Source: Streptomyces sp. AM 2-1-1 (lineage in GTDB: Bacteria; Actinomycetota; Actinomycetes; Streptomycetales; Streptomycetaceae). Taken from it: a stretch of DNA of 64,000 nucleotides. Positions within the stretch are counted from its first letter, which is position 1; each line of letters begins with the position of its first letter. The translations under genes were made by a program, and so were the position numbers. The DNA lies in contig NZ_CP119147.1 of assembly GCF_029167645.1 (NCBI RefSeq), forward strand, positions 2,604,001 through 2,668,000, read 5' to 3'. The notes under the pieces are model-generated. The model was given only the letters and a program-made list of their open reading frames with translations, made no database searches and had not been told where the DNA came from. This document shows positions 1 through 64,000 of the stretch, in pieces.

Positions 1-1107
1 CAGCCACGCGGACTTCAGTTCGGCGTATCCCGGCTTCACCACGTCGTTGATCATCGCGAGACGTTCATCGAAAGGAATGAATGCTGATTTCATCGCATTG
101 ACGGTGAACCACTGCATGTCGTCGAGCGTGTATCCGAAAGTCTCGGTCAGCCGCTCGAATTCCTGGCTCATGCTCGTCCCGCTCATCAGGCGGTTGTCGG
201 TGTTGACCGTGGCGCGGAAGTGCAAGGTGCGCAGCAGCCCGATCGGGTGCTGCGCGTAGGAGGCGGCAGCGCCGGTCTGGAGGTTCGAGGTGGGGCAGAG
301 CTCCAGCGGGATGCGCTTGTCGCGCACGTAGGAGGCGAGGCGGCCGAGCTTGACCGTGCCGTCCTCGGCGATCTCGATGTCGTCGATGATCCGGACCCCG
401 TGGCCGAGCCGGTCGGCGCCGCACCACTGGAGGGCCTGCCAGATCGAGGGCAGCCCGAACGCCTCGCCGGCGTGGATGGTGAAGTGGTTGTTCTCCCGCT
501 TGAGGTACTCGAAGGCGTCCAGGTGGCGGGTGGGGGGGAATCCGGCCTCGGCGCCCGCGATGTCGAAGCCCACGACCCCGGTGTCCCGGTAGCGGTTGGC
601 GAGTTCGGCGATCTCCAGCGAGCGTGCGGCGTGCCGCATGGCGGTGAGCAGCGCGCCGACCCGGATGCGACGCCCGGCCTCGCGGGCCAGCCGCTCCCCC
701 GCGCGAAAGCCCTCGTTGACCGCCTCCACGACCTCTTCGAGGGTGAGCCCGCCGGTCAGGTGCTGCTCGGGGGCGTACCGCACCTCGGCGTAGACGACGC
801 CGTCCTCGGCGAGGTCCTGGGCGCACTCGGAGGCGACGCGGACGAGCGCCTCGCGGGTCTGCATGACGGCGCAGGTGTGGGCGAACGTCTCCAGGTAGCG
901 CTCGAGCGAACCGGAGTCGGCCGCCTCGCGGAACCAGGTCCCCAGCTTGTCGGGGTCGCTCTCCGGCAGGTCCTCGTACCCCTGGTCACGGGCGAGTTCG
1001 ACGATGGTGCCCGGGCGCAGCCCGCCGTCGAGGTGGTCGTGGAGGAGCACCTTCGGGGCGCGGCGGATCTGGTCGGCGTCGGGGGCGTGGCGCAACTGGC
1101 TCGTCAT
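1..1107 (-). CDS. add: Adenosine deaminase (3' end cut by window edge)
   Basis: Cytosolic zinc enzyme that deaminates adenosine and deoxyadenosine to inosine for purine salvage. The frame read from the ATG at 1107 runs open to base 1, giving 369 residues without a stop, so the C-terminus lies outside the window. Family marks: the metal-binding HDHLDGG near residues 23-29, HAGEAFG (metal His and catalytic Glu), an HGVRI stretch and the late NTDNRLMSG block with the metal-binding Asp. The start is set by the first Met before the HDH motif. A perfect CTACGCGCGTAG palindrome sits 16 bases upstream and recurs before the other nucleoside genes here, so it is probably co-regulated with them. Family assignment is secure; regulation is inferred. 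Confidence 0.95.
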
Positions 1108-1123
1108 CCGGGCACTCTAACGC

Positions 1124-1135
1124 CTACGCGCGTAG
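1124..1135. promoter_or_regulatory. Candidate nucleoside-regulon operator, site 1
   Basis: A perfect 12-base palindrome, CTACGCGCGTAG, lies 16 bases upstream of the add start and within the divergent gap to the alpha/beta hydrolase. Near-identical copies precede deoA, the ABC ATPase gene and bmpA. The shared position upstream of functionally linked genes supports a repressor site; the regulator is not in this window. Confidence 0.7.
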
Positions 1136-1210
1136 ATCGCCGAGGGACGATACGTAACAGTGACAGTGCGGACAGGTGGAGTACACCCGTGCTTCTGACA
1201 CTGTTCTGTT

Positions 1211-1996
1211 GTGACCACGCGCGCGCTTCCCCTGCCCACTGCCCGGCTCGGGCGGCCCGTACGGGCCGCAGGACCGTCCCCGGAGGTCGGTGGCGTCGTC
1301 CTGCTGCTCCCGGACGGAGCCGTCGAATCCCGCCGCCGGCCCTCCGCCTTCTCGTACGCCGGCCAGCTGCCGTTCGCCCGCGCGCTGGCGCGGGCCGGGC
1401 GGGACGACGGGCTGACCGTGCACGTCCTGCACTACCGCCACCGGGGCTGGAACGCCGGGGACGCCGACCCGGCGGCGGACGCCGGGTGGGCGGCGGACGA
1501 GGTGGTGCGCCGCTACGGCGACGTGCCGGTCTGTCTCGTCGGCCACGGCATGGGCGGCCGGGCGGCGCTGCGCGCCGGGGGGCATCCGGCGGTCGCCGCC
1601 GTACTGGCGATGGCGCCCTGGCTCCCGGGGCAGGCCGGACCTCCCGCCCGGACCGGCCCGGAGGCGTCGGCCGAGCCGGTGAAGCAGCTGGCCGGGCGCC
1701 GGGTGCTCATCGTGCACGGCACCAACGACTCCCACACCGACCCCGAGCTCTCCTTCCGGCTGGCCGCCCGGGCCAAGAAGGCCAACCGGGACACCTGCCG
1801 CTTCGAGGTCCACTCGGACGGTCACGCCCTGCGCGAGCACCGGGCCGAGGTGGTGGCGCTCGCCGCCGACTTCGTCCGGGGCTCGCTCTTCGGCCGCTCC
1901 TACGCCCGGCCGGTCGCCGACGCCCTCGCCGCGCCGCCGCCGCTGGGTCTGCGGATGCCGCTGGCCGCCGGGTTCGGCCGGACGCTGCGGCGCTGA
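1211..1996 (+). CDS. Alpha/beta hydrolase-fold protein lacking the nucleophile serine
   Basis: A 261-residue protein with the alpha/beta hydrolase layout: a strand VVLLL near residue 29, a nucleophile-elbow region CLVGHGMGGRAAL around 108-120, an acid region HGTND, and SDGHALREH, which could hold the catalytic His. At the elbow the usual GxSxG reads G-H-G-M-G, so the nucleophile position (113) is glycine and normal serine-ester chemistry is not expected. It starts at a GTG with no clear ribosome site, perhaps leaderless. It is divergent from add and shares that 103-base gap with the operator palindrome, but a nucleoside role is unproven. It ends tail-to-tail with the DUF2238 gene. A non-enzymatic or unusual hydrolase role is possible. 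Confidence 0.75.
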   Translation: MTTRALPLPTARLGRPVRAAGPSPEVGGVVLLLPDGAVESRRRPSAFSYAGQLPFARALARAGRDDGLTVHVLHYRHRGWNAGDADPAADAGWAADEVVRRYGDVPVCLVGHGMGGRAALRAGGHPAVAAVLAMAPWLPGQAGPPARTGPEASAEPVKQLAGRRVLIVHGTNDSHTDPELSFRLAARAKKANRDTCRFEVHSDGHALREHRAEVVALAADFVRGSLFGRSYARPVADALAAPPPLGLRMPLAAGFGRTLRR

Positions 1997-2078
1997 AGCG
2001 CGTCGCGGAAGACGGCGGCGCCCGCGGCTGCCGCCGGCGCCGCAACGGGCCGGCCGGCCCCTTGCGGAATGCCGGCGC

Positions 2079-2759
2079 TCAGAGCTTCCCGTGCGCCGCG
2101 AGGCGGGTGAGGCTGCGGTCGTGCGCGCGGCTGAGGAGCAGCAGGGAGAAGACGGCGCCGATCAGCGCGCAGAACATGTCCCACTGGGTGTCCCACACGT
2201 CGCCCTGGGTGGCGAGGAACGAGTCGGCGGCCTGTCCGCCGGTGACGGCCGCCAGCCACTCGAGCATCTCGAAGACGGCGCTGAAGGCGAGGCAGGCGCA
2301 CACGACCAGCGGGGGGAGCCAGCGGCTGCCGCGCAGGGGCGAGGTGCGGACGAGGAGTTCCCGGACCAGGATCGCGGGCACGAATCCCTGCATGAGGTGG
2401 CCGAGGCGGTCGTACGGGTTGCGTTCCAGGCCGAGCCGGTCGCGCACCCAGTCACCGGCCGGGACCTCGGCGTACGTGTAGTGCCCGCCCACCATGAGGA
2501 CGAGGGCGTGGACGGCCAGCAGTCCGCAGAGCATCCCGCTCAGCGGGAACCGCCGGCGCAGCAGGAACAGGACCGGCAGCCCCAGCATGACCCACACCGT
2601 CTCCAGTACCCAGGTGCCGGGCTCCTTGGCGCCCAGGGCGGACAGCACGAGCGCCGCGGCGACGGCGGGCGCGAGAACGGCGGGCAGCAGGCGGCCGGTG
2701 CGGCCGGTGGCCGACGGGACACCCGGCGAGAGGCCGTCGGACGGGTGGGTGGCGGACAT
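2079..2759 (-). CDS. DUF2238 (YjdF-like) integral membrane protein
   Basis: A 226-residue polytopic membrane protein with about five or six hydrophobic helices. It has the family pattern NPYDRLGHLMQGFVP followed by FEMLEWLAA and a late QGDVWDTQWDM segment rich in Asp and Trp, typical of YjdF/DUF2238 proteins. The function of this family is unknown. The start at 2759 is chosen because GAGGAG sits six bases upstream of that ATG; an in-frame ATG 33 bases further upstream lacks such a site. It stands alone, convergent with the hydrolase on its left, with about 165 bases before the LysR gene's end on its right. Confidence 0.8.
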   Translation of the reverse strand: MSATHPSDGLSPGVPSATGRTGRLLPAVLAPAVAAALVLSALGAKEPGTWVLETVWVMLGLPVLFLLRRRFPLSGMLCGLLAVHALVLMVGGHYTYAEVPAGDWVRDRLGLERNPYDRLGHLMQGFVPAILVRELLVRTSPLRGSRWLPPLVVCACLAFSAVFEMLEWLAAVTGGQAADSFLATQGDVWDTQWDMFCALIGAVFSLLLLSRAHDRSLTRLAAHGKL

Positions 2760-2924
2760 CAGGAGCTCCTCGTGTCGGGGGTGTACCGCCATCCTCCGGC
2801 GCGCCGCGGGGCCCCGCCTGAGTGCGGCTACTCAACGCCCCCGGGTTTCCTACCTGGTGGCGGATGCGTGGAGCAGCGCCGTGCGACGGTCGGGCAACAC
2901 CGCGGCCGTGGAGCCCGGTTCGGC

Positions 2925-3878
2925 TCAGTCCGGCAGCAGGTGCCCGCGCCGGGAGATCAGGAACTCCTTGAAAGCGGCCACCGGCGGGGTGTCCGGGTGG
3001 CCGTCCAGCCAGGCCACACCGATCTCGCGGGCCGCGCGCGGTGCGGTGACCGTCAGCTCGACGACCCCGGGGCGGGCGACGGCGGGGGGCGGCAGCAGGG
3101 CGACGCCGAGTCCGGCGGCGACCAGACCGCGCAGGGTCTCCGCCTCCTCGCCCTCGAACGCGACCCTGGGCACGAACCCGGCCTCCGCGCAGAGGTCGTC
3201 GGTGATCCGCCGCAGTCCGTACCCCGGCTCCAGGGTCACGAAGGTCTCCTCGGCGGCCTCCGCGAGACGGACCCGGCGGCGGACGGCCAGCCGGTGGTCC
3301 TCGGGGACGACCAGCCGCAGCCGCTGCTCGTCCAGCCGGCGGGCCACCAGATCGGGCGCGTCCGGGACCGGCGAGGTGAGGCAGAGGTCCAGTTTCCCCG
3401 CACGCAGCCGCTCGAGCATCGCCTCGCCGTAGTTCTGCACCAGCTGGAAGCGGACGCCCGGGTGGTCGGCCCGGAAGGCCCGGATGAGGGCGGGTACGGT
3501 CTCCGAGCCCATGGTGTGCAGGAAGCCGAAGGCGACCCTGCCCGAGGCCGGGTCGGCGTCGGCCCGGACGGAGTCGGCGGCCTTCTCCACCTCGGCGAGG
3601 GCGCGTTCGGCGGAGCCGAGGAAGGTGCGTCCGGCGGGGGTGAGCGCCACCGTCCGGCCCCGGCGCGCGAACAGCGCGACGCCCAGGTCCTGTTCGAGGC
3701 GGACCATGGCCCGCGACAGGGTGGACTGGGGCACCCCGAGCTCCTGCGCGGCGCGGGTGACGTGTTCGTGACGGGCCACCGCCTCGAAGTACGCGAGCCT
3801 CGGCGCGAGGACCGCGCGAATGTCTTCTTCGTAACTGCTCGGTGACAGTCGGGGCTGTGAACTGCGGTCATGCGCCAT
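2925..3878 (-). CDS. LysR-family transcriptional regulator
   Basis: A 317-residue LysR-type regulator. An N-terminal winged helix-turn-helix (RLAYFEAVARHEHVTRAAQ then QSTLSRAMVRLEQDLG) is followed by a periplasmic-binding-protein-like effector domain with GRVAFGFLHTMG and a late AAGLGVALLPPPAV strand. The start is the ATG at 3878, giving a normal family length. It is divergent from an MFS transporter gene 62 bases away, the classic arrangement in which a LysR protein controls its neighbour. A short TGC/GCA inverted repeat in the gap fits the T-N11-A rule. The effector cannot be read from sequence. Confidence 0.92.
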   Translation of the reverse strand: MAHDRSSQPRLSPSSYEEDIRAVLAPRLAYFEAVARHEHVTRAAQELGVPQSTLSRAMVRLEQDLGVALFARRGRTVALTPAGRTFLGSAERALAEVEKAADSVRADADPASGRVAFGFLHTMGSETVPALIRAFRADHPGVRFQLVQNYGEAMLERLRAGKLDLCLTSPVPDAPDLVARRLDEQRLRLVVPEDHRLAVRRRVRLAEAAEETFVTLEPGYGLRRITDDLCAEAGFVPRVAFEGEEAETLRGLVAAGLGVALLPPPAVARPGVVELTVTAPRAAREIGVAWLDGHPDTPPVAAFKEFLISRRGHLLPD

Positions 3879-3897
3879 GGGAACGATTATCACCGTT

Positions 3898-3916
3898 TCA
3901 TGCATTGGACGCATCA
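3898..3916. promoter_or_regulatory. Candidate LysR operator between divergent genes
   Basis: The gap between the LysR and MFS genes contains ATGC (3900-3903) and GCAT (3911-3914) as an inverted repeat, within TGCATTGGACGCA, which matches the T-N11-A pattern of LysR sites. It lies 27-43 bases from the MFS start. Short repeats of this kind arise by chance, so this is a position-based suggestion. Confidence 0.35.
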
Positions 3917-3940
3917 GACCCGTCGGCCTACCGTCGCGGT

Positions 3941-5266
3941 ATGCCTCCTGCCAGTACCGGGGCATCCACCGTCGCGGTGGATGCCTTCGCACAGCCCCTC
4001 CCGCACACCCTCGCCACCCCGGCCGCCGTCCCGGCCGACGCACGCCTCGAACCCGGCCGGCCCGGCTACCGCCGCATGAGCTTCGGGCTCTTCGCCGCCG
4101 GGGTCGCGACGTTCGCCCTCCTCTACTCCACCCAGGCCCTGCTGCCCTCGGTCTCCGCGTCCTTCGGCGCCACGGCCGGGCAGGCGAGCTGGACGGTCTC
4201 CGCCGCGACGGGAGCGCTGGCCCTCGCCGTGCTGCCGCTGAGCGCGCTCTCCGAACGCTTCGGCCGACGGCAGATGATGACCGCCTCGCTGGCCCTCGCC
4301 GTGACCCTCGGCATGCTGGTGCCGTTCGCCCCCTCGCTCGGCACGCTGATCGCCCTGCGTGCCCTGCAGGGCGCGGCCCTGGCCGGGCTGCCGGCCTCCG
4401 CGATGGCCTTCCTGGCCGAGGAGGTCCGGCCCAGGGCGCTGGTCGCGGCGATCGGCCTCTTCGTGGCGGGCAACAGCATCGGCGGCATGAGCGGCCGCAT
4501 CCTGACCGGCTGGATCGCCCAGCTCTGGGGCTGGCGGGTCGCGCTCGGCGCGGTCGGCCTCCTCGCGGTGGGATGCGCGGTCGCCTTCCAGTTGCTGATG
4601 CCCAGGGCCCGGCACTTCGTCCCGGGGTCGCTCAACCCGAAGGCACTGGCGCGGGCCGTCGGCGGGCACCTGGCCGATCCGCTGCTGCGCCGGCTCTTCC
4701 TCGTCGGCGGCCTCTTCATGACGGTGTTCGGCGCCGTCTACACCGCCATCGGCTACCGGCTGGTGCAGGCCCCGTTCAGCCTCCCGCAGGGCGTGGTCGG
4801 CTCGATCTTCCTCGTCTACCTCGTGGGCACGGTCTCCTCCGCCGCCGCGGGCCGCCTGGTCGGCCGACTGGGGCGCCGGGGCGCGCTCTACCTCGCCGTC
4901 GCCACCACCGCCGCCGGACTGCTGCTCTCGCTCGCCGACCACCTGGCCGCGGTGCTGCCGGGCCTGGTCCTGATCACCGCCGGCTTCTTCGCCGGCCACG
5001 CCGTCGCCTCCTCCTCGGTGAGCCGTACGGCGACCACCGGCCGCGCCCAGGCGTCGGCGCTCTACCAGTCGGCGTACTACCTCGGCTCCAGCGCGGGCGG
5101 CACGCTCGGCGCGGTCGCCTTCCACGCGGGCGGCTGGACCTGCACGGCCGGGCTCGGACTGCTCGCGGTGGCCGGCGTCGCCATGGTGACGCTGTACGGT
5201 TCGCGGTGCGCACGGGCCGAGCGGGACTCCCGTACGGTACGCGCCTCCGTCGTCGTCGCGCGCTGA
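3941..5266 (+). CDS. MFS transporter, YnfM-like drug/metabolite exporter
   Basis: A 441-residue, 12-helix major facilitator. After about 45 soluble residues the first helix reads FGLFAAGVATFALLYSTQALL. The loop between helices 2 and 3 carries SERFGRRQMM, the MFS signature, and a second copy, GRLVGRLGRRGALY, follows in the C-terminal half. The overall pattern resembles the YnfM/Cmr type of the DHA1 exporters. The start at 3941 is the Met that leaves a short leader; a longer frame upstream would run through the LysR-MFS promoter gap. Probably controlled by the divergent LysR protein. Substrate unknown. Confidence 0.88.
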   Translation: MPPASTGASTVAVDAFAQPLPHTLATPAAVPADARLEPGRPGYRRMSFGLFAAGVATFALLYSTQALLPSVSASFGATAGQASWTVSAATGALALAVLPLSALSERFGRRQMMTASLALAVTLGMLVPFAPSLGTLIALRALQGAALAGLPASAMAFLAEEVRPRALVAAIGLFVAGNSIGGMSGRILTGWIAQLWGWRVALGAVGLLAVGCAVAFQLLMPRARHFVPGSLNPKALARAVGGHLADPLLRRLFLVGGLFMTVFGAVYTAIGYRLVQAPFSLPQGVVGSIFLVYLVGTVSSAAAGRLVGRLGRRGALYLAVATTAAGLLLSLADHLAAVLPGLVLITAGFFAGHAVASSSVSRTATTGRAQASALYQSAYYLGSSAGGTLGAVAFHAGGWTCTAGLGLLAVAGVAMVTLYGSRCARAERDSRTVRASVVVAR

Positions 5267-5383
5267 ACCGGGCGCCCGGAGAACGCCGTTGCCACGAAGA
5301 ACGGTCCGCGCGGGCAACCCCGGGTCCCCTTCGCTCGTCTTGCAGGTGACCAACCCGCAGCAGACGAAGGGGAGTCGGCGTAC

Positions 5384-6154
5384 ATGGACAGCACAGACGC
5401 GTCAGGAACCACAGCGACCAGGAGTACCCCGGGCAGCACGGCCGCACCGGCCGCCCGGCGACGGAGCCGGCTGCGGCGGGCGGGGGTGCTGACGGCCGCG
5501 GGGCTGGTGGCCGCCCCCGCGCTGGTGCTCGCGACGGGAACGGCCGCCGAGGCCGCCTCGTGCACCACGTCCCGGGGGCCGTACCAGAAGCAGGTCGAGA
5601 AGTTCCTCGGGCGGCCGATCGACGGCAAGCAGTCCACCGCCGACTGCGCGGCGACCCAGAAGTTCCAGCGGACGCACGGGATCACGCCCACCATCGGTTA
5701 CGCCGGGCCGCTCACCTGGCGCACGATGAACACCATGCTGGCGCAGAAGGCGGCCGGGAAGAACCCGAACAAGGCGAAGAAGTGCCCCACGAACAAGGGG
5801 CGCATCGCCTGCGTCGACCTCACCCGGCAGCTGAGCTGGATCCAGGACGGGGCGAAGCTGGTGTACGGGCCGGTACCGGTGCGCACCGGCCGCGACGGCG
5901 CGGAGACGCGCACCGGCGCGAAGAAGATCTACTGGCGCCACCTGGAGCACTGGTCGACGCTCTACCACGTCTCGATGCCGTACTCGCAGTTCTTCGACGG
6001 TGGCCAGGCCTTCCACTCGGTCACCAAGTCCATGTGGAACCCGCCGGGATCGGCCGGCTGCGTCAACATGCGCCCCACGGACGCGAAGGCGTACTGGAAG
6101 CTGCTGAGGAACGGCGACGACGTGCACGTGTACGGGCGCAAGCCCGGCACCTGA
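5384..6154 (+). CDS. Secreted L,D-transpeptidase (YkuD domain)
   Basis: A 256-residue exported enzyme that makes 3-3 crosslinks in peptidoglycan or attaches to it. Residues 24-58 form an arginine-rich export signal (ARRRSRLRR, then a hydrophobic run ending AEAA). Residues about 60-118 form a small cysteine-containing peptidoglycan-binding-like region. The YkuD catalytic block is HSVTKSMW at 211-218 and SAGCVNMR at 223-230, with catalytic Cys226 and His211. A GGGGAG ribosome site precedes the ATG. It stands alone between the MFS gene and a sigma factor gene 89 bases downstream. A second, lipoprotein-type L,D-transpeptidase occurs at 26.3 kb. Confidence 0.92.
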   Translation: MDSTDASGTTATRSTPGSTAAPAARRRSRLRRAGVLTAAGLVAAPALVLATGTAAEAASCTTSRGPYQKQVEKFLGRPIDGKQSTADCAATQKFQRTHGITPTIGYAGPLTWRTMNTMLAQKAAGKNPNKAKKCPTNKGRIACVDLTRQLSWIQDGAKLVYGPVPVRTGRDGAETRTGAKKIYWRHLEHWSTLYHVSMPYSQFFDGGQAFHSVTKSMWNPPGSAGCVNMRPTDAKAYWKLLRNGDDVHVYGRKPGT

Positions 6155-6243
6155 GCGGTTGCGCGCTTCCCGCCCGCTTGTCGGTGCGCTGCGGTAGCTT
6201 CCTGACGGCGGACACGGTGCCACGGCGCGACAGGGGTGGAACG

Positions 6244-7266
6244 ATGAGTGATCTCACGACGGCGAAGGACGCGCCCGGGGCGGCGGAGGCCGGGAGCGTC
6301 GAGAGCCGGCTGGAGGGACACCGGGTCGAGCTCACCGGGTACTGCTACCGGATGCTCGGCTCGGCCTTCGAGGCCGAGGACGCGGTCCAGGACACCATGG
6401 TCCGCGCCTGGCGCAACTTCGAGAAGTTCGAGGGGCGTTCGTCGCTGCGCTCGTGGCTGTACCGGATCGCGACCAACGTCTGTCTGGACATGCTGACGGC
6501 GGGCAACAAGCGCGCCCGGCCGGTCGACCTGTCCGGGCCGACCCCGCTCGCGCGGGCGGCGCTCAACCCGCTGCCGGAGAACACCTGGCTGGAACCGATG
6601 CCGGACGGGCGCATCCTCCCGTCACCCACCGACCCGGCCGAGGCGGCCGTGGCGCGCGAGTCGGTGCGCCTCGCCTTCGTGGCGGCTCTCCAGCACCTGC
6701 CGCCCAAGCAGCGGGTGGTGCTGATCCTGCGCGAGGTCCTCGCGTGGAAGGCCGCCGAGGTCGCCGAACTGCTCGACACCTCCGTCGCCTCGGTCAACAG
6801 CGCGCTGCAACGGGCCCGCGCCACCCTGACCGAGGCCGGGGAGCGCGGCCCCGGCCCCGACACCACCGACCCGCTCGACGAGGAACAGCGCAAGCTCCTG
6901 GAGCGGTACGTCGCCGCCTTCGAGGGGTACGACATGAAGGCGCTCACCGCGCTCCTCCACGAGGACGCCGTGATGACCATGCCGCCGTTCGACCTCTGGC
7001 TCCGGGGACACGACGACATCACCGGCTTCATGCTCTCCGTCGGCGCCGCGTGCGCCGGCTCCCGGCTGGTGGCCACCGCCGCCAACGGCACCCCGGCCTT
7101 CGCCCACTACAAGCCGGACCCGGACGGCCCGGGGTTCGTGCCGTGGGCGGTGCAGGTCATCGACATCGAGGACGGCGCCATCAGCGGGATGCACTGCTTC
7201 CTGGACACCCCGCGCTGGTTCCCGCTCTTCGGGCTGCCGGACCGCCTGGACGCCGACGGGAAGTGA
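6244..7266 (+). CDS. ECF sigma factor with C-terminal SnoaL-like domain (SigG/TIGR02960 type)
   Basis: A 340-residue RNA polymerase sigma factor. Region 2 (about residues 25-90) reads YCYRMLGSAFEAEDAVQDT and RSWLYRIATNVCLDML; region 4 (about 140-200) reads LQHLPPKQRVVLILREVL with a helix-turn-helix. The last 120 residues form a SnoaL/NTF2-like domain (YVAAFEGYDMKALTALLHED, then FDLWLRG), the hallmark of the SigG-like group in which this tail replaces a separate anti-sigma factor. The ATG at 6244 has AGGGGTGG just upstream. No anti-sigma gene lies beside it; the next gene, convergent 18 bases away, is a STAS protein. Confidence 0.93.
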   Translation: MSDLTTAKDAPGAAEAGSVESRLEGHRVELTGYCYRMLGSAFEAEDAVQDTMVRAWRNFEKFEGRSSLRSWLYRIATNVCLDMLTAGNKRARPVDLSGPTPLARAALNPLPENTWLEPMPDGRILPSPTDPAEAAVARESVRLAFVAALQHLPPKQRVVLILREVLAWKAAEVAELLDTSVASVNSALQRARATLTEAGERGPGPDTTDPLDEEQRKLLERYVAAFEGYDMKALTALLHEDAVMTMPPFDLWLRGHDDITGFMLSVGAACAGSRLVATAANGTPAFAHYKPDPDGPGFVPWAVQVIDIEDGAISGMHCFLDTPRWFPLFGLPDRLDADGK

Positions 7267-7284
7267 CCGGTCGCCGGAGGGCTC

Positions 7285-7686
7285 TCAGGGCCCGTCGGCG
7301 AACCCCGGCAGATCCATCACGTCCGCCAGCCCCACCAGCTCCAGCAGGGTGCGCAGTTCGGGCGGTACGGCGCACAGCCGCAGGGGCCCGCCGCCCGCCC
7401 GGCGGGCGGTGAGGGAGAGCCGGGCGACCGCCTCCACGGCGGAGAGGTCGGGGCGGACCACTCCGGCCAGGTCGCACGCGGCCGGGGCGGCGGACCGGCC
7501 GGACAGGGCGAGCAGCCGCTCCAGCTCGGCGCAGAGCTCCGGCACCCGGGCGCGGGTGATCCGGCCGGTGACGACGAGGGTCACCGGCGGACCGGTGGCC
7601 GGCGGTGCGCTGCCCGGCGGCTCGGGCGGCGGGCCGCCCGGCGACCGGGGGCTGGGCGGCTGGGTGCTCGGGGGCGTGGCTTCCAC
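7285..7686 (-). CDS. STAS-domain protein (anti-anti-sigma-like)
   Basis: A 133-residue protein: a proline-rich leader of about 34 residues, then a STAS domain (VTLVVTGRITRARVPELCAE, CDLAGV, DLSAVEAVARL, with a late PELRTLLELVGL). Such domains act as anti-sigma-factor antagonists or as parts of lipid-transport systems. The Ser in DLSAV sits where BldG/SpoIIAA-type proteins are phosphorylated. It begins at a GTG (7686) and converges on the ECF sigma gene, but that sigma type is not usually governed by partner switching, so a functional link is doubtful. Confidence 0.75.
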   Translation of the reverse strand: MEATPPSTQPPSPRSPGGPPPEPPGSAPPATGPPVTLVVTGRITRARVPELCAELERLLALSGRSAAPAACDLAGVVRPDLSAVEAVARLSLTARRAGGGPLRLCAVPPELRTLLELVGLADVMDLPGFADGP

Positions 7687-7746
7687 ACCGGATGAGACCG
7701 TGCCCCGTCCCGTAACTCATCGGTGGCGGCGCTTCCCGTACGCGCC

Positions 7747-7796
7747 CGGCACGGGCCGGCCGGCCCGGATCGCTCCGTGCCGCCCGGCCCGTGCCG
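7747..7796 (-). terminator. Hairpin downstream of deoA
   Basis: A 13-base perfect inverted repeat (CGGCACGGGCCGG at 7747-7759 with its complement at 7784-7796) lies 8 bases past the deoA stop. The loop is long (24 bases) and there is no T run, as is usual for actinomycete terminators. Confidence 0.5.
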
Positions 7797-7803
7797 TACG
7801 GCG

Positions 7804-9081
7804 TTACGCGATGCGTCCGCGCACCACCGGGGGCGCGGTGAAGCCGGTGCCGGCCGGGGCGATGTCCCAGGCGGCGGGCAGGGCGTCGAGGGCGTAGGAG
7901 AACTTCTCCGAGGTGTCCGTGTGGAGGGTGAGCAGCGGCTGGCCCTCGGTGACGGTGTCGCCGGGCTTGGCGTGCAGTTCGACGCCGGCCCCCGCCTGCA
8001 CCGCGTCCTCCTTGCGGGCCCGGCCCGCGCCGAGGCGCCAGGCGGCGACGCCGATGTCGTAGGCGTCCAGCCGGGTCAGCACGCCGGAGGAGGGTGCGGT
8101 GAGGACGTGCCGCTCGCGGGCGACCGGGAGTTCCGCGTCCGGGTCGCCGCCCTGGGCGGAGATCATGCGGCGCCAGACGTCCATCGCGGAGCCGTCGGCG
8201 AGCGCCTTGCGGGGATCGGCGTCCTTGAGGCCCGCCGCGTCCAGCATCTCGCGGGCGAGCGCCAGGGTGAGGTCGACGACGTCCTTCGGGCCGCCGCCGG
8301 CGAGCACCTCGACGGACTCCCGCACCTCCAGGGCGTTGCCCGCGGTGAGGCCGAGCGGGGTGGACATGTCGGTGAGCAGGGCGACCGTGCGCACTCCGCT
8401 GTCGGTGCCGAGGGCGACCATGGTGGAGGCGAGTTCGCGGGCGTCCTCGATCGTCTTCATGAACGCGCCGCTGCCGACCTTGACGTCGAGGACGAGCGCG
8501 CCGGTGCCCTCGGCGATCTTCTTGGACATGATCGAGCTGGCGATCAGCGGGATCGCCTCGACGGTGCCGGTGACGTCGCGGAGCGCGTAGAGCTTCTTGT
8601 CGGCGGGGGCGAGACCGTCCCCGGCGGCGCAGATGACGGCGCCGGTGGTGTCGAGGACGCTCAGCATCTCCTCGGTGGAGAGGTGGGCCCGCCAGCCGGG
8701 GATGGACTCCAGCTTGTCGAGGGTGCCGCCGGTGTGGCCGAGGCCCCGGCCGCTGAGCTGCGGGACGGCCGCGCCGCAGGCGGCGACGAGCGGGGCGAGC
8801 GGCAGGGTGATCTTGTCGCCGACCCCGCCGGTGGAGTGCTTGTCGGTGGTGGGGCGGGAGAGCGCGGCGAAGTCCATCCGCTCACCGGAGGCGATCATCG
8901 CGGCGGTCCAGCGGGCGATCTCCGCGCGGTTCATGCCGTTCAGCAGGATCGCCATGGCCAGGGCGGACATCTGCTCGTCCGCGACCTCGCCGCGGGTGTA
9001 CGCGTCGATGACCCAGTCGATCTGTGCGGGGGTCAGTTCGCCGCGGTCCCGCTTGGTGCGGATGACGGAGATGACGTCCAT
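7804..9081 (-). CDS. deoA: Thymidine phosphorylase
   Basis: Cytosolic enzyme that splits thymidine (and deoxyuridine) with phosphate to the base and 2-deoxyribose-1-phosphate. It is 425 residues long, normal for the family, with the phosphate/nucleoside signature KHSTGGVGDK at 81-90, the glycine-rich SGRGLGHTGGTLDKLES and DVKVGSGAFMK. The ATG at 9081 follows GGAAGG. It is separated from cdd by a strong hairpin and has its own copy of the shared palindrome 72-87 bases upstream, so it is a separate transcription unit of the same probable regulon. The family's pyrimidine-nucleoside phosphorylase form is nearly identical in motif, so a broader substrate range is possible. Confidence 0.96.
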   Translation of the reverse strand: MDVISVIRTKRDRGELTPAQIDWVIDAYTRGEVADEQMSALAMAILLNGMNRAEIARWTAAMIASGERMDFAALSRPTTDKHSTGGVGDKITLPLAPLVAACGAAVPQLSGRGLGHTGGTLDKLESIPGWRAHLSTEEMLSVLDTTGAVICAAGDGLAPADKKLYALRDVTGTVEAIPLIASSIMSKKIAEGTGALVLDVKVGSGAFMKTIEDARELASTMVALGTDSGVRTVALLTDMSTPLGLTAGNALEVRESVEVLAGGGPKDVVDLTLALAREMLDAAGLKDADPRKALADGSAMDVWRRMISAQGGDPDAELPVARERHVLTAPSSGVLTRLDAYDIGVAAWRLGAGRARKEDAVQAGAGVELHAKPGDTVTEGQPLLTLHTDTSEKFSYALDALPAAWDIAPAGTGFTAPPVVRGRIA

Positions 9082-9152
9082 GGGATTCCTTCCGGCAGGT
9101 GAGCTCGGTCGTGAGGTTCGGGTCGCGCCGGCCGTGGGGCGGACGCGCCCGA

Positions 9153-9168
9153 CTCTACGCGCATAGAG
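9153..9168. promoter_or_regulatory. Candidate nucleoside-regulon operator, site 2
   Basis: CTCTACGCGCATAGAG is a 16-base near-palindrome with one mismatched pair; its core matches CTACGCGCGTAG at 11 of 12 positions. It lies between the cdd terminator hairpin and the deoA start, where a deoA promoter must be. Confidence 0.7.
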
Positions 9169-9178
9169 GTGGCATGAG

Positions 9179-9213
9179 GAGATGGCCCTCCCGACGTGCG
9201 GGAGGGCCATCTC
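9179..9213 (-). terminator. Strong terminator after the nucleoside ABC-cdd operon
   Basis: A perfect 15-bp stem (9179-9193 with 9199-9213) and a five-base loop ACGTG begin 9 bases past the cdd stop. It isolates deoA from the upstream operon. Confidence 0.85.
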
Positions 9214-9221
9214 GGAGGCGG

Positions 9222-9620
9222 TCAGGCCAGGTGCTGCGGCCCGAAGGCCTGCGGCAGCATCTCGGCGAGGGTGCGCAGCCCGTCCGGGGTCTCCAGGACG
9301 AGGTCCGGGCCCCCGAACTCGTACAGCAGCTGGCGGCAGCGGCCGCACGGCACCAGGATCTCGCCGGCCCCGTCCACGCAGGTGAAGTGGGTGAGCCGGC
9401 CGCCGCCGGTGGCCGCGAGTGCGGAGACCAGCCCGCACTCGGCGCAGAGGCCGATGCCGTACGAGGCGTTCTCGACGTTGCAGCCGGCGACGGTGCGGCC
9501 GTCGTCGACCAGGGCGGCGGCGCCGACCGGGTAGGCGGAGTACGGGGCGTACGCCCGGGACATCGCCTCCCGGGCCGCCTTCCGCAGCCCTTCCCAGTCG
9601 GGCACCACCGGGGTAGTCAC
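9222..9620 (-). CDS. cdd: Cytidine deaminase
   Basis: Zinc enzyme converting cytidine and deoxycytidine to the uridine forms. At 132 residues it is the short, tetrameric type. Motifs: CNVENASYG (substrate-binding NxEN), LCAEC with the zinc Cys59 and catalytic Glu61, and PCGRCRQ at 91-97 with zinc ligands Cys92 and Cys95. The GTG start at 9620 overlaps the stop of the permease gene by 4 bases (GTGA), so the two are translationally coupled. It is the last gene of the ATPase-permease-permease-cdd operon, tying uptake directly to breakdown. Confidence 0.97.
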   Translation of the reverse strand: MTTPVVPDWEGLRKAAREAMSRAYAPYSAYPVGAAALVDDGRTVAGCNVENASYGIGLCAECGLVSALAATGGGRLTHFTCVDGAGEILVPCGRCRQLLYEFGGPDLVLETPDGLRTLAEMLPQAFGPQHLA

Positions 9621-10885
9621 GACCCCTGGCCCTTGAAGTACGGCACGCCGTCGGCCTTCGGCATCCGCAGCCGCTGCGCGGAGAGCGCGAGGACCAGCAG
9701 GGTCGCCACGTACGGGGCGGCGTCCACGAACTGGCTGGGCACCTCGTCGGTCAGCGCGTACCAGACGAAGAGCGCGGCGGAGAAGACGGCGGAGACGGCC
9801 GCGCCGACCCAACGGCGCCGGACGAGCTGCCAGACCACCGCGGCGACCAGCAGGATCGCCAGGAAGAGCAGCACCGCGTGGACGTTCTCGGCGCCACCGC
9901 GCAGCTTCAGGCTGTCGGTGAAGCCGAAGAGGCCGGCGCCGAGCGCCATGCCGCCGGGCATCCAGTTGCCGAAGATCATCGCGGCGAGACCGATGTAACC
10001 GCGGCCGCCGGTCTGGCCCTCCTGGTAGATGCCGGTGGAGACGATCGCGAGGAAGGCGCCCGCGAGGCCGGCGAGAGCGCCCGAGACGGCGACGGCGATG
10101 TACTTGTACGTGTAGACGTTGACGCCGAGCGACTCGGCGGCCACCGGGTTCTCACCGCAGGAGCGGAGCCGCAGCCCGAAGGCGGTGCGCCAGAGCACCC
10201 ACCAGGTGGCGGGGATCAGCGCGATCGCCACCACGGTCAGCAGCGAGAGGTGGGTGACCACACCGCCGATGATGCCCGCGAGGTCGGAGACGAAGAACCA
10301 GTGGTGGGCCTGGAGGTCGGCCATCCAGTCCGAGAGCCCGGGGACCGTGATGTCGGTGATCTCGCCGATGCGGGGGGACTGCTTGGAGGAGCCGCCCTCC
10401 GCCTCGGCGAAGGTGTAGTTCGACAGGTAGCGGGTGACGCCCACGGCGAGGATGTTGATCGCCACACCGGAGACGATGTGGTTGACCTTGAACGTCACGG
10501 TCATCACGGCGTGCAGCAGGCCCCCGAGGGCGCCGCCCACGATGCCCATCAGGACGCCGGTCCACGGGCCCCACTGGTAGCCGGCCCAGGCGCCGAACCA
10601 GGTGCCGAGGATCATCATGCCTTCGAGGCCGATGTTGACGACACCGGCGCGTTCGGCCCACAGGCCGCCGAGTCCGGCGAGGCCGATCGGGACGGCGAGC
10701 TGGAGCGCGCCGGACACCTGGCCGATGGAGGTCAGGTCGTTCGCCCCGCTGATCACGCGGGTCAGCGAGAACAGCGCCAGACCGGCCGCGGCGATCAAGA
10801 GGACGACCGGCAGGCTCAGCCTGCGCCGGCCGCCGCCCTTCCCGGGCGCGGTGGTGGCGGTGGACGTCGTCGGGACGGTGCTCAT
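9617..10885 (-). CDS. Nucleoside ABC transporter permease (second subunit)
   Basis: A 422-residue inner-membrane permease of the BPD_transp_2 family with about ten helices. The motif GLAGLGGLWAERAGVVNIGLEGMMILGTW is the hallmark of BmpA-linked nucleoside permeases; VNHIVSGVAINILAVGVTRYLSN and GENPVAAESLGVNVYTYKY follow. It starts at ATG 10885, overlapping the preceding permease stop by 4 bases, and its own stop overlaps cdd. It pairs with the 370-residue permease, the double-NBD ATPase and the BmpA-type lipoprotein. Nucleoside specificity is inferred from cdd, deoA and add nearby. Confidence 0.93.
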   Translation of the reverse strand: MSTVPTTSTATTAPGKGGGRRRLSLPVVLLIAAAGLALFSLTRVISGANDLTSIGQVSGALQLAVPIGLAGLGGLWAERAGVVNIGLEGMMILGTWFGAWAGYQWGPWTGVLMGIVGGALGGLLHAVMTVTFKVNHIVSGVAINILAVGVTRYLSNYTFAEAEGGSSKQSPRIGEITDITVPGLSDWMADLQAHHWFFVSDLAGIIGGVVTHLSLLTVVAIALIPATWWVLWRTAFGLRLRSCGENPVAAESLGVNVYTYKYIAVAVSGALAGLAGAFLAIVSTGIYQEGQTGGRGYIGLAAMIFGNWMPGGMALGAGLFGFTDSLKLRGGAENVHAVLLFLAILLVAAVVWQLVRRRWVGAAVSAVFSAALFVWYALTDEVPSQFVDAAPYVATLLVLALSAQRLRMPKADGVPYFKGQGS

Positions 10886-11994
10886 GCCGCTGCTCCCTCA
10901 CGGTTCTCGCGGGCCTGGGCGGCGAGTTCCTCGCCGACCTTCTGCTGCTGTCGGCGGAGCCCGTACTGGCGGACAAGTTCGTAGGAGACGACGACGGAGA
11001 TCACGATCAGTCCCTGCATGATCATGGCGATTTCCTGCGGGTACCCGTACTGGTCCAGGGAGGCCGAGGTCTTCTCCAGGAACGACATCAGCAGGGCCGC
11101 GAAGAACATGCCGACCGGGTTGTTGCGGCCCAGCAGGGCGACGGTGATGCCCATGAAGCCGACCCCGGCGGGGAAGCTGAGGTTGTAGGTGTGGCTCTGG
11201 CCGAGCAGGATCGGCATGCCGACCAGACCGGCGACCGCGCCGGAGATCAGCATGGCCGTCAGCACCATCTTCTTGGCGTCCACACCGCTGGCCCGGGCGG
11301 CGCTCTCGCTGGCACCGGTGGCGCGCAGGTCGAAGCCGAAGCGGGTGCGGCCCAGCGTGAACCAGTAGACGACGCCGAGGGCGAAGGCGACGAAGGTGAA
11401 GCCGTAGATCGTGCCGCCGTCACCGGCGTCCAGGCCGGGGAACCAGCCGGAGGAGGCGATCTCGCCGGTGTTGAGGTCGTTGGAGCCGGTCGGCTGGACG
11501 CCGAAGTTGTCCGTCAGGATCAGCCAGGCGATCAGGCTGGTCGCGATGGCGTTCAGCATGATCGTGGAGACGACCTCGCTGACGCCCCGCATCATCTTGA
11601 GCACACCGGCGATGCCGGACCAGAAGGCGCCGACCGCCATGGCGGTGATCAGGATCAGCAGGATGTGCAGCGGTCCGGGCAGGGTCACCGAGGCGCCGAC
11701 GACGGCGGCCACCATCGCGGCGAGCCGGTACTGCCCGTCGACACCGATGTTGAACAGGTTCATCCGGAACCCGATCGCGACGGCGAGCGCGGCGAGGTAG
11801 TAGGTGCCGGTCTGGTTGACGATCAGCACCTGTACGTCGACGTACTCGGCGTTCTCGAACATCAGCCGGAACGGCTCGAAGGGGCTGTTGCCGGAGAGCA
11901 GCAGCACCACCGCGGTGAGCAGGAACGCCACCACCAGGGCGAGCGCCGGACCGGCGACGCCCAGGAGCAGCCGGTCCCTGTCGAACTTCTTCAT
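10882..11994 (-). CDS. Nucleoside ABC transporter permease (first subunit)
   Basis: A 370-residue permease of the same family as its neighbour but from the other paralogue group. It has about nine helices, an AIGFRMNLFNIGVDGQYRLA motif, and GVSEVVSTIMLNAIATSLIAW. The ATG at 11994 overlaps the ATPase gene stop by 4 bases, and the end overlaps the next permease by 4, so all of the operon is coupled. With its partner it would form the heterodimeric channel in the cytoplasmic membrane. Confidence 0.93.
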   Translation of the reverse strand: MKKFDRDRLLLGVAGPALALVVAFLLTAVVLLLSGNSPFEPFRLMFENAEYVDVQVLIVNQTGTYYLAALAVAIGFRMNLFNIGVDGQYRLAAMVAAVVGASVTLPGPLHILLILITAMAVGAFWSGIAGVLKMMRGVSEVVSTIMLNAIATSLIAWLILTDNFGVQPTGSNDLNTGEIASSGWFPGLDAGDGGTIYGFTFVAFALGVVYWFTLGRTRFGFDLRATGASESAARASGVDAKKMVLTAMLISGAVAGLVGMPILLGQSHTYNLSFPAGVGFMGITVALLGRNNPVGMFFAALLMSFLEKTSASLDQYGYPQEIAMIMQGLIVISVVVSYELVRQYGLRRQQQKVGEELAAQARENREGAAA

Positions 11995-13568
11995 CGGCTC
12001 TCACCGTTCTCGTCGTGCGCGATGGTGTCGTCGTGCGCGATGTGGCCGGAGGCCGCGCCGGTCATGGCGGTGCCCAGCTCCTCCGGCGTGATGCTCGCGG
12101 GGTCGGCGTCCGCGACCAGGCGGCCGCGGTACATGACGCGCAGCGTGTCGGACAGGCCGATCAGTTCGTCCAGGTCGGCCGAGATGAGGAGCACCGCGAG
12201 GCCCTCGCGGCGCGCCTCGCGGATCTGGTCCCAGATCTGCGCCTGCGCGCCCACGTCCACGCCCCGGGTGGGGTGCGCGGCGATGAGCAGCTTCGGCTTG
12301 TGGCTCATCTCGCGGCCGACGATCAGCTTCTGCTGGTTGCCGCCGGAGAGCGAGGCCGCGGTGACGTCGATACCGGGGGTACGGACGTCGTACTCGCGCA
12401 CGATCCGCTCGGTGTCGGTGCGGGCCGCCTTCAGGTCGAGGAAGACGCCCCGGCTGTTGGGCTTCTCGGTGACGTGGCCGAGGATGCGGTTCTCCCAGAG
12501 CGGGGATTCCAGCAGCAGGCCGTGGCGGTGCCGGTCCTCGGGGATGACGCCGAGGCCGCCTTCGCGGCGCTTGCGGGTCGAGGCGTGCGAGATGTCCGCG
12601 CCGTCCAGGGTGATGGTGCCGCCGTCGGGGTCGCGCAGACCGGTGAGCGCCTCGATCAGTTCGCTCTGGCCGTTGCCCTCGACGCCGGCGATGCCGAGGA
12701 CCTCACCCTTGTGGATGGTGAAGCCGATGTCGTCGAGGACCTCGCGGACCAGGCCGTCGGAGTCGGTCGCGGTGAGCCGCAGTGCGTCGACGGTGAGCAT
12801 GGGCACGTCGGTGACGGTCGACTCGCGGGTCTCCGGCGAGGGCAGCTCGCTGCCGACCATCAGCTCGGCGAGCTGCTTGGTGGTGGCGGTGCGCGGGTCG
12901 GCGGTGCCGACGGTGGTGCCCCGGCGGATGACGGTGATCTCGTCGGCCACGGAGAGCACCTCGCCGAGCTTGTGCGAGATGAAGATGACGGTCAGGCCCT
13001 CGGCCTTGAGCTCCCGGAGGTTGTCGAAGAGCGCGTCGACCTCCTGGGGGACGAGGACCGCGGTGGGCTCGTCGAGGATGAGGGTGCGGGCGCCGCGGTA
13101 GAGGACCTTGAGGATCTCCACGCGCTGCCGGTCGGCGACGCCGAGCTCCTCGACGAGGACGTCGGGGCGGACGCCGAGCCCGTACGCGTCGGAGATCTCC
13201 AGGATCTTGCTCCGGGCCGCGCCGCCGATGCCGTGCAGCTTCTCCGCGCCGAGGACGACGTTCTCCAGTACGGAGAGGTTGTCGGCGAGCATGAAGTGCT
13301 GGTGGACCATGCCCACCCCGCGCGCGATGGCGTCGGCGGGGCCGGCGAAGGTGACGGTCTCCCCGTCCACCGCGATGGTGCCCTCGTCCGGCTTCTGCAT
13401 GCCGTACAGGATCTTCATCAGGGTCGACTTGCCGGCGCCGTTCTCGCCGATGAGCGCGTGGACGGTGCCCTTGGCGACGGTGATGTCGATGTCGTGGTTG
13501 GCGACGACGCCGGGGAAGCGCTTGGTGATGCCGCGGATTTCTACGGCAGGAGGGCTGGACGCGGTGAT
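11991..13568 (-). CDS. Nucleoside ABC transporter ATPase (two NBDs), apparent ATC start
   Basis: A fused double ATPase of about 525 residues, normal for the RbsA/BmpB-like group. The first Walker A, GENGAGKST, is at about 41-49, with Walker B LILDEPTAVL; the second half carries LSGGNQQKL and LLIAAHPTRGVDVG. The protein must begin before Walker A, yet the frame has no ATG, GTG or TTG there: the first ATG (13418) falls just after it. An AAGGAG site sits 8 bases upstream of an ATC codon at 13568-13566, where homologous proteins start, so I set the start there. A frame error in the sequence is the alternative. The gene is separated from bmpA by a hairpin and has its own palindrome 102-113 bases upstream. 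Confidence 0.9.
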   Translation of the reverse strand: MTASSPPAVEIRGITKRFPGVVANHDIDITVAKGTVHALIGENGAGKSTLMKILYGMQKPDEGTIAVDGETVTFAGPADAIARGVGMVHQHFMLADNLSVLENVVLGAEKLHGIGGAARSKILEISDAYGLGVRPDVLVEELGVADRQRVEILKVLYRGARTLILDEPTAVLVPQEVDALFDNLRELKAEGLTVIFISHKLGEVLSVADEITVIRRGTTVGTADPRTATTKQLAELMVGSELPSPETRESTVTDVPMLTVDALRLTATDSDGLVREVLDDIGFTIHKGEVLGIAGVEGNGQSELIEALTGLRDPDGGTITLDGADISHASTRKRREGGLGVIPEDRHRHGLLLESPLWENRILGHVTEKPNSRGVFLDLKAARTDTERIVREYDVRTPGIDVTAASLSGGNQQKLIVGREMSHKPKLLIAAHPTRGVDVGAQAQIWDQIREARREGLAVLLISADLDELIGLSDTLRVMYRGRLVADADPASITPEELGTAMTGAASGHIAHDDTIAHDENGESR

Positions 13569-13582
13569 GACGCACTCTCCTT
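13566..13582 (-). promoter_or_regulatory. Ribosome site pointing to an ATC start codon
   Basis: AAGGAG at 13582-13577 is followed, 8 bases on, by ATC at 13568-13566, in frame with the ATPase. A GTG one base after the ribosome site is in another frame that does not encode the ATPase. AUC/AUU starts are rare but known in bacteria (infC, pcnB). Confidence 0.5.
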
Positions 13583-13669
13583 GGCGGGAAAGGAGCGGAG
13601 CACGGCCGACCGGGTTGACGGGGCCGTACCAGCAGGGGCCGGGGCGAAGCTACCGCGCCCGAGGGTGCT

Positions 13670-13681
13670 CTACACGCGTAG
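13670..13681. promoter_or_regulatory. Candidate nucleoside-regulon operator, site 3
   Basis: CTACACGCGTAG matches the consensus palindrome at 11 of 12 positions and lies about 100 bases upstream of the ATPase start, after the hairpin that ends bmpA transcription. It marks a probable internal promoter for the transporter operon. Confidence 0.65.
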
Positions 13682-13804
13682 CGTTGCCGAATAGAAAGAT
13701 CCGGACGGCGGAACGCGATCCGGGCCGGGGAGGCGGCGGTGTGCCGTTCCCCCCGGTCCCGGAATCATAGGGTTCCGCGTCCGGGTACGTACGACCGCGT
13801 CCGC

Positions 13805-13830
13805 GGGGGCGGCGCCGGGCGCCGGCCCCC
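13805..13830 (-). terminator. Hairpin between bmpA and the ABC ATPase gene
   Basis: Starting 13 bases past the bmpA stop, GGGGGC/GCCCCC and GGCGC/GCGCC arms form an 11-bp stem with one bulged G and a three-base loop. It probably stops most bmpA transcripts, giving more binding protein than membrane components. Confidence 0.6.
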
Positions 13831-13843
13831 GGGGACGGGGTGG

Positions 13844-14911
13844 TTACGGGGCGGTCTTGACGGTGATCGTGCCGGCGATGATGTCGGCCTTCGCCTTCTC
13901 GATCGCGGCGGTGACGTCCTTCATGCCGGTGAAGGCGGGGTTGGAGGTCGCCAGGCCGACGCCGTCCGTGGCCAGGCCGGCGCGGATCTCGCCGGACTGG
14001 GGCTTGCCGTCCTTGACCGACTTGATCAGGTTGAAGACCGAGTCGGCGACGTCCTTGGTGACCGACGTCAGGATGTGGTCCTTGTAGTCGGCGAGGCCGG
14101 CCTGGTTGTACTGGTCGGAGTCGACGCCGATGGCCCACTTGTTCGCCTTGGCGGTGACCTCGATGGCACCGGAGCCCGCGAGACCGGCGGCCGAGTAGAT
14201 CACGTCGGCGCCCGCGTCGAGCTGGCCCTGCGCGGCGGCCTTGCCGAGGTCGGGCTTGGAGAAGCCCGTGAAGTCCGGCGGCTGCGTCAGGTACTGGACC
14301 TTGACGTTGACGCCGGCCTTGGTGTCCTTGACGCCCTGGACGTAACCGGCCTCGAACTTCTTGATCAGCGGGGTCTCGACACCACCGATGAAGCCGACCG
14401 TGTTGGTCTTGGTGACCTTGGCGGCGGCGACGCCGGCCAGGTAGGAGCCCTGCTCCTCGTTGAACACCAGGTTGGCGGTGTTCTTCGTGGGCTTCGAGCT
14501 GTCGTCGATGATGCCGAACGTGGTGTCCGGGAACTTCGCGGCGACCTCGGCGATGGCGCTGGCGTAGACGAAGCCGACGCCGATGACCGGGTTGTTGCCG
14601 CCGCGCGCGAGCTCCGTCAGGCGCTGGATCTTGTCCGCGTCGCTCTCGCCCTCGGAGGGCTCCGCCTCGACCCCCTTGAAGCCGAGCTCCTTCGAGGCCT
14701 TCTCCAGGCCCGCGTAGGCGGCGTCGTTGAACGACTGGTCGCCGCGGCCACCGATGTCGTAGGCGAGGGCGGCCTTGCCGCTGGAGGACGAGCTGCTGCT
14801 GCTGCTGTCGCTGCTGCCCTCGGAGGAGGTCTTACCGCCACAAGCCGTGACGGAGAGCGCGAAAGCCGCGGACGCGATGCCCACGGTGGCGATCCTGGTG
14901 ATCCGGCGCAC
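13844..14911 (-). CDS. bmpA: BmpA-type nucleoside-binding lipoprotein
   Basis: The 355-residue extracytoplasmic binding protein of the nucleoside ABC transporter. The signal peptide ends in a lipobox, LSVTAC, with lipidated Cys24, then a serine-rich linker (about residues 33-45) and the Bmp/PBP1-like domain beginning ALAYDIGGRGDQSFNDAA, a typical start for this family. The GTG start at 14911 has AAGGAG seven bases upstream; a longer frame to 15007 lacks a site and would bury the signal. It sits upstream of the ATPase-permease operon, with a terminator hairpin between, and has a degenerate copy of the shared palindrome about 62 bases before its start. Confidence 0.94.
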   Translation of the reverse strand: MRRITRIATVGIASAAFALSVTACGGKTSSEGSSDSSSSSSSSSGKAALAYDIGGRGDQSFNDAAYAGLEKASKELGFKGVEAEPSEGESDADKIQRLTELARGGNNPVIGVGFVYASAIAEVAAKFPDTTFGIIDDSSKPTKNTANLVFNEEQGSYLAGVAAAKVTKTNTVGFIGGVETPLIKKFEAGYVQGVKDTKAGVNVKVQYLTQPPDFTGFSKPDLGKAAAQGQLDAGADVIYSAAGLAGSGAIEVTAKANKWAIGVDSDQYNQAGLADYKDHILTSVTKDVADSVFNLIKSVKDGKPQSGEIRAGLATDGVGLATSNPAFTGMKDVTAAIEKAKADIIAGTITVKTAP

Positions 14912-14972
14912 TGGGAGGCTCCTTAAAAACCTGACCGAAAGCGCCACTCCGGCGCTGGGTTCGCGGCGATCG

Positions 14973-14984
14973 TAACGCGCGTAG
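14973..14984. promoter_or_regulatory. Candidate nucleoside-regulon operator, site 4
   Basis: TAACGCGCGTAG matches the consensus CTACGCGCGTAG at 10 of 12 positions (the right half is intact) and lies 62-73 bases upstream of bmpA. It is weaker than the other three but correctly placed. Confidence 0.5.
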
Positions 14985-15158
14985 ATGTCAGTTAAAGACC
15001 TGTTCACCAGTCGTTATCGGATCGACGTGAAGTGGTTCCGTCACACCGCACCAGCTGACACTCCGCCATATTTCGGGCGCGGGTCCCCCTGACCGGCCCG
15101 GGGGCCCACCGGGGACTTCCGGAGGACATCAGGGGGTGACGAGCCGGAAATCCGGAAG

Positions 15159-15186
15159 GGGGACACGACGCGGACCGCGCGTCCCC
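15159..15186 (-). terminator. Hairpin downstream of the amidohydrolase gene
   Basis: GGGGACACG (15159-15167) pairs with CGCGTCCCC (15178-15186) with one mismatch, 17 bases past the stop. Plausible terminator; GC-rich repeats are common here. Confidence 0.4.
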
Positions 15187-15203
15187 CCGGCCGGCGCGGA
15201 CGG

Positions 15204-16448
15204 CTACCGCGCGCCGTTGAGCAGCGCCGCGGCGGTGAACAGCTCCACCCCGACGGTGATGGCCTCCTCGTCGACGTCGAAATCGCCCCGGTGCAGGTCC
15301 AGGCCGCGGGTGTCCCCGGGCGCCCGCACGCCGAGCCGGGCCATGGCCCCCGGCACCTTCTCCAGGTACCAGGAGAAGTCCTCGCCGCCCAGGCTCTGCG
15401 TGGTGTCCTCGATGGAGTACGGTCCGCGCCGCTCGGTCATCGCGGCGTCGAGCAGCCCGACGGAGGCCGCCTCGTTGACGACGGGCGGCACGCCCCGGAC
15501 GTAGGTGATGGCGGTCTTGGCCCCGTGCGTCCCGGCGACCTCGTCCACGGCCGCGTGCACCAGGTCGGGGGCGTCCCGCCAGGCGTCGAGGTCGAGGCAG
15601 CGGACCGTCCCGGACATTTCCGCGTGCTGCGGGATGACGTTGCAGGCGTGCCCGGTCTGCAGCCGGCCCCAGGTGACGGCGAGACCGGCGCGCGCGTCCA
15701 CCCGGCGGGCGAGCAGCGCGGGCACGTCCACGGCCACCCGGGCGGCGGCGGTGACCAGGTCCGTGGTGAGGTGCGGGCGCGCGGTGTGGCCGCCGGGCCC
15801 GTCCAGCGTGATCTCCAGCCGGTCGCAGGCGGAGGTGATGGCCCCGACCCGCAGCCCGATCTTGCCGACGTCGACCTTGGGGTCGCAGTGCACGCCGATG
15901 ATCCGGCCGACACCCTCCAGGACGCCGGACTCGATGGCGTCGGTGGCGCCGCCGGGCAGCACCTCCTCGGCGGGCTGGAAGATCAGACGGACCGCGTGCG
16001 GGAGTTCGCCCCGGCGGTCGAGTTCGGCGAGGACCAGTCCGGCGCCGAGGACCGTGGTGGTGTGTACGTCGTGGCCGCAGGCGTGCGCCCGGTCGGGGAC
16101 GGTGGAGCGGTAGGGCACGCCCGTCTTCACGTCCGGGATGGGCAGCGCGTCGATGTCCGCGCGCAGGGCCAGCATCGGCGTCTCGCCGTCCCACTGCCCC
16201 ACGTCGCACATCAGACCGGTGCCGACGGAGAGCACGCGGGGGGCGAGCCCGGCCCGTTCCAGCCGGGCCTTGAGGGCGGCGGTGGTGCGGAACTCCTGGT
16301 TGCCGAGTTCCGGGTGCATGTGGAGGTCGCGGCGGAAGGCGATCAGCTCGGCCCGGAGCTCTTCGGAGAGCCTGCCGGGCAGGGCGGCCGCACCGGCCGG
16401 TGCACCGTCGGCGTGGACGAGGGACGCGCGGGACTTCAACTGGTTCAC
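15204..16448 (-). CDS. M20-family amidohydrolase/peptidase
   Basis: A two-metal aminoacylase-like hydrolase of about 414 residues in the cytosol. It shows FRRDLHMHPELGNQEFRTT, the metal-binding ACGHDVHTTTVLGAG, FQPAEEVLPGGA with the general-base Glu, a dimerisation domain with GPGGHTARP, and a late GGEDFSWYL. The exact substrate (N-acyl amino acid or similar) is open. The start is uncertain: I use the GTG at 16448 because a TACTCT -10-like box ends 7 bases before it, fitting a leaderless message; an ATG at 16487 has no ribosome site either. It reads towards bmpA, but neither gene overlaps the other. Confidence 0.88.
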   Translation of the reverse strand: MNQLKSRASLVHADGAPAGAAALPGRLSEELRAELIAFRRDLHMHPELGNQEFRTTAALKARLERAGLAPRVLSVGTGLMCDVGQWDGETPMLALRADIDALPIPDVKTGVPYRSTVPDRAHACGHDVHTTTVLGAGLVLAELDRRGELPHAVRLIFQPAEEVLPGGATDAIESGVLEGVGRIIGVHCDPKVDVGKIGLRVGAITSACDRLEITLDGPGGHTARPHLTTDLVTAAARVAVDVPALLARRVDARAGLAVTWGRLQTGHACNVIPQHAEMSGTVRCLDLDAWRDAPDLVHAAVDEVAGTHGAKTAITYVRGVPPVVNEAASVGLLDAAMTERRGPYSIEDTTQSLGGEDFSWYLEKVPGAMARLGVRAPGDTRGLDLHRGDFDVDEEAITVGVELFTAAALLNGAR

Positions 16449-16705
16449 CCCTCGAAGAGTATGCCTACACGCCCTCCCACCGGACATGGATCAACAAAAT
16501 TTCAGCACCTCGGACGTAGAGGAAACAGGGCTGAAACGTGTGGGCCGCACGCACGGTGGGTAGACTCCGCCGCTTCGTCCGCTTGCGCCGTACGGGTGGT
16601 CTGCCTCCGCCCGCACGGCGTGTGCGCGGTCCGGATCCGGACCTACGGCATACGCCACGGCGTACCCGGCGTCGGCCGCGTAAGCCGCCGGGGTCGGTCG
16701 GTCGC

Positions 16706-16726
16706 CGGCTCCCGATCAGGGAGCCG
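16706..16726 (-). terminator. Hairpin overlapping the glycosyltransferase stop codon
   Basis: CGGCTCCC (16706-16713) and GGGAGCCG (16719-16726) form an 8-bp stem around the stop codon of the sialyltransferase-like gene. It could end the nonulosonic acid operon. Confidence 0.35.
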
Positions 16727-17765
16727 CGGGCGGGGCCAGTGGGGCGAAGGCCAGCCGGTGTGCGTCCCGGGCGGTCTCCGTGACGCCCGAGAGGAACCCC
16801 TGGGCCCGCGGGGACGCCGTGTCCCGCAGCCACCGGGGGTCGATGTCGCAGACCGCGACCGTCACCCCGGTCCCCGCCAGCGCGAGGGGCAGCGTGTGCA
16901 CCACGGTGGAGGGGAAGCTCAGCACGGTGCGGCCGATGGGGCCGCGCCGGGCGATGAGCTCCAGCGGCAGGTCGGGGCGGACGATCTCCAGACCGGTGGC
17001 GGCTTCCAGGGCGTGGAGCTTGGCGGTCGCCTCGCGGCGGTGGGCGAAGTAGCGGGTGGCGCCGTGGGTACGGGCGAGGGCCGCCACCGCCTCCTGGTAC
17101 GGCTCCGCCTCCACCACGCCCGTCTCCACCAGCGAGGTGCCGACGATGTCGGCCCCCTTGGTGAGACGGGGCGGACCGAAGCGGGCGCGCGTCCAGGAGA
17201 AGGTGTTGGCGGTGATCTCGACCCCGTCCGGGGCCTGGACCGGCATCGCGGTGAAGACTTCGACGCGGTGCCCCGCCGACGGGGTGAACCGGCGCCGCGC
17301 GGAGGCGGTGACCGGCGCGAGCAGCAGCTCGCGCGGCCCCTTGCTCCCCTTGCGGTGCCAGCGCACCAGCCGCTCGCCGCGGGCGAGCTGGGCCACGAAC
17401 TCCATCGTGGCGGTGCCGTCGTCGACCACGGTGAGGCGGGCGGCCCGCACGACGCTCAGCAGGAGCTGTACGTACCGCGAGAACGGGTCCCCGATCACGA
17501 CGTGGTCGGCCTTGCGCACCAGGGCGACCAGGGCGCGCAGCGTCCGTAGCGGGGTGCCCTGCTCGCCGCGCGCCTCCTGCCAGCGCACGGTGATGCCCTC
17601 GTCGCGGGCCAGGTCCGCCATTCTGCGCAGCTGGCCGCGCGACATCGGGTCGACCGGAGGGAGGACGACGACCGTGGTGACGGCCGGCGCCTCCTCCCCC
17701 ATGGCGTGGGTCCACTCCAGGACGTTCAGGAGCTGGACCGGGCTCTCGACGAAGGCGAGGTTCAC
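16716..17765 (-). CDS. Sialyltransferase/polysialyltransferase-like glycosyltransferase
   Basis: A 349-residue cytosolic or membrane-associated transferase. It carries the marks of bacterial sialyltransferases of the GT52/GT38 kind: an acidic motif VVDDGTATME near the end of the first Rossmann half, a basic-His segment YFAHRREAT, and a serine-threonine motif FPSTVVHTLPLAL. Expected role: transfer of a nonulosonic acid from its CMP form to a cell-wall polymer. GTG start, 11 bases after neuB. It is the last gene of the DUF6716-neuA-neuB operon. Donor and acceptor are inferred from the neighbours. Overall similarity to characterised enzymes is probably low. Confidence 0.72.
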   Translation of the reverse strand: MNLAFVESPVQLLNVLEWTHAMGEEAPAVTTVVVLPPVDPMSRGQLRRMADLARDEGITVRWQEARGEQGTPLRTLRALVALVRKADHVVIGDPFSRYVQLLLSVVRAARLTVVDDGTATMEFVAQLARGERLVRWHRKGSKGPRELLLAPVTASARRRFTPSAGHRVEVFTAMPVQAPDGVEITANTFSWTRARFGPPRLTKGADIVGTSLVETGVVEAEPYQEAVAALARTHGATRYFAHRREATAKLHALEAATGLEIVRPDLPLELIARRGPIGRTVLSFPSTVVHTLPLALAGTGVTVAVCDIDPRWLRDTASPRAQGFLSGVTETARDAHRLAFAPLAPPAAP

Positions 17766-17776
17766 CGGAGGTCGTC

Positions 17777-18709
17777 TCAGACCGCGGCCGGCTCGGCGGC
17801 CGTCGCGCTCTCGGTCTCGGCGACGACGCCCGCGACGCGGCGGAGCTTCTTCATCGGGCCCAGCTCCGAGGCGTAGACCTTCTTGACGCCGTCACCGAGG
17901 GAGGCCTCGATGGTGCGGATGTCGCGGACGAGGCGGGTCAGGCCCTGCGGCTCGACGGAGGCGGCCTGGTCGGAGCCCCACATGGCGCGGTCCAGGGTGA
18001 TGTGGCGCTCGACGAACGTGGCGCCCAGCGCGACGGCGGCCAGCGTGGTCTGGAGACCGGTCTCGTGGCCGCTGTAGCCGATCGGGACGTTGGGGTACTC
18101 GGCCTGCAGGGTGTTGATGACGCGCAGGTTGAGCTCCTCGGCCTGCGCCGGGTAGGTCGACGTGGCGTGGCACATGAGGATGTTGTCGCTGCCGAGCACC
18201 TCGACCGCGTGGCGGATCTGCTTCGGGGTCGACATGCCGGTGGAGAGGATGACGGTGCGGCCGGTGGCGCGCAGGGCGCGGAGCAGCTCGTCGTCGGTGA
18301 GGGAGGCCGAGGCGACCTTGTGGGCGGGGACGTCGAACTTCTCCAGGAAGGCGACGGCCTCGGTGTCCCACGGGGAGGCGAACCAGTCGATGCCGCGCTT
18401 GGCGCAGTGCTCGGCGATGGTGCGGTACTCGTCCTCGCCGAACTCGACGCGGTGGCGGTAGTCGATGTACGTCATCCGGCCCCAGGGGGTGTCGCGCTCG
18501 ATGTCCCACTGGTCGCGCGGGGTGCAGATCTCCGGGGTGCGCTTCTGGAACTTGACGGCGTCGCATCCGGCGTCGGCGGCCACGTCGATGAGGGCGAGGG
18601 CGTTGTCCAGCTCGCCGTTGTGGTTGATGCCGATCTCGCCGGTGATGTACACGGGCCGGCCGGGGCCGGCGGTGCGGGAACCGAAGCTGCGCAGACGGGA
18701 GTCGCTCAT
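17777..18709 (-). CDS. neuB: Nonulosonic acid synthase (NeuB family), no SAF domain
   Basis: Condenses phosphoenolpyruvate with a hexose (N-acetylmannosamine, or mannose-6-phosphate in the Kdn route) to a nine-carbon sugar acid. The TIM-barrel domain is complete: GEIGINHNG at 24-32, DAVKFQKRTPE, ASPWDTEAVAFLE, KVASASLTDDELL, STGMST, CHATSTYP, IGYSGHETG and VERHITLDR. At 310 residues it stops shortly after the barrel; the C-terminal antifreeze-like SAF domain that closes the active site of normal ~345-residue NeuB enzymes is missing, replaced by a short Ala/Glu tail. It follows the CMP-synthetase gene by 14 bases in one operon. Confidence 0.9.
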   Translation of the reverse strand: MSDSRLRSFGSRTAGPGRPVYITGEIGINHNGELDNALALIDVAADAGCDAVKFQKRTPEICTPRDQWDIERDTPWGRMTYIDYRHRVEFGEDEYRTIAEHCAKRGIDWFASPWDTEAVAFLEKFDVPAHKVASASLTDDELLRALRATGRTVILSTGMSTPKQIRHAVEVLGSDNILMCHATSTYPAQAEELNLRVINTLQAEYPNVPIGYSGHETGLQTTLAAVALGATFVERHITLDRAMWGSDQAASVEPQGLTRLVRDIRTIEASLGDGVKKVYASELGPMKKLRRVAGVVAETESATAAEPAAV

Positions 18710-18723
18710 GATGAGGGTGTTCC

Positions 18724-20010
18724 TTACTTGGTGGTGATCGTGGGGGTATTGACAGTGGGGTCGGTACGCGTGGGGGTCTGGGCCGCAGGTGTGCCGGCCC
18801 GGGTGATGGTCAGTTCGGGGCCCAGCAGCCAGCCCGCGATCTCGCGGATCGCGCCCTGGCCGCCCGGGGTCGCGGTGACGGCGCGCGCCGCGCTCCGTAC
18901 CGGGGGGTGGGCGCTCGCGACCGCGACGGGCCAGCCGGCCAGGGCGAAGCAGGCCAGGTCGTTGACGTCGTTGCCCGCGTAGAGGACCCGGTCGGGGCTG
19001 ATGCCCTGCTCGTCACACCACTGCTTGAGCGCCAGGTCCTTGCGGTCGATGCCGTGCAGGACGGGGACCTGGAGCTTGCGGGCGCGCGCGGCGACGACCG
19101 GGTTCTGCTCGGTCGACAGGATGAGGACCGCCAGCCCGGCGCGGCGCAGCGCGGCGACGCCGAGGCCGTCGCCGCGGTGGACGGTGACCGTCTCGCGGCC
19201 GTCCGAGTCGATCATGACCCGGTCGTCGGTCTGGGTGCCGTCGAAATCGAGCACGACGGCGTCGACGTCGGCGAGGGTCGGCAGCGGCGACGGGTCCAGC
19301 AGCGGGGCGAGCGCGCGGGCGCGGGCCAGGTCGTGCGGGTCGTCGATCTCCAGCGTCCGCGCGGGGTCGGTGCGGACCAGGGCGGTGTGACCGAAGAAGC
19401 GGTGGCGGTGGGTGCGGAAGCCGGCCACGTCCATGGCGTACGCGGCGCCGGTCTCCAGCAGGTCCTGCGGTCGGTCCTGACGGCGCGGGCGGACGGCCTT
19501 GTCGTGGTTGACGCCGTAACTGCTCTCCTCGACCGCTTCCCCGTCGCGCCACACGAAGCCGTGGAACGGGGCGACGGTGACGGCCGTGTCGGCGCCTTCG
19601 CGGGCGACCGCGCGGGCCACCCCGTCGATGTCCTCGCGGGAGAGGAACGGGCTGGTGCACTGGACGAGCAGTACCACGTCGGCGGCGTGACCGCGCAGCG
19701 CCTCGTAGGCGTCGAGGGCGTGCAGGACGGCCGCCTCGCTGGTCGCGGTGTCCCCGGCGATCTCGGCGGGGCGCTGGACGACGTGCACCCGGCCGGTCGC
19801 CCCGGCGGTGTCGCTGGCGGTCCGGGCGGCCTCGGCGATGGCGGCGTCGTCGGTGGTGACGACGATGTCCGTGACCTCGGCCGAGCCGAGGCAGGCGCGG
19901 ACCGCGCGGGACACCAGGGGGACGCCGCCGACCTGCGCGAGGTTCTTCGCGGGGACGCCCTTGGACCCGCCCCGGGCGGGGATCACCGCGAGGACGGTGG
20001 GTGTCGTCAT
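18724..20010 (-). CDS. CMP-nonulosonate synthetase fused to KdsC-like HAD phosphatase
   Basis: A 428-residue bifunctional protein. The N-terminal half (about 1-240) is a NeuA/KdsB-type cytidylyltransferase with the CTP-binding IPARGGSKGVPAKN at 10-23 and VQCTSPF. The C-terminal half (about 248-398) is a KdsC-like HAD hydrolase with DFDGTQTDD at 255-263, LILST, and GNDVND at 346-351. The fusion would dephosphorylate a sugar-9-phosphate and activate the free acid as its CMP form, the same layout as animal CMAS. The start at ATG 20010 has AGGAG six bases upstream; a longer frame upstream runs through the neighbouring gene. It lies 20 bases after the DUF6716 gene and 14 before neuB. Confidence 0.92.
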   Translation of the reverse strand: MTTPTVLAVIPARGGSKGVPAKNLAQVGGVPLVSRAVRACLGSAEVTDIVVTTDDAAIAEAARTASDTAGATGRVHVVQRPAEIAGDTATSEAAVLHALDAYEALRGHAADVVLLVQCTSPFLSREDIDGVARAVAREGADTAVTVAPFHGFVWRDGEAVEESSYGVNHDKAVRPRRQDRPQDLLETGAAYAMDVAGFRTHRHRFFGHTALVRTDPARTLEIDDPHDLARARALAPLLDPSPLPTLADVDAVVLDFDGTQTDDRVMIDSDGRETVTVHRGDGLGVAALRRAGLAVLILSTEQNPVVAARARKLQVPVLHGIDRKDLALKQWCDEQGISPDRVLYAGNDVNDLACFALAGWPVAVASAHPPVRSAARAVTATPGGQGAIREIAGWLLGPELTITRAGTPAAQTPTRTDPTVNTPTITTK

Positions 20011-20030
20011 TGCTGCTCCTGAGGTGGTGG

Positions 20031-21413
20031 TCACAGTTCGCCCATCCGCCGGATCACGGGGGCGACGCGCTGGACGCCCTGCCGGTAGGCGCCGCGCGCC
20101 GCGTTGCGGACGGTCTCGCGCACCACGCCCCGCAGACGGCCGGTGGCGACGGGTGCCGCGGCGCCGGGCAGCGGGCGGCCGTCGGGACCGAGGTGGTGGC
20201 GGGCGAGGATGCCGGGGAGGTATCCCGGCGCGGTGGCGGGGGTGTAGTAGGGGGCGAGCGGCGGCAGTCCGCCGGCCGCGAGCAGCTCTCCGACCCGGTC
20301 CCGGGCACCGTCGTAGGCGGTCGCGTACGTGCCGTCGGCGGCGACGCCCTGCCCTGCCAGCCACTCCGGGTCCGGGACGGGGTGCAGGCCGTCGTCGAGC
20401 CGGTCCCAGGAGGTGATGAGACCGGAGCCGACGAAGTGGTGGTTGCCGAGCGTCTCGCGGACACCGAGGTCGCTGAGGATCGCGGTCGGGATCGACCGGT
20501 GGAGCGACTCCAGGGCGGCGGTGGAGGAAACGGTGACGAGCAGGTCGGTGCGGTCGAGCACCTCGCCCATGTGCCCGTACACCAGCTGGAAGTTGGCGGG
20601 GAGTCCGCCGGGCAGCCGCTCCGCGAGCCGCTGGTAGGGAAGCTCCTCGATGTGCGTGGTGTGCTCGCCCGGCTTGGAGCGGAGTTTGAGCACCACCTCG
20701 CGGTCGGGGTGCTTGCGGGCGTGCTCGACGAGCCGGCGCAGCAGGTACGTACGGTCCGCGCGGGACGCCGGTACGGAGGGCTGCGCGGCGAACACGACGG
20801 TGTCGCGGCCCTCCCGCGCCCGGTGCGGCTCGCCGCCGAGGAACGGCAGCGCGGCCTCGGTGACGGCCGAGGCGTCGGCGCCGACCCCTTCGTACACGGC
20901 GCGGAAACGCTCCGCGTCGTGGCGGGAGTTGGCGAGGACGACGTCGGCGCCGTGGCGGAGGAGGAGGCCGTCGGCGAGCTTCTCGTAGACGACCCCGACG
21001 TAGCCGGTGACGACGACGGGCCTGCGGGGCAGGTCGAGGGCGGCGAGGCCGTGCAGCATCGCCTGGACGCCGCCGCCGACGAGGGCGAGGACGACGAGGT
21101 CGTACGTCTCCTCGCGCACGGTGCGCAGGAACTCGACGGCGGTGACCTCGCGGACCCGTCCCGCGTCCACACCGACGTCGCCGACCTCGGCGAGCTGGCG
21201 TGCGGTGGGGGTGGCCCGGCCGCGCAGCAGGAGCCCGCTGATCTCGACGGGGCGTCCGGCGGCGGACGCGCCGTCCGCGGCGGTCAGCCGGCGCGCGGTG
21301 AGCGCGCCCCATTTCCACCGGGTGTCGGAGTCTGCGAGGACGGCCACCCGGAGCGCCGCGGGGTTCGCGGTGGCTTCTGCGGATGTGGCCGGTTCATTGG
21401 TACGTGGGGGCAC
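20031..21413 (-). CDS. DUF6716-like putative glycosyltransferase
   Basis: A 460-residue protein, first gene of the leftward nonulosonic acid operon. It begins, after about 20 polar residues, with a Rossmann-like strand LRVAVLADSDTRWKWG, then LVVLALVGGGVQAML, PVVVTGYVGVVYE, a central VVLKLRSKPGEH and TVSSTAALESLHR, which resembles the serine-rich nucleotide-sugar motif of GT-B transferases. I recall the name DUF6716 for this family but cannot check it. Function is inferred only from location and fold hints. GTG start with a weak ribosome site; the start faces the divergent glycosyltransferase operon across 207 bases. Confidence 0.65.
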   Translation of the reverse strand: MPPRTNEPATSAEATANPAALRVAVLADSDTRWKWGALTARRLTAADGASAAGRPVEISGLLLRGRATPTARQLAEVGDVGVDAGRVREVTAVEFLRTVREETYDLVVLALVGGGVQAMLHGLAALDLPRRPVVVTGYVGVVYEKLADGLLLRHGADVVLANSRHDAERFRAVYEGVGADASAVTEAALPFLGGEPHRAREGRDTVVFAAQPSVPASRADRTYLLRRLVEHARKHPDREVVLKLRSKPGEHTTHIEELPYQRLAERLPGGLPANFQLVYGHMGEVLDRTDLLVTVSSTAALESLHRSIPTAILSDLGVRETLGNHHFVGSGLITSWDRLDDGLHPVPDPEWLAGQGVAADGTYATAYDGARDRVGELLAAGGLPPLAPYYTPATAPGYLPGILARHHLGPDGRPLPGAAAPVATGRLRGVVRETVRNAARGAYRQGVQRVAPVIRRMGEL

Positions 21414-21620
21414 GTCCTAGAAGTTAGGAAGTCTTTTCGTGGAGCAGCCCAACACGGCGGCAACAAATGGTTAACAGCAGAACGCCGATTGGGGGCCGGG
21501 CCCCGGACCGGCCCGCTCCACGCGCCGGGAAGGCCCATTCATGGTCCCGCCACACGGAGTTCACCTGGAATACGCCCGACGGACGGGGAATGGGACGGGT
21601 CCACATCTAGCGTGACGTGC
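21414..21620. promoter_or_regulatory. Divergent promoter region of the glycopolymer locus
   Basis: The 207 bases between the two diverging operons must hold both promoters. The left half is unusually AT-rich for this genome (AACAAATGGTTAACAGCAG near 21463-21481). I could not fix -10/-35 pairs with confidence, and no clear operator palindrome is visible. Confidence 0.4.
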
Positions 21621-22604
21621 GTGGTCAAGCTCTCCGTCATCCTGCCCTTCTTCAATGTGCAGCGATATGCCCCCGAAGCCCTGAAGAGTCTGCGCGCCAA
21701 CGCGCGCGACGACTTCGAATTCATTCTCGTCGACGATTGTTCGAGCGACGGAACGCGCGAAATCCTGGAGCGCGCCGCACAAGACCTGCCGGGTGCCGTC
21801 CTCATCCGCCGCGAGGAGAGCGGGGTGTCCGCCGCACGCAACACCGGGATCGACGCGGCCCGCGGTGAGTACCTCACCTTCCTCGACGGCGACGACTGGG
21901 TGGCACCCGGTTACTTCGCGCGGCTCCTGGCGTCGATCGAGGATCTGGGGTGCGACTTCGTGCGCACCGACCACGTCCGGTGCACCGGCACCGAGCGGGT
22001 CGTCCACCGGGTTCCGTACGGCCGGCGGGACACCGTCCTCTCGCCGCGCGACGTGATCCTGCCGGGCAACAGGTCGACGCCGGTGGACTATCCGTACTCG
22101 TGGGCGGGCATCTACCACCGCCGTCTCGTCGAGCGCGGCCTGCTGCACTTCCCGGAGCACCTGCACACCGCCGAGGACCGGCCGTGGATCTGGCGCCTGC
22201 ACCGGGAGGCCGAGTCCTTCGCGGTGGCCGGGCGGCTGCTCGGCATCTTCTACCGGCGGGGAGTCACCTCCTCCCTCACCCAGATCGGTGACGTCCGCCA
22301 GCTCGACTTCATCCCCGCGTTCGACCAGGTCGTGGCGGAGACGCAGGCGGACCGGGACGCGGCCCTCTTCCTCCCCAAGGCGGTCCGCACCTACTGCGCG
22401 ATCATCGCCCACCACCTGAACACCATCGACAAGTTCGAGCCGGCGGTGGCGCGCAAGCTGCGCTCCGCGAGCGCGGCGGCCCTGCGCCGCCTGCCCCAGG
22501 ACGTCCTCGACGAGGCCCTCGCCTCGATGGACCTGGAGCGCTCGTCCCGGCTGCGCCGGCTGCGCCGCCGGCCCGCCCCCCTGACGGAGGCCGCACCCGC
22601 ATGA
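21621..22604 (+). CDS. Family 2 glycosyltransferase
   Basis: A GT-A inverting transferase of about 327 residues, first gene of the rightward operon. It begins LSVILPFFNVQRY, then FEFILVDDCSSDGTREIL (first Asp pair), GVSAARNTGIDAARGEYLTFLDGDDW with the metal-binding DGDD, and AEDRPWIWRLHR as the general-base region. These are textbook GT2 motifs of polymer and teichoic acid enzymes. Two GTG codons (21612 and 21621) could start it; neither has a strong ribosome site. Its stop overlaps the next gene's ATG by 4 bases, so the two are coupled. Acceptor unknown. Confidence 0.88.
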   Translation: MVKLSVILPFFNVQRYAPEALKSLRANARDDFEFILVDDCSSDGTREILERAAQDLPGAVLIRREESGVSAARNTGIDAARGEYLTFLDGDDWVAPGYFARLLASIEDLGCDFVRTDHVRCTGTERVVHRVPYGRRDTVLSPRDVILPGNRSTPVDYPYSWAGIYHRRLVERGLLHFPEHLHTAEDRPWIWRLHREAESFAVAGRLLGIFYRRGVTSSLTQIGDVRQLDFIPAFDQVVAETQADRDAALFLPKAVRTYCAIIAHHLNTIDKFEPAVARKLRSASAAALRRLPQDVLDEALASMDLERSSRLRRLRRRPAPLTEAAPA

Positions 22605-23932
22605 CCACCCAGATCTTCTGTGCCTCCACGCTGTACGGAGTCGCCACCCTCGCCGCCGCGCTCGACTCCGACCGGTTCACCCCGGTCGACCGGCGCATCC
22701 TGCTGGTGTCCAACAATGCCGCCAATCCCGAGGTCAGCACCCCTCTCGACGAGATGCCCGGCTTCGAGCGCCTGCGCGACCGCTTCGACGAGGTGCTCTC
22801 CTGGAACGAGGCGATCGCCCCGTTCCACCCCGGTGGCTGGGCGCCGCGCCCGAACGACATCCCCCTGTGGGAACGCCACTTCCGGCTGCTGTGGCAGCTC
22901 GGCGACGACGACGTCGAGCTCGCGGTCGAGTCCATCCAGGTCAACCCGGCCCTCGCCGTCTCGCAGATCTTCTCCCTCGCCCCCGTCGACGTGTACGCGG
23001 ACGGGCTGATGAGTTACGGCCCCACCCGCTTCAAGATCGACCCGCTGGTCGGCACGCGGGTGCGCCGACTGCTCCACCTGGATCTGGTCCCCGGCCTGAA
23101 GCCGTTGCTGCTCACGGAGTTCGGCGTCGAGCCGGAGACCGTACCGGCGGAAGCCTTCCGCAAGGTGCTCGGCGCCGTCGGCGACACCGCACCCGGACTG
23201 CCCGACCTGCCGCCCGACTGCGCACTGCTGCTCGGTCAGTACCTGTCGGCGCTCTCGATCCTCACGCCCGAGGAGGAAGAGGAGCTGCACGTGCGGATGT
23301 TGCGGGGCGCCGTCGGCCGGGGTCACCGCTCCGTGGTCTTCAAGCCGCACCCGACCGCGCCGGCGCGCTACGGCCGGGCGCTGGAGGAGGAGGCCGAACG
23401 CCTCGGGGTGGATCTGACCGTCCTGGACGTCCCCGTCCTCGCCGAGGTGCTCTTCGAGCGGGCCCGCCCCGCCCTGGTGGTGGGCTGCTTCTCGACCGCG
23501 CTGTTCACCGCCGAGACCTTCTACGGCCTGACCACCGCCCGCACCGGCACCGAACTGCTGCTGGAGCGCCTCGCCCCGTACCAGAACAGCAACCGGATCC
23601 CGGTGACTTTGGCGGACGCCCTGCTGCCCGACGTCGAGGACACCGCGGGCCCGGGGGCCGGCCGGCCCTCCGAGGAGGCGGTCTTCGGGCTGACCCGGGC
23701 GGTGGGTTTCGCCATGCAGCCGGAGATCTACGCCGGACTGCGCCCCCAGGTCGAGACGTACCTGTCGTCCCCGCTCAACCGCGAGCCCTACCGGTACTTC
23801 AAGCGGCGGCGACTGACCGCCCTCGCGCTGCCGGGCGGTGTGCCCGCCCAACTCGCCTTCCTGCCGCGCAACACCACGGTCCGCAAGGTGGCGAAGCGGG
23901 CGCGCGCGCTGCGGCGGAGCGTCCGCCGCTGA
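22601..23932 (+). CDS. Polysialyltransferase-family glycosyltransferase
   Basis: A 443-residue GT-B enzyme resembling the alpha-2,8-polysialyltransferase family. Visible marks: an N-terminal strand FCASTLYGVATLAAAL, the VDVYADGLMSYGP segment in place of the acidic motif, VVFKPHPTAPARYG (the HP motif binding the CMP moiety), and VVGCFSTALFTAETF (the serine motif). A basic C-terminal tail may bind the membrane. It overlaps the GT2 gene by 4 bases. With the other sialyltransferase-like gene (16.7 kb) it gives two enzymes that could use a CMP-nonulosonic acid, as needed for an alternating or branched polymer. Confidence 0.75.
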   Translation: MTTQIFCASTLYGVATLAAALDSDRFTPVDRRILLVSNNAANPEVSTPLDEMPGFERLRDRFDEVLSWNEAIAPFHPGGWAPRPNDIPLWERHFRLLWQLGDDDVELAVESIQVNPALAVSQIFSLAPVDVYADGLMSYGPTRFKIDPLVGTRVRRLLHLDLVPGLKPLLLTEFGVEPETVPAEAFRKVLGAVGDTAPGLPDLPPDCALLLGQYLSALSILTPEEEEELHVRMLRGAVGRGHRSVVFKPHPTAPARYGRALEEEAERLGVDLTVLDVPVLAEVLFERARPALVVGCFSTALFTAETFYGLTTARTGTELLLERLAPYQNSNRIPVTLADALLPDVEDTAGPGAGRPSEEAVFGLTRAVGFAMQPEIYAGLRPQVETYLSSPLNREPYRYFKRRRLTALALPGGVPAQLAFLPRNTTVRKVAKRARALRRSVRR

Positions 23933-24110
23933 ACAGGCGCGCACCCCGCGCACTTCGAGGACGCCGTCGCGGTGACGCGGCGGCGTCCGGCGGGCGAACG
24001 GAAACACCCGAGCGGTGAACGTGCTCCGAAACGAAGATGAACACCCCACGCCCGAGCCCTGGTACGGGTTTTCCGCCCCTACGCTGACGCGGCGCACACG
24101 CTGAATTGGA

Positions 24111-25304
24111 GTGGCCTTGACCCTGACCCCCGCGGACGCGGAGCACGCTTCCCGCGCCCCTTCACCCGGCTTCCCGCCGCTCCCCGCGGAGGCCGGTCCG
24201 CACACGCCCGCGCCCGTCTCCGACGGCCCGGCGGACTCGCGGCCCGCGCCCAAGGTCCGGCTGCGCGCCCTGGACGGGCTCCGACTGGTCGCCGCGCTGA
24301 TGGTCGCGGGCTACCACTACGGGGGCCGTGACGGAGACATCACCAAGGCGTGGGGCAACTCCCCGAGTCTGCAGTTCCCCACCGCGCATCACTGGTTCAC
24401 CTACGGCTGCCTCGGCGTGCAGATCTTCTTCGTCATCAGCGGGTTCGTGATCTGCATGAGCGGCTGGGGCCGGCCCCTCACGGCGTTCTTCGCGTCCCGC
24501 GTCTCCCGCCTGATGCCCGCCTACTGGACGGCCGTGATCCTGGTGACGGCCGTCTTCGCGCTGCCGATGGTGGCGTACGAGGCCGTCTCCCCCAGCGACG
24601 GACTGCTCAACATGACGCTGATGCAGCTCCCGCTGGGCGCGGACCGGGTGCTCGGCGTGTGCTGGACCCTCTGGGCGGAGATCCGCTTCTACGCCCTCTT
24701 CGCGCTCTTCGTCGTCCTCCCCGGAGCCACCCGCCGCCGGGTGGTGCTCTTCTGCGCGGTGTGGACGATGGCCGCGGTGATGACGGACGCGGCCGACAGC
24801 CGGATCCTCGACGTGGTGCTGATGCCGCAGTACGCCCCGTTCTTCATCGGCGGTGTGGGCCTCTACCTCGTCCACCGCGACCGCCGGGACGCGCTGGGCT
24901 GGGGAATCGCGGGCGTGAGCCTGCTGCTCGGCCAGCACTACGCCGTGGTGGACCTCTGGCGTCCGCCCAGCACCGAGGCCTTCGCCAACCGGTCGGCGCC
25001 GGTCATCATCCTCATCGTCACGCTCGGCTTCGTCGCTGTGGCGGCGATCGGCGTGGGACTGCTGAACTGGATGAACTGGAAGTGGCTGACCGTGGCGGGC
25101 GCGTTGACGTACCCGTTCTACCTGGTGCACGAGCACCTGGGCTGGGTGGCGGTGACGGTCTTCCACCGCGAACTCGGCATCGCGTCCGGACTCACGATGG
25201 CACTCACGACGGTGTCGATGCTCGTCCTCGCGTGGCTGATCCACCGTCTGGTCGAACGGCCGTTCACCCCGAAGCTGCGCAAGGTGCTGCTCACGCAGGT
25301 GTAG
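24111..25304 (+). CDS. Membrane acyltransferase 3 (OafA-like)
   Basis: A 397-residue polytopic acyltransferase that would add acetyl or other acyl groups to an extracytoplasmic sugar. After about 45 soluble residues, VRLRALDGLRLVAALMVAGYHYGG gives the family's first helix with its His; FFVISGFVICMSGWG and FFASRVSRLMPAYW (the Arg motif) follow, then eight or so further helices ending LERPF-like at VERPFTPKL. It may start at the GTG 24111 or the TTG six bases on. It lies 178 bases after the polysialyltransferase gene, so O-acylation of the same polymer is likely though not proven. Confidence 0.88.
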   Translation: MALTLTPADAEHASRAPSPGFPPLPAEAGPHTPAPVSDGPADSRPAPKVRLRALDGLRLVAALMVAGYHYGGRDGDITKAWGNSPSLQFPTAHHWFTYGCLGVQIFFVISGFVICMSGWGRPLTAFFASRVSRLMPAYWTAVILVTAVFALPMVAYEAVSPSDGLLNMTLMQLPLGADRVLGVCWTLWAEIRFYALFALFVVLPGATRRRVVLFCAVWTMAAVMTDAADSRILDVVLMPQYAPFFIGGVGLYLVHRDRRDALGWGIAGVSLLLGQHYAVVDLWRPPSTEAFANRSAPVIILIVTLGFVAVAAIGVGLLNWMNWKWLTVAGALTYPFYLVHEHLGWVAVTVFHRELGIASGLTMALTTVSMLVLAWLIHRLVERPFTPKLRKVLLTQV

Positions 25305-25482
25305 GACGCTCCCGTACGGTACGCGCACGCGGCCCGTACGCGGCTCCCTTACGGCGGGCCGTCGCGCACCCCGGGACTCCGGCGGGTGGGCGGCGGCCCG
25401 CCGTTCTTGGTGCTCACGGCCCACACCCGCCGACGCGGGGCCACGGGCGGGCCGCCCTGCGGGAGCGGGTGAGGGGGTCGGG

Positions 25483-26166
25483 TCAGACGCCGCTGAGCGA
25501 GAGTTTCGCGGCGAAGCCGAGGAAGAGCAGGCCCGCCGCCGAGGTGGCCGTCGCCGACAGCCGCTTGCGGCGGCGGAAGGCGGCGGCGAGGCGGGTACCG
25601 CCGAAGATCAGCGCGGAGAGGTAGAGGAAGCTCGCGAGCTGGAGGAGGGTGCCGAGCACGAGGAACGACAGGGCCGGGTAGGCGTAGTCGGGGTCGACGA
25701 ACTGAACGAAGAAGGAGATCAGGAAGAGGATCGCCTTCGGGTTGAAGATGCTGACCATCAGCGCCCGGCGGTAGGGCCGCTCCCCCGTCCCGTCCGCCCC
25801 GGCCGGCTCCGTCCCACCGGTCCGCGGAGCGTCCCCGGTCAGTTCGGCCACCCGCAGGGTCCGTTCCCGCCACAGCTCGCGGGCGGCGCGGAGCATGCCG
25901 ACGGCGAGCCAGGTCAGGTACCCGGCGCCCGCGTACTTGACGACGGCGAAGAGCACCGGTGTGGTCTGCAGCAGCGAGGCGGCGCCGAGGGCGGACAGGG
26001 TCATCAGGACCGTGTCGCCGGTCCAGACGCCGGCCGCCGCCACGTAACCGGTACGTACGCCGCGCCGGGCGGCGACGGAGAGGACGTAGAGCGAGTTCGG
26101 CCCCGGCAGCAGCACGATGAGGACGAGGCCGACGAGGTAGGTCGGCAGATCAGTGACACCCAGCAT
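25483..26166 (-). CDS. LysE/LeuE-family amino acid exporter
   Basis: A 227-residue, six-helix exporter. The N-terminal YLVGLVLIVLLPGPNSLYVLSVAARRG carries the family's PGPN motif, followed by GYVAAAGVWTGDTVLM and SIFNPKAILFLISFFVQF, the second conserved NPK block. The start at ATG 26166 puts the PGPN motif near residue 22, as in LeuE/RhtB. The longer frame upstream is GC-rich read-through. A Gly/Glu/Pro-rich cytoplasmic loop near 115-135 is a little long. It converges on the acyltransferase gene and diverges from the L,D-transpeptidase gene. Substrate unknown. Confidence 0.9.
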   Translation of the reverse strand: MLGVTDLPTYLVGLVLIVLLPGPNSLYVLSVAARRGVRTGYVAAAGVWTGDTVLMTLSALGAASLLQTTPVLFAVVKYAGAGYLTWLAVGMLRAARELWRERTLRVAELTGDAPRTGGTEPAGADGTGERPYRRALMVSIFNPKAILFLISFFVQFVDPDYAYPALSFLVLGTLLQLASFLYLSALIFGGTRLAAAFRRRKRLSATATSAAGLLFLGFAAKLSLSGV

Positions 26167-26340
26167 GGACGGGAGTTTCGCACGCGTGCGCGCTCCCGGG
26201 GCCCGGGGGTCCGCCCGGTGCGGGACTGTCCGGTTCCGGCCTTCCGGACCCTCGGGGGGATTCGGCAACCGCGCACGGCGGGAATGCGTCTCCCGACACA
26301 CCGGCACGCGGGGTGCGGCGGGGGCCATGGGGAGGCCGAA

Positions 26341-27408
26341 GTGGCACGTACACGAGCAACACGTTCACCCTCGACTCCGGCTGCGGCTCCGGCTCCGACA
26401 GCGACTCCGGCTCCGACACCGACAGCGGCGTGCGGGGCCGGGTCCGTGTCCACGCCCCCGCCCGCCCCTTCGGCATCGCTCCCTGCGGGGAGACGTGCCC
26501 GGCGCGTCCGGACGGCGGCCGTGACCGCCGCCCTCCTGCTCACCGGGGCGGCCCTGGCGACGGGGTGCAAGCCGGTGGAGGTGACGGGCGGGGCGAGCAC
26601 GTCGCCCGTCCCCCGCGCGAGCGACCCCGCCGTTCCGCCGGCCGGCCCGCCCACCGGGACGACCCCCTCGGCTCCGGTGTCCCTGCCCGCCGACGACAAG
26701 CCGTCCGCACCCGCCGCGCCCGCCGCGACGACGGTGCGGCCTGCCCCGACCACACCGGCGCCCTCACCGTCCGCCGAGCCGCCGCTGATGACCGTCGGCT
26801 CGGAGGGGGCGCGGGTACGCGAACTCCAGGCCCGGCTGCGGCAGGCCGGGCTCTTCGCGCGCAACCCCACCGGCTACTACGGGAGCGTCACCGCCGAGGC
26901 GGTGGACTCCTTCCAGCGCAGGGGCGGCCTGCCGGCGACGGGGCACACGGACACCGTCACCTGGCAACGGCTGCTGGCCGCCACGCGCGCACCCACCGCC
27001 TCCGAACTCGATCCGCCGACCGCGCTTCCCGTGGCGGCCCCGGACCCGCGCTGCCTGACGGGACGGGTGCTCTGCATCAGCAAGGAGAGCCGGACCCTGG
27101 CGTGGATGATCGACGGCCGGGTGGTCTCGGTGATGGACGTGCGCTTCGGCTCGGAGTACACGCCGACGCGCGAGGGCGTCTTCTCCGTCTACTGGAAGTC
27201 CCGCCACCACGTCTCCACGCTGTACGGATCCCCGATGCCGTACGCGATGTTCTTCAGCGGCGGTCAGGCGGTGCACTACTCCGCCGACTTCGCCGCGCGT
27301 GGCTACGGCGGCGCGTCCCACGGCTGCGTCAACGTCCGCGACGAGAAGAAGGTCTCCGCGCTCTACGCGCAGGTGAAGGACGGCGACAAGGTCGTGATCT
27401 ACCACTGA
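26341..27408 (+). CDS. L,D-transpeptidase lipoprotein with peptidoglycan-binding domain
   Basis: About 355 residues: an N-terminal Ala/Pro/Thr-rich stretch, a signal with lipobox LATGC (Cys76), a long Pro/Ala linker, a PG_binding_1 domain (MTVGSEGARVRELQARLRQ, then AVDSFQRRGGLPATG), and a YkuD domain with catalytic His312 (AVHYS) and Cys329 in SHGCVNV. It crosslinks or modifies peptidoglycan outside the membrane. The start is a choice: GTG 26341 has GGGGAGG upstream but gives a 55-residue lead before the signal; GTG 26446 gives a shorter n-region but a poor ribosome site. The gene stands alone; a strong hairpin follows. Confidence 0.88.
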   Translation: MARTRATRSPSTPAAAPAPTATPAPTPTAACGAGSVSTPPPAPSASLPAGRRARRVRTAAVTAALLLTGAALATGCKPVEVTGGASTSPVPRASDPAVPPAGPPTGTTPSAPVSLPADDKPSAPAAPAATTVRPAPTTPAPSPSAEPPLMTVGSEGARVRELQARLRQAGLFARNPTGYYGSVTAEAVDSFQRRGGLPATGHTDTVTWQRLLAATRAPTASELDPPTALPVAAPDPRCLTGRVLCISKESRTLAWMIDGRVVSVMDVRFGSEYTPTREGVFSVYWKSRHHVSTLYGSPMPYAMFFSGGQAVHYSADFAARGYGGASHGCVNVRDEKKVSALYAQVKDGDKVVIYH

Positions 27409-27454
27409 GACGGCTCGGGCCGCGGAGGGGGCGAGCATGCGGCGAGGAATGAGG

Positions 27455-27493
27455 GGCGCGGACGGGACCGGGGGAACGTGTCCCGCCCGCGCC
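27455..27493 (+). terminator. Terminator after the L,D-transpeptidase gene
   Basis: Arms 27455-27468 (GGCGCGGACGGGAC) and 27480-27493 form a 14-bp stem with one mismatch and an 11-base loop, 46 bases past the stop. The remaining bases to 27728, between convergent genes, show nothing I can assign. Confidence 0.55.
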
Positions 27494-27728
27494 ATGCGCG
27501 GAGCCGAAGGTACGGGGGGAACCCCGGCTCGATGCGCCGCCGATGACCAGTCGGCTCACTCCCTACTGCGCCGCGGGTCCGGAAAACGTCACAGGTGACG
27601 GGCGGATGTGATCGGCCACACAGGGACAGGTCCGGCTAACGACCGACCAGATCCAGCCAACGGACCCCCGAACGGGGAGCCGGGGACCGGCTGCGGGGTA
27701 TCCGGTCGAACCGCTGGGAGGACGGGTG

Positions 27729-29117
27729 TCACCCGGCACGCCGTGACCCGGGGAGCAGCCGGCCGGAGTCGGTGCCGGAGTCGGTGTCGGCCACCGGACG
27801 GACGACGGGAGCGGCCCTTGGCGGAGTCACGGCCACGATTGCGGACGGGGCGGCCTCCACCGGGCCGGCATCAGGGGCGGCGTCACGGCCGGCGTCACGG
27901 GTGGCGGACCGGACGGTGGACCGGCCGTCCCGCGGGGGAAACCGGCGGGAGAAGGCGGACGGTTCACCCCGCTCGTACGCGTCGGCGCCCTTCCCCCCTT
28001 TCCCGCCCTTGCCGTTCCCCGCGCCGGACACGCCGGCCCCGGACCCGCGGCGGTTCGCACCCCCGTCCGAGCCGCCCTCGGAACCCCCGTCGTAGCCGCC
28101 GCCCGCACCGGGGTTCGCGCCCTTGTCCTCCCGGCCCTCGTCATCCTCGTCGTCGGACCGTTCGGACCCGTCGGGGCCGGGGAAGCTGTTCGCCACGTGT
28201 GCGCAGAACTCCGCGACGCTCCGCTCGCCCCGGGCCAGTCGGTCCAGGCGCCGCCGCTCCCGGTCGTCCAGATCTCCGTCGCGGAAATCGCGGCAGTCCT
28301 CGACGACGACGGAGTACCAGTCGGTACCGGAGCCGTCGGGACCTTCGGGCGTGCCCCGGTCCGGCGAACCGTCGCCGTCGCCACCCGCACCCCCTTCCGT
28401 GGATCGCGGGATGCCGGTCGGGCCGCCGGTGCCCGGGCCCTCGGAGGCCCCGGAGCCGTGGCCGGTGGAGCCGCTGCCCCGGTCCCCGGACGTTTTGCCG
28501 GGGGTCGCCCCGGAGGTGTCGGGCGGGCCGTCGGTGGCAGTCGGCGCCTTCGGGGCGGAACCGTCCGGTGTGGCGGCCACGGAGACGGTGGTCGCCGGGC
28601 CGTGTTCCGTACCGCCGCCGAACGCACCGGTCAGCGCGCCGGTACCGGCCGCGACGGCGACCCCGCCGAGTGCGCAGCCCGCCAGCGACGCCGCCAGGCC
28701 GATGCGCACGGGGCGCCCGAACCGGGGCCGCCCCCGGCCGCGGTTCGGGGAGGGTGCCGCTCCGAGCCGTACCGGTTCGAGGATGCTCGTGTCCGGGGCC
28801 GTACCCGCGTCCGGGGACGTACCGGCGTCCGGGGCCGTACCGGCGTCCACCGTCGGGCCGAACGGCCTTCGGCCGGCCGGGCGGCGCCCCGCACCGGCGC
28901 CACCCCGTGTCGGCGCGGTCTGCCGGAACGCCGCCAACGCCGCTTCCTCCCCGGGCAGTTCCCTGCCGGGCGCGGTTCCCGGGCGGGCCGCGCCGAGCGT
29001 CTCGGCGAGGCTGCGGGCAGCGGAACGCGCCTGAGCGCCGGGGGGCACGACCGGTTCGCCGCGGAGCAACTTCTCCGCCGCGTCCCTGTCGAGCCACTCG
29101 TCCTGCTCGTCGGCCAT
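27729..29117 (-). CDS. Membrane protein coupled to an ECF sigma factor (possible anti-sigma)
   Basis: A 462-residue protein with one clear transmembrane helix (about 140-165, RIGLAASLAGCALGGVAVAA) and very long Gly/Ser/Pro/Asp-rich segments on the C-terminal side. The N-terminal 45 residues (DEQDEWLDRDAAEKLLRGE) are charged and would be cytoplasmic, where an anti-sigma region would sit. I see no HxxxCxxC zinc motif, so it is not a standard ZAS anti-sigma factor. A structured island, WYSVVVEDCRDFRDGDLDD to FCAHVANSF, lies outside the membrane. The ATG shares one base with the sigma gene's stop (TGATG), strongly coupling them. The role as regulator of the sigma factor is inferred. Confidence 0.7.
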   Translation of the reverse strand: MADEQDEWLDRDAAEKLLRGEPVVPPGAQARSAARSLAETLGAARPGTAPGRELPGEEAALAAFRQTAPTRGGAGAGRRPAGRRPFGPTVDAGTAPDAGTSPDAGTAPDTSILEPVRLGAAPSPNRGRGRPRFGRPVRIGLAASLAGCALGGVAVAAGTGALTGAFGGGTEHGPATTVSVAATPDGSAPKAPTATDGPPDTSGATPGKTSGDRGSGSTGHGSGASEGPGTGGPTGIPRSTEGGAGGDGDGSPDRGTPEGPDGSGTDWYSVVVEDCRDFRDGDLDDRERRRLDRLARGERSVAEFCAHVANSFPGPDGSERSDDEDDEGREDKGANPGAGGGYDGGSEGGSDGGANRRGSGAGVSGAGNGKGGKGGKGADAYERGEPSAFSRRFPPRDGRSTVRSATRDAGRDAAPDAGPVEAAPSAIVAVTPPRAAPVVRPVADTDSGTDSGRLLPGSRRAG

Positions 29118-29905
29118 CACATGTCCTTCTGCGTCCACGCCAGCGAATGCGTCACTCCTGGAGCCGCCACCGCGGGCGCCGCCGCACCACCCCGTCCGAG
29201 GCGCTGCGCGGGTACGGAGCCGAGTTCCGGCCCGGGTCCGCCCGGGCCCCGCACGTCCCGCCCTCCGGCGTCCGGCCCTCCCGCACCGCGCTCCGGCCCG
29301 TCGTTCCCCGGCCCTTCGGGGACCGTACCGGCCTGTTCCGCTTCCCGGTGCTCCCCGCCCAGCATCTCGGCGAGCCGCTTCAGCCCGCGGTGCGCGGCGG
29401 TACGTACGGCGCCGGGCCGCTTCCCCAGCGTCCGAGCGGCACTCTTCGCGTCGAGGCCGACGACCACCCGCAGCACGACCGCCTCGGCCTGGTCCTGCGG
29501 AAGCCGGGCGATCAGTGCCATGGCCCGGTCGGTGTCCATCGCCTCGATGGCCTCGCCGGCGGTGTCCGCGTGCGCCGGACGGCCCGTCAGTTCCGTCTCG
29601 TCACCACCGATCGCGGGCCGTCGGCTGCGCATGCGCAGGTGGTCCAGCGCACGGTTCCGAGCGATCGTCGCCGCCCATCCCCGGAACCGGTCGGCGTCAC
29701 CACTGAACCGGCCCAGATCGCGGGCGATCTGGAACCACGCCTCGGACGCCACGTCCTCCCCGTCCGCATCCCCCACCATCGTGCGTATGTACCCCAACAG
29801 CCGTGGCTGCACGGCGCGGTACACAACGCGGAAGGCTTCCTCGCTCCCGCCCTGCGCCGCGAGCACCGCGGCGGTCAGCTCCGCGTCGTCCCCCAGCACC
29901 TTCAA
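29117..29905 (-). CDS. ECF-type RNA polymerase sigma factor
   Basis: A 262-residue sigma factor. Region 2: EEAFRVVYRAVQPRLLGYIRTMVGDADGEDVASEAW and WAATIARNRALDHLR; region 4: IARLPQDQAEAVVLRVVVGLDAKSAARTLGKRPGAVRTAAHRGL. After about residue 185 comes a 75-residue Gly/Pro/Ala tail that is not part of the fold. The apparent start is TTG 29905; a GTG six bases on is equally possible. It is translationally coupled to the membrane protein downstream. No autoregulatory promoter could be recognised in the gap upstream. Confidence 0.9.
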   Translation of the reverse strand: MKVLGDDAELTAAVLAAQGGSEEAFRVVYRAVQPRLLGYIRTMVGDADGEDVASEAWFQIARDLGRFSGDADRFRGWAATIARNRALDHLRMRSRRPAIGGDETELTGRPAHADTAGEAIEAMDTDRAMALIARLPQDQAEAVVLRVVVGLDAKSAARTLGKRPGAVRTAAHRGLKRLAEMLGGEHREAEQAGTVPEGPGNDGPERGAGGPDAGGRDVRGPGGPGPELGSVPAQRLGRGGAAAPAVAAPGVTHSLAWTQKDM

Positions 29906-30481
29906 CCGCCCTGCTGTCCCGAATCGCGGCTGGTCACCGCCGCTGCGCCACCCTGCGCGGTCAGCACGCTACGTGCTCGGCGGGTGTCGCGTCCATGGCT
30001 TGTACAAGTCGCAACAAACCGTAGGTGTCGTGCCGGTGTGACAGAAAAGGCGGTCCCGGCGCTGTGTGGAGTACGGAGCCGCACCGCGACTCCGTGGAAG
30101 GCGACCGGGGCCTCTCCTGTGGGGGGTGGCGGCCCCGGTCGTCGTTCCATCCCCCCGCCCGCTCCGACCGGCGACGGGCCGGCCAGGTGCCGCCCGGCCG
30201 GCATTTCGCGTGACCAACGGGAAAACCATCACCCGCCCGGCCACGGTTCCGACCACGCCGCTGCGACCTCCGCGAAGCGCTCCAGTGCTGACTCCTCCGT
30301 TGCCGCGGTGCGGACGGGCTCGAAACGTCCGGCGATCGTGCGGCTCAGAGAGAACGCTGGATAGAGCGCCGGACGACAGCCTCGGACGCCCTGGACGTCC
30401 CTTCGACGGCCGACTCTCCGAGGCCCGCCGACGATCCCTGAGAATCCCCGTCGCACCGTTTGATGATTGGACCTTAAAAAC
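29906..30481. other. Intergenic region upstream of the sigma factor gene
   Basis: About 575 bases with no gene I can support. Short open frames on both strands have no family motif. A leftward one (30229-30456) ends in an Ala/Glu-rich helix-like stretch and might be a gene remnant, but nothing confirms it. The sigma factor promoter should lie near its right-hand start. Confidence 0.4.
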
Positions 30482-30515
30482 GCTTCGGGCCCTGGGAGAT
30501 CCCAGGGCCCGAAGC
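30482..30515 (-). terminator. Rho-independent terminator of the RHS/secreted/lipoprotein unit
   Basis: A perfect 15-bp stem (30482-30496 with 30501-30515, arm GCTTCGGGCCCTGGG, loop AGAT) is followed on the minus strand by GTTTTTAA. A T run after the stem is unusual in this genome and makes this the clearest intrinsic terminator in the window. It lies 100 bases past the lipoprotein stop. Confidence 0.9.
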
Positions 30516-30565
30516 CACTATTGCATGGGCCGCCTACGAGCGGAGTTCTGTGAGGAGTCGCTCAG

Positions 30566-30610
30566 GACTGTCCCGAAATTACTGGCGGGTGCGCGACCAA
30601 CTGCGGTACC
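30566..30610. mobile_element. Remnant of the MITE seen complete at 55.3 kb
   Basis: The 45 bases from ACTGTCCCGAAATTACTGG to GGTACC align with the left end of the 162-bp element at 55311-55472; the 16 central bases GGCGGGTGCGCGAC and flanks are nearly identical, with a few changes elsewhere. The other end is absent. It lies between the lipoprotein stop and the terminator. Confidence 0.6.
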
Positions 30611-30614
30611 GCCC

Positions 30615-31331
30615 TCAGGGGGAGGGAGAGACGCTTGCCGTGGCAGAAGCCCCCTTCTCCCCACAGAGCAGGGTGTAGGCCTCTCTCGCATATGCGCTCT
30701 TCGGATCCGTTCCGCATTCGAGGAGCCCGGCAATCGGCTCGTGCCACGTGGTGACGGTGCCATAGACGGGCTTCGGCGTCGAGCTGACGCATCCGTAAAC
30801 GAAGCTTGCTTCCAAGACAGTGGCGCCGATCGCGGAGATGTAGTCCTTGTTACGGCCTTCGAGGTTGATGGACACGTCGCCTCCGGCGGCTTCGAGTGGC
30901 ACGCTCTCACCTGGCCGGGCGAGCTCGCCCGCAGGCAGGCCAGATCTCTGCTCGAGCGACGCGAGAACAGTCTCCCCATCGACCTTCTCGGTGGACTGGA
31001 CCCCCGCCTTGACAGACCTCACGGGGATGACGGAGAACTTGACGCGGGTGCCCTTCATGCTGCTTTTGGATCTCACCAGCTGAGAAGCCGCAACAAGAAC
31101 TTGCTTCTGTTGGACTCTGCCCCAGTGGATGCTCTGCGTAGTGCACGACCAGGGGGAAGCTGAAGGGGCCGCTGTCGAGGCAGGCTTGGGTTGTGCCCCA
31201 CGGCTTCCTTCCGCCTGGCAGGCCGCCAGACATATCAGAAGCGCGCAAGCCAGCCCAACCGTGACCGTGCGGGAAACTCTCTTCACAAGATTGCCCATCA
31301 GGTTGAATTTGTTTTCGATTCTCACTAGCAT
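30615..31331 (-). CDS. Lipoprotein of unknown function, third gene of the RHS unit
   Basis: A 238-residue protein with a signal ending in LICLAAC (lipidated Cys38 from this start), then a Pro/Ser/Ala linker and a domain of mixed beta character with several cysteines (WSCTTQ, YGCVSS, LLECGT, LLCGEK). I recognise no family. The ATG at 31331 overlaps the stop of the secreted-protein gene by 7 bases; an ATG at 31298 is also possible and would give a more typical signal (Cys27). The codon use is less GC-biased than in nearby housekeeping genes, suggesting acquisition. As the third coupled gene after an RHS protein it may be an accessory or protective factor; that is a guess. Confidence 0.7.
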   Translation of the reverse strand: MLVRIENKFNLMGNLVKRVSRTVTVGLACALLICLAACQAEGSRGAQPKPASTAAPSASPWSCTTQSIHWGRVQQKQVLVAASQLVRSKSSMKGTRVKFSVIPVRSVKAGVQSTEKVDGETVLASLEQRSGLPAGELARPGESVPLEAAGGDVSINLEGRNKDYISAIGATVLEASFVYGCVSSTPKPVYGTVTTWHEPIAGLLECGTDPKSAYAREAYTLLCGEKGASATASVSPSP

Positions 31332-31885
31332 TCTCGCTTCGCGAGTATCGCCAGGCCGGACCCCGCCTTGCTTCCGCATTGATAGTTGCCGTCGTAGCGC
31401 GTTGTCCAGCTCTGCCCCTGCCTCTTTCCGACCACCGAGCACCTTGAGGAGCTGCATCCCCAGCGCTCTTGACGGCCGCTGGCTTTCCTGGTTCCGGAGT
31501 AGAAAACGTACCTCTTGTATTTAGGCACGGTATAGGAGGTGGTGATTGTTGTTGACTTTGTATGCTCACCGGAAGCCATGAGAGAAAGTCCGACTTCCGC
31601 TCCGAGCTTCGTCATGAAGTTGCCCATGCCGCCTGTCGCGTTGACGCTCAGAGTGACCTCGGCCTTTACCACGGTCTGCTTGGTCTTGGTGATCGTGATC
31701 GAAACATTTGTGGATCCATTGTTTTCGTACACAGACCTGTGGGTGATGACCCAGTTCACCTTTTTCCAGGCCCACTTGTTGTAATAGCTGGTCGCGTGCG
31801 CCGAAGGGGGGGAGATGAGAAGCATCGCCGCCATGATGGGCAGGACGACGGTGAGCCGCTGTCTCAGTCGTCTGAGCCGGGTCAT
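31325..31885 (-). CDS. Small secreted protein with amphipathic Ser/Thr beta stretch
   Basis: A 186-residue protein with a signal peptide (MTRLRRLRQRLTVVLPIMAA to SAHA, cleavage near residue 31). The mature part is rich in alternating Ser/Thr and hydrophobic residues: VSITITKTKQTVVKAEVTLS, a Gly/Met turn, then EHTKSTTITTSYTVPKYKRY, followed by a cysteine-containing C-terminal part (WGCSSSRC, YQCG, final EC). This pattern recalls the pore-forming hairpin and its following TVP strand in aerolysin/ETX-MTX2 proteins, but no family match can be claimed by eye. Its ATG shares one base with the RHS gene stop (TGATG), and its end overlaps the lipoprotein gene, so the three form one coupled unit. Confidence 0.72.
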   Translation of the reverse strand: MTRLRRLRQRLTVVLPIMAAMLLISPPSAHATSYYNKWAWKKVNWVITHRSVYENNGSTNVSITITKTKQTVVKAEVTLSVNATGGMGNFMTKLGAEVGLSLMASGEHTKSTTITTSYTVPKYKRYVFYSGTRKASGRQERWGCSSSRCSVVGKRQGQSWTTRYDGNYQCGSKAGSGLAILAKREC

Positions 31886-34800
31886 CAGTACTCCGTTCCG
31901 AAGGGAAGGTTGATGGAATCGCGTGAGCTGTCCGCGAACGGGGAATCTTGTGAGCTGTCCGCCGACGGCGATTCGGTCACGCTGGTGGACCGTCGGCTGA
32001 GGTACCGCCCCAGTGAAGGCGCGTAGTTGCGCCCGTCCATGAGTGCCAGCCCGGCAAGCCGCCGATCGGCGGCTTGCGTGACACCCTGCCAGCCGTAGCG
32101 GCCCGTGCTGGCGGTCACACCGAACTCGTCGTAGGTGTGGGTGGTGACCTCGCCGGTGTCGGTGGTGAGCTCGACGGCGATGTTGCCCTGGATGTCGCTG
32201 AGCTGGAGACGGGTCGTGCTGGTGCTGCCGGTGCGGGCTAGCAGGTTTCCGTCCGGATCCGTGACGTAGCGGTTGGAGGTGGTCCCGTCGGTGTCCCAAC
32301 TTGGGCCGTCGAGCAGACCGTTGTAATGACTGGTGCGGCTGGAGGTGGTGGTCCAGGTTCCGCTTGTGTTCGTGGCGAGCACGGCTGTGCCGGGACGCTG
32401 CTCCGCATCCAGGACCCAGGTTTCACGGTCTGTTCCGTGGGTGACCTGTAGCGGTGTGCCGTCGCTGTAGTAGTCGTGCTGCGTCCCGTCCGCTGTGGCG
32501 GTGGTGTTGCCGAAGGCGTCGGAGGAGTAGCCGCTGCTGCTGATCTGGTTCTGCGCGTTGATGGTGTACGCGACGGATGTGGTCGCGCTGCAGTCCGTGC
32601 TGGTGGCCAGAGCGGTGCGGTTGCCCGCGTTGTCCAGGGTGTATGCGCGGGTCTGGCACAGGGTGTCGCCGTCGGTGCTCTTCACCTTGATCAGGCGGTC
32701 GGCAGCGTCGTAGGTATAGGTGCTGCTTGTCGAGGTGCCTGCTGTCCGGCTATCGGTCGCGTAGGCGCCCGTGATGGTGCGGGCGACGATGTCCGCCATT
32801 TCGACGGTGCCGTTCGCGGCGCTGTAGAGGCGCTCGACCGCAGCGCCGGTCTGGTCGTACTCGATGGACAGAGTGCTGCCGTCGGGGAGCGTTTCGGCTT
32901 CCAGACGGTCTTCGGCCCCATGACTGAGTAGGAACTTCCCGGCGATGGAGTCGGTGACGGTGACGACGCGGTCACCGTCGCTCGTGGTGCCGTAGGCGTA
33001 CGAGGTCGTCGCTCCGGTCGAGTCCGCGGTCCGAGTGACGCGGTCCAGGCCGTCGTAGGAGATGGCCGTGGTGTTGCCGCTGCCGTCCGTGTAGTTCGTG
33101 ACGCGTCCTCGTACGTCGTAGCCGTACGAGGCGGTCTTGCCGTCCGAGGCCACGGTCCGCTTCAAGCCGGTGACCGTGTCGTAGGTGACGGTTCGTGAGG
33201 GAAGGGCCGTGCCGGTGTCCGCGGTGACCGTCGTCTGAAGGAGACGTCCGGCGCCGTCGTAGGCGTAGGTCGTGGCGCGGTTCTTGCCGCCCGAGGTGAC
33301 GGTGACCGTGGCGCGGTTGCCCCAGCGGTCGTACGTGTAGGAGGTGACGGTCGTCGCAGTGCTGTCGCTGCTGGGGGCCGTCGTTTTGGTGCAGGTGAGG
33401 CCTGCCCATTCCGGGTGTCCGGCGCAGGCTCCCGAACCGCTGCCCGTCCACCTTGCGGTGGTGGTCACGGTCTTGCCGGCCGCACCCGAGCCCGGCCTGG
33501 AGACCGAGTTGATCTGACCGTCGGAGGCGTAGGCGTAGCCGGTGGCCAGCGCGAGTCCGGAGGGATCGGCGGTTTCCTTGGTCAGGTTGCCGGTCGTCCA
33601 GTCGTATGCGGAGGCTACGACCTTGCTGTCGGCAAGGGTGCCGTAGCCGTCGATCAGAGCACCTTCCGTTTTGGTGGTCACGAGATTGCCGGCTTCGGCT
33701 CCGGGGGGTCGGCCCTCGTCATAGGTGTACGTGACGCGTTTGCGTGCGGCGCGTACGTCACCCGCGGCGATGGATGCCTCGCCGGTGCTGGCGGTGAGAT
33801 CGGACTGGACGGTGACCAGGTGCAGCGGGCCTGTCTCGGTCAGCAGGAGACCGGAGTCGGCGGCGTAGGTACGGGCGGTGGAGAGCTGCTGGGCCCGCAG
33901 GGCCGTGTTGCTCTCGTTCTGCAGGCCCAGGCGGGCAAGGGCGTCGTCCGCACTGGGCGCGCTGCCCAGGGCTAGTTCGCGGTTGGCGGCGGTGACCTCG
34001 TAGGTGGTGTCGCCGTTTCCGTTGTACTCCTGGGTGGTGATGTGTCCGCCCGGGGTGGCCTCGTTCACGGCATGTCCGAAGGCGTCCGAGTAGGAGATCG
34101 AAGCCGTGACGTAGGCGTCCTTGGACAGGTCGGCGCCGGAGTTGCTGGACACAGAGCCGGATGTGAACACAGCCGTCGCGTCGGTGGGCGCGGTCTGCTG
34201 CCCCCACCTGGCCACGTCGGAAACTGCCATCTGGTAGGGCGCGCCGCTACCGCTGAGCGGGACACCGTAGACGACTGTGGTGACCGCGTCCGGCTCGCCG
34301 AGGGTGGTGCCGGCGCGCTTGGCGGTCAGCAACATGCCCGGCCCTGAGGCGGCGCTGTTTCCGATCGATCCGTACGTGAAGGACCAGGGCTGCCGACCGG
34401 GGGCGGTGTAGGTGGCGATGCGGTCCGCACTGTCGTAGGTGTAAGTGGTCTTCAGTGCCGGGCTGATCCGGGGGTCCCACACCTGGCGCAGATGCCCGGA
34501 GCTGTCGTAGGCGTACGAGACCGCGGCGTTCGACGTCGCCGCGCCAGCGCCCGGGTTGGCGGCCCAGAGCCTGACCTGGCTGACACGGCCCGTGTAGTCG
34601 CCGAACGTGCTGGCGGTCGCGGTGGTCGAGTCCGCGTAGACGAACTCCAGCGCCCGGCACCCGACCTTGGTCAGGTTCGTGATGCAGTCCGCCGGATTGA
34701 CCCCGGAAGCAGCAGTGACGGAGTACTTGGGCCGGGCCAGGATCTCGGTGCCCGAGATCACCGCCTGGGAGACGGAGACAGCGTCAGAGGTGCTGGTGTC

Positions 34801-37710
34801 TGCGACCGTGTCCAGCTTCCATGTGCCGACCGTGCCCGAGAGCCGGAACGTCGAGACGATGCCGGAGTCGTCGGCGAGAGTGAAGGTGGTGGCGTCTGTC
34901 GTGCCGGTCAGTGTGAGGCTGTTCTCTCCGCCGGAACTCCACGTTCCGTTGGTGCGGGTGAAGGAGATGGTGGTCTCCTGATCGAACCCTGTCAGCGTCA
35001 CGGCCGAGTCGGAGTTCTTCGTGACGGTGGAGAAGCCGGCTGCCTGCACGTTGGCTCCGCTGCCCGCCGCCCAGCCAGGGCCGAAGGCGTCCACCAGGCT
35101 CGCATCGTCCTCTCCATCGCGCTCCGAGGTGCGAGAAACCGCTCGACGCAGGAGCTTCATGTCAAACGAGTCCGTATCGGTCTCCACGACGCTGTAGTTG
35201 CCGGTCAGCAGGTTGACCGAGCCCGGACCGATGTTTCGGGCGGGCCCGTAGCCGCCGGCCCGGTCCAGGCCTATGCTGCGGCCCGCCGTGTAGGCGCTGG
35301 TACTGCTGTTGGACAGCCGGGCGCGGATCTCCAGATCGGTGTCGACGTCGAGCGTTGCCGCCACGTCCCACGTCAGCTTGGCCGCGGCACCGTCGCTCAT
35401 GGGCGCGGGCCAGGTGACCGAAGCGCCGCTGGACGCCGTGGTCACGTCAGAGGCGGGGATGAGCGTCCACTCGTCACCGGCGTCGGAGCGGTAGTACCAC
35501 TGGATGCCGGCGTAGGTCTTCAGCCCCCTGGCCTCGAGAGTGACTCGGCGGGCTGTAGTGATCCCCTCCTGAGGTCCGGTGATGGCCGCGCCGTCCTCAC
35601 CGACGCCGAAGGAGTAAGAGGTGGCGGTGGCGGAGATGTTTCCACCGGAGTCGACGGTCTTGACGTACAGGGTGTGCCAGCCTTCGGCAGGGGCGATGGA
35701 CACCGTGAGCGCGTCGCCGCCGTTGCCGTTGGTGGTGTCCAGGACCCGCTTGGGCACACTGGCGTCGTCCAGACCCCAGTAGTAGCCCGCACCGTCGGCG
35801 GAGGCGGTGTCCAGGGTGCAGGTCACAGCCTCATCGGCCTTCGCCGTCCAACCGCTCTCGGCGTAGGTGTCACAACCAATGGTGGGGGCCGCTGGTTTGG
35901 CGACGTTCGGAACGAAGGTGGTGTAGCCCGACCAGGACCCGTAGTCCGTGCCGTCATAGCCGCGCACCCGGAAGCGCAGGTGGGCTCCGGCAACCGGCGA
36001 GGCGGTGGGGACGGTCAGCTTCGCGGTGCCGCCCGAGGCGACCGAGGCGGAGACGGCGGTGTAGGAGTAGGTGGCCTCGCCGGTATAGGCGGGGTCGTTG
36101 CTGATCTCGAACTGCCCCTTCACCGCCGAGCCGTCCGGATCGGTGACCTTCGCGGAGAGGGTCGGGGTGTAGGAGGTGATGTAGCGCTTGCCGCTGTAGG
36201 CGTTCACCGCCGAGGGGGAGATCGCCGATTCACTCGTTGCGGCATAGGAGTTGTAGGTCACCGTCAGGTGCGGCTCGCCGGCCACATCTCCTGAAGCGTA
36301 GTTCGCCGAACGGTACCGCCGCCACGTCGAGGAATCGGTTTCACTGGCGCCCGCGACCCTCAGCCCGTAGTTGGCCGAGCCGTCCGCCCAGGCCTGCACG
36401 ATCGCATCGATGTCGAAGTTCACGGTGCCCGGCGGGCAAGCGGTGCTGTACCCGAGTGCCGCGGTGCTGGTGACCGCACCGGTCGTGGTGGTGGCGGGCT
36501 GAGCACCCCAGGTGATGGCCGAGGAATCCCACGCCCCGGTGATCCGTCGCACCTGGGTGCCCGCCCCCGAGGTCGAACAGGTCGAGGAGTAGGACGAGTA
36601 CAGGGCAAGGTTCGTGTCGGTGATGTGCTTGCCCTTGAAGGCCGCGACATCGAACTTCAGATACGCGCGCGCGATGTCCGCCCCCGCGTCGTACGTCCCC
36701 GACTTGAGCTCCGTGGAGGAAACCTGGGAGTCCGTGTAGTCCGGGGTCTGGACCCAGGTGTCGGTGGTCACCGCCAGCGTCGACGTCGGGTCCACGGTCA
36801 CCGGGTATGTCAGGTCCTGGTCGAAGTATTCAGCGTCCGGAGTCAGCACCAGGGACTGGGCGCCATCGGCGGCGGTCTCAACCTCGGTGGTGACCTTCGC
36901 CTGGTGATCAGACTCGCCCGAGGCGGCGTTCTTGCTGCTGTCCCACATCATCGGCGCCGGGGCCTCAGCCACCAGCTTGCCGTCACTGTCCTTCAGAAGC
37001 AGATGCCCCGAGTCCGCCTCCGAAAGCTTCAGGCCGTCCAGGTTCAGCGGAATGCGGTAAGAGAGGGCAGCGTTCGGCGCTTCGTCCAGAACGATGTTCT
37101 GCGAGAACCCCTGGGCCAGCGCAGTCACCGTCAGCGTCTGGTTTCCGCCCAGGTCGTACGAGGCGGTGTCGTCCTTCACCGTCGGGGTCGGCAACGTGGA
37201 GGACCAGCCAAGACCGAAACGGTCGTCCCCCGAGGCCACCGACGCCAGCTTCGTGTCACCGCCGTCGGAGACGGTGACGTCCGCCGCTGCCGCGGCTGGG
37301 GTCAGATGCGCGCCGGTGTCCGACAGCGAGGTGTCGATGTCCTTCCACGCCCCGCCCTGCTTCACTCGGATCGGCCCGGCATACGCCGCCGTCTGCAACT
37401 CACCTGAAGGCAACGCCCAGGTCGTGGAGTCCGCCGAGCGCTCCGACAGCACCTCGATCTTTCGGTCCTGGAGGCGCGCCATCAACAAGGCCGCCGCCAC
37501 CGAGTCCGCCGATGTGGCGGTCTCCGTGGTGTCGGAGACCGCTGCGGTTTGCGCGTCGGCTGCGAAGGGCGCACCTACGCTGAGCGACAGCAGCGCCGTC
37601 TCCGCCACCAGCACGGATGCGACTGCCAACGCTGTTCTTCGGGGCCCTGAGCGAGACAGTGCGTCCCGCCCCCCTGAAGCCGGGAAGAACCTTCTCCCCT
37701 TGAGTCTCAT
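31885..37710 (-). CDS. Large exported RHS/YD-repeat protein with DNRLRE domain, no toxin tip
   Basis: A 1941-residue protein. A long signal peptide (RRTALAVASVLVAETALLSL, ending near AFAADA-like residues 45-55) leads to beta-rich domains; a DNRLRE-type domain lies near 305-490 (WVQTPDYTDSQ, ARAYLKFDV, ITWGAQP, VQAWADGSANYGLRV). Fibronectin-like segments follow, then from about 950 YD repeats (YTYDSADRIATYT, YAYDGAGRLLQTT, YGYDVRGRVTNYT, ISYDGLDRVTRTA, YTYDAADRLIKVK) that build the RHS shell. The core end reads DGRNYAPSLGRYLS, but the usual DPxxxxN-type junction and toxin are absent: only 35 Ser/Asp-rich residues follow. CAGGAG five bases before the ATG fixes the start. Confidence 0.9.
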   Translation of the reverse strand: MRLKGRRFFPASGGRDALSRSGPRRTALAVASVLVAETALLSLSVGAPFAADAQTAAVSDTTETATSADSVAAALLMARLQDRKIEVLSERSADSTTWALPSGELQTAAYAGPIRVKQGGAWKDIDTSLSDTGAHLTPAAAAADVTVSDGGDTKLASVASGDDRFGLGWSSTLPTPTVKDDTASYDLGGNQTLTVTALAQGFSQNIVLDEAPNAALSYRIPLNLDGLKLSEADSGHLLLKDSDGKLVAEAPAPMMWDSSKNAASGESDHQAKVTTEVETAADGAQSLVLTPDAEYFDQDLTYPVTVDPTSTLAVTTDTWVQTPDYTDSQVSSTELKSGTYDAGADIARAYLKFDVAAFKGKHITDTNLALYSSYSSTCSTSGAGTQVRRITGAWDSSAITWGAQPATTTTGAVTSTAALGYSTACPPGTVNFDIDAIVQAWADGSANYGLRVAGASETDSSTWRRYRSANYASGDVAGEPHLTVTYNSYAATSESAISPSAVNAYSGKRYITSYTPTLSAKVTDPDGSAVKGQFEISNDPAYTGEATYSYTAVSASVASGGTAKLTVPTASPVAGAHLRFRVRGYDGTDYGSWSGYTTFVPNVAKPAAPTIGCDTYAESGWTAKADEAVTCTLDTASADGAGYYWGLDDASVPKRVLDTTNGNGGDALTVSIAPAEGWHTLYVKTVDSGGNISATATSYSFGVGEDGAAITGPQEGITTARRVTLEARGLKTYAGIQWYYRSDAGDEWTLIPASDVTTASSGASVTWPAPMSDGAAAKLTWDVAATLDVDTDLEIRARLSNSSTSAYTAGRSIGLDRAGGYGPARNIGPGSVNLLTGNYSVVETDTDSFDMKLLRRAVSRTSERDGEDDASLVDAFGPGWAAGSGANVQAAGFSTVTKNSDSAVTLTGFDQETTISFTRTNGTWSSGGENSLTLTGTTDATTFTLADDSGIVSTFRLSGTVGTWKLDTVADTSTSDAVSVSQAVISGTEILARPKYSVTAASGVNPADCITNLTKVGCRALEFVYADSTTATASTFGDYTGRVSQVRLWAANPGAGAATSNAAVSYAYDSSGHLRQVWDPRISPALKTTYTYDSADRIATYTAPGRQPWSFTYGSIGNSAASGPGMLLTAKRAGTTLGEPDAVTTVVYGVPLSGSGAPYQMAVSDVARWGQQTAPTDATAVFTSGSVSSNSGADLSKDAYVTASISYSDAFGHAVNEATPGGHITTQEYNGNGDTTYEVTAANRELALGSAPSADDALARLGLQNESNTALRAQQLSTARTYAADSGLLLTETGPLHLVTVQSDLTASTGEASIAAGDVRAARKRVTYTYDEGRPPGAEAGNLVTTKTEGALIDGYGTLADSKVVASAYDWTTGNLTKETADPSGLALATGYAYASDGQINSVSRPGSGAAGKTVTTTARWTGSGSGACAGHPEWAGLTCTKTTAPSSDSTATTVTSYTYDRWGNRATVTVTSGGKNRATTYAYDGAGRLLQTTVTADTGTALPSRTVTYDTVTGLKRTVASDGKTASYGYDVRGRVTNYTDGSGNTTAISYDGLDRVTRTADSTGATTSYAYGTTSDGDRVVTVTDSIAGKFLLSHGAEDRLEAETLPDGSTLSIEYDQTGAAVERLYSAANGTVEMADIVARTITGAYATDSRTAGTSTSSTYTYDAADRLIKVKSTDGDTLCQTRAYTLDNAGNRTALATSTDCSATTSVAYTINAQNQISSSGYSSDAFGNTTATADGTQHDYYSDGTPLQVTHGTDRETWVLDAEQRPGTAVLATNTSGTWTTTSSRTSHYNGLLDGPSWDTDGTTSNRYVTDPDGNLLARTGSTSTTRLQLSDIQGNIAVELTTDTGEVTTHTYDEFGVTASTGRYGWQGVTQAADRRLAGLALMDGRNYAPSLGRYLSRRSTSVTESPSADSSQDSPFADSSRDSINLPFGTEY

Positions 37711-37766
37711 GACAACTCCTGCGATCACCTGTCGGAGCCCTGCGCTCCGAAGTTAGGTGATCTTAT

Positions 37767-37810
37767 GGAGAAGTATGTGAAGGAGATTTCACGCCAAGTT
37801 CACTTTCTCC
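37767..37810. promoter_or_regulatory. Inverted repeat upstream of the RHS gene
   Basis: GGAGAAG (37767-37773) with GTGAA nearby is mirrored by TTCACTTTCTCC (37799-37810). The imperfect dyad lies 57-100 bases before the RHS start, in an AT-richer stretch, so it could be an operator or a leader hairpin. No regulator gene is adjacent. Confidence 0.35.
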
Positions 37811-38149
37811 ACAAGGAGACCTTGATCATTGTCGATCGTCTTGACATCTGCGCCCGAGAGCAACTCGAATCCGTTCTCGCGTAGGCAGGAAGGTATGACG
37901 ACCGCCCGATGCGACCCCGTTCTGGGTGGATTGCGCGGCGAGTGGTCTACATCCGGGTTGCGCCGGGGCCCGCCCCGGAGATGTGAGGAATGTGATCATG
38001 CTGTGACCGGCGGGTTCATCCCACTTCACGCCCGGGACAACCGGGTTGGACGCTTCGGCCACGATGGATTTCGCAATGCGGACCTCGCTGCTGCTCTTCA
38101 AGTGAGCGTTTCGTTCTCCGATGTCCGTTTCGTTTGCTCGATCTGTCGT
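37811..38149. other. Gap between the RHS gene and an IS remnant
   Basis: About 340 bases without a supportable gene. The short open frames on both strands show no known motif. The gap separates the RHS promoter from the end of the decayed transposase and may include old insertion-sequence end material, but I found no terminal repeat. Confidence 0.4.
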
Positions 38150-38850
38150 GCCAGTTGGGAGCGGTCTCGTGGGTGAGGCGGCGGGTCGTGGGTTTGACGG
38201 CGACCAGTTGGAACAATGGCGGCTGATTGGGGGGGTGCATTCCGTAATCGCGGGCCAGGCGGCGGTGTTGCATGAGCCGACCGAGGGCGCGTTCGAAGAC
38301 CCGTCGGCGTGGTTGGACGTTCAAGCGCCTCTGGTAGCGGGGTCGCACAGGACGCTCCCGAGGCCGATGCGAAGTCGGGTTACGTGTCCACGGCTTTGTT
38401 CTCGCAACCCCTGTCGGTCCAGGCTTTGCTGATCGTCGGATCGAGTGCGGCGACTTTGGTCACGGACCGTGGGGCGGCCGCGGAATCGTGGACGCTCGTG
38501 GCGGTGACGGCGAGGAGGAGCCCGGGGTGTCGATCAGGAGCACGGTTACGGAGGCTTTGATGCTCTGGCTGTCGATCAGGCAGGCACTGGGTCGGCTCGC
38601 GGCCTTCGACTTTGCGGACCTTGCGGCAGAGAAGGTTGGCGAGCTGGTGAAAGACCCGACAGCTTCCCAGCGGGCCGAAGTAGGCCTCACCCGCGCGGCT
38701 TCGCCGCTCGACTGTGGCGCGCTCTGCCGGGGAAAGCGGATGGACGAGATGCCGAGGACGAGCAGTTCCAGGCCCTGGCTGTCAGGCATGTCGGCACCGG
38801 CGACCCCCGATGACAGTCGCAGTCCGTCCTGGTCGGTGACCGGATGAACC
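38150..38850 (-). pseudogene. Decayed IS5-family (IS427/ISL2-like) DDE transposase
   Basis: Read leftwards in several frames, the pieces of an IS5-type transposase appear in the right order: PSACLIDSQSIKASVTV (first Asp; near 38580), DTPGLLLAVTATSVHDS, SKAWTDRGCENK (second Asp; near 38430) and, in another frame, QPRRRVFERALGRLMQHRR (the Glu; near 38290) then LARDY and RRLTHE near the end. About 25 codons between the first two pieces are gone, and frameshifts and at least one stop (after AVDT) break the frame. It cannot be active. N-terminal sequence and terminal repeats were not recognised, so the boundaries are approximate. Confidence 0.8.
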
Positions 38851-39110
38851 TATGATCCCAACATGCCGCGGTAAGTCGGATTCGGTCCGGTCAGAAGCTC
38901 TCCTTCCCGGCCCGGACACTGACGGATTCGATCGCGCACCGCGACCGGTCCAGCTCGCCTTGGGCGCCGGGTTCGTCCATGACCGCACGGTGGTGCCGTG
39001 CCCAGACCCGATCCGCGCTCCATCGGGCGAACCGCAAGTAGACCGGTTGCCAGGCCGGGTCGAACACCGGCGGGAGCCGCCCTCGCCTCCGGTCCCTAGC
39101 CCGCCGGTCC

Positions 39111-39458
39111 CTACGCCTCCGGGGCGTGCCCGGTCCGGGACGTCGCCGCGATGGCGTCTTCGAGATCGGGGTGCAGGTGGAGCACCGTGTCGGTCCCCGT
39201 GATGGCGAAGAGCCGGCGCAGGGGCACGGAGAGCGCGGCGATGCGCAGGTGGGCGCGCTGGTGCGTGGCGAGCATCAGCTGGAGGAACGTCGAGTCACCG
39301 AAGGTGATGTCGCCGGCGTCCAGGATGAGGCCGCCGTGGGAGGCGATGGCTTCTTCGATCTGCCTCTCCAGGGGCTCAAGCGTGTCCTCGTCGATCTCAC
39401 CGTGCGGCGCGAGCACCGGCAGGGGAGCTCCACCAGCGGAAGCGCCAAGTGTTGTCAT
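39111..39458 (-). CDS. STAS-domain anti-sigma-factor antagonist
   Basis: A 115-residue single-domain protein of the SpoIIAA/BldG type: LPVLAPHGEIDEDTLEPLE, GGLILDAGDITFGDSTFLQLML with the phosphorylatable Ser after GD, and a late VPLRRLFAITG then DTVLHLHPDLEDAI. In partner switching the unphosphorylated form would bind an anti-sigma kinase and free a sigma factor. No kinase or sigma gene is adjacent. The ATG at 39458 gives a normal length. The 260 bases between it and the transposase remnant contain nothing I can assign. Confidence 0.88.
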   Translation of the reverse strand: MTTLGASAGGAPLPVLAPHGEIDEDTLEPLERQIEEAIASHGGLILDAGDITFGDSTFLQLMLATHQRAHLRIAALSVPLRRLFAITGTDTVLHLHPDLEDAIAATSRTGHAPEA

Positions 39459-39893
39459 AGGGCAAATATTACCCGGGCCCGTGCCGTGGCGATCGGCGGC
39501 CCAGGGAGCCTGTCGGCCGGACTTCGCACGGGCCCGGTCGGCCGTGCGCGCGCACGGAGGGTGCGAGCGCGATCACGGAAAGCCCCGGCGCGAGAGCTTC
39601 CCGTGACCCCGTGTGGTGCGCCGCTCACGGACGCGACGCCACGTCATCCCCCCGCCCGGTCACCGACTCTGACGGGTGCACAGAATCGCGGGGACCGCGG
39701 GCTGCGGGGCTCGTAGGAACCGGACGGGCCCGACCGGCCCGCCACCCACCGTCACCGTGTCCCGCCGTTCGCCGCAGATCCTCCCTTTCCGTTCAACTTC
39801 CGTTCCTCGCAACGTTGTTCGGGGTACACCGCTGTCACCGACAATCCTGGCCCGGGCTCACGGGGGAGACCGGCGTCATGAAGGGAAACGCAG
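39459..39893. other. Divergent intergenic region without a recognisable gene
   Basis: 435 bases between the STAS gene and the three-gene membrane unit. It should carry both promoters. An AT-richer segment with CTTTCCGTTCAACTTCCG and GCAACGTTGTTCGGGGTACAC lies at 39782-39832, the likeliest promoter for the rightward unit. No gene-like open frame is supported. Confidence 0.4.
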
Positions 39894-41135
39894 GTGCCTG
39901 CGAACAGACCCGTCACCGAAGAGCCGACGCTGGAGGTCACCAGACCCTCGCGCCGGGGCCTGCGCAGGACGCTGGCCGCGGCGCTGCCCGTTCCGGTCGT
40001 GGGGCTGGCCCTGCTCGTGGCCTCCGGGAACCTGCTGCTGCCGATGCGGCACGTGGTCACCATAGAGGCGAAAATGGCCTCGAAGAGGGACTTCTTCCAG
40101 GACCCGGTGGTCGAGCGGTTGCTGATGAAGCACGGCTTCCGCGTGCACATCACCAACATGGGTTCGCGCGAGATCGCCCAGCAGGACTACGGGGGGTACG
40201 ACGTCGTCTTCCCCTCCGGTCAGCCGGCCGCCGACCTGATCAGCCGGGAGCGCGCCCGGGCGAACCACCCGGCGCTGCTGTACCGCCCGTTCGTCAGCCC
40301 CATCGTGCTGGCGACCTACCGCCAGTACGCCGAGGTGCTCACCGCGGAAGGCGTGGCGCAGAGCCTGCCAGGCTCGAGCGGCCGGCCGATGTACTACACC
40401 CTCGACATGCGACGGTTCCTGGATCTCGCCCACGGCAGGCGGAACGGTGTCCGGCGCGAGCGCGCCGACGGCTACCGCTGGGACGAGATCGACCGCGGCG
40501 ACCGTGTCCACAACGGCAACAAGATCCTCGCTCAGACCTCGGACATCTGCGAGTCCAACTCCGCCGGCACCTACCTCGGCCTGGTGGCCTTCGTCGAGCA
40601 CGGGAACGACGCACCGGACAGCGGGGCCGAGGCCGAACAACTCGCCCGGAAGATCAAGCCGCTCCTCGTCGAACAGGGCCTGCCGTCCTCCGAACGGGCC
40701 GAAACGTATCTCTCCCCCGACGGGCAGAGCATCGCCCCCGTCACGGTGATCTACGAGCACCAGTTCCTCGCCCACCAGATCGGTTACGCGGCCGAGAAGG
40801 GCGCGACCGACGACAGTCGGGTCCTGCTCTACCCGTCCACCCGCTTCGTCACCGAACCGCAGCTCGTCGCGCTGACCGACGACGGCGCCCGGCTCGGCGA
40901 ACTGGTCAGCGAGGACGGTGAACTCCAGCGCCGCGCCGTGGAACTGGGCTTCCGGCCGCGCAACTCCGCGCCGGGCGCGACCAGCGACGCGCTCACCCGG
41001 TTTCTCACCGGGCACGGGATCCCGGTGCCCACCACCTCCTCCGACGACACCCGGGCGATCCTGCCCACGCTGCCCCTGCTGGAGAAGATGATCGAGATCG
41101 TCGGGGACTGCCCCGCCCGGACGGAGACGCCGTGA
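39894..41135 (+). CDS. Membrane-anchored extracytoplasmic binding-protein-like protein
   Basis: A 413-residue protein, first of three overlapping genes. After a basic, polar N-terminus there is one hydrophobic helix (about 30-50, LPVPVVGLALLVASGNLLLP), then a large extracytoplasmic part. VVTIEAKMASKRDFFQDPVVERLL, GYDVVFPSGQPAADLI, PIVLATYR and LLYPSTRFVTEPQLVAL suggest a class II substrate-binding fold like that of extracellular solute-binding proteins, but there is no lipobox. GTG start. Its stop overlaps the next gene's GTG by 4 bases. Ligand and role unknown; no ABC permease is nearby. Confidence 0.7.
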   Translation: MPANRPVTEEPTLEVTRPSRRGLRRTLAAALPVPVVGLALLVASGNLLLPMRHVVTIEAKMASKRDFFQDPVVERLLMKHGFRVHITNMGSREIAQQDYGGYDVVFPSGQPAADLISRERARANHPALLYRPFVSPIVLATYRQYAEVLTAEGVAQSLPGSSGRPMYYTLDMRRFLDLAHGRRNGVRRERADGYRWDEIDRGDRVHNGNKILAQTSDICESNSAGTYLGLVAFVEHGNDAPDSGAEAEQLARKIKPLLVEQGLPSSERAETYLSPDGQSIAPVTVIYEHQFLAHQIGYAAEKGATDDSRVLLYPSTRFVTEPQLVALTDDGARLGELVSEDGELQRRAVELGFRPRNSAPGATSDALTRFLTGHGIPVPTTSSDDTRAILPTLPLLEKMIEIVGDCPARTETP

Positions 41136-42697
41136 GGCGCGGCGCGGGACTCCTGGCACTCTGCCTGACCCTCGTCGCCACCCTGCTGACCGCCTGCTCC
41201 GACGGCGAGGGCGAGGAGACGGTGCGGCTGCGCGTGCTCGCCAGTCCCGATCTCGCCGTACTGACTCCCCTGCTGGGTGATCTGCTGGAGGAGACCGGTG
41301 TCGACCTGCGCCTGGACACCCGGGCCGACGCCGAGACACGCACCCCGGACCCCGACAGGCATGACCTCGCGTGGCTCTCCTCCGACCGCTATCTGCGGCT
41401 CACCGACACGACCGCGATCCGGGGGGTGCAGCGCACTTCCACGATGCTCTCCCCCGTCGTCGTCGGGCTGCGGCCGGACGTGGCGCGAAAGCTCCGCGCC
41501 CGGGTACCCGGTGGCCGCCTCACCTGGGCGGACATCGCGGACGCCGCCGCCACCGGCACCGTCCGGTTCGGCATGGCCGACCCGCACCACGCCGGCAGCG
41601 GGCTCGCCGCCCTGGTCGGGGTCGCCACCGCGGCGGCCGGTACGGGAGCCGCGCTGCGCCCCGAGGACGTCTCCTGCGACCGGCTGCGCGGCTTCCGCTC
41701 GGGCCAGACCCTCACCGCCGACACCGGACCCGCCCTCGTCGAGTCCTACGCCGGTCACCAGGACGGGGCCGACGCCCTCATCACGTACGAGTCCGATCTG
41801 CTCGCCCTCAACGCCACCGGCCGCCTCGACGACCCTCTGGAGGTGGTCCGCCCCGAGGACGGCATGGTGCTGGCGGACTTCCCGCTGCTCCTGCTCAACC
41901 CGGCCCGCCGCGCCGCGTACGACAAGGTCGTGCGGTGGCTGCGGCGCGACTCGGTGCAGCGGCGGATCATGCGGCAGACGCTGCGCCGCCCCGTGAACAC
42001 GACCGTCACCCGGGACGCGCCGCTGCGCGAACCGCTCGGCAACGCGCTCTTCTACCCCGACCGGCCCGCCGTGGTGGAGGCCCTGTTGGCGGATTACGGC
42101 GACCCCGACCGGCGCACCGCGAGCCAGGTGGTCTTCCTGCTCGACTTCTCCGGTTCGATGCGCGGCGCCCGGATGGCCGCACTGCGGGAGGCCTTCGCCG
42201 GGCTCAGCGGCGCCGACTCGTCCGCCTCCGGCAAGTTCACCCGCTTCTACCGGGGCGAGCGGCTGACCGTCGTCCGGTTCGGTGGCCGGGTGCTGGAGGA
42301 GAGGACCGTCACCGTCACCGGGCCGCAGGACCTGACGTCCCTCGCCGGCACGGTCGCCCGGGGCGGATACGGCGACGCCACCGCCGTCTGGTCCGCCCTC
42401 GACCGCGGCTACCGCACCGCCGCCCGTGAACTGGCCGCCGATCCCGACCGCTCCGTCTCGATCGTCCTGATGACGGACGGCGAGAACAACGCGGGCCTGT
42501 CCTATGCGGAGTTCGTACGCCGCCACCAGGCGTTGCCCGCCTCCGTGCGCGCCGCCGTCCCCACCTACCCCGTCCACTTCGGCGAGGCCGACGCGGGAGA
42601 ACTGCGACGCGCGGCGCAGCGGACGGGCGGGCGGATGGTGGAGGCGGCCGGCTCGTCCCTTTCCGAGTCCTTCAAGGAGATCCGTGGTTGTCACTGA
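41132..42697 (+). CDS. Lipoprotein with binding-protein fold and von Willebrand factor A domain
   Basis: A 521-residue lipoprotein, lipobox LLTAC with Cys22. Residues about 30-325 form a binding-protein-like domain (VRLRVLASPDLAVLTPLL, DLAWLSSDRYL, GMADPHHAGSGLAALVG, NTTVTRDAPLRE). Residues about 330-521 form a VWA domain with the metal-ion site DFSGS at 338-342, a Thr in GYGDATAVW, and LMTDGENN. Such a pairing suggests a surface protein that binds a ligand and a protein partner through a metal. It overlaps the gene before by 4 bases and the gene after by 14. NCBI-style names such as substrate-binding and VWA domain protein exist for relatives; no function is established to my knowledge. Confidence 0.82.
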   Translation: MRRGAGLLALCLTLVATLLTACSDGEGEETVRLRVLASPDLAVLTPLLGDLLEETGVDLRLDTRADAETRTPDPDRHDLAWLSSDRYLRLTDTTAIRGVQRTSTMLSPVVVGLRPDVARKLRARVPGGRLTWADIADAAATGTVRFGMADPHHAGSGLAALVGVATAAAGTGAALRPEDVSCDRLRGFRSGQTLTADTGPALVESYAGHQDGADALITYESDLLALNATGRLDDPLEVVRPEDGMVLADFPLLLLNPARRAAYDKVVRWLRRDSVQRRIMRQTLRRPVNTTVTRDAPLREPLGNALFYPDRPAVVEALLADYGDPDRRTASQVVFLLDFSGSMRGARMAALREAFAGLSGADSSASGKFTRFYRGERLTVVRFGGRVLEERTVTVTGPQDLTSLAGTVARGGYGDATAVWSALDRGYRTAARELAADPDRSVSIVLMTDGENNAGLSYAEFVRRHQALPASVRAAVPTYPVHFGEADAGELRRAAQRTGGRMVEAAGSSLSESFKEIRGCH

Positions 42698-43424
42698 CGC
42701 CCTGTGGTGGAGCCTGTGGTGGCCGTGGATGACGGTCTGGCTGGCGACCGCCGCCGGCACGCTGGTGCTCGCGGTGGTCCTGGTGCGCCATGCCCGGGAG
42801 CGGCGCCGGCACATGCGGCGCTGGCAGTCGACGTACAGCATCTGCCTCTACCTCGACGAGTCGGCGGTGATGGACCTGTACGAGCTCGGCAACTACCGGT
42901 CCGCGCTGGAGGAGGCTGTCGAGCTGCGGACGAAGGTCGACACCAGCATCGGCTTCTGGAGCCGGGTGCTGACGCGGTTCCGGCTGAAGCGGGACGTCAG
43001 CCAGGAGACGTTCCGCAAGTTCGTGCGCAAGGACAAGCCGATCAACGTGGTCGGCGTGGTCATGGACGCCTTCGACCGGGCCGACGTCATCGTCCACGCC
43101 GATCTGACCGATCTGACGGTCGTCCCGAACCGGAACCTCGCGGAGAACCTGGCCGACGGCGGTGTGGTGACCCTGAGCCGCATCGGTGAGTTCGTCTCGG
43201 TCAAGGGCGAGTTCACCGCCGTACCGGGCGTCGCGGAGGGGTTCGTCCTGCGGGCCGGGTACGGCACCCGGCGACCCCCGGTCCACATGCGCGTCGTGGC
43301 GCCCGGCAACGCCCGCCGGTCGATCCCGGCCGGCACGTTCACCGCCCGCTGCCTTGGCAAGATGACCGGCTGGCGCGAGGACACCGGCGAGGTGACGCTG
43401 GAGGCGATCGCGATCTTCTGGTGA
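42684..43424 (+). CDS. Conserved membrane protein, third gene of the VWA unit
   Basis: A 246-residue protein with an N-terminal Trp-rich helix (LWWSLWWPWMTVWLATAAGTLVLAVVLV, residues 6-35) and a cytoplasmic part. That part has YSICLYLDESAVMDLYE, a coiled or helical RSALEEAVELRTKVDT segment, and a beta-rich C-terminal region. AAGGAG lies five bases before the GTG at 42684, inside the end of the VWA gene, so it is translated with it. I do not recognise the family. With an anchored binding protein and a VWA lipoprotein outside the membrane, this cytoplasmic part could be the inner end of a surface-sensing complex; that is inference. Confidence 0.7.
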   Translation: MVVTDALWWSLWWPWMTVWLATAAGTLVLAVVLVRHARERRRHMRRWQSTYSICLYLDESAVMDLYELGNYRSALEEAVELRTKVDTSIGFWSRVLTRFRLKRDVSQETFRKFVRKDKPINVVGVVMDAFDRADVIVHADLTDLTVVPNRNLAENLADGGVVTLSRIGEFVSVKGEFTAVPGVAEGFVLRAGYGTRRPPVHMRVVAPGNARRSIPAGTFTARCLGKMTGWREDTGEVTLEAIAIFW

Positions 43425-43555
43425 GCGGGGGGAGGCCGCCCTCCGGCGGGGCCGCCGGCCACCGGGCGGGACGGGTGCGCGAGGACGGCCGGGCCGGGGG
43501 CGCAGAATCTCACGACCACCGCCGGCCGGTCCCGCGGGCGCTCACCGGACACCGC

Positions 43556-44230
43556 TCACGCCTGGTGGCGCGCCCGCCGCGACATCACCGCGCGCAGCAC
43601 CCGGCGTCCCTCCGTCGAGTGGTCGAGCGCCCGGCGCAGTCCCGCGCCGCTGCCGGGTGAGCCGGCGCTCTCGGCGAGGATCTCCAGCAGCTCGCTCTGG
43701 CGGCGCAGTTCGCCCGCGACGAGCGGGCCCGCGTCGGCCTCGGCCCCGGCGGAGCCGATCCGCAGCAGCTCCAGCGCCTCCAGGGAGGCGGGCGGTGAGG
43801 CGTCGCCCTCCGCCGCCCCACTCGCGTCCGGAAGGTCCGCCGCGTCCACTCCGGCGGGCCGGTCGGCGTCGCGGTGGATCTCCAGGGAGAGCAGCGAGCA
43901 GGCATCGGCCCAGACGCGCAGGGGCCCGGCCTCGAAGGTCTCCGGGGCAGCGTCCAGCACCGCGCGGATGCGTGCGAGCGGTTCGGCGGCCTCCCGCGCA
44001 CCGGGTTCACCGGCCGGGGCGGCCGGGGTGTCCAGGGCCGCGACGGTCTCGCGCGCGGCGGCGAGGCGGGCGGCCCAGGCGGTGCCGTCCTCGCAGCTCG
44101 CCCAGAGCGGGCGCAGGGGTTCCGGCCCCTCGCCCTCCGGGGCCGGGGGGAGACAGCGGTCGAGGCAGGCGAGGCCGCTCGCGGCCAGTGCGCGCGCGTC
44201 GGCGCGAGCGATGAGGTCCCACAGGTTCAT
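43556..44230 (-). CDS. Hypothetical helical protein
   Basis: A 224-residue, acidic, Ala/Leu/Glu-rich protein predicted by eye to be mostly alpha-helical, with no signal, membrane helix or metal motif. It starts MNLWDLIARADARALAASGL after a GGGGGG ribosome site and ends in a basic RRVLRAVMSRRAR. Codon use is typical of the genome, so it is likely a real, lineage-conserved gene, but I do not recognise a family. It converges on the three-gene membrane unit with 131 bases between. Confidence 0.55.
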   Translation of the reverse strand: MNLWDLIARADARALAASGLACLDRCLPPAPEGEGPEPLRPLWASCEDGTAWAARLAAARETVAALDTPAAPAGEPGAREAAEPLARIRAVLDAAPETFEAGPLRVWADACSLLSLEIHRDADRPAGVDAADLPDASGAAEGDASPPASLEALELLRIGSAGAEADAGPLVAGELRRQSELLEILAESAGSPGSGAGLRRALDHSTEGRRVLRAVMSRRARHQA

Positions 44231-44597
44231 GACGTACCCCCCAGGTCTTCTTTGTCGCGTACAGCGCCGCGTGGCGCGAATACGTCACCGCACGCAGGCA
44301 GGGAACGCGTGCCGGGGCGCCGCCGGAGCGCCCCACCGGCCACAACAATCCCAGAAATCACGAAAAATGACTCCGGCCCGGCGTAATTTTTGCCGACGGA
44401 ACCCGACCCCACCCGTGACCTCCGCAGCCGCAGTTCTGTTCCGGGCCGTCCGGGCCGCGCGGGGATGGCTTGATTCCGCCCGTGTCCCTCACCCATGTCC
44501 CCGCCCTCCGGTCGCCGCACCGCCTCCGGTCGTCGCACCGCCTCCGGTCACCGCTCCCGGCCCGCCGGAGCCGGGAGCGTCCTCGTCCCACAGCCCT
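44231..44597. other. Intergenic gap with a small tandem repeat
   Basis: 367 bases between two leftward genes. No gene is supported. It contains an AT-richer promoter-like stretch (CACGAAAAATGACTCC near 44358-44373) that may serve the hypothetical gene, and three 18-base repeats at 44505-44558. Confidence 0.4.
44505..44558. repeat. Three 18-base tandem repeats
   Basis: The unit CCTCCGGTCGTCGCACCG occurs three times head to tail (44505-44522, 44523-44540, 44541-44558); the first differs at one position and the third at three. It lies downstream of the hexosaminidase gene. No function is evident. Confidence 0.7.
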
Positions 44598-46232
44598 TCA
44601 CTTCCGCCCGTCGATCTCCGATGCCAGGGTCCGGAACTCCGCCCAGCTCAGCCCCGGGGTGCCCGGCACCCAGAGCTTCTGCGCGGTGGCCCGCAGCGGC
44701 ATCCGGATGCCCTCGGCCACCTGCGCCTGTGTCTGGGCGTTCGGGAAGTCGCCCCAGACCGCGAACCGGCCGCCCAGGATCTGGCCGGAGTACCGCGCCG
44801 GTACGGGCCGGGTGCCGCGCAGCACCAGCGGGGTCCACTGCTCGTAGATCCGTTCCCCGGTCGGGTAGACGAAGGTGTTCGGCTGGCCGAGCACGTAGTA
44901 GAGGAACTCGTCGTTGAGGTTCACCACCGGCCGGCCTTCGCTCAGGTACGCCTCCGGTTCGCGGGCGCCGATCTCCTTGCCCGTCCAGTACTCGATCTCG
45001 ATCCGCTTGTCCGCCTGTACGGTGCCGCCGCTGAAGAGGCCGTCGTTCCACGCCTTCGCGGTCTTCCCCTTCGGGCGGACCACGGCGGCGCGGTCGTTGA
45101 GCCAGCCGGTGGCGAGGTCCTCGATGGTGGCGCCGTCGCCGTACTTCTGCCGGGCGGCGGTGAGCAGGTGCGGGTACGAGGCGTCGGGGTCCGGGACCGT
45201 GAGGGCCTGGTACTCGTCGGCGCCCAGGTGCCAGAACGATCCGGGGAAGAGGCCGGTGAACTCGTCGAGCAGCTCGTCGATCAGCTTCGCCGCACCCGGT
45301 TTCGAGAGGTCGAGGGACCCCTTCGACGCCGTCCCCGCGACGCTGCGGAGCTGGAGGTCGGGGTGGGCGGCGAGCACCGCGCCGAGGTGTCCGGGCGAGT
45401 CGATCTCGGGGACGACTTCGATGTGCAGACTCTTCGCCAGGGCGAGGATCCGCTTCACCTCGGCCTGGCTGAGGTGGTCCGGAGCGACGATCTCGGGGTG
45501 CGAGCGGGACTCGATGCGGAACGCCTGGTCGTCGGAGAAGTGCAGCCCGAACTGGTTCATCTTGAGGTCGGCCATATCGCGGAGCCGGTTCTCCATCCAC
45601 TCCACGCTGTACGGCTTGCGCGCGATGTCCAGGTTGAGCCCGCGCTGCGGCCGGTCCGGGCGGTCGTTGACGACGCCCTCCGGGAAGGAGCCGTCGGCGG
45701 CGACCGACTGTTTGAGGGTGCGGGTGCCCCAGAAGACGCCGGCCTCGTCGGGTCCGCTGATGGTGACCCGGCCGTCCCGGGCGGTGAGGGTGTACGACTC
45801 GGCGCCGCTCTTCGCCCCCTTGTCCAGGGAGAGTTCCACGTCACCCGTACGGGGGGCCGTCTCGCCCCGGTAGCGCAGCTTCAGCTCCCGGGCGAGCAGC
45901 CGGGCCTCGTCGGCGAGGGCCCCGCTGCCGTCCGCGACGACCACCCCGCCCGAGGAGGCGGGCTTCCAGCCCGGGCCACGGGCGGCGGTGTGCTCGCGGA
46001 CGGCCGGGATGGTGCGGGGCGCCCGGGAGAGGGGGTAGTCGCGGGTGGGCGACGGGGAGGGGGAGTCGGCCTCCGTCGACGTCCCCGCGGGCGACGGGGA
46101 TATGGACGGTGACGGCGAGGCGGTGTCACCGCCCGACTCGGAGCCGCCGTTTCCCGAGCCGCAGGAGACGAGGGTGAGCGCGGCGGCGGTGAGCGCCGCT
46201 CCGGCGGCGAGGGCACCGCGTGAGGGGAACAT
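44598..46232 (-). CDS. Beta-N-acetylhexosaminidase lipoprotein (GH20)
   Basis: A 544-residue secreted glycosidase that releases N-acetylglucosamine from chitin or wall fragments. Lipobox LVSC with Cys24, a Ser/Pro/Thr linker to about residue 65, a GH20b-like N-terminal domain, then the GH20 TIM barrel: RGLNLDIARKPYS, MNQFGLHFSDDQAFRIES, EVVPEIDSPGHLGAVL, and FWHLGADEYQ with the catalytic Asp339-Glu340 pair. Start ATG 46232 has GGAGG ten bases upstream. It is monocistronic, with 331 bases to the divergent OHCU-like gene. Confidence 0.94.
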   Translation of the reverse strand: MFPSRGALAAGAALTAAALTLVSCGSGNGGSESGGDTASPSPSISPSPAGTSTEADSPSPSPTRDYPLSRAPRTIPAVREHTAARGPGWKPASSGGVVVADGSGALADEARLLARELKLRYRGETAPRTGDVELSLDKGAKSGAESYTLTARDGRVTISGPDEAGVFWGTRTLKQSVAADGSFPEGVVNDRPDRPQRGLNLDIARKPYSVEWMENRLRDMADLKMNQFGLHFSDDQAFRIESRSHPEIVAPDHLSQAEVKRILALAKSLHIEVVPEIDSPGHLGAVLAAHPDLQLRSVAGTASKGSLDLSKPGAAKLIDELLDEFTGLFPGSFWHLGADEYQALTVPDPDASYPHLLTAARQKYGDGATIEDLATGWLNDRAAVVRPKGKTAKAWNDGLFSGGTVQADKRIEIEYWTGKEIGAREPEAYLSEGRPVVNLNDEFLYYVLGQPNTFVYPTGERIYEQWTPLVLRGTRPVPARYSGQILGGRFAVWGDFPNAQTQAQVAEGIRMPLRATAQKLWVPGTPGLSWAEFRTLASEIDGRK

Positions 46233-46563
46233 GGGGTGGGAACCTCCGGGGCGTGGGGGCGGGGAGGAGGGGTCGATGAGCGAAGGCGCACCCCGCAGGG
46301 TGACGCGGGAAGGGCGGCGAAGACGGGAAGCCGACCCTGTCTTCCCCCGAACGAGCGATCCGGTGACCGGACACGCCGTCAGTCAAACGTGGGGAAACTC
46401 TTTCGTTCGAGTGGTTTGCTGGGTTCCGCCGGACGGGTGTCGTCTGCTCTCGCTACCGTTGCGGCACATACACCTCTCCCTTCACTTTCGTCCTCCGTGC
46501 AACCTCGCTGCCTTCCGAACCCCTCTCCAGGGTCACCGATGTCATTCGTCCGAGGAGTCCACG
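46233..46563. other. Divergent promoter region, hexosaminidase / OHCU-like gene
   Basis: 331 bases with no supported gene. It must carry both promoters. An AT-rich patch (GTGGGGAAACTCTTTCGTTC, 46390-46409) and CGTTGCGGCACATACACC near 46457-46474 are candidates. No clear palindromic operator was found; in particular no long GGTCTAGACC-type chitin operator is visible. Confidence 0.4.
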
Positions 46564-47346
46564 CTGTCCAGGTCCAGCGAGCCCACCGCCGGCCTGCCGG
46601 AGCAGACGCGGCCGACCGGCCGGGCGGCCGCGCCCGTCCACGACCGCGCCCCCGTCCCGGCGCCGCCGCACCCGGCCCCGGCCGACGCCCCGGTCCGGGA
46701 CCACGGCTCCGGCCCCGTCGACGGTGACGCGGTGGGGCGCGGCGCCGACGGGCTCGCCCGGTTCAACGCGGCTCCGTTCGCCGTGGCGGAGGCCGCCCTG
46801 CTGGAGTGCTGCGGCAGCGTCCGCTGGGCGCACCGCATGGCCTCCCACCGCCCGTATCCCGATCTCGACTCCCTGCTCGCCGCCTCCGACGAGGCGGGTT
46901 ACGACCTGTCTCCCACGGATGTCGCGGAGGCGCTCGCCGGCGAGGCGGCCCCCGCGCTCCACGAGGACGCGCCCCGCGCGGCGCATCTGGCGCTGCGCGC
47001 GGCGCACGCGGCGTACGTCAGCCGCTTCGGCCACGCCTTCGTGATCTGCCTCGACGGCCACCGGCCCTCCCGGCAGGTGGACCAGGTGCTTGCCGGCATC
47101 AGGGCCCGGCTCTCCCACGACCCGGACGAGGAGCGCTCGCTCACGGCGGAGGAGATGCGGCGCCTCGCCCGGGGACGCATCGTCGAGCTGGTGACCGCGC
47201 CTGCCCCCGACGCCCGGCCGCACCCGCACCCCGGCGCCCCGGCGCCCCTCTCCCCCGGCACTCCACGTGCCCCGCACCCGCGTCCGGGCACCGCGCCGGG
47301 GTCCGGCGCCCCTAGTCCGTCCGTGGCTGATCGATTGCCTCTTTGA
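46564..47346 (+). CDS. OHCU decarboxylase-like protein lacking the GHPRIG motif
   Basis: About 260 residues: a low-complexity Pro/Ala/Arg leader of 50-60 residues, then an OHCU-decarboxylase-like helical domain (LARFNAAPFAVAEAALLECC, WAHRMASHRPYPDLDSLLAA, YVSRFGHAFVICLDG, QVDQVLAGIRARLSHDPDEE, RRLARGRIVELV). Genuine enzymes of the urate pathway have a GHPRIG or HPDLAG block with the catalytic His between these parts; here that segment is replaced by ALAGEAAPAL, so the reaction is doubtful. No ATG or GTG opens the frame in a good place: GAGGAG stands six bases before a CTG at 46564, which I take as the start. A GTG at about 46732 would give only the domain. No other urate genes are near. Confidence 0.7.
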   Translation: MSRSSEPTAGLPEQTRPTGRAAAPVHDRAPVPAPPHPAPADAPVRDHGSGPVDGDAVGRGADGLARFNAAPFAVAEAALLECCGSVRWAHRMASHRPYPDLDSLLAASDEAGYDLSPTDVAEALAGEAAPALHEDAPRAAHLALRAAHAAYVSRFGHAFVICLDGHRPSRQVDQVLAGIRARLSHDPDEERSLTAEEMRRLARGRIVELVTAPAPDARPHPHPGAPAPLSPGTPRAPHPRPGTAPGSGAPSPSVADRLPL

Positions 47347-47480
47347 TCACAGCGAGGGCCCCGGCGCCAACGAACCGACAAAGCGTCGCTACCATGGCCG
47401 GGGCCGGTGGACCGTACCCGGCCGGGTCAGACCGACAGTCAAGCCGGCCGACCCCGATCCCCGCTCCCGGAGGGTTTTCC

Positions 47481-47861
47481 GTGCCGGCTGGAACGCTGTA
47501 CCGCGGCCGGGAAGGCATGTGGTCCTGGGTGGCTCATCGAGTCACCGGTGTCCTCATTTTCTTCTTCCTGTTCGTACACGTCCTGGACACCGCTCTCGTC
47601 CGTGTCTCCCCCGAGGCGTACGACGATGTCGTGGCCACCTACAAGACCCCGATCGTGGCTCTCCTCGAGTACGGCCTGGTCGCCGCCATCCTCTTCCACG
47701 CGCTGAACGGTCTGCGGATCGTGGCCGTGGACTTCTGGTCCAAGGGCCCGCGCTTCCAGAAGCAGATGCTCTGGACCGTGCTGGGCATCTGGATCGTGCT
47801 GATGGTGGGGGCCCTGTACCCCGTCCTCGGTCACGCCGTACGTGAACTCTTCGGGAGCTGA
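47481..47861 (+). CDS. sdhC: Succinate dehydrogenase cytochrome b556 subunit
   Basis: A 126-residue membrane anchor of complex II with three helices (VAHRVTGVLIFFFLFVHVLDTAL, IVALLEYGLVAAILFHALNGL, MLWTVLGIWIVLMVGALYP). The RGREGMWSWVAHRVTG start and FHALNGLRIVAVDF carry the conserved Ser/Arg and His positions for quinone and haem binding. GTG at 47481 with GGAGGG upstream is chosen over longer frames. First gene of sdhCDAB; sdhD follows after 5 bases. The promoter should lie in 47347-47480. Confidence 0.93.
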   Translation: MPAGTLYRGREGMWSWVAHRVTGVLIFFFLFVHVLDTALVRVSPEAYDDVVATYKTPIVALLEYGLVAAILFHALNGLRIVAVDFWSKGPRFQKQMLWTVLGIWIVLMVGALYPVLGHAVRELFGS

Positions 47862-47866
47862 GGCCC

Positions 47867-48343
47867 ATGTCGACCGAGACCTCTTCCGCGATCGGTGACG
47901 TCGAAGGCGTGAGCCTGTACGACGTCGACCACCCGGCCCCGGTGATCGAGCCCCCGCGCAAGCGGACGGGCAAGTCGCCGAAGTCGACGCGCGGCAACTT
48001 CGAGATGTACGCCTGGCTCTTCATGCGCCTGTCGGGCATCGTGCTGGTCGTCCTGGTCATCGGCCACCTGCTGATCCAGCTGGTGCTCGACGGCGGTGTC
48101 TCCAAGATCGGCTTCGCCTTCGTGGCGGGCCGCTGGGCCTCGCCGTTCTGGCAGATGTGGGACCTGGCGATGCTCTGGCTCGCCATGCTCCACGGCGCCA
48201 ACGGCCTCCGTACGGTCATCAACGACTACGCCGAGCGGGCGAACGCCCGCTTCTGGCTCAAGATGCTCCTGTACACCGCCACGGTCTTCACCGTCCTGCT
48301 GGGCACGCTGGTGATCTTCACCTTCGACCCGAACATCCGCTAG
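47867..48343 (+). CDS. sdhD: Succinate dehydrogenase membrane anchor subunit
   Basis: A 158-residue subunit with a polar N-terminus of about 45 residues ([20 protein letters not shown]) and three helices ([61 protein letters not shown]). [17 protein letters not shown] is the conserved haem/quinone-side motif. It pairs with SdhC to bind quinone and pass electrons from the iron-sulphur subunit. ATG start 5 bases past sdhC; sdhA follows after 29 bases. Confidence 0.93.
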
Positions 48344-48372
48344 GCACCGGGCCAGAGGGACCAGAGGAAATC

Positions 48373-50133
48373 ATGCAGATCCACAAGTACGACACCGTCA
48401 TCGTCGGTGCGGGCGGCGCCGGTATGCGCGCGGCCATCGAGTCGACGAAGCGCAGCCGCACCGCGGTGCTGACGAAGCTCTACCCCACCCGCTCCCACAC
48501 GGGCGCGGCGCAGGGCGGCATGGCCGCCGCGCTGGCGAACGTGGAGGAGGACAACTGGGAGTGGCACACCTTCGACACGATCAAGGGCGGCGACTACCTG
48601 GTCGACCAGGACGCCGCCGAGATCCTGGCGAAGGAGGCCATCGACGCCGTCCTCGACCTGGAGAAGATGGGCCTGCCGTTCAACCGCACGCCCGAGGGCC
48701 GTATCGACCAGCGCCGCTTCGGCGGGCACACCCGCAGCCACGGTGAGGCCCCCGTCCGCCGGTCCTGCTACGCCTCGGACCGTACGGGCCACATGATCCT
48801 CCAGACGCTGTACCAGAACTGCGTCAAGGAGGGTGTGGAGTTCTTCAACGAGTTCTACGTCCTGGACCTCCTGCTCCAGGAGGACCCCGAGACCGGTGTG
48901 AAGAAGTCCGCCGGTGTCGTCGCGTACGAGCTGGCCACCGGCGAGATCCACGTCTTCCAGGCGAAGGCGATCATCTTCGCCTCCGGTGGTACGGGCAAGT
49001 TCTTCAAGGTGACGTCGAACGCGCACACCCTGACCGGTGACGGCCAGGCCGCCGCGTGGCGCCGCGGGCTGCCGCTGGAGGACATGGAGTTCTTCCAGTT
49101 CCACCCGACGGGCATCTGGCGCATGGGCATCCTGCTGACGGAGGGCGCCCGCGGTGAGGGCGGCATCCTCCGCAACAAGGACGGCGAGCGCTTCATGGAG
49201 AAGTACGCGCCGGTCATGAAGGACCTGGCCTCCCGCGACGTCGTGTCCCGCTCCATCTACACGGAGATCCGTGAGGGCCGCGGCTGCGGTCCCGAGGGCG
49301 ACCACGTCTACCTCGACCTCACGCACCTCCCGCCGGAGCAGCTGGACGCGAAGCTCCCGGACATCACGGAGTTCGCGCGCACCTACCTCGGCATCGAGCC
49401 CTACACGGACCCGATCCCGATCCAGCCGACCGCGCACTACGCCATGGGCGGCATCCCGACCAACGTCATGGGCGAGGTGCTCGCGGACAACACCACCGTC
49501 GTCCCGGGCCTCTACGCCGCCGGCGAGGTCGCCTGCGTGTCCGTGCACGGTGCCAACCGCCTCGGCACCAACTCGCTGCTCGACATCAACGTCTTCGGAC
49601 GCCGGTCGGGCATCGCCGCCGCCGAGTACTCCGCGGAGAACGACTTCGTCGAGCTCCCCGAGAACCCGGCGCAGATGGTCGTCGACCAGGTCGAGCGCCT
49701 GCGCAACTCCACGGGCACCGAGCGGGTCCACGCGATCCGCCTGGAGCTCCAGGAGTGCATGGACGCCAACGTGATGGTGTTCCGCACCGAGCAGACGATC
49801 AAGACGGCGGTCGACAAGATCGCCGAGCTGCGCAAGCGGTACCGAGACGTGTCCATCCAGGACAAGGGCAAGCGGTTCAACACGGACCTGCTGGAGGCCG
49901 TCGAGCTGGGCAACCTGCTCGAACTGGCCGAGGTCATGGCGACGTCCGCGCTGGCCCGCAAGGAGTCCCGCGGCGGTCACTACCGCGAGGACTTCCCGAA
50001 CCGCGACGACGTCAACTTCATGCGCCACACCATGGCGTACCGCGAGGTCGCGGCCGACGGCACCGAGTCGATCCGGCTCGACTACAAGCCGGTCGTCCAG
50101 ACCCGCTACCAGCCGATGGAGCGTAAGTACTGA
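48373..50133 (+). CDS. sdhA: Succinate dehydrogenase flavoprotein subunit
   Basis: The 586-residue catalytic subunit that oxidises succinate to fumarate. It has the FAD dinucleotide motif [13 protein letters not shown] at 9-21, the covalent-FAD site [34 protein letters not shown], a catalytic RGEGGILRN stretch, [11 protein letters not shown] and [20 protein letters not shown]. All catalytic features are intact. The ATG at 48373 follows GAGGAAATC. Its stop shares a base with the sdhB start (TGATG). Four-gene order C-D-A-B is typical of actinobacteria. Confidence 0.98.
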
Positions 50134-50900
50134 TGGCTACCCCGACCCTGGAGAAGACGAGCGCCCCCGAGCCGGGCTTCGCCGACTCCCCGTACATCAC
50201 GGCCACGATCCGGATCCGCCGCTTCAACCCGGAGGTCTCCGACGCCGCGGTCTGGCAGGACTTCCAGATCGAGATCGACCCGAAGGAGCGTGTGCTCGAC
50301 GCCCTCCACAAGATCAAGTGGGAGCTGGACGGCACCCTGACGTTCCGCCGTTCCTGCGCGCACGGCATCTGCGGTTCCGACGCGATGCGGATCAACGGCA
50401 AGAACAGGCTCGCCTGCAAGACGCTGATCAAGGACATCAACCCGGAGAAGCCGATCACGGTCGAGGCCATAAAGGGCCTCACGGTCCTCAAGGACCTCGT
50501 GGTCGACATGGACCCGTTCTTCCAGGCGTACCGCGACGTCATGCCCTTCCTCGTCACCAAGGGGAACGAGCCGACCCGCGAGCGCCTGCAGTCCGCCGAG
50601 GACCGCGAGCGCTTCGACGACACCACCAAGTGCATCCTCTGCGCCGCGTGCACGTCCTCGTGCCCGGTGTTCTGGAACGACGGCCAGTACTTCGGCCCGG
50701 CGGCGATCGTCAACGCGCACCGCTTCATCTTCGACTCGCGCGACGAGGCCGGTGAGCAGCGGCTGGAGATCCTCAACGACCGTGACGGCGTGTGGCGTTG
50801 CCGTACGACGTTCAACTGCACGGACGCCTGCCCGCGTGGCATCGAGGTCACCAAGGCCATCCAGGAAGTGAAGCGCGCGCTGATCACGCGTCGCTTCTGA
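50133..50900 (+). CDS. sdhB: Succinate dehydrogenase iron-sulphur subunit
   Basis: A 255-residue subunit carrying three clusters that link flavin to quinone. The [2Fe-2S] site is RRSCAHGICGSDAM plus NRLACK, where the third ligand is Asp rather than Cys, as in E. coli SdhB. The [4Fe-4S] and [3Fe-4S] clusters use KCILCAACTSSCPVFW and CRTTFNCTDACPRGIEV. Translationally coupled to sdhA; the operon ends at the strong hairpin 19 bases past its stop. Confidence 0.98.
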   Translation: MATPTLEKTSAPEPGFADSPYITATIRIRRFNPEVSDAAVWQDFQIEIDPKERVLDALHKIKWELDGTLTFRRSCAHGICGSDAMRINGKNRLACKTLIKDINPEKPITVEAIKGLTVLKDLVVDMDPFFQAYRDVMPFLVTKGNEPTRERLQSAEDRERFDDTTKCILCAACTSSCPVFWNDGQYFGPAAIVNAHRFIFDSRDEAGEQRLEILNDRDGVWRCRTTFNCTDACPRGIEVTKAIQEVKRALITRRF

Positions 50901-50918
50901 TCCCGGCCGGCTCCGACG

Positions 50919-50965
50919 GGAGGCCCCGTCCACCGCACGCGAACGCGGCGGTGGACGGGGCCTCC
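50919..50965 (+). terminator. Terminator of the sdhCDAB operon
   Basis: A perfect 18-bp stem (50919-50936 with 50948-50965, arm GGAGGCCCCGTCCACCGC) and an 11-base loop, starting 19 bases past the sdhB stop. Confidence 0.9.
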
Positions 50966-51035
50966 TGCTGCGTCCTGGGGGCCGGAACGGTACGGTCGTG
51001 TGCGCAGTACCGGACGAGTGGAAACGGGGAACGTG

Positions 51036-51626
51036 GTGAGCGAGCCGAATCCGTACGCGGATGATGCGTACAAGTGGGGTCCGCCCCAGCAGCCGGGCAA
51101 CCCGCCCACGGTGGCGGACGGTCAGGGGTACGGCTACCCGGCGGGCGGTACGCCGGCGTACGGCTATCCGCAGCCGCTGCCCGACTCGGCGACCCAGCCG
51201 GGTCCGGGGTACGGCTACCCGGGGCCAGGGCAGCAGCCGGCGCAGGGCGGCAACTTCCCTGTTCCGCAGCAGGGTCACGGCGGTGCGCCGATGCTGAGCA
51301 TCGGCGACATCACCGTCATGAACGACTCGGTCGTCACACCGTCCGGGACGATGCCCCTCAAGGGCGCGGTGTGGACGGCGACGGACATGTCACGCACCGA
51401 GGAGAAGATCCCGACGGTGGCGATCGTGCTGGCGATCGTCTTCGCGCTGCTCTGCCTGGTCGGTCTGCTCTTCCTCCTGATGAAGGAGAAGAAGACGACG
51501 GGCTTCGTGCAGGTCACGGTGACGAGCGGCGGCCGTCACCACGCGACGATGATCCCGGCCCGGGACGCGAACACCTTCCCGATGGTCATGGCGCAGGTCA
51601 ACTCCGCGCGGTCGATGAGCGTCTGA
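51036..51626 (+). CDS. Single-helix membrane protein with Gly/Tyr/Pro-rich N-terminus
   Basis: A 196-residue protein. The first 85 residues are a disordered Pro/Gly/Tyr/Gln repeat-like region (GYGYPAGG, YGYPQP, GYGYPGPGQQ), then a small domain (LSIGDITVMNDSVVTPSGTM), one transmembrane helix (PTVAIVLAIVFALLCLVGLLFLLM, about 128-152), and a C-terminal basic-beta part facing the other side. The layout matches common Streptomyces membrane proteins of unknown function. The GTG at 51036 has ACGGGGA upstream; a GTG three bases earlier is also possible. It stands alone after the sdh terminator and converges on the MarR gene. Confidence 0.75.
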   Translation: MSEPNPYADDAYKWGPPQQPGNPPTVADGQGYGYPAGGTPAYGYPQPLPDSATQPGPGYGYPGPGQQPAQGGNFPVPQQGHGGAPMLSIGDITVMNDSVVTPSGTMPLKGAVWTATDMSRTEEKIPTVAIVLAIVFALLCLVGLLFLLMKEKKTTGFVQVTVTSGGRHHATMIPARDANTFPMVMAQVNSARSMSV

Positions 51627-51644
51627 GCTCCCGTCGCGTCCGGG

Positions 51645-52160
51645 TCAGGCGCAGGGGGCGTCCGGTTCCGGGCCGCTCTCGGCGGCCAGCAGGACGCGTC
51701 GCAGCAGGGAGTTGAGGTGGACGCGCTCCTCGGCGTCCAGCACGCCGATGAGCCGGGTCTCCTCGTGGCCGAGGTGGTCCATGGTGCCCATCCAGGTGGC
51801 CCGGCCGGCCGGGGTGAGTTCGACGACGACCCGGCGCCGGTCGGTGGTGGAGGGGGTGCGGCGCACGTAACCGCGTCCTTCCAGCACGTCGAGGCGCCCG
51901 GTGACGGAGGCGGGCGCCAGGTCGAGCGCGGCTGCCAGTTCGGACGGGGCGGCGACGCCGCCGCGCCCGGCCAGCTCGTGGAGGGTCTCGAACTCCGGTC
52001 GGTCCAGGTCGGCGTGGGCGAGCGACTGCTGCCGCACCCGGCGCAGGTGGGCGGTGAGTTTCTGCATCCGGGTCACCGCGCCCTCGACGTCGGGGTCGAG
52101 TCCGGGAAGTACCGGCTTCCACCGCTCTATGTGACGGTCGACCCGGTCGTGTGGCTGCAT
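51645..52160 (-). CDS. MarR-family transcriptional regulator
   Basis: A 171-residue winged-helix repressor. The recognition region reads FETLHELAGRGGVAAPSELAAALDLAPASVTGRLDVLEGRGYVRR with the wing TTDRRRVVVELTPAG, flanked by dimerisation helices. It is divergent from an MFS exporter gene 103 bases away, and the gap holds a 33-base dyad, so it probably represses both and is released by a substrate of the exporter. The inducer is unknown. Confidence 0.94.
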   Translation of the reverse strand: MQPHDRVDRHIERWKPVLPGLDPDVEGAVTRMQKLTAHLRRVRQQSLAHADLDRPEFETLHELAGRGGVAAPSELAAALDLAPASVTGRLDVLEGRGYVRRTPSTTDRRRVVVELTPAGRATWMGTMDHLGHEETRLIGVLDAEERVHLNSLLRRVLLAAESGPEPDAPCA

Positions 52161-52220
52161 GGCGGAATCGTACGCCCGCCGGGGCGCACGCCGGGCGCCT
52201 ACCGTGCCCGCGAACTCTTC

Positions 52221-52253
52221 TATTTCGGTGGCGAATTATTCCTGGCCGAAATA
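52221..52253. promoter_or_regulatory. Candidate MarR operator between divergent genes
   Basis: TATTTCGG (52221-52228) and CCGAAATA (52246-52253) are perfect 8-base inverted arms, with an inner GAAT/ATTC pair on the same axis. The AT-rich dyad stands out in a GC-rich genome and lies 11 bases before the MFS start and 61 after the MarR start. Confidence 0.7.
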
Positions 52254-52263
52254 TGTTGCGTAC

Positions 52264-53505
52264 ATGCCCTCCCACCCCCTGCGCACGCGTGCGTTCGTGC
52301 TGCTCTTCGCCGGCCAGACCCTCTCACTGGCCGGAGACGCGGCGGTCCCGGTCGCGCTCACCCTCGCCGTCTACGGGGCGACCGGATCGAGCGCCGCCCT
52401 CGCCCTCGTCCTGACCTGCGCGCTCATCCCCCAAGTGCTGCTGCTGCCGCTCGGCGGGGTGGTGGGCGACCGGTTCGACCCGAGGACCGTGGCCGTCGCG
52501 ACCAACGTCGCCAGGGCCGCGGGCCAGACCTTCGTGGGGCTGGAACTCCTCGGCGGGCAGCCCCATGTGTGGCAGATCGCGGCGGCGGAGGCGGTCGGGG
52601 GAATCGCCGGGGCCTTCTCGATGCCGACCACCTCTCCGCTGGTGCGGGCCGTCGTGGGCCCCTCCCATCTCATGCGCGCCAACGCGCTGATCGCCTCCGT
52701 GCGCGGCGCGGTACGGCTCGGCGGACCAGCGCTCGGTGGCACCCTGGTCCTCACCGTGGGGCCGGGCTGGGCGTTCCTGCTCGACGGCGCCGGCTTCACC
52801 GCGTGCGCCGCCCTGCTGGTCGCGGTCCGGGTTCCGCGGGTCCGCGTCCCGCACTCCTCCGTCCTCGGCGACCTCAAGGAGGGGTGGAGCGAGGTCCGCG
52901 CCCGTGACTGGTACTGGTCCACACTGATCGCGCACGGCGTCTGGAACGGGGCCGCGGCGGTCCTGGCCACGCTCGGCCCCTCGATGATCGTCGGTGAGCA
53001 CGGCGGCCGGGGCGCGTGGGTCACGCTGGTGCAGACGGGCGCGGTGGGCATCCTGGTGGGCTCCCTGCTGGCCGGGCGGGCCCGGCCGCGCCGCCCGGTG
53101 CTGGCCTCCACCCTGGGCCTGGCCCTGTACGCCCTGCCCCTGGCGCTACTGGCCGCCTCCGCGCCCTTCTGGGCGACCGTCGCCTCCTACGGGGCCGCCC
53201 TCGTCGGCCTGGGGTACCTCGGGCCGGTCTGGGACACCTCCGTGATGTCGGCGGTCCCGGAGCAGGTGCTGGCCCGGGTCACCTCGTACGACTGGCTGAT
53301 CTCGATCGCGGCGATGCCCCTGGGGTACGCGCTCGCACCGCTGGCGGCGTCCGCGGTGGGTCCGGAGATCCCGCTCGCGGTGGCCTCGGCGGCGGTCCTG
53401 ACGGCCTGTCTGACCACGGCGGCACTGCCGGGCGTCCGGCGTTTCGAGGCAGCGCCGGCGCCCGTGCCCGGATCCACGCCGCCGACGGCACCCGCCTCTT
53501 CTTGA
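52264..53505 (+). CDS. MFS transporter (enterobactin/drug-exporter type)
   Basis: A 413-residue, 12-helix transporter beginning FVLLFAGQTLSLAGDAAVPVALTLAVYG, the form seen in MFS_3/EntS-like exporters, with VVGDRFDPRTVAVATNVARA as the loop 2-3 motif and AFSMPTTSPLVRAVV. The ATG at 52264 lies only 11 bases past the operator dyad and has no ribosome site, so the message may be nearly leaderless. The divergent MarR protein is its likely repressor. Its stop codon falls inside the long palindrome that serves the next operon. Substrate unknown. Confidence 0.88.
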   Translation: MPSHPLRTRAFVLLFAGQTLSLAGDAAVPVALTLAVYGATGSSAALALVLTCALIPQVLLLPLGGVVGDRFDPRTVAVATNVARAAGQTFVGLELLGGQPHVWQIAAAEAVGGIAGAFSMPTTSPLVRAVVGPSHLMRANALIASVRGAVRLGGPALGGTLVLTVGPGWAFLLDGAGFTACAALLVAVRVPRVRVPHSSVLGDLKEGWSEVRARDWYWSTLIAHGVWNGAAAVLATLGPSMIVGEHGGRGAWVTLVQTGAVGILVGSLLAGRARPRRPVLASTLGLALYALPLALLAASAPFWATVASYGAALVGLGYLGPVWDTSVMSAVPEQVLARVTSYDWLISIAAMPLGYALAPLAASAVGPEIPLAVASAAVLTACLTTAALPGVRRFEAAPAPVPGSTPPTAPASS

Positions 53506-53522
53506 ACATGTTCAAGAAGAGG
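53495..53522. promoter_or_regulatory. 28-bp perfect palindrome, probable TetR operator 1 and MFS terminator
   Basis: The palindrome is centred on TTGAACATGTTCAA (53502-53515) and extends symmetrically for 28 bases. It covers the MFS stop codon and the -35 box of the next operon. A second copy of the core follows at 53545-53560, which supports an operator; as RNA it would also fold into a stem that could end the MFS message. Confidence 0.75.
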
Positions 53523-53530
53523 GCTACAGT
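53502..53530 (+). promoter_or_regulatory. Promoter of the TetR-controlled operon
   Basis: TTGAAC (53502-53507) and TACAGT (53525-53530) are separated by 17 bases, a good match to vegetative -35 and -10 boxes. The -35 lies inside the first palindrome and the expected start of transcription just before the second, so bound repressor would block polymerase. Confidence 0.65.
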
Positions 53531-53544
53531 CCGTCCCACGAGGT

Positions 53545-53560
53545 TTTGAACACGTTCAAA
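53545..53560. promoter_or_regulatory. Probable TetR operator 2
   Basis: TTTGAACACGTTCAAA has perfect 7-base arms around a two-base centre and matches the core of the larger palindrome upstream. It lies 12 bases before the first gene of the operon that ends with a TetR regulator. Confidence 0.7.
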
Positions 53561-53571
53561 GGGGCTGGGGC

Positions 53572-54000
53572 ATGGACCTCACCGTGGTCGCGTACGTCAT
53601 CTACCTGATCGTCAGCGTGGCGCTCACCGTCTGGGTGGCGCGCACACTGAGCCGTAACGGCCGCATCTTCATCGCGGACGTCCTGCGGGGGAACGAGAAG
53701 CTCGCCGACGCCGTGAACCACCTGCTGGTGGTCGGCTTCTACCTGGTGAACCTGGGCTTCGTGACGCTCTACCTGCGCAACTCCGACGACATCGCGAGCG
53801 CCCGCGAACTCTTCGACGCGCTCTCGCCGAAGCTCGGCGTCGTCCTGCTGGTGCTCGGCGCCATGCACCTCGGCAACGTCTACGTCCTCAACAAGATGCG
53901 CCGCCGGGGCCTGATGGAGCACGAGCAGACCCCGCCGGTTCCGCCGCAGGGCTGGACGGGTCCCCAGGGACCGTGGGCGGCCCCCGCCGGCGGGAGGTGA
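53572..54000 (+). CDS. Small three-helix membrane protein
   Basis: A 142-residue protein with three hydrophobic helices (VVAYVIYLIVSVALTVWVA, HLLVVGFYLVNLGFVTLYL, LGVVLLVLGAMHLGNVYVL) and a Pro/Gly-rich cytoplasmic tail. I recognise no characterised family; similar proteins are common in actinomycetes next to DCC oxidoreductases. First gene of a three-gene operon with a DCC thiol oxidoreductase and a TetR regulator. Its stop overlaps or nearly touches the next gene's start. Two TTGAAC palindromes and a promoter lie immediately upstream. Confidence 0.8.
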   Translation: MDLTVVAYVIYLIVSVALTVWVARTLSRNGRIFIADVLRGNEKLADAVNHLLVVGFYLVNLGFVTLYLRNSDDIASARELFDALSPKLGVVLLVLGAMHLGNVYVLNKMRRRGLMEHEQTPPVPPQGWTGPQGPWAAPAGGR

Positions 54001-54005
54001 GCGGG

Positions 54006-54446
54006 GTGCCCGCCACGGGGGCAGGCACCCCGCACACCGGGATCGCGGTCCACCGGCTCACGGTGCTGTACGACGCGCAGTGCCCGCTCTGCGTCCACGT
54101 CCGCCACTGGCTGCGGGGGCAGCGGCAGATCGTGCCGCTGGACCTGGTGCCCGCCGGGTCAAAGGAGGCCCGCAGGCGCTTCCCGGACCTGGACCACGCG
54201 GGGACGCTGGAGGAGATCACGGCCGTCGGCGACCGGGGTCAGGTGTACCGGGGGACGGCTGCCTGGATCGTCTGCCTCTGGGCGCTCGCCGAGCACCGTC
54301 CCAAGGCGCACTGGCTGACCACCCCGGCGGGCCGGCCGCTCGCCCGGGCTACGGTGCTGGCCGCCGCGAAGTACCGGTCGGTGACGGCCGCGCCCTGCGG
54401 TCCGGACCGGGCGTGCGCGGTCCCGGCGCCCGAACCGGCCGGTTAG
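54006..54446 (+). CDS. DCC-family (DUF393) thiol-disulphide oxidoreductase-like protein
   Basis: A 146-residue protein of the DCC/DUF393 family: an N-terminal strand HRLTVLYDAQCPLCVHVRHWL with the family-defining D-x-x-C-P-L-C, then VPLDLVPAGSKEARRRFPDL and a Trp-containing helix AAWIVCLWALAEH. Members are thioredoxin-fold-like proteins thought to handle thiols; exact roles are unclear. Two GTG starts are possible: 53997, which overlaps the previous stop by 4 bases, and 54006, which has GGGAGG at a better distance and is used here. The TetR gene follows after 10 bases. Confidence 0.85.
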   Translation: MPATGAGTPHTGIAVHRLTVLYDAQCPLCVHVRHWLRGQRQIVPLDLVPAGSKEARRRFPDLDHAGTLEEITAVGDRGQVYRGTAAWIVCLWALAEHRPKAHWLTTPAGRPLARATVLAAAKYRSVTAAPCGPDRACAVPAPEPAG

Positions 54447-54456
54447 CCTTGAGCCC

Positions 54457-55311
54457 GTGGCTAGGGACGAAGAAGACGCGGCGGACGGCCAGGAGCCGCG
54501 CGGCATGACGGGCGGACGAGCGGCCCGCGAGACGGCGGCGCCCCGGGAGACCGGGGCGTCCGCCGCGTCGGCGCCCGCGGCGACCGGCGACGAAGGTTCC
54601 GGCGAGAAGAGCGGCAAGCCGTCCCCGAAGAGCGAGCAGACCCGCACGGTCATCCTGGAGACGGCCCTGCGGCTCTTCCAGGAGCGCGGGTACGACAAGA
54701 CCACCATGCGGGCCATCGCCCAGGAGGCGGGCGTCTCCGTCGGCAACGCGTACTACTACTTCGCGGGCAAGGAACACCTCGTCCAGGGTTTCTACGACCG
54801 CATCGGCGCGGAGCACCGGGCCGCCGCCCGGATCGTGCTGGACCGGGAGACCGACCTGGAGGCCCGCCTCGCCGGCGTGCTGACCGCGTGGCTCGACGTC
54901 GCGAAGCCGTACCACGAGTTCGCGGCGCAGTTCTTCAAGAACGCGGCCGACCCGGACAGTCCCCTCAGCCCTTTCTCGGCGGAGTCGGAACCGGCCCGCG
55001 AGGCGGCCATCGCCCTGCACCGGGAAGTGCTGGCGGGCTCGAAGGCGAAGGTCCCGGAGGAACTGGCGGACGCGCTGCCGGAGCTGATGTGGCTCTCCCA
55101 GATGGGCCTGGTCCTCTACTGGGTCTTCGACCGCACCCCGGACCGCGAGCGCACCCGCCGGCTCGCCCTCCGGGGCGCCCGCCTCACCACCCGCGGCGTG
55201 GCGCTCGCGCGTTTCCGGGTGCTGCGTCCGCTGGTGCGCGAGGTGCACGAGCTCTTCACGGACTTCCTGCCGGGGATGGCGTCGGCGGCGGTGGCGCACA
55301 AGAAGAGCTAA
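54457..55311 (+). CDS. TetR-family transcriptional regulator
   Basis: A 284-residue repressor with an unusual disordered N-terminal extension of about 58 residues (Ala/Glu/Gly-rich), then the TetR DNA-binding domain: QTRTVILETALRLFQERGYD and KTTMRAIAQEAGVSVGNAYY with YYFAGKEHLV (helix-turn-helix about 84-104). The ligand domain follows with several aromatic residues. It is the third gene of its operon and most likely represses its own promoter through the two TTGAAC palindromes. Its stop codon TAA (55309-55311) includes bases of a MITE insertion junction; without the insertion the codon would read TAG, so the protein end is unchanged. Confidence 0.92.
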   Translation: MARDEEDAADGQEPRGMTGGRAARETAAPRETGASAASAPAATGDEGSGEKSGKPSPKSEQTRTVILETALRLFQERGYDKTTMRAIAQEAGVSVGNAYYYFAGKEHLVQGFYDRIGAEHRAAARIVLDRETDLEARLAGVLTAWLDVAKPYHEFAAQFFKNAADPDSPLSPFSAESEPAREAAIALHREVLAGSKAKVPEELADALPELMWLSQMGLVLYWVFDRTPDRERTRRLALRGARLTTRGVALARFRVLRPLVREVHELFTDFLPGMASAAVAHKKS

Positions 55312-55472
55312 GGGCTGTCCTGCAATTCCTGGCGGGTGCGCGACGACAGCTACGGCACCTCGCCGCGTTGTCGGAACGTCCACATACATCCAGTATGCGG
55401 GCGCCCCTCCGCCTTGCGATGCACCGCATCTGACGCCGCGCACTGATCCACCACGAATTGCGGGACAGCCCT
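55311..55472. mobile_element. MITE-like element with TA target duplication
   Basis: A 162-base element bounded by inverted ends: left AGGGCTGTCCTGCAATTC (55311-55328) and right its complement (55455-55472) with one mismatch in 18. It is flanked by TA on both sides inside C-TA and TA-G, so the original target would have been CTAG. It has no gene. The size, the ends and the TA/CTAG duplication fit a miniature element moved by an IS5-family transposase. A truncated copy of its left end is present at 30566. Confidence 0.85.
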
Positions 55473-55549
55473 TAGGCCCCCGCTCCGGTCGGCGCACCTC
55501 CTGCCGGTGGGTTCCGGCGGAGCGCGGGCGCGCCCTCCACGTACGGCGG

Positions 55550-55585
55550 CGGCCCGCCCGCGGAATCCCTTCCGCGGGCGGGCCG
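55550..55585. terminator. Bidirectional terminator hairpin
   Basis: A perfect 16-bp stem (55550-55565 with 55570-55585, arm CGGCCCGCCCGCGGAA) and a TCCC loop between convergent genes, 69 bases past the binding-protein stop. It can serve both directions. Confidence 0.85.
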
Positions 55586-55653
55586 TCGTCCTGTGCGCTG
55601 CTCCGTGCTTCCCGTGCGGTCCCCCTGCGGGACGTGCGCGGTGGGCGGACGGA

Positions 55654-57207
55654 TCAGATCCGCTTCAGCTCCCAGAGGCGCCACAGGCCGGTGCCGTCGG
55701 AGAGGTACTGCGAACCGGAGATCCCGGTCTTCGCGATGACGTAGTCCTTCTTCTGCCACAACGGGAGCAGCGGCACGTCCTCGCCGACGATCTGCTGGAT
55801 CTTCTTGAAGTCGTTCGAGGTGCGGCTGCGGTCCTCGAACTGCTGGGTGTCGGTGACGAGCGCGTCCAGCGTGGGGTTGCTGTAGCCGTTGTTGAGACTG
55901 TTGTCGGTGCCGACGAGCGGCTGGCCGAAGGTGTCGGGGTCCGGGAAGTCGGGGAGCCAGCCGACGGCGTACGCGTCGTACTCACCGGCCGCGTAGCCCT
56001 TCTGGAACGCCTGCCACTCCACCGACTTCACGGTGACCTTGAAGAGCCCGTCCTTCTCCAGCTGACGCTTGATCTCCGCGGCCTCGGTCGTGGTCGCGCC
56101 GTCGGGACGGAAGGCGAAGGTGAGGGGCAGCGGGGTCTCGACGCCGGCCTCGTCCAGCAGTTCCCTGGCCTTGTTCACGTCGGGCTGCGGGTAGGAGTCG
56201 AAGAACGGCGTGGAGTGGCCGATGAAGCCCTGCGGGATCAGCGAGTAGAGCGGCTCGACCGTCGAGTCGTAGACGTTGCTCACCAACGGGCCGCGGTCGA
56301 TGGTCCAGGCGATCGCCTGCCGGACGCGCTTGTCCGAGAGCGTGGCGCCGGAACGGACGTTGAAGACCAGGTTGCGGATCTCGGCGCTGTCCGTCTCGGT
56401 GATCTGCACGTTCGGGTCGGCCGGGTCGATCTTGCTGATCTCCGCCGGGGGCAGCTGGCGGTGGGTCAGGTCGAGACCGCCCGACTTCCAGGCGGCGAGC
56501 AGCTTGTCGGAGGTCTCGTAGTACTGGATGTCGATCGCGGCGTTCACGTTCTTGATCGCACCGTGGTAGCCGGCATTGGGCAGCAGCGAGACCTTCTTGC
56601 CCGCGTCGTAGGACTTGAGCGTGTACGGCCCGGAGCCGTCGACCTCGTTCTCCTTGCGGAGCTTGTCCTTCGGGTACTCCGCCGAGTCGACGATCGCACC
56701 GGCGCCGGTGGCGAGCTTCGCGGGGAAGGTCGCGTCGCGGGCGGAGAGGTTGAAGGTGATCTCACGCCCGTCGGTTACGACGTTCTTCAGGCTCGGGAAG
56801 AGAACCGCCGGACCGAGGTCCGAGTTGATCTTCATCAGCCGGTCGAAGGAGAACTTGACGTCCTTCGCCGTGAGCTTGTGTCCGTTGGAGAAGGTCAGGT
56901 CGTCCCGCAGCCTGCAACGGTAGGTCGTGAGCTTCTGACCGATGAACTCGCAGCTCTCCGCGGCGTCCGGCTCGGGCAGGACGGCTCCCGACTTGAAGGT
57001 CATCAGCGTCTGGTAGACGTTGCTGAAGAGGGCCCAGGATCCCGCGTCGTACGCGCCCGCCGGGTCGAGCGAGGAGACCTCGTCGACCGTACCCACAGTA
57101 ATCGGCTTGCCACCCGCCTCGTCGGAGGAGAGAAGCTGCCAGGCCCCGACTCCTGCGATGATCAGTACTACGCATATCGCAAGAATCCGTACCCGGATCG
57201 AACGCAT
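55654..57207 (-). CDS. Family 5 extracellular solute-binding protein (peptide/nickel type), orphan
   Basis: A 517-residue SBP_bac_5 protein: VGTVDEVSSLDPAGAYDAGSW, LTAKDVKFSFDRLM, VDGSGPYTLKSY, VRQAIAWTIDRGPLVSNVY and GYAAGEYDAYAVGWLPDFPDPDTF are typical of oligopeptide-binding proteins. The N-terminus (RVRILAICVVLIIAGVGAW) is a hydrophobic helix without a lipobox, so it may be an uncleaved anchor rather than a lipoprotein. The ATG at 57207 has GGGAGAG seven bases upstream. No permease or ATPase genes lie beside it, so it must work with a transporter elsewhere or in another role. Confidence 0.93.
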   Translation of the reverse strand: MRSIRVRILAICVVLIIAGVGAWQLLSSDEAGGKPITVGTVDEVSSLDPAGAYDAGSWALFSNVYQTLMTFKSGAVLPEPDAAESCEFIGQKLTTYRCRLRDDLTFSNGHKLTAKDVKFSFDRLMKINSDLGPAVLFPSLKNVVTDGREITFNLSARDATFPAKLATGAGAIVDSAEYPKDKLRKENEVDGSGPYTLKSYDAGKKVSLLPNAGYHGAIKNVNAAIDIQYYETSDKLLAAWKSGGLDLTHRQLPPAEISKIDPADPNVQITETDSAEIRNLVFNVRSGATLSDKRVRQAIAWTIDRGPLVSNVYDSTVEPLYSLIPQGFIGHSTPFFDSYPQPDVNKARELLDEAGVETPLPLTFAFRPDGATTTEAAEIKRQLEKDGLFKVTVKSVEWQAFQKGYAAGEYDAYAVGWLPDFPDPDTFGQPLVGTDNSLNNGYSNPTLDALVTDTQQFEDRSRTSNDFKKIQQIVGEDVPLLPLWQKKDYVIAKTGISGSQYLSDGTGLWRLWELKRI

Positions 57208-57545
57208 TGCCGTGCTCTCCCTTACCAGCCCCGCCGCGGTCGATGTACCCATACGCGCACATCACCGCATGTTCGGCCTCACCTAATCACACGATTTTCG
57301 CATCTGGAAGACCAAATGGGTGATGGGAGGGGTTTTGGTTGACACTTGGGGCTCGACTCGTCAAGAGGGCCGGGAAACCTGTCCATTGAGTGGGACGGCG
57401 ATCACGCGCGGTGACGGAAAGAGCGGAACGGAACCGATCCGTCCGGCAACTGACGGGCCGTCATAGCCGCGCCACCGACCCCTCCGTTCGGGGGCGAAAG
57501 CCCCTTCACCGTCACTACTGGAGAGATGCGCCGAAAAGGTGCGGA
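57208..57545. other. Intergenic region upstream of the orphan binding protein gene
   Basis: 338 bases between two leftward genes. The right part follows the metallophosphoesterase stop; the left part must hold the binding-protein promoter. An AT-rich segment (CCTAATCACACGATTTTCGC, 57281-57300) lies at the expected place. On the plus strand a TTGACA (57339-57344) has no partnered -10 box or gene. No open frame is supported. Confidence 0.4.
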
Positions 57546-58871
57546 TCAGGCCTGGCGGGAGGCCAGTTCCACGACGGTGATGTCGGAGGGCGCACCGACG
57601 CGGACCGGCGGGCCCCAGGCGCCCGCGCCCCGCGAGACGTAGAGCTGGGTGTCGCCGTACCGTTCGAGGCCCGCGACGGTCGGGTTCGCCAGTTCGGCGA
57701 CGAGGTTGCCGGGCCAGAGCTGGCCGCCGTGGGTGTGGCCGGACAGCTGGAGGTCCACCCCGTGCGCGACGGCGTCGTCGATGACGACGGGCTGGTGGGC
57801 CATGAGGACGACGGCCCGCGCCGGGTCCCGGTCGCCGAGTGCGCGGTCGAAGTCGGGACCGTGCCCCTCGCTCTCCCCGGCGACGTCGTTGACGCCCGCC
57901 AGGTCGAAGCCGTCGATCTCCACCCGGGCGTTCTCCAGGGGGTGGAGCCCCAGCTCACGCACGTGGTCGACCCACTCGGCGGCGCCGGAGAAGTACTCGT
58001 GGTTGCCGGTGACGAAGAAGCTGCCGTGGCGGGCTTCCAGGTCCGCGAGCGGTTCGGCGGCGGGGCCGAGGTCGGCGACCGAGCCGTCCACCAGGTCGCC
58101 GACGACCGCGATCAGGTCGGGCCGGGTGGCGTTGATCGTGTCCACGATGCGCCGGGTGTGGGCGTGGCCGAGGATCGGGCCGAGGTGGATGTCGCTGACG
58201 ACCGCGATCCGGAAGCCGTGCGCGGAGCGCGGCAGTCTGGCCAGCGGCACGGTGATCCGCTTGGTGCGGGGGCCGCGCAGCACGCCGTAGGTGCCGTACC
58301 CGACCGTGCCGAACCCGGCGACGGCCGCCGCACCGCCGACCGCGCGTGCCACGAACAGGCGCCGTGACGGGCCGGGTTCGGGGGCGAGGGGGGTTCGGGG
58401 GGCGTCTTCGGAGGCGCCGGGAGCCGTGGCGGGCCCCGCCTGCTCCGGCGTCCCGGCGGCCGCGGCGCCGGGACGCACCAGCACCTCGGCGCTCTCGTGG
58501 GCGGGTGCCGCCGCGCTCTCGGCGGGGCGCTCCGGGCCGCGGCGGGCGAGCACCCGGCGGAGCACCGGCCGGACGGCCTCGCCGACCAGCAGGGCGAGCG
58601 TCAGGTAGAGCAGGCAGGCGAGCCAGAGGTATCCGGGCCAGGCGAGCAGCCGTTGCAGCCAGAAGGGAGCGCCCGCCCGGCCGGCGACCAGCGCGCCGGC
58701 GCTGAGCAGCGGCAGCACGACGGCGGCCACCGTCCCCGTGCGCCGGAGCACGGAGCCCGGCGCGGTGGTGTCCCCGACGAAGCGGCGCCACAGATAGCGG
58801 TGCACGCCGGCCAGCAGCGCCACCACCACGATCAGGACCACCGCGAACACCACGGCCACCACAACCCCCAC
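57546..58871 (-). CDS. Membrane-bound metallophosphoesterase (YaeI/YkuE-like)
   Basis: A 441-residue protein: four N-terminal hydrophobic segments (VVVAVVFAVVLIVVVALLAG, AVVLPLLSAGALVAG, WLACLLYLTLALLVG and VARAVGGAAAVAGFGTVGYG) flank an Ala/Pro/Glu linker, then a calcineurin-like domain. Its metal-binding motifs are VVSDIHLGPILGH, VVGDLVDG, FFVTGNHEYFSG, LMAHQP and LSGHTHGGQLWPG. Such proteins act on phospholipid- or polymer-linked phosphates at the membrane. GTG 58871 is the best start; longer frames cross the next gene's region. It follows the SCO4848-like gene by 41 bases, perhaps on the same message. Confidence 0.9.
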   Translation of the reverse strand: MGVVVAVVFAVVLIVVVALLAGVHRYLWRRFVGDTTAPGSVLRRTGTVAAVVLPLLSAGALVAGRAGAPFWLQRLLAWPGYLWLACLLYLTLALLVGEAVRPVLRRVLARRGPERPAESAAAPAHESAEVLVRPGAAAAGTPEQAGPATAPGASEDAPRTPLAPEPGPSRRLFVARAVGGAAAVAGFGTVGYGTYGVLRGPRTKRITVPLARLPRSAHGFRIAVVSDIHLGPILGHAHTRRIVDTINATRPDLIAVVGDLVDGSVADLGPAAEPLADLEARHGSFFVTGNHEYFSGAAEWVDHVRELGLHPLENARVEIDGFDLAGVNDVAGESEGHGPDFDRALGDRDPARAVVLMAHQPVVIDDAVAHGVDLQLSGHTHGGQLWPGNLVAELANPTVAGLERYGDTQLYVSRGAGAWGPPVRVGAPSDITVVELASRQA

Positions 58872-58912
58872 CCCACGTCGTCGGCCCCTCCCGCGTAGGT
58901 GAGGGAGAGTTT

Positions 58913-59155
58913 TTACGCGCGTTCGGCGCGGAGCGCCCTGATTCCCCGGAACCCGATGACGCCCACGGCCGTCCCCAGAAGGAACGAGGTGATGGTGAGG
59001 AGCAGATGGACCCAGAAATAGGCGGTCGGATCGCCCGCGTCGAACGCGAGGCCGCTGCTGTCCTGCCACAGGTTCTTGGCGAAAGTTACCCAGATCACCC
59101 AGGACCACGCGCCGAACGCGAGCAGGAACCAGGAGACGGGACGGCTGAGCTTCAT
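58913..59155 (-). CDS. SCO4848-family small membrane protein
   Basis: An 80-residue protein with two membrane helices: SWFLLAFGAWSWVIWVTFAK and FWVHLLLTITSFLLGTAVGVIG, and the conserved WQDSSGLAFDAGDPTAY between them. This is the actinobacterial SCO4848 family, of unknown function. The ATG at 59155 gives the exact family length; longer frames upstream are read-through. It is divergent from the D-Ala-D-Ala carboxypeptidase gene, as I recall in other Streptomyces, which suggests a cell-envelope link. Confidence 0.88.
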   Translation of the reverse strand: MKLSRPVSWFLLAFGAWSWVIWVTFAKNLWQDSSGLAFDAGDPTAYFWVHLLLTITSFLLGTAVGVIGFRGIRALRAERA

Positions 59156-59386
59156 GGACCCAGTATCGCCGCCCGGCTCACCGTTCCCCGCCGGGGGTAC
59201 CCGGCTCCCGGCGGTGCCCCGGCGGGGCGGAGCGCGGCCTCGGGACCGGAGGGCGGCCCCCGGTGGTCCGTCCCGACGGGAGGCTGGGGGCGCGCCGGTG
59301 GCCGAGGTGGGCTGTCCTGGCGGTGCGCACGGCGGGTCAAGGTCTCCGGGTCCCCATTCGCAGGAGAGCCCTGTACGTTTCCGATC

Positions 59387-60694
59387 GTGCCTGCTCTGAA
59401 AAAGACCGTACTGACCGTCATCTGCGCCGCCTTGATGTCCAGTTTTGTCTTCGGTCCGGCCTCGGCCTCCGCTGCTGACAAGGACGACGACAAGCAGCCG
59501 AGGCCGACCCTTCCGATGTCGGGCATCGGCGGGCCGCTGCTCGCAGAGGAGGGGACCAAGGTGCTCCTGGGGGCGGGAGCCCCGGCGCTGCCGGCGGCGC
59601 TGACCGGACGCTCCTGGATCGTGGCGGACGCCGAGAGCGGGGACGTCCTGGCGGCGCACAACGCGCACTGGCGGCTGCCGCCCGCCTCCACGCTGAAGAT
59701 GCTCTTCGCCGACACCGTACTGCCGGCGCTCCAGCCGAAGACGCTGACCCACAAGGTCACCGACGCCGAGCTGGCGGACCTCGGCGCCGGCAGCAGCCTC
59801 GTGGGCATCAAGGAGGACCAGACCTACACGGTCCACGACCTGTGGCTCGGCGTCTTCCTGCGGTCCGGCAACGACGCGGTGCACGTGCTCTCGTCGATGT
59901 ACGGCGACGGGGAGAGCGTCGGCGAGGAGGCGGCCGTCGCGAAGACCGTGGCCGCGATGCAGGCGCACGCCGAAGAGCTCCAGGCCCTCGACACCCACGT
60001 GGTCACACCCGACGGCTACGACGCCTCGAACCAGGTCTCCAGCGCGTACGACCTCACCCTCTTCGCCCGCAGCGGTATGCAGAAGAAGGACTTCCGCGAG
60101 TACGCGGCGACCGCCACGGCCGACTTCCCCGGCGAGGCGAAGGACGGCAAGCGCGAGACCTTCGCGATCCAGAACACCAACCGGCTCCTCACCGGCGACC
60201 TCGGCATCGACCCGTACAAAGGCATCGCAGGGGTCAAGAACGGTTACACCAGCCACGCGGGCAACACCTTCACCGGCATCGCCGAGCGCGACGGCCGGGT
60301 GCTCCTGGTCACCGTCATGAACCCGTCGTCCGACGCGAGCCACGCCGTCTACAAGGAGGCGGCCTCGCTCCTCGACTGGGGGTTCGCGGCGAGCGGCAAG
60401 GTGACGCCGGTCGGTCAGCTGGTGCCGCCGAAGTCGGCGGAGCTCGGCAGCACCGGGGACGGTGAGGACGACATCACGGGGGCGGGGCCGCTGCCCGGCG
60501 CCCAGGTGATCCCCAACCACCGGGTGAAGACCACCTCGCAGGAGGCCACCGCTACCGAGGAGGCGCCGTCCGACGGTGTCGGCATCGCGCTCGCCGTGGT
60601 CGGCGGGGTACTGGTGGCGCTCGCAGCCGGGGTGTTCCTGGTCAACCGGCGCTGGCCGCTGCCCGACCTGGTCCGGCGTCGCCCCCGTCCGTGA
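59387..60694 (+). CDS. D-alanyl-D-alanine carboxypeptidase (PBP5/DacA class)
   Basis: A 435-residue exported enzyme that trims the terminal D-Ala of peptidoglycan stem peptides. A signal peptide ends near SASAA (about residue 30). The serine peptidase core has STLK at 101-104 (nucleophile Ser101), SGN at 160-162 and, where most PBP5 enzymes have KTG, KNG at 284-286 (GVKNGYTSHAG). A Gly/Glu/Pro linker and one C-terminal helix (GIALAVVGGVLVALAAGVFLV) anchor it to the membrane. GTG at 59387; the ribosome site is weak. The last 53 bases overlap the convergent YihY-type gene. Confidence 0.92.
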   Translation: MPALKKTVLTVICAALMSSFVFGPASASAADKDDDKQPRPTLPMSGIGGPLLAEEGTKVLLGAGAPALPAALTGRSWIVADAESGDVLAAHNAHWRLPPASTLKMLFADTVLPALQPKTLTHKVTDAELADLGAGSSLVGIKEDQTYTVHDLWLGVFLRSGNDAVHVLSSMYGDGESVGEEAAVAKTVAAMQAHAEELQALDTHVVTPDGYDASNQVSSAYDLTLFARSGMQKKDFREYAATATADFPGEAKDGKRETFAIQNTNRLLTGDLGIDPYKGIAGVKNGYTSHAGNTFTGIAERDGRVLLVTVMNPSSDASHAVYKEAASLLDWGFAASGKVTPVGQLVPPKSAELGSTGDGEDDITGAGPLPGAQVIPNHRVKTTSQEATATEEAPSDGVGIALAVVGGVLVALAAGVFLVNRRWPLPDLVRRRPRP

Positions 60695-61577
60695 CCGGGC
60701 CGTCCTCGGCCGCCGCCGCGGCCTCCTCCTTGCTGCCGGTGGCCGTCCACGCGGCGCAGACCAGCAGCAGCTTCGCGGTGAAGTTGATCCACAGGAGCAG
60801 GGCGACGGGGACTCCGAAGGCGCCGTAGGTGCTCTTGGACGCGACGCCGCTCATGTAGCTGCCGAGCAGCAGCTTGAGGAGTTCGAAGCCGACCGCGCCG
60901 ACCAGGCTCGCCACCACCAGTCGGCGGCGCGGCGGTTCGACCCCGGGGAGCAGGGTCAGCAGGTAGAGCAGGAGCAGGAAGTTGGCCACCACCGCGACGG
61001 CGATCGCGGCGGCCTGGAGGAGCAGTCCGCCCGCCCCGTGCTCGGGGATGCCGATCCGGTCGGCGGTCCATCCGACCGCGAGGGAGCCGAGGGTGGAGAG
61101 GACGAGGGTGAACAGCGCGGCACCGCCGAGGCCCACCAGCAGCCCGGTGTCCTTGAGCTTGCGGACGATCGGGTTGCCGTCGTCCTGGTCGTCGATGCCC
61201 CAGACCGCGCGCAGGCAGTCGCGGAGCGAGCCGATCCAGCCGATGCCGGTGAAGAGGAGGAGAGCGCCGGCGACGACCCCGACCGTCCCGGCGTGCGTGA
61301 CGAGGTTGTCGATGCCGAGCTGGTCGGAGATGCCCGGCACCTGCTCGGCGGTCTTCTTCTCGATCGTGGCGAGCTGCTGGTCGGAGAGGAGGGCGGCGCC
61401 GACGGCGGCACCGACCGCGATCAGCGGGAAGAGCGCGAGGAAGCTGATGAAGGTGATGGCGGCGGCGAGCCTGGTCCAGTGGGCGCGCTCCAGCGTCTCG
61501 TAGGAGCGCCAGGCGTGGGTCAGCATCAGCCGGGTGAGGACTGGGCCCACCACGGGGAGTTTCTTCAGCCAGTCCAT
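60642..61577 (-). CDS. YihY/BrkB-family inner-membrane protein
   Basis: A 311-residue polytopic protein of the YihY/virulence-factor BrkB family: RLAAAITFISFLALFPLIAVG (the family's typical first helix), GVVAGALLLFTGIGWIGSL, five or six helices in all, and YGAFGVPVALLLWINFTAKLLLV near the end, followed by an Ala/Glu-rich tail. Function is not established. It overlaps tail-to-tail with the carboxypeptidase gene by 53 bases, so the C-terminal coding sequence of each is read on opposite strands. ATG start at 61577. Confidence 0.92.
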   Translation of the reverse strand: MDWLKKLPVVGPVLTRLMLTHAWRSYETLERAHWTRLAAAITFISFLALFPLIAVGAAVGAALLSDQQLATIEKKTAEQVPGISDQLGIDNLVTHAGTVGVVAGALLLFTGIGWIGSLRDCLRAVWGIDDQDDGNPIVRKLKDTGLLVGLGGAALFTLVLSTLGSLAVGWTADRIGIPEHGAGGLLLQAAAIAVAVVANFLLLLYLLTLLPGVEPPRRRLVVASLVGAVGFELLKLLLGSYMSGVASKSTYGAFGVPVALLLWINFTAKLLLVCAAWTATGSKEEAAAAAEDGPVTDGGDAGPGRAAASAG

Positions 61578-61747
61578 GACGTACGCGTACCCTCCGGAAC
61601 CCGGAAAATCTGTGGTCGGGACGCACCTTTCCGTGCTCCGGGGAAAGGTGCCCGCCGCCAGGTGCCGACACTCGCTCCCTCACCCGTTCCGGTGAGCCCT
61701 GTAACAAATACCGCAAAGGGGTTTTCTCGGGCGATACGGTCATCGAC

Positions 61748-63145
61748 ATGTCCGTCGACACGGTGTCCCTGAGCGGCTCCGGCCGCACCGCCCCCACCAC
61801 CGCCGTACGGTTCCGGCCGCGGACGTACGAGGAGGCGGCCGACGTCGTGCGCGGGCGCGGGCCCCGGGGTGCGATCGCCCGGGGGCTCGGGCGCGCGCCG
61901 GGGGACGCGGCGCAGAACGCCGGCGGCTCCGTCCTCGACATGGGCGCACTGGACCGGGTCCGTGCCTTCGACGAGGTCACCGGCACCGTCGTCTGCGACG
62001 CCGGGACGCGACTGGACCGGCTGGCACGGACGCTTTCGCCGTCCGGCTGGTACCTCCCGGTGGTGCCGGGAGACCGGCGGATCACCGTGGGCGGGGCGAT
62101 CGGCTCGGACGTGCACGGCCACGACCACCGCACGGCCGGGTCGTTCACCCGGCACGTGACCGCGCTGGAGCTGCTGACGGCGGACGGATCCGTCACCACG
62201 GTGCTGCCGGGCACCCCGCTCTTCGACGCCACGGCGGGCGGCCTGGGACTCACCGGGGTCGTCCTCTCGGCCACGCTCCGCTGCCGCCGGATCGCCACCC
62301 CGCTGATGTGCGTGGACACCGAACGGGTGGCCGGCCTCGACGACCTGCTCGCCCGGATGGCGGGAAGCGTCACCCGCCTCCCGTACGAGAGCGCCCGGAT
62401 CGACCTGACGGCACGCGGACGGGCCACCGGCCGCGCCGTGCTGGTGCGGGGCGGCCACGCGCCGCTCGACGCGCTGCCGGTCCGGGACCGGCGCGAGCCG
62501 CTCGCCGCGCGGCCGGGTCTCCGCTCCGGTCTCCCCTCGCCGTCGCTGCTGCCGGCGGTGCTGCCGCCGCTGCCCTCCGTGCCCGCCTTCGCCCCGGTGG
62601 GTCTGCTCGGGCGCACCGCGATGGGGCTGGTCAACGAGGTCCGCCACCGTGCGGCACCGCGGGGGCGAAGCGGTGCGCTGCGGAGCTTCGACGCCTTCTT
62701 CCGCTCACCGGAGGCGTTGCCCCGCACCCCGGCCCCGGCCGGGCGGGGCGGCTTCGTGCGCTACCAGTTCACGGTGGGCCCCGGCCGGGAGGAGACGCTG
62801 CGCCGGGTGGTGCGGCGGCTCTCCGGCCGGGCCTGCCCGTCCTCGGTCGCGGTGCTCGAACGGCTGGGCGCGGCCGGGCCCGGCTGGCTGTCGTTCCCGG
62901 CGCCCGGCTGGTCCCTCGCCGTGGACGTGCCGGCCGGGCTGCCGGGCGTCGGACGGTTCCTGGACGGGCTGGACGACGAGGTCGCCGCCGCCGGGGGCCG
63001 GGTCGCCCTGGCCCGGGACGCGCGGCTGCGGCCGGAGCTGCTGGCCGCGATGTACCCGCGGCTGGCGGAGTTCCGCGCGCTGCGGGCCGAGACGGACCCG
63101 ACCGGCGCGTTCCGCTCCGACCTGGCGCGCCGGCTCGCGCTCTGA
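61748..63145 (+). CDS. FAD-linked oxidase, DprE1-like
   Basis: A 465-residue flavin oxidase of the vanillyl-alcohol oxidase fold, resembling decaprenylphosphoryl-ribose 2'-oxidase (DprE1). FAD-binding features: GAIARGLGRAPGDAAQNAGG, PVVPGDRRITVGGAIGSDVHG with GHDHRTAGSF, then the substrate domain RYQFTVGP and FPAPGWSLAVDVP. A cysteine (Cys363 in RACPSSVAVLERLG) sits where the benzothiazinone-reactive Cys387 of M. tuberculosis DprE1 lies. Paired with the reductase-like gene downstream, the two would epimerise a polyprenyl-phosphoryl pentose. ATG at 61748 is preceded by a short AT-richer promoter region. Confidence 0.85.
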   Translation: MSVDTVSLSGSGRTAPTTAVRFRPRTYEEAADVVRGRGPRGAIARGLGRAPGDAAQNAGGSVLDMGALDRVRAFDEVTGTVVCDAGTRLDRLARTLSPSGWYLPVVPGDRRITVGGAIGSDVHGHDHRTAGSFTRHVTALELLTADGSVTTVLPGTPLFDATAGGLGLTGVVLSATLRCRRIATPLMCVDTERVAGLDDLLARMAGSVTRLPYESARIDLTARGRATGRAVLVRGGHAPLDALPVRDRREPLAARPGLRSGLPSPSLLPAVLPPLPSVPAFAPVGLLGRTAMGLVNEVRHRAAPRGRSGALRSFDAFFRSPEALPRTPAPAGRGGFVRYQFTVGPGREETLRRVVRRLSGRACPSSVAVLERLGAAGPGWLSFPAPGWSLAVDVPAGLPGVGRFLDGLDDEVAAAGGRVALARDARLRPELLAAMYPRLAEFRALRAETDPTGAFRSDLARRLAL

Positions 63146-63201
63146 CGCGTCCGGCACTCCCGTACGCCCGCCCGCGCCCTCAGCCAGTCAGGAGTGTTCC
63201 C

Positions 63202-63972
63202 GTGAAGGACGCCTTCGGTGCCCCGCAGTCCCTGCTCGTCCTCGGCGGCACCTCGGAGATCGGGCTGGCCACCGCACGCCGGCTGATCGCCCTGCGCACC
63301 CGTAGGGTCCGGCTCGCCGGGCGGCCGTCCGCCGCCCTGGAGTCGGCCGCCGACGAGCTGCGGGCCCTGGGGGCCGAGGTCTCCACGGTGGAGTTCGACG
63401 CGCTGGACCCGGAGGCGCACGCGTCGGTGCTCGGCAAGGTCTTCGCCGAGGGCGACGTCGACGCGGTGCTGCTGGCCTTCGGCATCGCGGGCGACCAGGC
63501 GCGCGACGAGGAGGACCCGGCCGCCGCCGCGCTGGTGGCCCGGACCAACTACGCGGGGGCGGTCTCCGCCGGTCTGGTCTGCGCGGGGGCACTCCAGGCG
63601 CAGGGCCACGGTGCGCTGGTGGTGCTCTCCTCGGTGGCCGCCGGACGCGCCCGGCGCGCGGACTTCATCTACGGCTCCAGCAAGGCGGGGCTCGACGTCT
63701 TCGCGCAGGGGCTCGGTGACGCGCTGTACGGCACCGGGGTGCAGGTGATGGTGGTGCGCCCCGGGTTCGTACGGACCGCGCGGACGGCCGGACAGCAGGA
63801 GCCGCCGCTCGCCTCCACCCCCGAGGAGGTCGCCGAGGCGATCGTCACGGGGCTGCGCCGGGGAACGGAGACGGTGTGGGTGCCGGGCACGCTGCGGGTG
63901 GTGATGGCCGTCCTGCGCCACGTGCCGCGCCCGCTCTTCCGCCGGCTCCCCGCCGGAGGATGGACCCGCTGA
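63202..63972 (+). CDS. Short-chain dehydrogenase, DprE2-like
   Basis: A 256-residue short-chain dehydrogenase: SLLVLGGTSEIGLATARRL (the NAD-binding loop in the GGTSEIG form seen in DprE2), a helical VDAVLLAFGIAGD strand, LSSVAAGRARRADFIYGSSKAG with the Ser-Tyr-Lys catalytic set (YGSSK), and VVRPGFVRTA. It would reduce the keto sugar made by the oxidase upstream. GTG at 63202 with AGGAG seven bases before. It follows the DprE1-like gene by 56 bases, so the two are probably co-transcribed. More genes of the pathway may lie beyond the window. Confidence 0.87.
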   Translation: MKDAFGAPQSLLVLGGTSEIGLATARRLIALRTRRVRLAGRPSAALESAADELRALGAEVSTVEFDALDPEAHASVLGKVFAEGDVDAVLLAFGIAGDQARDEEDPAAAALVARTNYAGAVSAGLVCAGALQAQGHGALVVLSSVAAGRARRADFIYGSSKAGLDVFAQGLGDALYGTGVQVMVVRPGFVRTARTAGQQEPPLASTPEEVAEAIVTGLRRGTETVWVPGTLRVVMAVLRHVPRPLFRRLPAGGWTR

Positions 63973-64000
63973 GCGGACGGGCTGCCCCGGGCGGAGGGCT

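Follow-up and report, generated by a model that had tools for sequence, protein, structure and literature searches.

A conserved 12-bp palindrome at nucleoside gene promoters of Streptomycetaceae is very probably the operator of a nucleic-acid scavenging regulon

The 64,000-nt window, the whole stretch of DNA analysed here, contains genes for nucleoside uptake and catabolism together with four palindromic sites (Table 1). A sequence-only reading had placed one recurring palindrome before add, deoA, the nucleoside ABC ATPase gene and bmpA, and all four copies were found, with 0, 1, 1 and 2 mismatches, respectively.

Table 1. Sites and genes at the locus (coordinates within the window).
Feature	Position	Strand	Remarks
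add, adenosine deaminase	1..1107	-	start 1107; PF00962 (as L003:330-1484); runs off left window end
operator-like palindrome CTACGCGCGTAG (perfect)	1124..1135	.	16 nt upstream of add start codon
deoA, thymidine/pyrimidine-nucleoside phosphorylase	7804..9081	-	NCBIfam NF004490 above cut-off
operator-like palindrome CTACGCGCATAG (1 mismatch)	9155..9166	.	reads CTATGCGCGTAG on gene strand; between cdd and deoA, 73 nt upstream of deoA start codon
cdd, cytidine deaminase	9222..9620	-	PF00383
nucleoside-type ABC transporter permease	9617..10885	-	B6/BMP-type permease families, below cut-off; overlaps cdd by 4 nt
nucleoside-type ABC transporter permease	10882..11994	-	family match below cut-off
nucleoside-type ABC transporter ATPase	11991..13568	-	start probably ATC codon at 13568
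operator-like palindrome CTACACGCGTAG (1 mismatch)	13670..13681	.	reads CTACGCGTGTAG on gene strand; about 101 nt upstream of ABC ATPase start
bmpA, PnrA/Bmp-type nucleoside-binding lipoprotein of ABC transporter	13844..14911	-	PF02608
variant site TAACGCGCGTAG (2 mismatches)	14973..14984	.	reads CTACGCGCGTTA on gene strand; 61 nt upstream of bmpA start

To what extent the recurrence exceeds chance depends on the stringency of the search. At up to two mismatches, the window contains 5 matches versus 4.30 expected, and 44 of 100 shuffles reached 5. At up to one mismatch, it contains 3 matches versus 0.21 expected, a number reached in none of 100 shuffles. The fifth two-mismatch match, at 30534, is the only exception within the window to the earlier statement that the motif occurs solely at these promoters; this statement does not extend to the genome. 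Genome scans were run at up to one mismatch. Perfect copies of CTACGCGCGTAG occur three times in the 7.2-Mb genome, directly upstream of PNP, deoC and add. With one mismatch, 17 matches were obtained versus 29 for the reversed control pattern. The number of one-mismatch sites alone does not exceed background; their position is distinctive. Ten of the 17 precede nucleic-acid-related or GH25 genes (PNP, deoC, add, deoA, ABC-ATPase, DNase, 5'-nucleotidase-family, nucleobase permease, purSQL and GH25), and the other 7 are not at recognised targets. Clustering before nucleoside genes, as the sequence-only reading had expected, is apparent from place and conservation, not from raw number. CTANNCGNNTAG occurs 9 times in the genome versus 59 times for its reversed control, with 7 of the 9 copies upstream of the DNase, PNP, deoC, add, deoA, ABC-ATPase and purSQL genes. 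Across six genomes, 6-9 copies of CTANNCGNNTAG were found per genome, compared to 59-106 for the controls. A search of the same genome with TACGCGCGTA returned 6 sites, one being C1:6288393.

We observed perfect copies of CTACGCGCGTAG in 61 of 61 genomes of the genus Streptomyces and, in an unbiased sample of the family, in 100 of 101 Streptomycetaceae genomes (16 of 17 genera), confirming that the sites are conserved in related species. Outside the family, perfect copies turned up in only 5 of 137 genomes from the class, 7 in all. Upon inspection these were taken as chance occurrences: L094 and L096 lie within called reading frames, L098 resembles coding sequence though no frame is called over it, L092 is in a simple GC repeat, L095 is within an inverted repeat, and neither L093 nor L097 is followed by a recognised target.

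Unique upstream regions, a biased sample with loci mostly fetched via the motif or the cluster, contained perfect and one-mismatch sites, respectively, in 25 and 4 of 30 cases for PNP, 13 and 8 of 21 for deoC, 24 and 1 of 25 for add, and 10 and 2 of 21 for the ABC-ATPase gene (the window's own ABC-ATPase site is just outside the search distance of this count); a one-mismatch site was present in only 4 of 14 deoA regions. No ABC-ATPase site within one mismatch was found in the four non-Streptomyces genera fetched (G208, G215, G218 and G219). A two-mismatch site precedes bmpA in 20 of 21 unique regions; it reads CTACGCGCGTTA in all 14 rows listed, and the consensus of 17 is likewise CTACGCGCGTTA. 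This weak site is genuine. Comparison genes had no site within two mismatches in their unique upstream regions (PMM, 0 of 28; first aldehyde dehydrogenase, 0 of 21; AccA2, 0 of 15). At deoC in named genomes, the site is located 13-55 nt upstream in 70 of 80 listed loci, at exactly 13 nt in 60, and the promoter is near-invariant as far as the start codon. Conserved near-copies precede bmpA, the 5'-nucleotidase-family gene, the nucleobase permease gene and, in part of the genomes, the GH25 muramidase gene; moreover, sites of identical variant sequence precede matching scattered genes in 2-4 genomes. Thus, as expected of a regulon, the site is conserved at promoters of unlinked, functionally connected genes. 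Chance recurrence in GC-rich DNA would account for the two-mismatch count in the window and the one-mismatch count in the genome, but not for the one-mismatch count in the window. It is rejected because the sites are conserved across the family, where the same promoters carry them, and we assign it a negligible probability.

The sites lie close to -10-like elements. At add, TAGAGT begins 4 nt past the palindrome on the minus strand, and at bmpA the site overlaps TACGAT; the spacing is 12 nt at PNP and 1 nt at deoC. Such varied spacing is easier to reconcile with a blocker than with an activator that requires a fixed geometry. An alignment of 145 sites yielded a symmetric palindrome, a result that is partly circular, as the sites were picked within two mismatches of the consensus. 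The element might instead belong to a promoter class, recognized by a sigma factor or a WhiB-type co-activator such as WblC, and be no operator. Its adjacency to -10-like elements and the near-invariance of the deoC promoter would be consistent with this, and a passage of PMC7157823 reports WblC at the promoter of SCO4914 (deoC), a repressed target. However, the symmetry of the site, with the above reservation, and its variable distance from the -10-like element make a promoter class very unlikely. An RNA hairpin was rejected, as a 12-bp palindrome has no room for a loop and, at deoC and add, is located upstream of the probable transcription start.

Judging from sequence, CTACGCGCGTAG is very probably the operator of one dimeric regulator common to Streptomycetaceae, which would govern a nucleic-acid scavenging regulon. 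Conserved operator variants would include CTACGCGCGTTA, CTACGCGCGTTG, CTACGCGCGGAG and CTACCCGCGTAG. What is demonstrated in this model is that the sites exist, lie at promoters and are conserved. The original proposal that import, deamination and phosphorolysis share an operator is well supported by site placement and conservation, but the regulon had been drawn too narrowly: PNP/deoD, deoC, the DNase, the 5'-nucleotidase-family gene, the nucleobase permease, purSQL and often the GH25 muramidase are to be added. The predicted digestion arm would comprise a probably secreted DNase and the 5'-nucleotidase-family protein, joined by a second phosphatase in some genomes; the uptake arm, the BmpA-type nucleoside ABC transporter and the nucleobase permease; and the catabolic arm, cdd/deoA, add, PNP-phosphomutase and deoC-aldehyde dehydrogenases. 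Further members would be the purSQL operon and, in a subset of genomes, the GH25 muramidase. A single protein would bind all sites. Going by site position, it probably acts as a repressor, which would exclude RNA polymerase from the promoters and might be released by a nucleoside or pentose-phosphate product.

Next, we consider the identity of the regulator. A MarR gene divergent from GH25 has a one-mismatch intergenic site in 19 of 30 MarR loci and could in principle encode it. However, the site is present in 19 of 25 loci with GH25 and in 0 of 5 without, and close MarR counterparts are missing from genomes that retain sites. For example, the best MarR match in G293, with four perfect palindrome copies, has an E value of 1.7e-17, and that in G207, with sites upstream of add, PNP and deoC, one of 9.8e-20. 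Thus, the site does not stay with the MarR promoter, nor is the gene present wherever the sites are, and a role of this MarR protein as the regulator is extremely improbable. A TetR gene (L016:1728-2516) is disfavoured, as it had no tblastn match within the fetched cluster in 4 of 8 Streptomyces comparators.

The best positional candidate is the DeoR-family gene adjacent to TetR and beside the PNP operon (L016:2607-3803, minus strand; PF00455 and PF08220), whose product might sense (deoxy)ribose phosphate. All 11 Streptomyces genomes in the class sample carry the gene (92-100%), as do 20 of 20 family genomes from 16 genera (82-92%), and it adjoins PNP/Lpd wherever the cluster was read. Its DNA-binding domain is almost invariant within the family, as is the motif. 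E. coli DeoR governs deoC, deoD and deoA, and conservation of a DeoR-family gene with the targets agrees with a regulon of this type. In contrast, an operator at the regulator's own promoter, usual though not obligatory, was absent: none of 47 unique DeoR upstream regions, relatives outside the family included, had a site within two mismatches, and the promoter conserves a different element. The sequence-only reading had suggested looking for a LacI-, DeoR- or GntR-type gene with the site; the DeoR gene adjoins the cluster, but the site is missing from its promoter. Moreover, no site within one mismatch was found at the loci of DeoR relatives from other families, which are 58-71% identical and share the recognition-helix core SEVTVRRD; the two such neighbourhoods that were typed are of sugar use (G113, sugar-binding protein and arabinofuranosidase; G104, aldose-1-epimerase). 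Conservation of the neighbourhood may also reflect general synteny. We regard this DeoR protein as a tentative candidate, to be doubted sooner than accepted.

We lean towards an unlinked factor, other than the candidates examined, that is not autoregulated or is differently autoregulated. Beside the one-mismatch sites shared between this genome and G056, G191 and G170, MarR is the sole classical regulator, and its adjacent site tracks GH25. A LacI gene bearing the site, also named for checking by the sequence-only reading, did not emerge: 0 of 30 loci examined (33 found) had a site within two mismatches, although autoregulation is not obligatory. Among the cases examined, no site was conserved at a regulator's own promoter independent of an adjacent target gene. 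Note that this reasoning relies on negative results, from a survey that took in LacI, DeoR and MarR loci, one TetR gene, 5 of 21 one-mismatch sites of G170 and genome scans at up to one mismatch.

Developing Streptomyces lyse some of their own mycelium. To our knowledge, the recovery of nucleic acids after lysis and its regulation are little understood. That one factor with CTACGCGCGTAG as operator would jointly induce muramidase, DNase, nucleotidases, uptake and nucleoside catabolism, and adjust purSQL, we consider evenly balanced between true and false. If true, Streptomycetaceae would possess a 'recycle the dead' regulon, converting lysed mycelium or neighbours into carbon, nitrogen and phosphate. 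A strict 12-bp operator that is near-universal in the family provides a direct handle on the regulator, the extent of the regulon and the joint induction of muramidase and nucleases. A passage discussing partial population lysis reports that SCO4901, an adenosine deaminase, is more abundant, together with putative nucleases, in strain 'SC' than in strain 'SL', which we read as S. coelicolor and S. lividans (PMC7244524); this passage fits a scavenging regulon.

From its family and its neighbour SCO4919, which a passage of PMC3431225 identifies as lpd3, we judged the DeoR gene of the cluster, without alignment, to be the counterpart of S. coelicolor SCO4920. The latter appears as a putative DeoR-family regulator in passages on network inference and in the gene list of a carbon-repression study, and these passages give no such binding site (PMC3224704, PMC4848846). 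The literature searched, with most subscription journals outside its coverage, contained no description of the motif, also when approached via Streptomyces nucleoside regulators and loci.

In E. coli, DeoR and CytR control deoCABD and nucleoside uptake. The system proposed here is similar in that one regulator would govern nucleoside phosphorylases, deoC, deaminases and uptake, with a DeoR-family gene beside the cluster. It differs in its operator, in the sharing of the site by purSQL, the DNase, the 5'-nucleotidase-family gene and the GH25 muramidase, and in that DeoR is only a candidate regulator. NupR of Bacillus thuringiensis, described in a passage of PMC9430930 as a nucleoside permease regulator of the GntR/HutC family, likewise controls nucleoside transport, but belongs to another bacterial phylum and another regulator family.

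All four positions at which the sequence-only reading placed a 12-base palindrome, before add, deoA, the ABC ATPase gene and bmpA, were exact in the window. Its claim of recurrence beyond chance failed at two mismatches (5 matches vs 4.30 expected; at least 5 in 44 of 100 shuffles), but stood at one mismatch (3 vs 0.21 expected; 3 reached by none of 100 shuffles). The form CTANNCGNNTAG occurred 3 times vs 0.17 expected. In the complete genome (7.2 Mb; window at G000:C1:2604001-2668000), exactly three perfect copies were present, one being the add site. At one mismatch, 17 sites were found vs 29 for the reversed control (the pattern read backwards), and thus the raw number is no argument for the palindrome. 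Recognised targets follow 10 of these 17 sites. CTANNCGNNTAG was found 9 times vs 59 for the control, seven of them at target promoters. Among 145 sites, A3 and G7 were invariant, which is partly circular because sites were chosen within two mismatches of the consensus.

Palindrome sites in the window and genome of Streptomyces sp. AM 2-1-1 (target, recognised target of a site within one mismatch)
Position or locus	Site	Class	Feature	Genomes sharing site
window 1124-1135	perfect	target	add	
window 9155-9166	one mismatch	target	deoA	
window 13670-13681	one mismatch	target	ABC ATPase gene	
window 14973-14984	two mismatches		bmpA	
L016:6129, ~14 kb before window start	perfect	target	24 nt before PNP (purine nucleoside phosphorylase) gene, then PGM/PMM-family mutase gene	
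L016:9637, ~10 kb before window start	perfect	target	13 nt before deoC, then two aldehyde dehydrogenase genes	
		target	LTD + Exo_endo_phos protein P0001 (the DNase), secretion probable by N-terminus appearance	2
	CTACGCGCGTTG	target	5'-nucleotidase-family protein	4, always this form
	CTACGCGCGGAG	target	xanthine/uracil-family permease	4, always this form
		target	GH25 muramidase, divergent from MarR gene	3, three variants
		target	purSQL, divergent from Lsr2-like gene	3, and 4 of another 5 genomes of the genus (fifth: only part of its sites typed)
L005, L011, L015		non-target	within probable coding sequence, or nothing recognised downstream	
L009		non-target	~140 nt before GDSL-lipase reading frame	
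L014		non-target	directly upstream of rpoB	
L178		non-target	overlaps first codons of GmrSD_C-domain protein	
L274, G000:C1:6232704	CTACGCGGGTAG, of form CTANNCGNNTAG	non-target	~105 nt upstream of Lrp/AsnC-type regulator, then amidohydrolase-like gene	own genome only
C1:336108	CTANNCGNNTAG		no recognised target	

Perfect copies were present in 61 of 61 genus genomes (2-6 per genome) and in 100 of 101 family genomes (16 of 17 genera). Among 148 genomes of the class, all 11 Streptomyces carried them vs only 5 of 137 others, and the copies in these five genomes look like chance. The sole family genome without a perfect copy (G214) has CTACTCGCGTAG before deoC; its PNP gene showed no upstream site at up to one mismatch. 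Eight other Streptomyces had perfect copies before PNP, deoC and add (8 of 8 each) and before the ABC ATPase gene in 4 of the 4 with that upstream region fetched. Nine other genera, sampled by 10 genomes, had sites within one mismatch before deoC in 10, PNP in 9 and add in 7 of 7 upstream regions fetched. Outside Streptomyces, the ABC ATPase gene had no site within one mismatch in the upstream regions fetched (0 of 4; G208, G215, G218 and G219), but bmpA of G208 and G215 carries CTACGCGCGTTA (loci L266 and L264), suggesting that the transporter operon is read there through bmpA or otherwise.

Unique upstream regions were counted by the best site within ~260 nt, in loci fetched largely via the motif or cluster and hence a biased sample; the 101-genome survey is unbiased. 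Regions with perfect plus one-mismatch sites numbered 25 + 4 in 30 for PNP, 13 + 8 in 21 for deoC, 24 + 1 in 25 for add and 10 + 2 in 21 for the ATPase, the last count missing some true sites just past ~260 nt, the window's own included. bmpA had a site at two mismatches in 20 of 21 regions, and deoA had a site in 4 of 14. Comparison genes had none within two mismatches: DeoR-family regulator 0/47, PMM 0/28, first aldehyde dehydrogenase 0/21 and AccA2 0/15. Searching named genomes for CTACNCGNGTAGATATGNT gave at least 120 stretches. Among the 80 listed, 77 were labelled Streptomyces, Kitasatospora or Streptacidiphilus; the other 3 were metagenome-assembled genomes with other labels and none of the searched genes. 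CTACNCGNGTAGATATGNT lay 13-55 nt before deoC in 70 of these 80 (exactly 13 nt in 60) and slightly further off in 4; 3 stretches ended before deoC. The sites are real and family-wide, and very probably are the operator of one regulon; the sequence-only reading had proposed a shared-operator nucleoside regulon and drawn its extent too narrowly.

Sites counted as shared are those that the own genome has in common with at least one of the comparators G056, G191 and G170 (the last at 5 of 21 sites). Only the comparators had sites before a metallophosphoesterase gene (three genomes, in two adjoining a pyruvate kinase gene; a fourth is L280) and, at one mismatch, a carbon-nitrogen hydrolase gene (two genomes). 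By gene order, this phosphatase may be of the SCO2015 type. One study names SCO2015 a 'putative secreted nucleotidase' and gives it and adenosine deaminase SCO5662 as higher in an argR mutant (PMC3293853). Further add-like genes carried the site (L118, L030 and, by eye, L194), and in L040 a perfect copy stands 13 nt ahead of the region matching GH25. The GH25-MarR site was found at 19 of 25 MarR loci with GH25 and at none of the 5 whose fetched stretch had no GH25 match; it goes with GH25, not MarR, which makes this MarR protein a very unlikely regulator.

Perfect palindromes also precede a HAD-like phosphatase frame (judged by its N-terminus) in two genomes (L042; L117 of G159); next to it lie genes for a small regulator of XRE type and for a methionine-aminopeptidase-like protein. 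Upstream of rpoB, the one-mismatch site GTACGCGCGTAG lies ~35-40 nt before a probable TTG start and did not vary among the four genomes seen (L014, L164, L188, L201); the sequence just 3' is equally conserved, making the site indistinguishable from a conserved leader. In three genomes (L178, L167, L185) a one-mismatch site overlaps the beginning of a coding sequence, either by chance or as a further target; the protein is probably secreted and ends in a GmrSD C-terminal domain, of HNH nuclease type.

The -10 element has the consensus TAnnnT. On the gene strand, a -10-like sequence of this form follows the site by 12 nt (PNP), 4 nt (add) or 1 nt (deoC); at bmpA it overlaps the site, the palindrome end becoming TTAcgaT. 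Since deoC starts 13 nt and add 16 nt past the site, their transcripts are probably leaderless or nearly so, with the site acting as DNA. Because the site sits over the core promoter at variable spacing, a repressor seems the more likely regulator. With purSQL among the targets, the ligand may be one that signals the state of purines or pentose phosphates and not a single nucleoside.

From the stop codon before it as far as Walker A, the reading frame of the ABC ATPase gene (window 13568, minus strand) contains no ATG, GTG or TTG; a ribosome-binding AGGAG lies 8 nt before an ATC codon. Of 15 unique upstream regions read, 13 showed this type of arrangement (12 ATC, 1 ATA; besides the window, L008, L104, L106, L111, L114, L180, L286 and others), making a conserved non-canonical start codon likely.

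By position, the best regulator candidate is the DeoR-family protein encoded ~2.4 kb before the PNP gene. However, its promoter lacks the site and has another conserved element, and relatives outside the family with a nearly identical recognition helix have no site within one mismatch at their loci and adjoin sugar-use genes in both neighbourhoods typed. We hold this assignment to be doubtful, and consider an unlinked factor fairly probable. Near DeoR relatives of other families (L082, L079 and others), arabinofuranosidase, sugar ABC transporter and aldose-1-epimerase genes occur, with conserved but different promoter elements. TetR and MarR candidates failed our tests, the TetR gene having no match in the fetched cluster of 4 of 8 Streptomyces comparators; the 30 LacI loci covered, of 33 found, had no site within two mismatches.

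The literature searched yielded no Streptomyces nucleoside regulator. The available parts of two papers describe SCO4920 as a putative DeoR regulator, giving no binding site (PMC3224704, PMC4848846), and in that of another the SCO4914 promoter is WblC-repressed (PMC7157823). The palindrome letters led to no relevant paper; subscription journals lay outside the search, and an earlier description is possible. In conclusion, an operator for which the literature searched gave no description very probably governs a regulon of a known kind, a nucleoside regulon.
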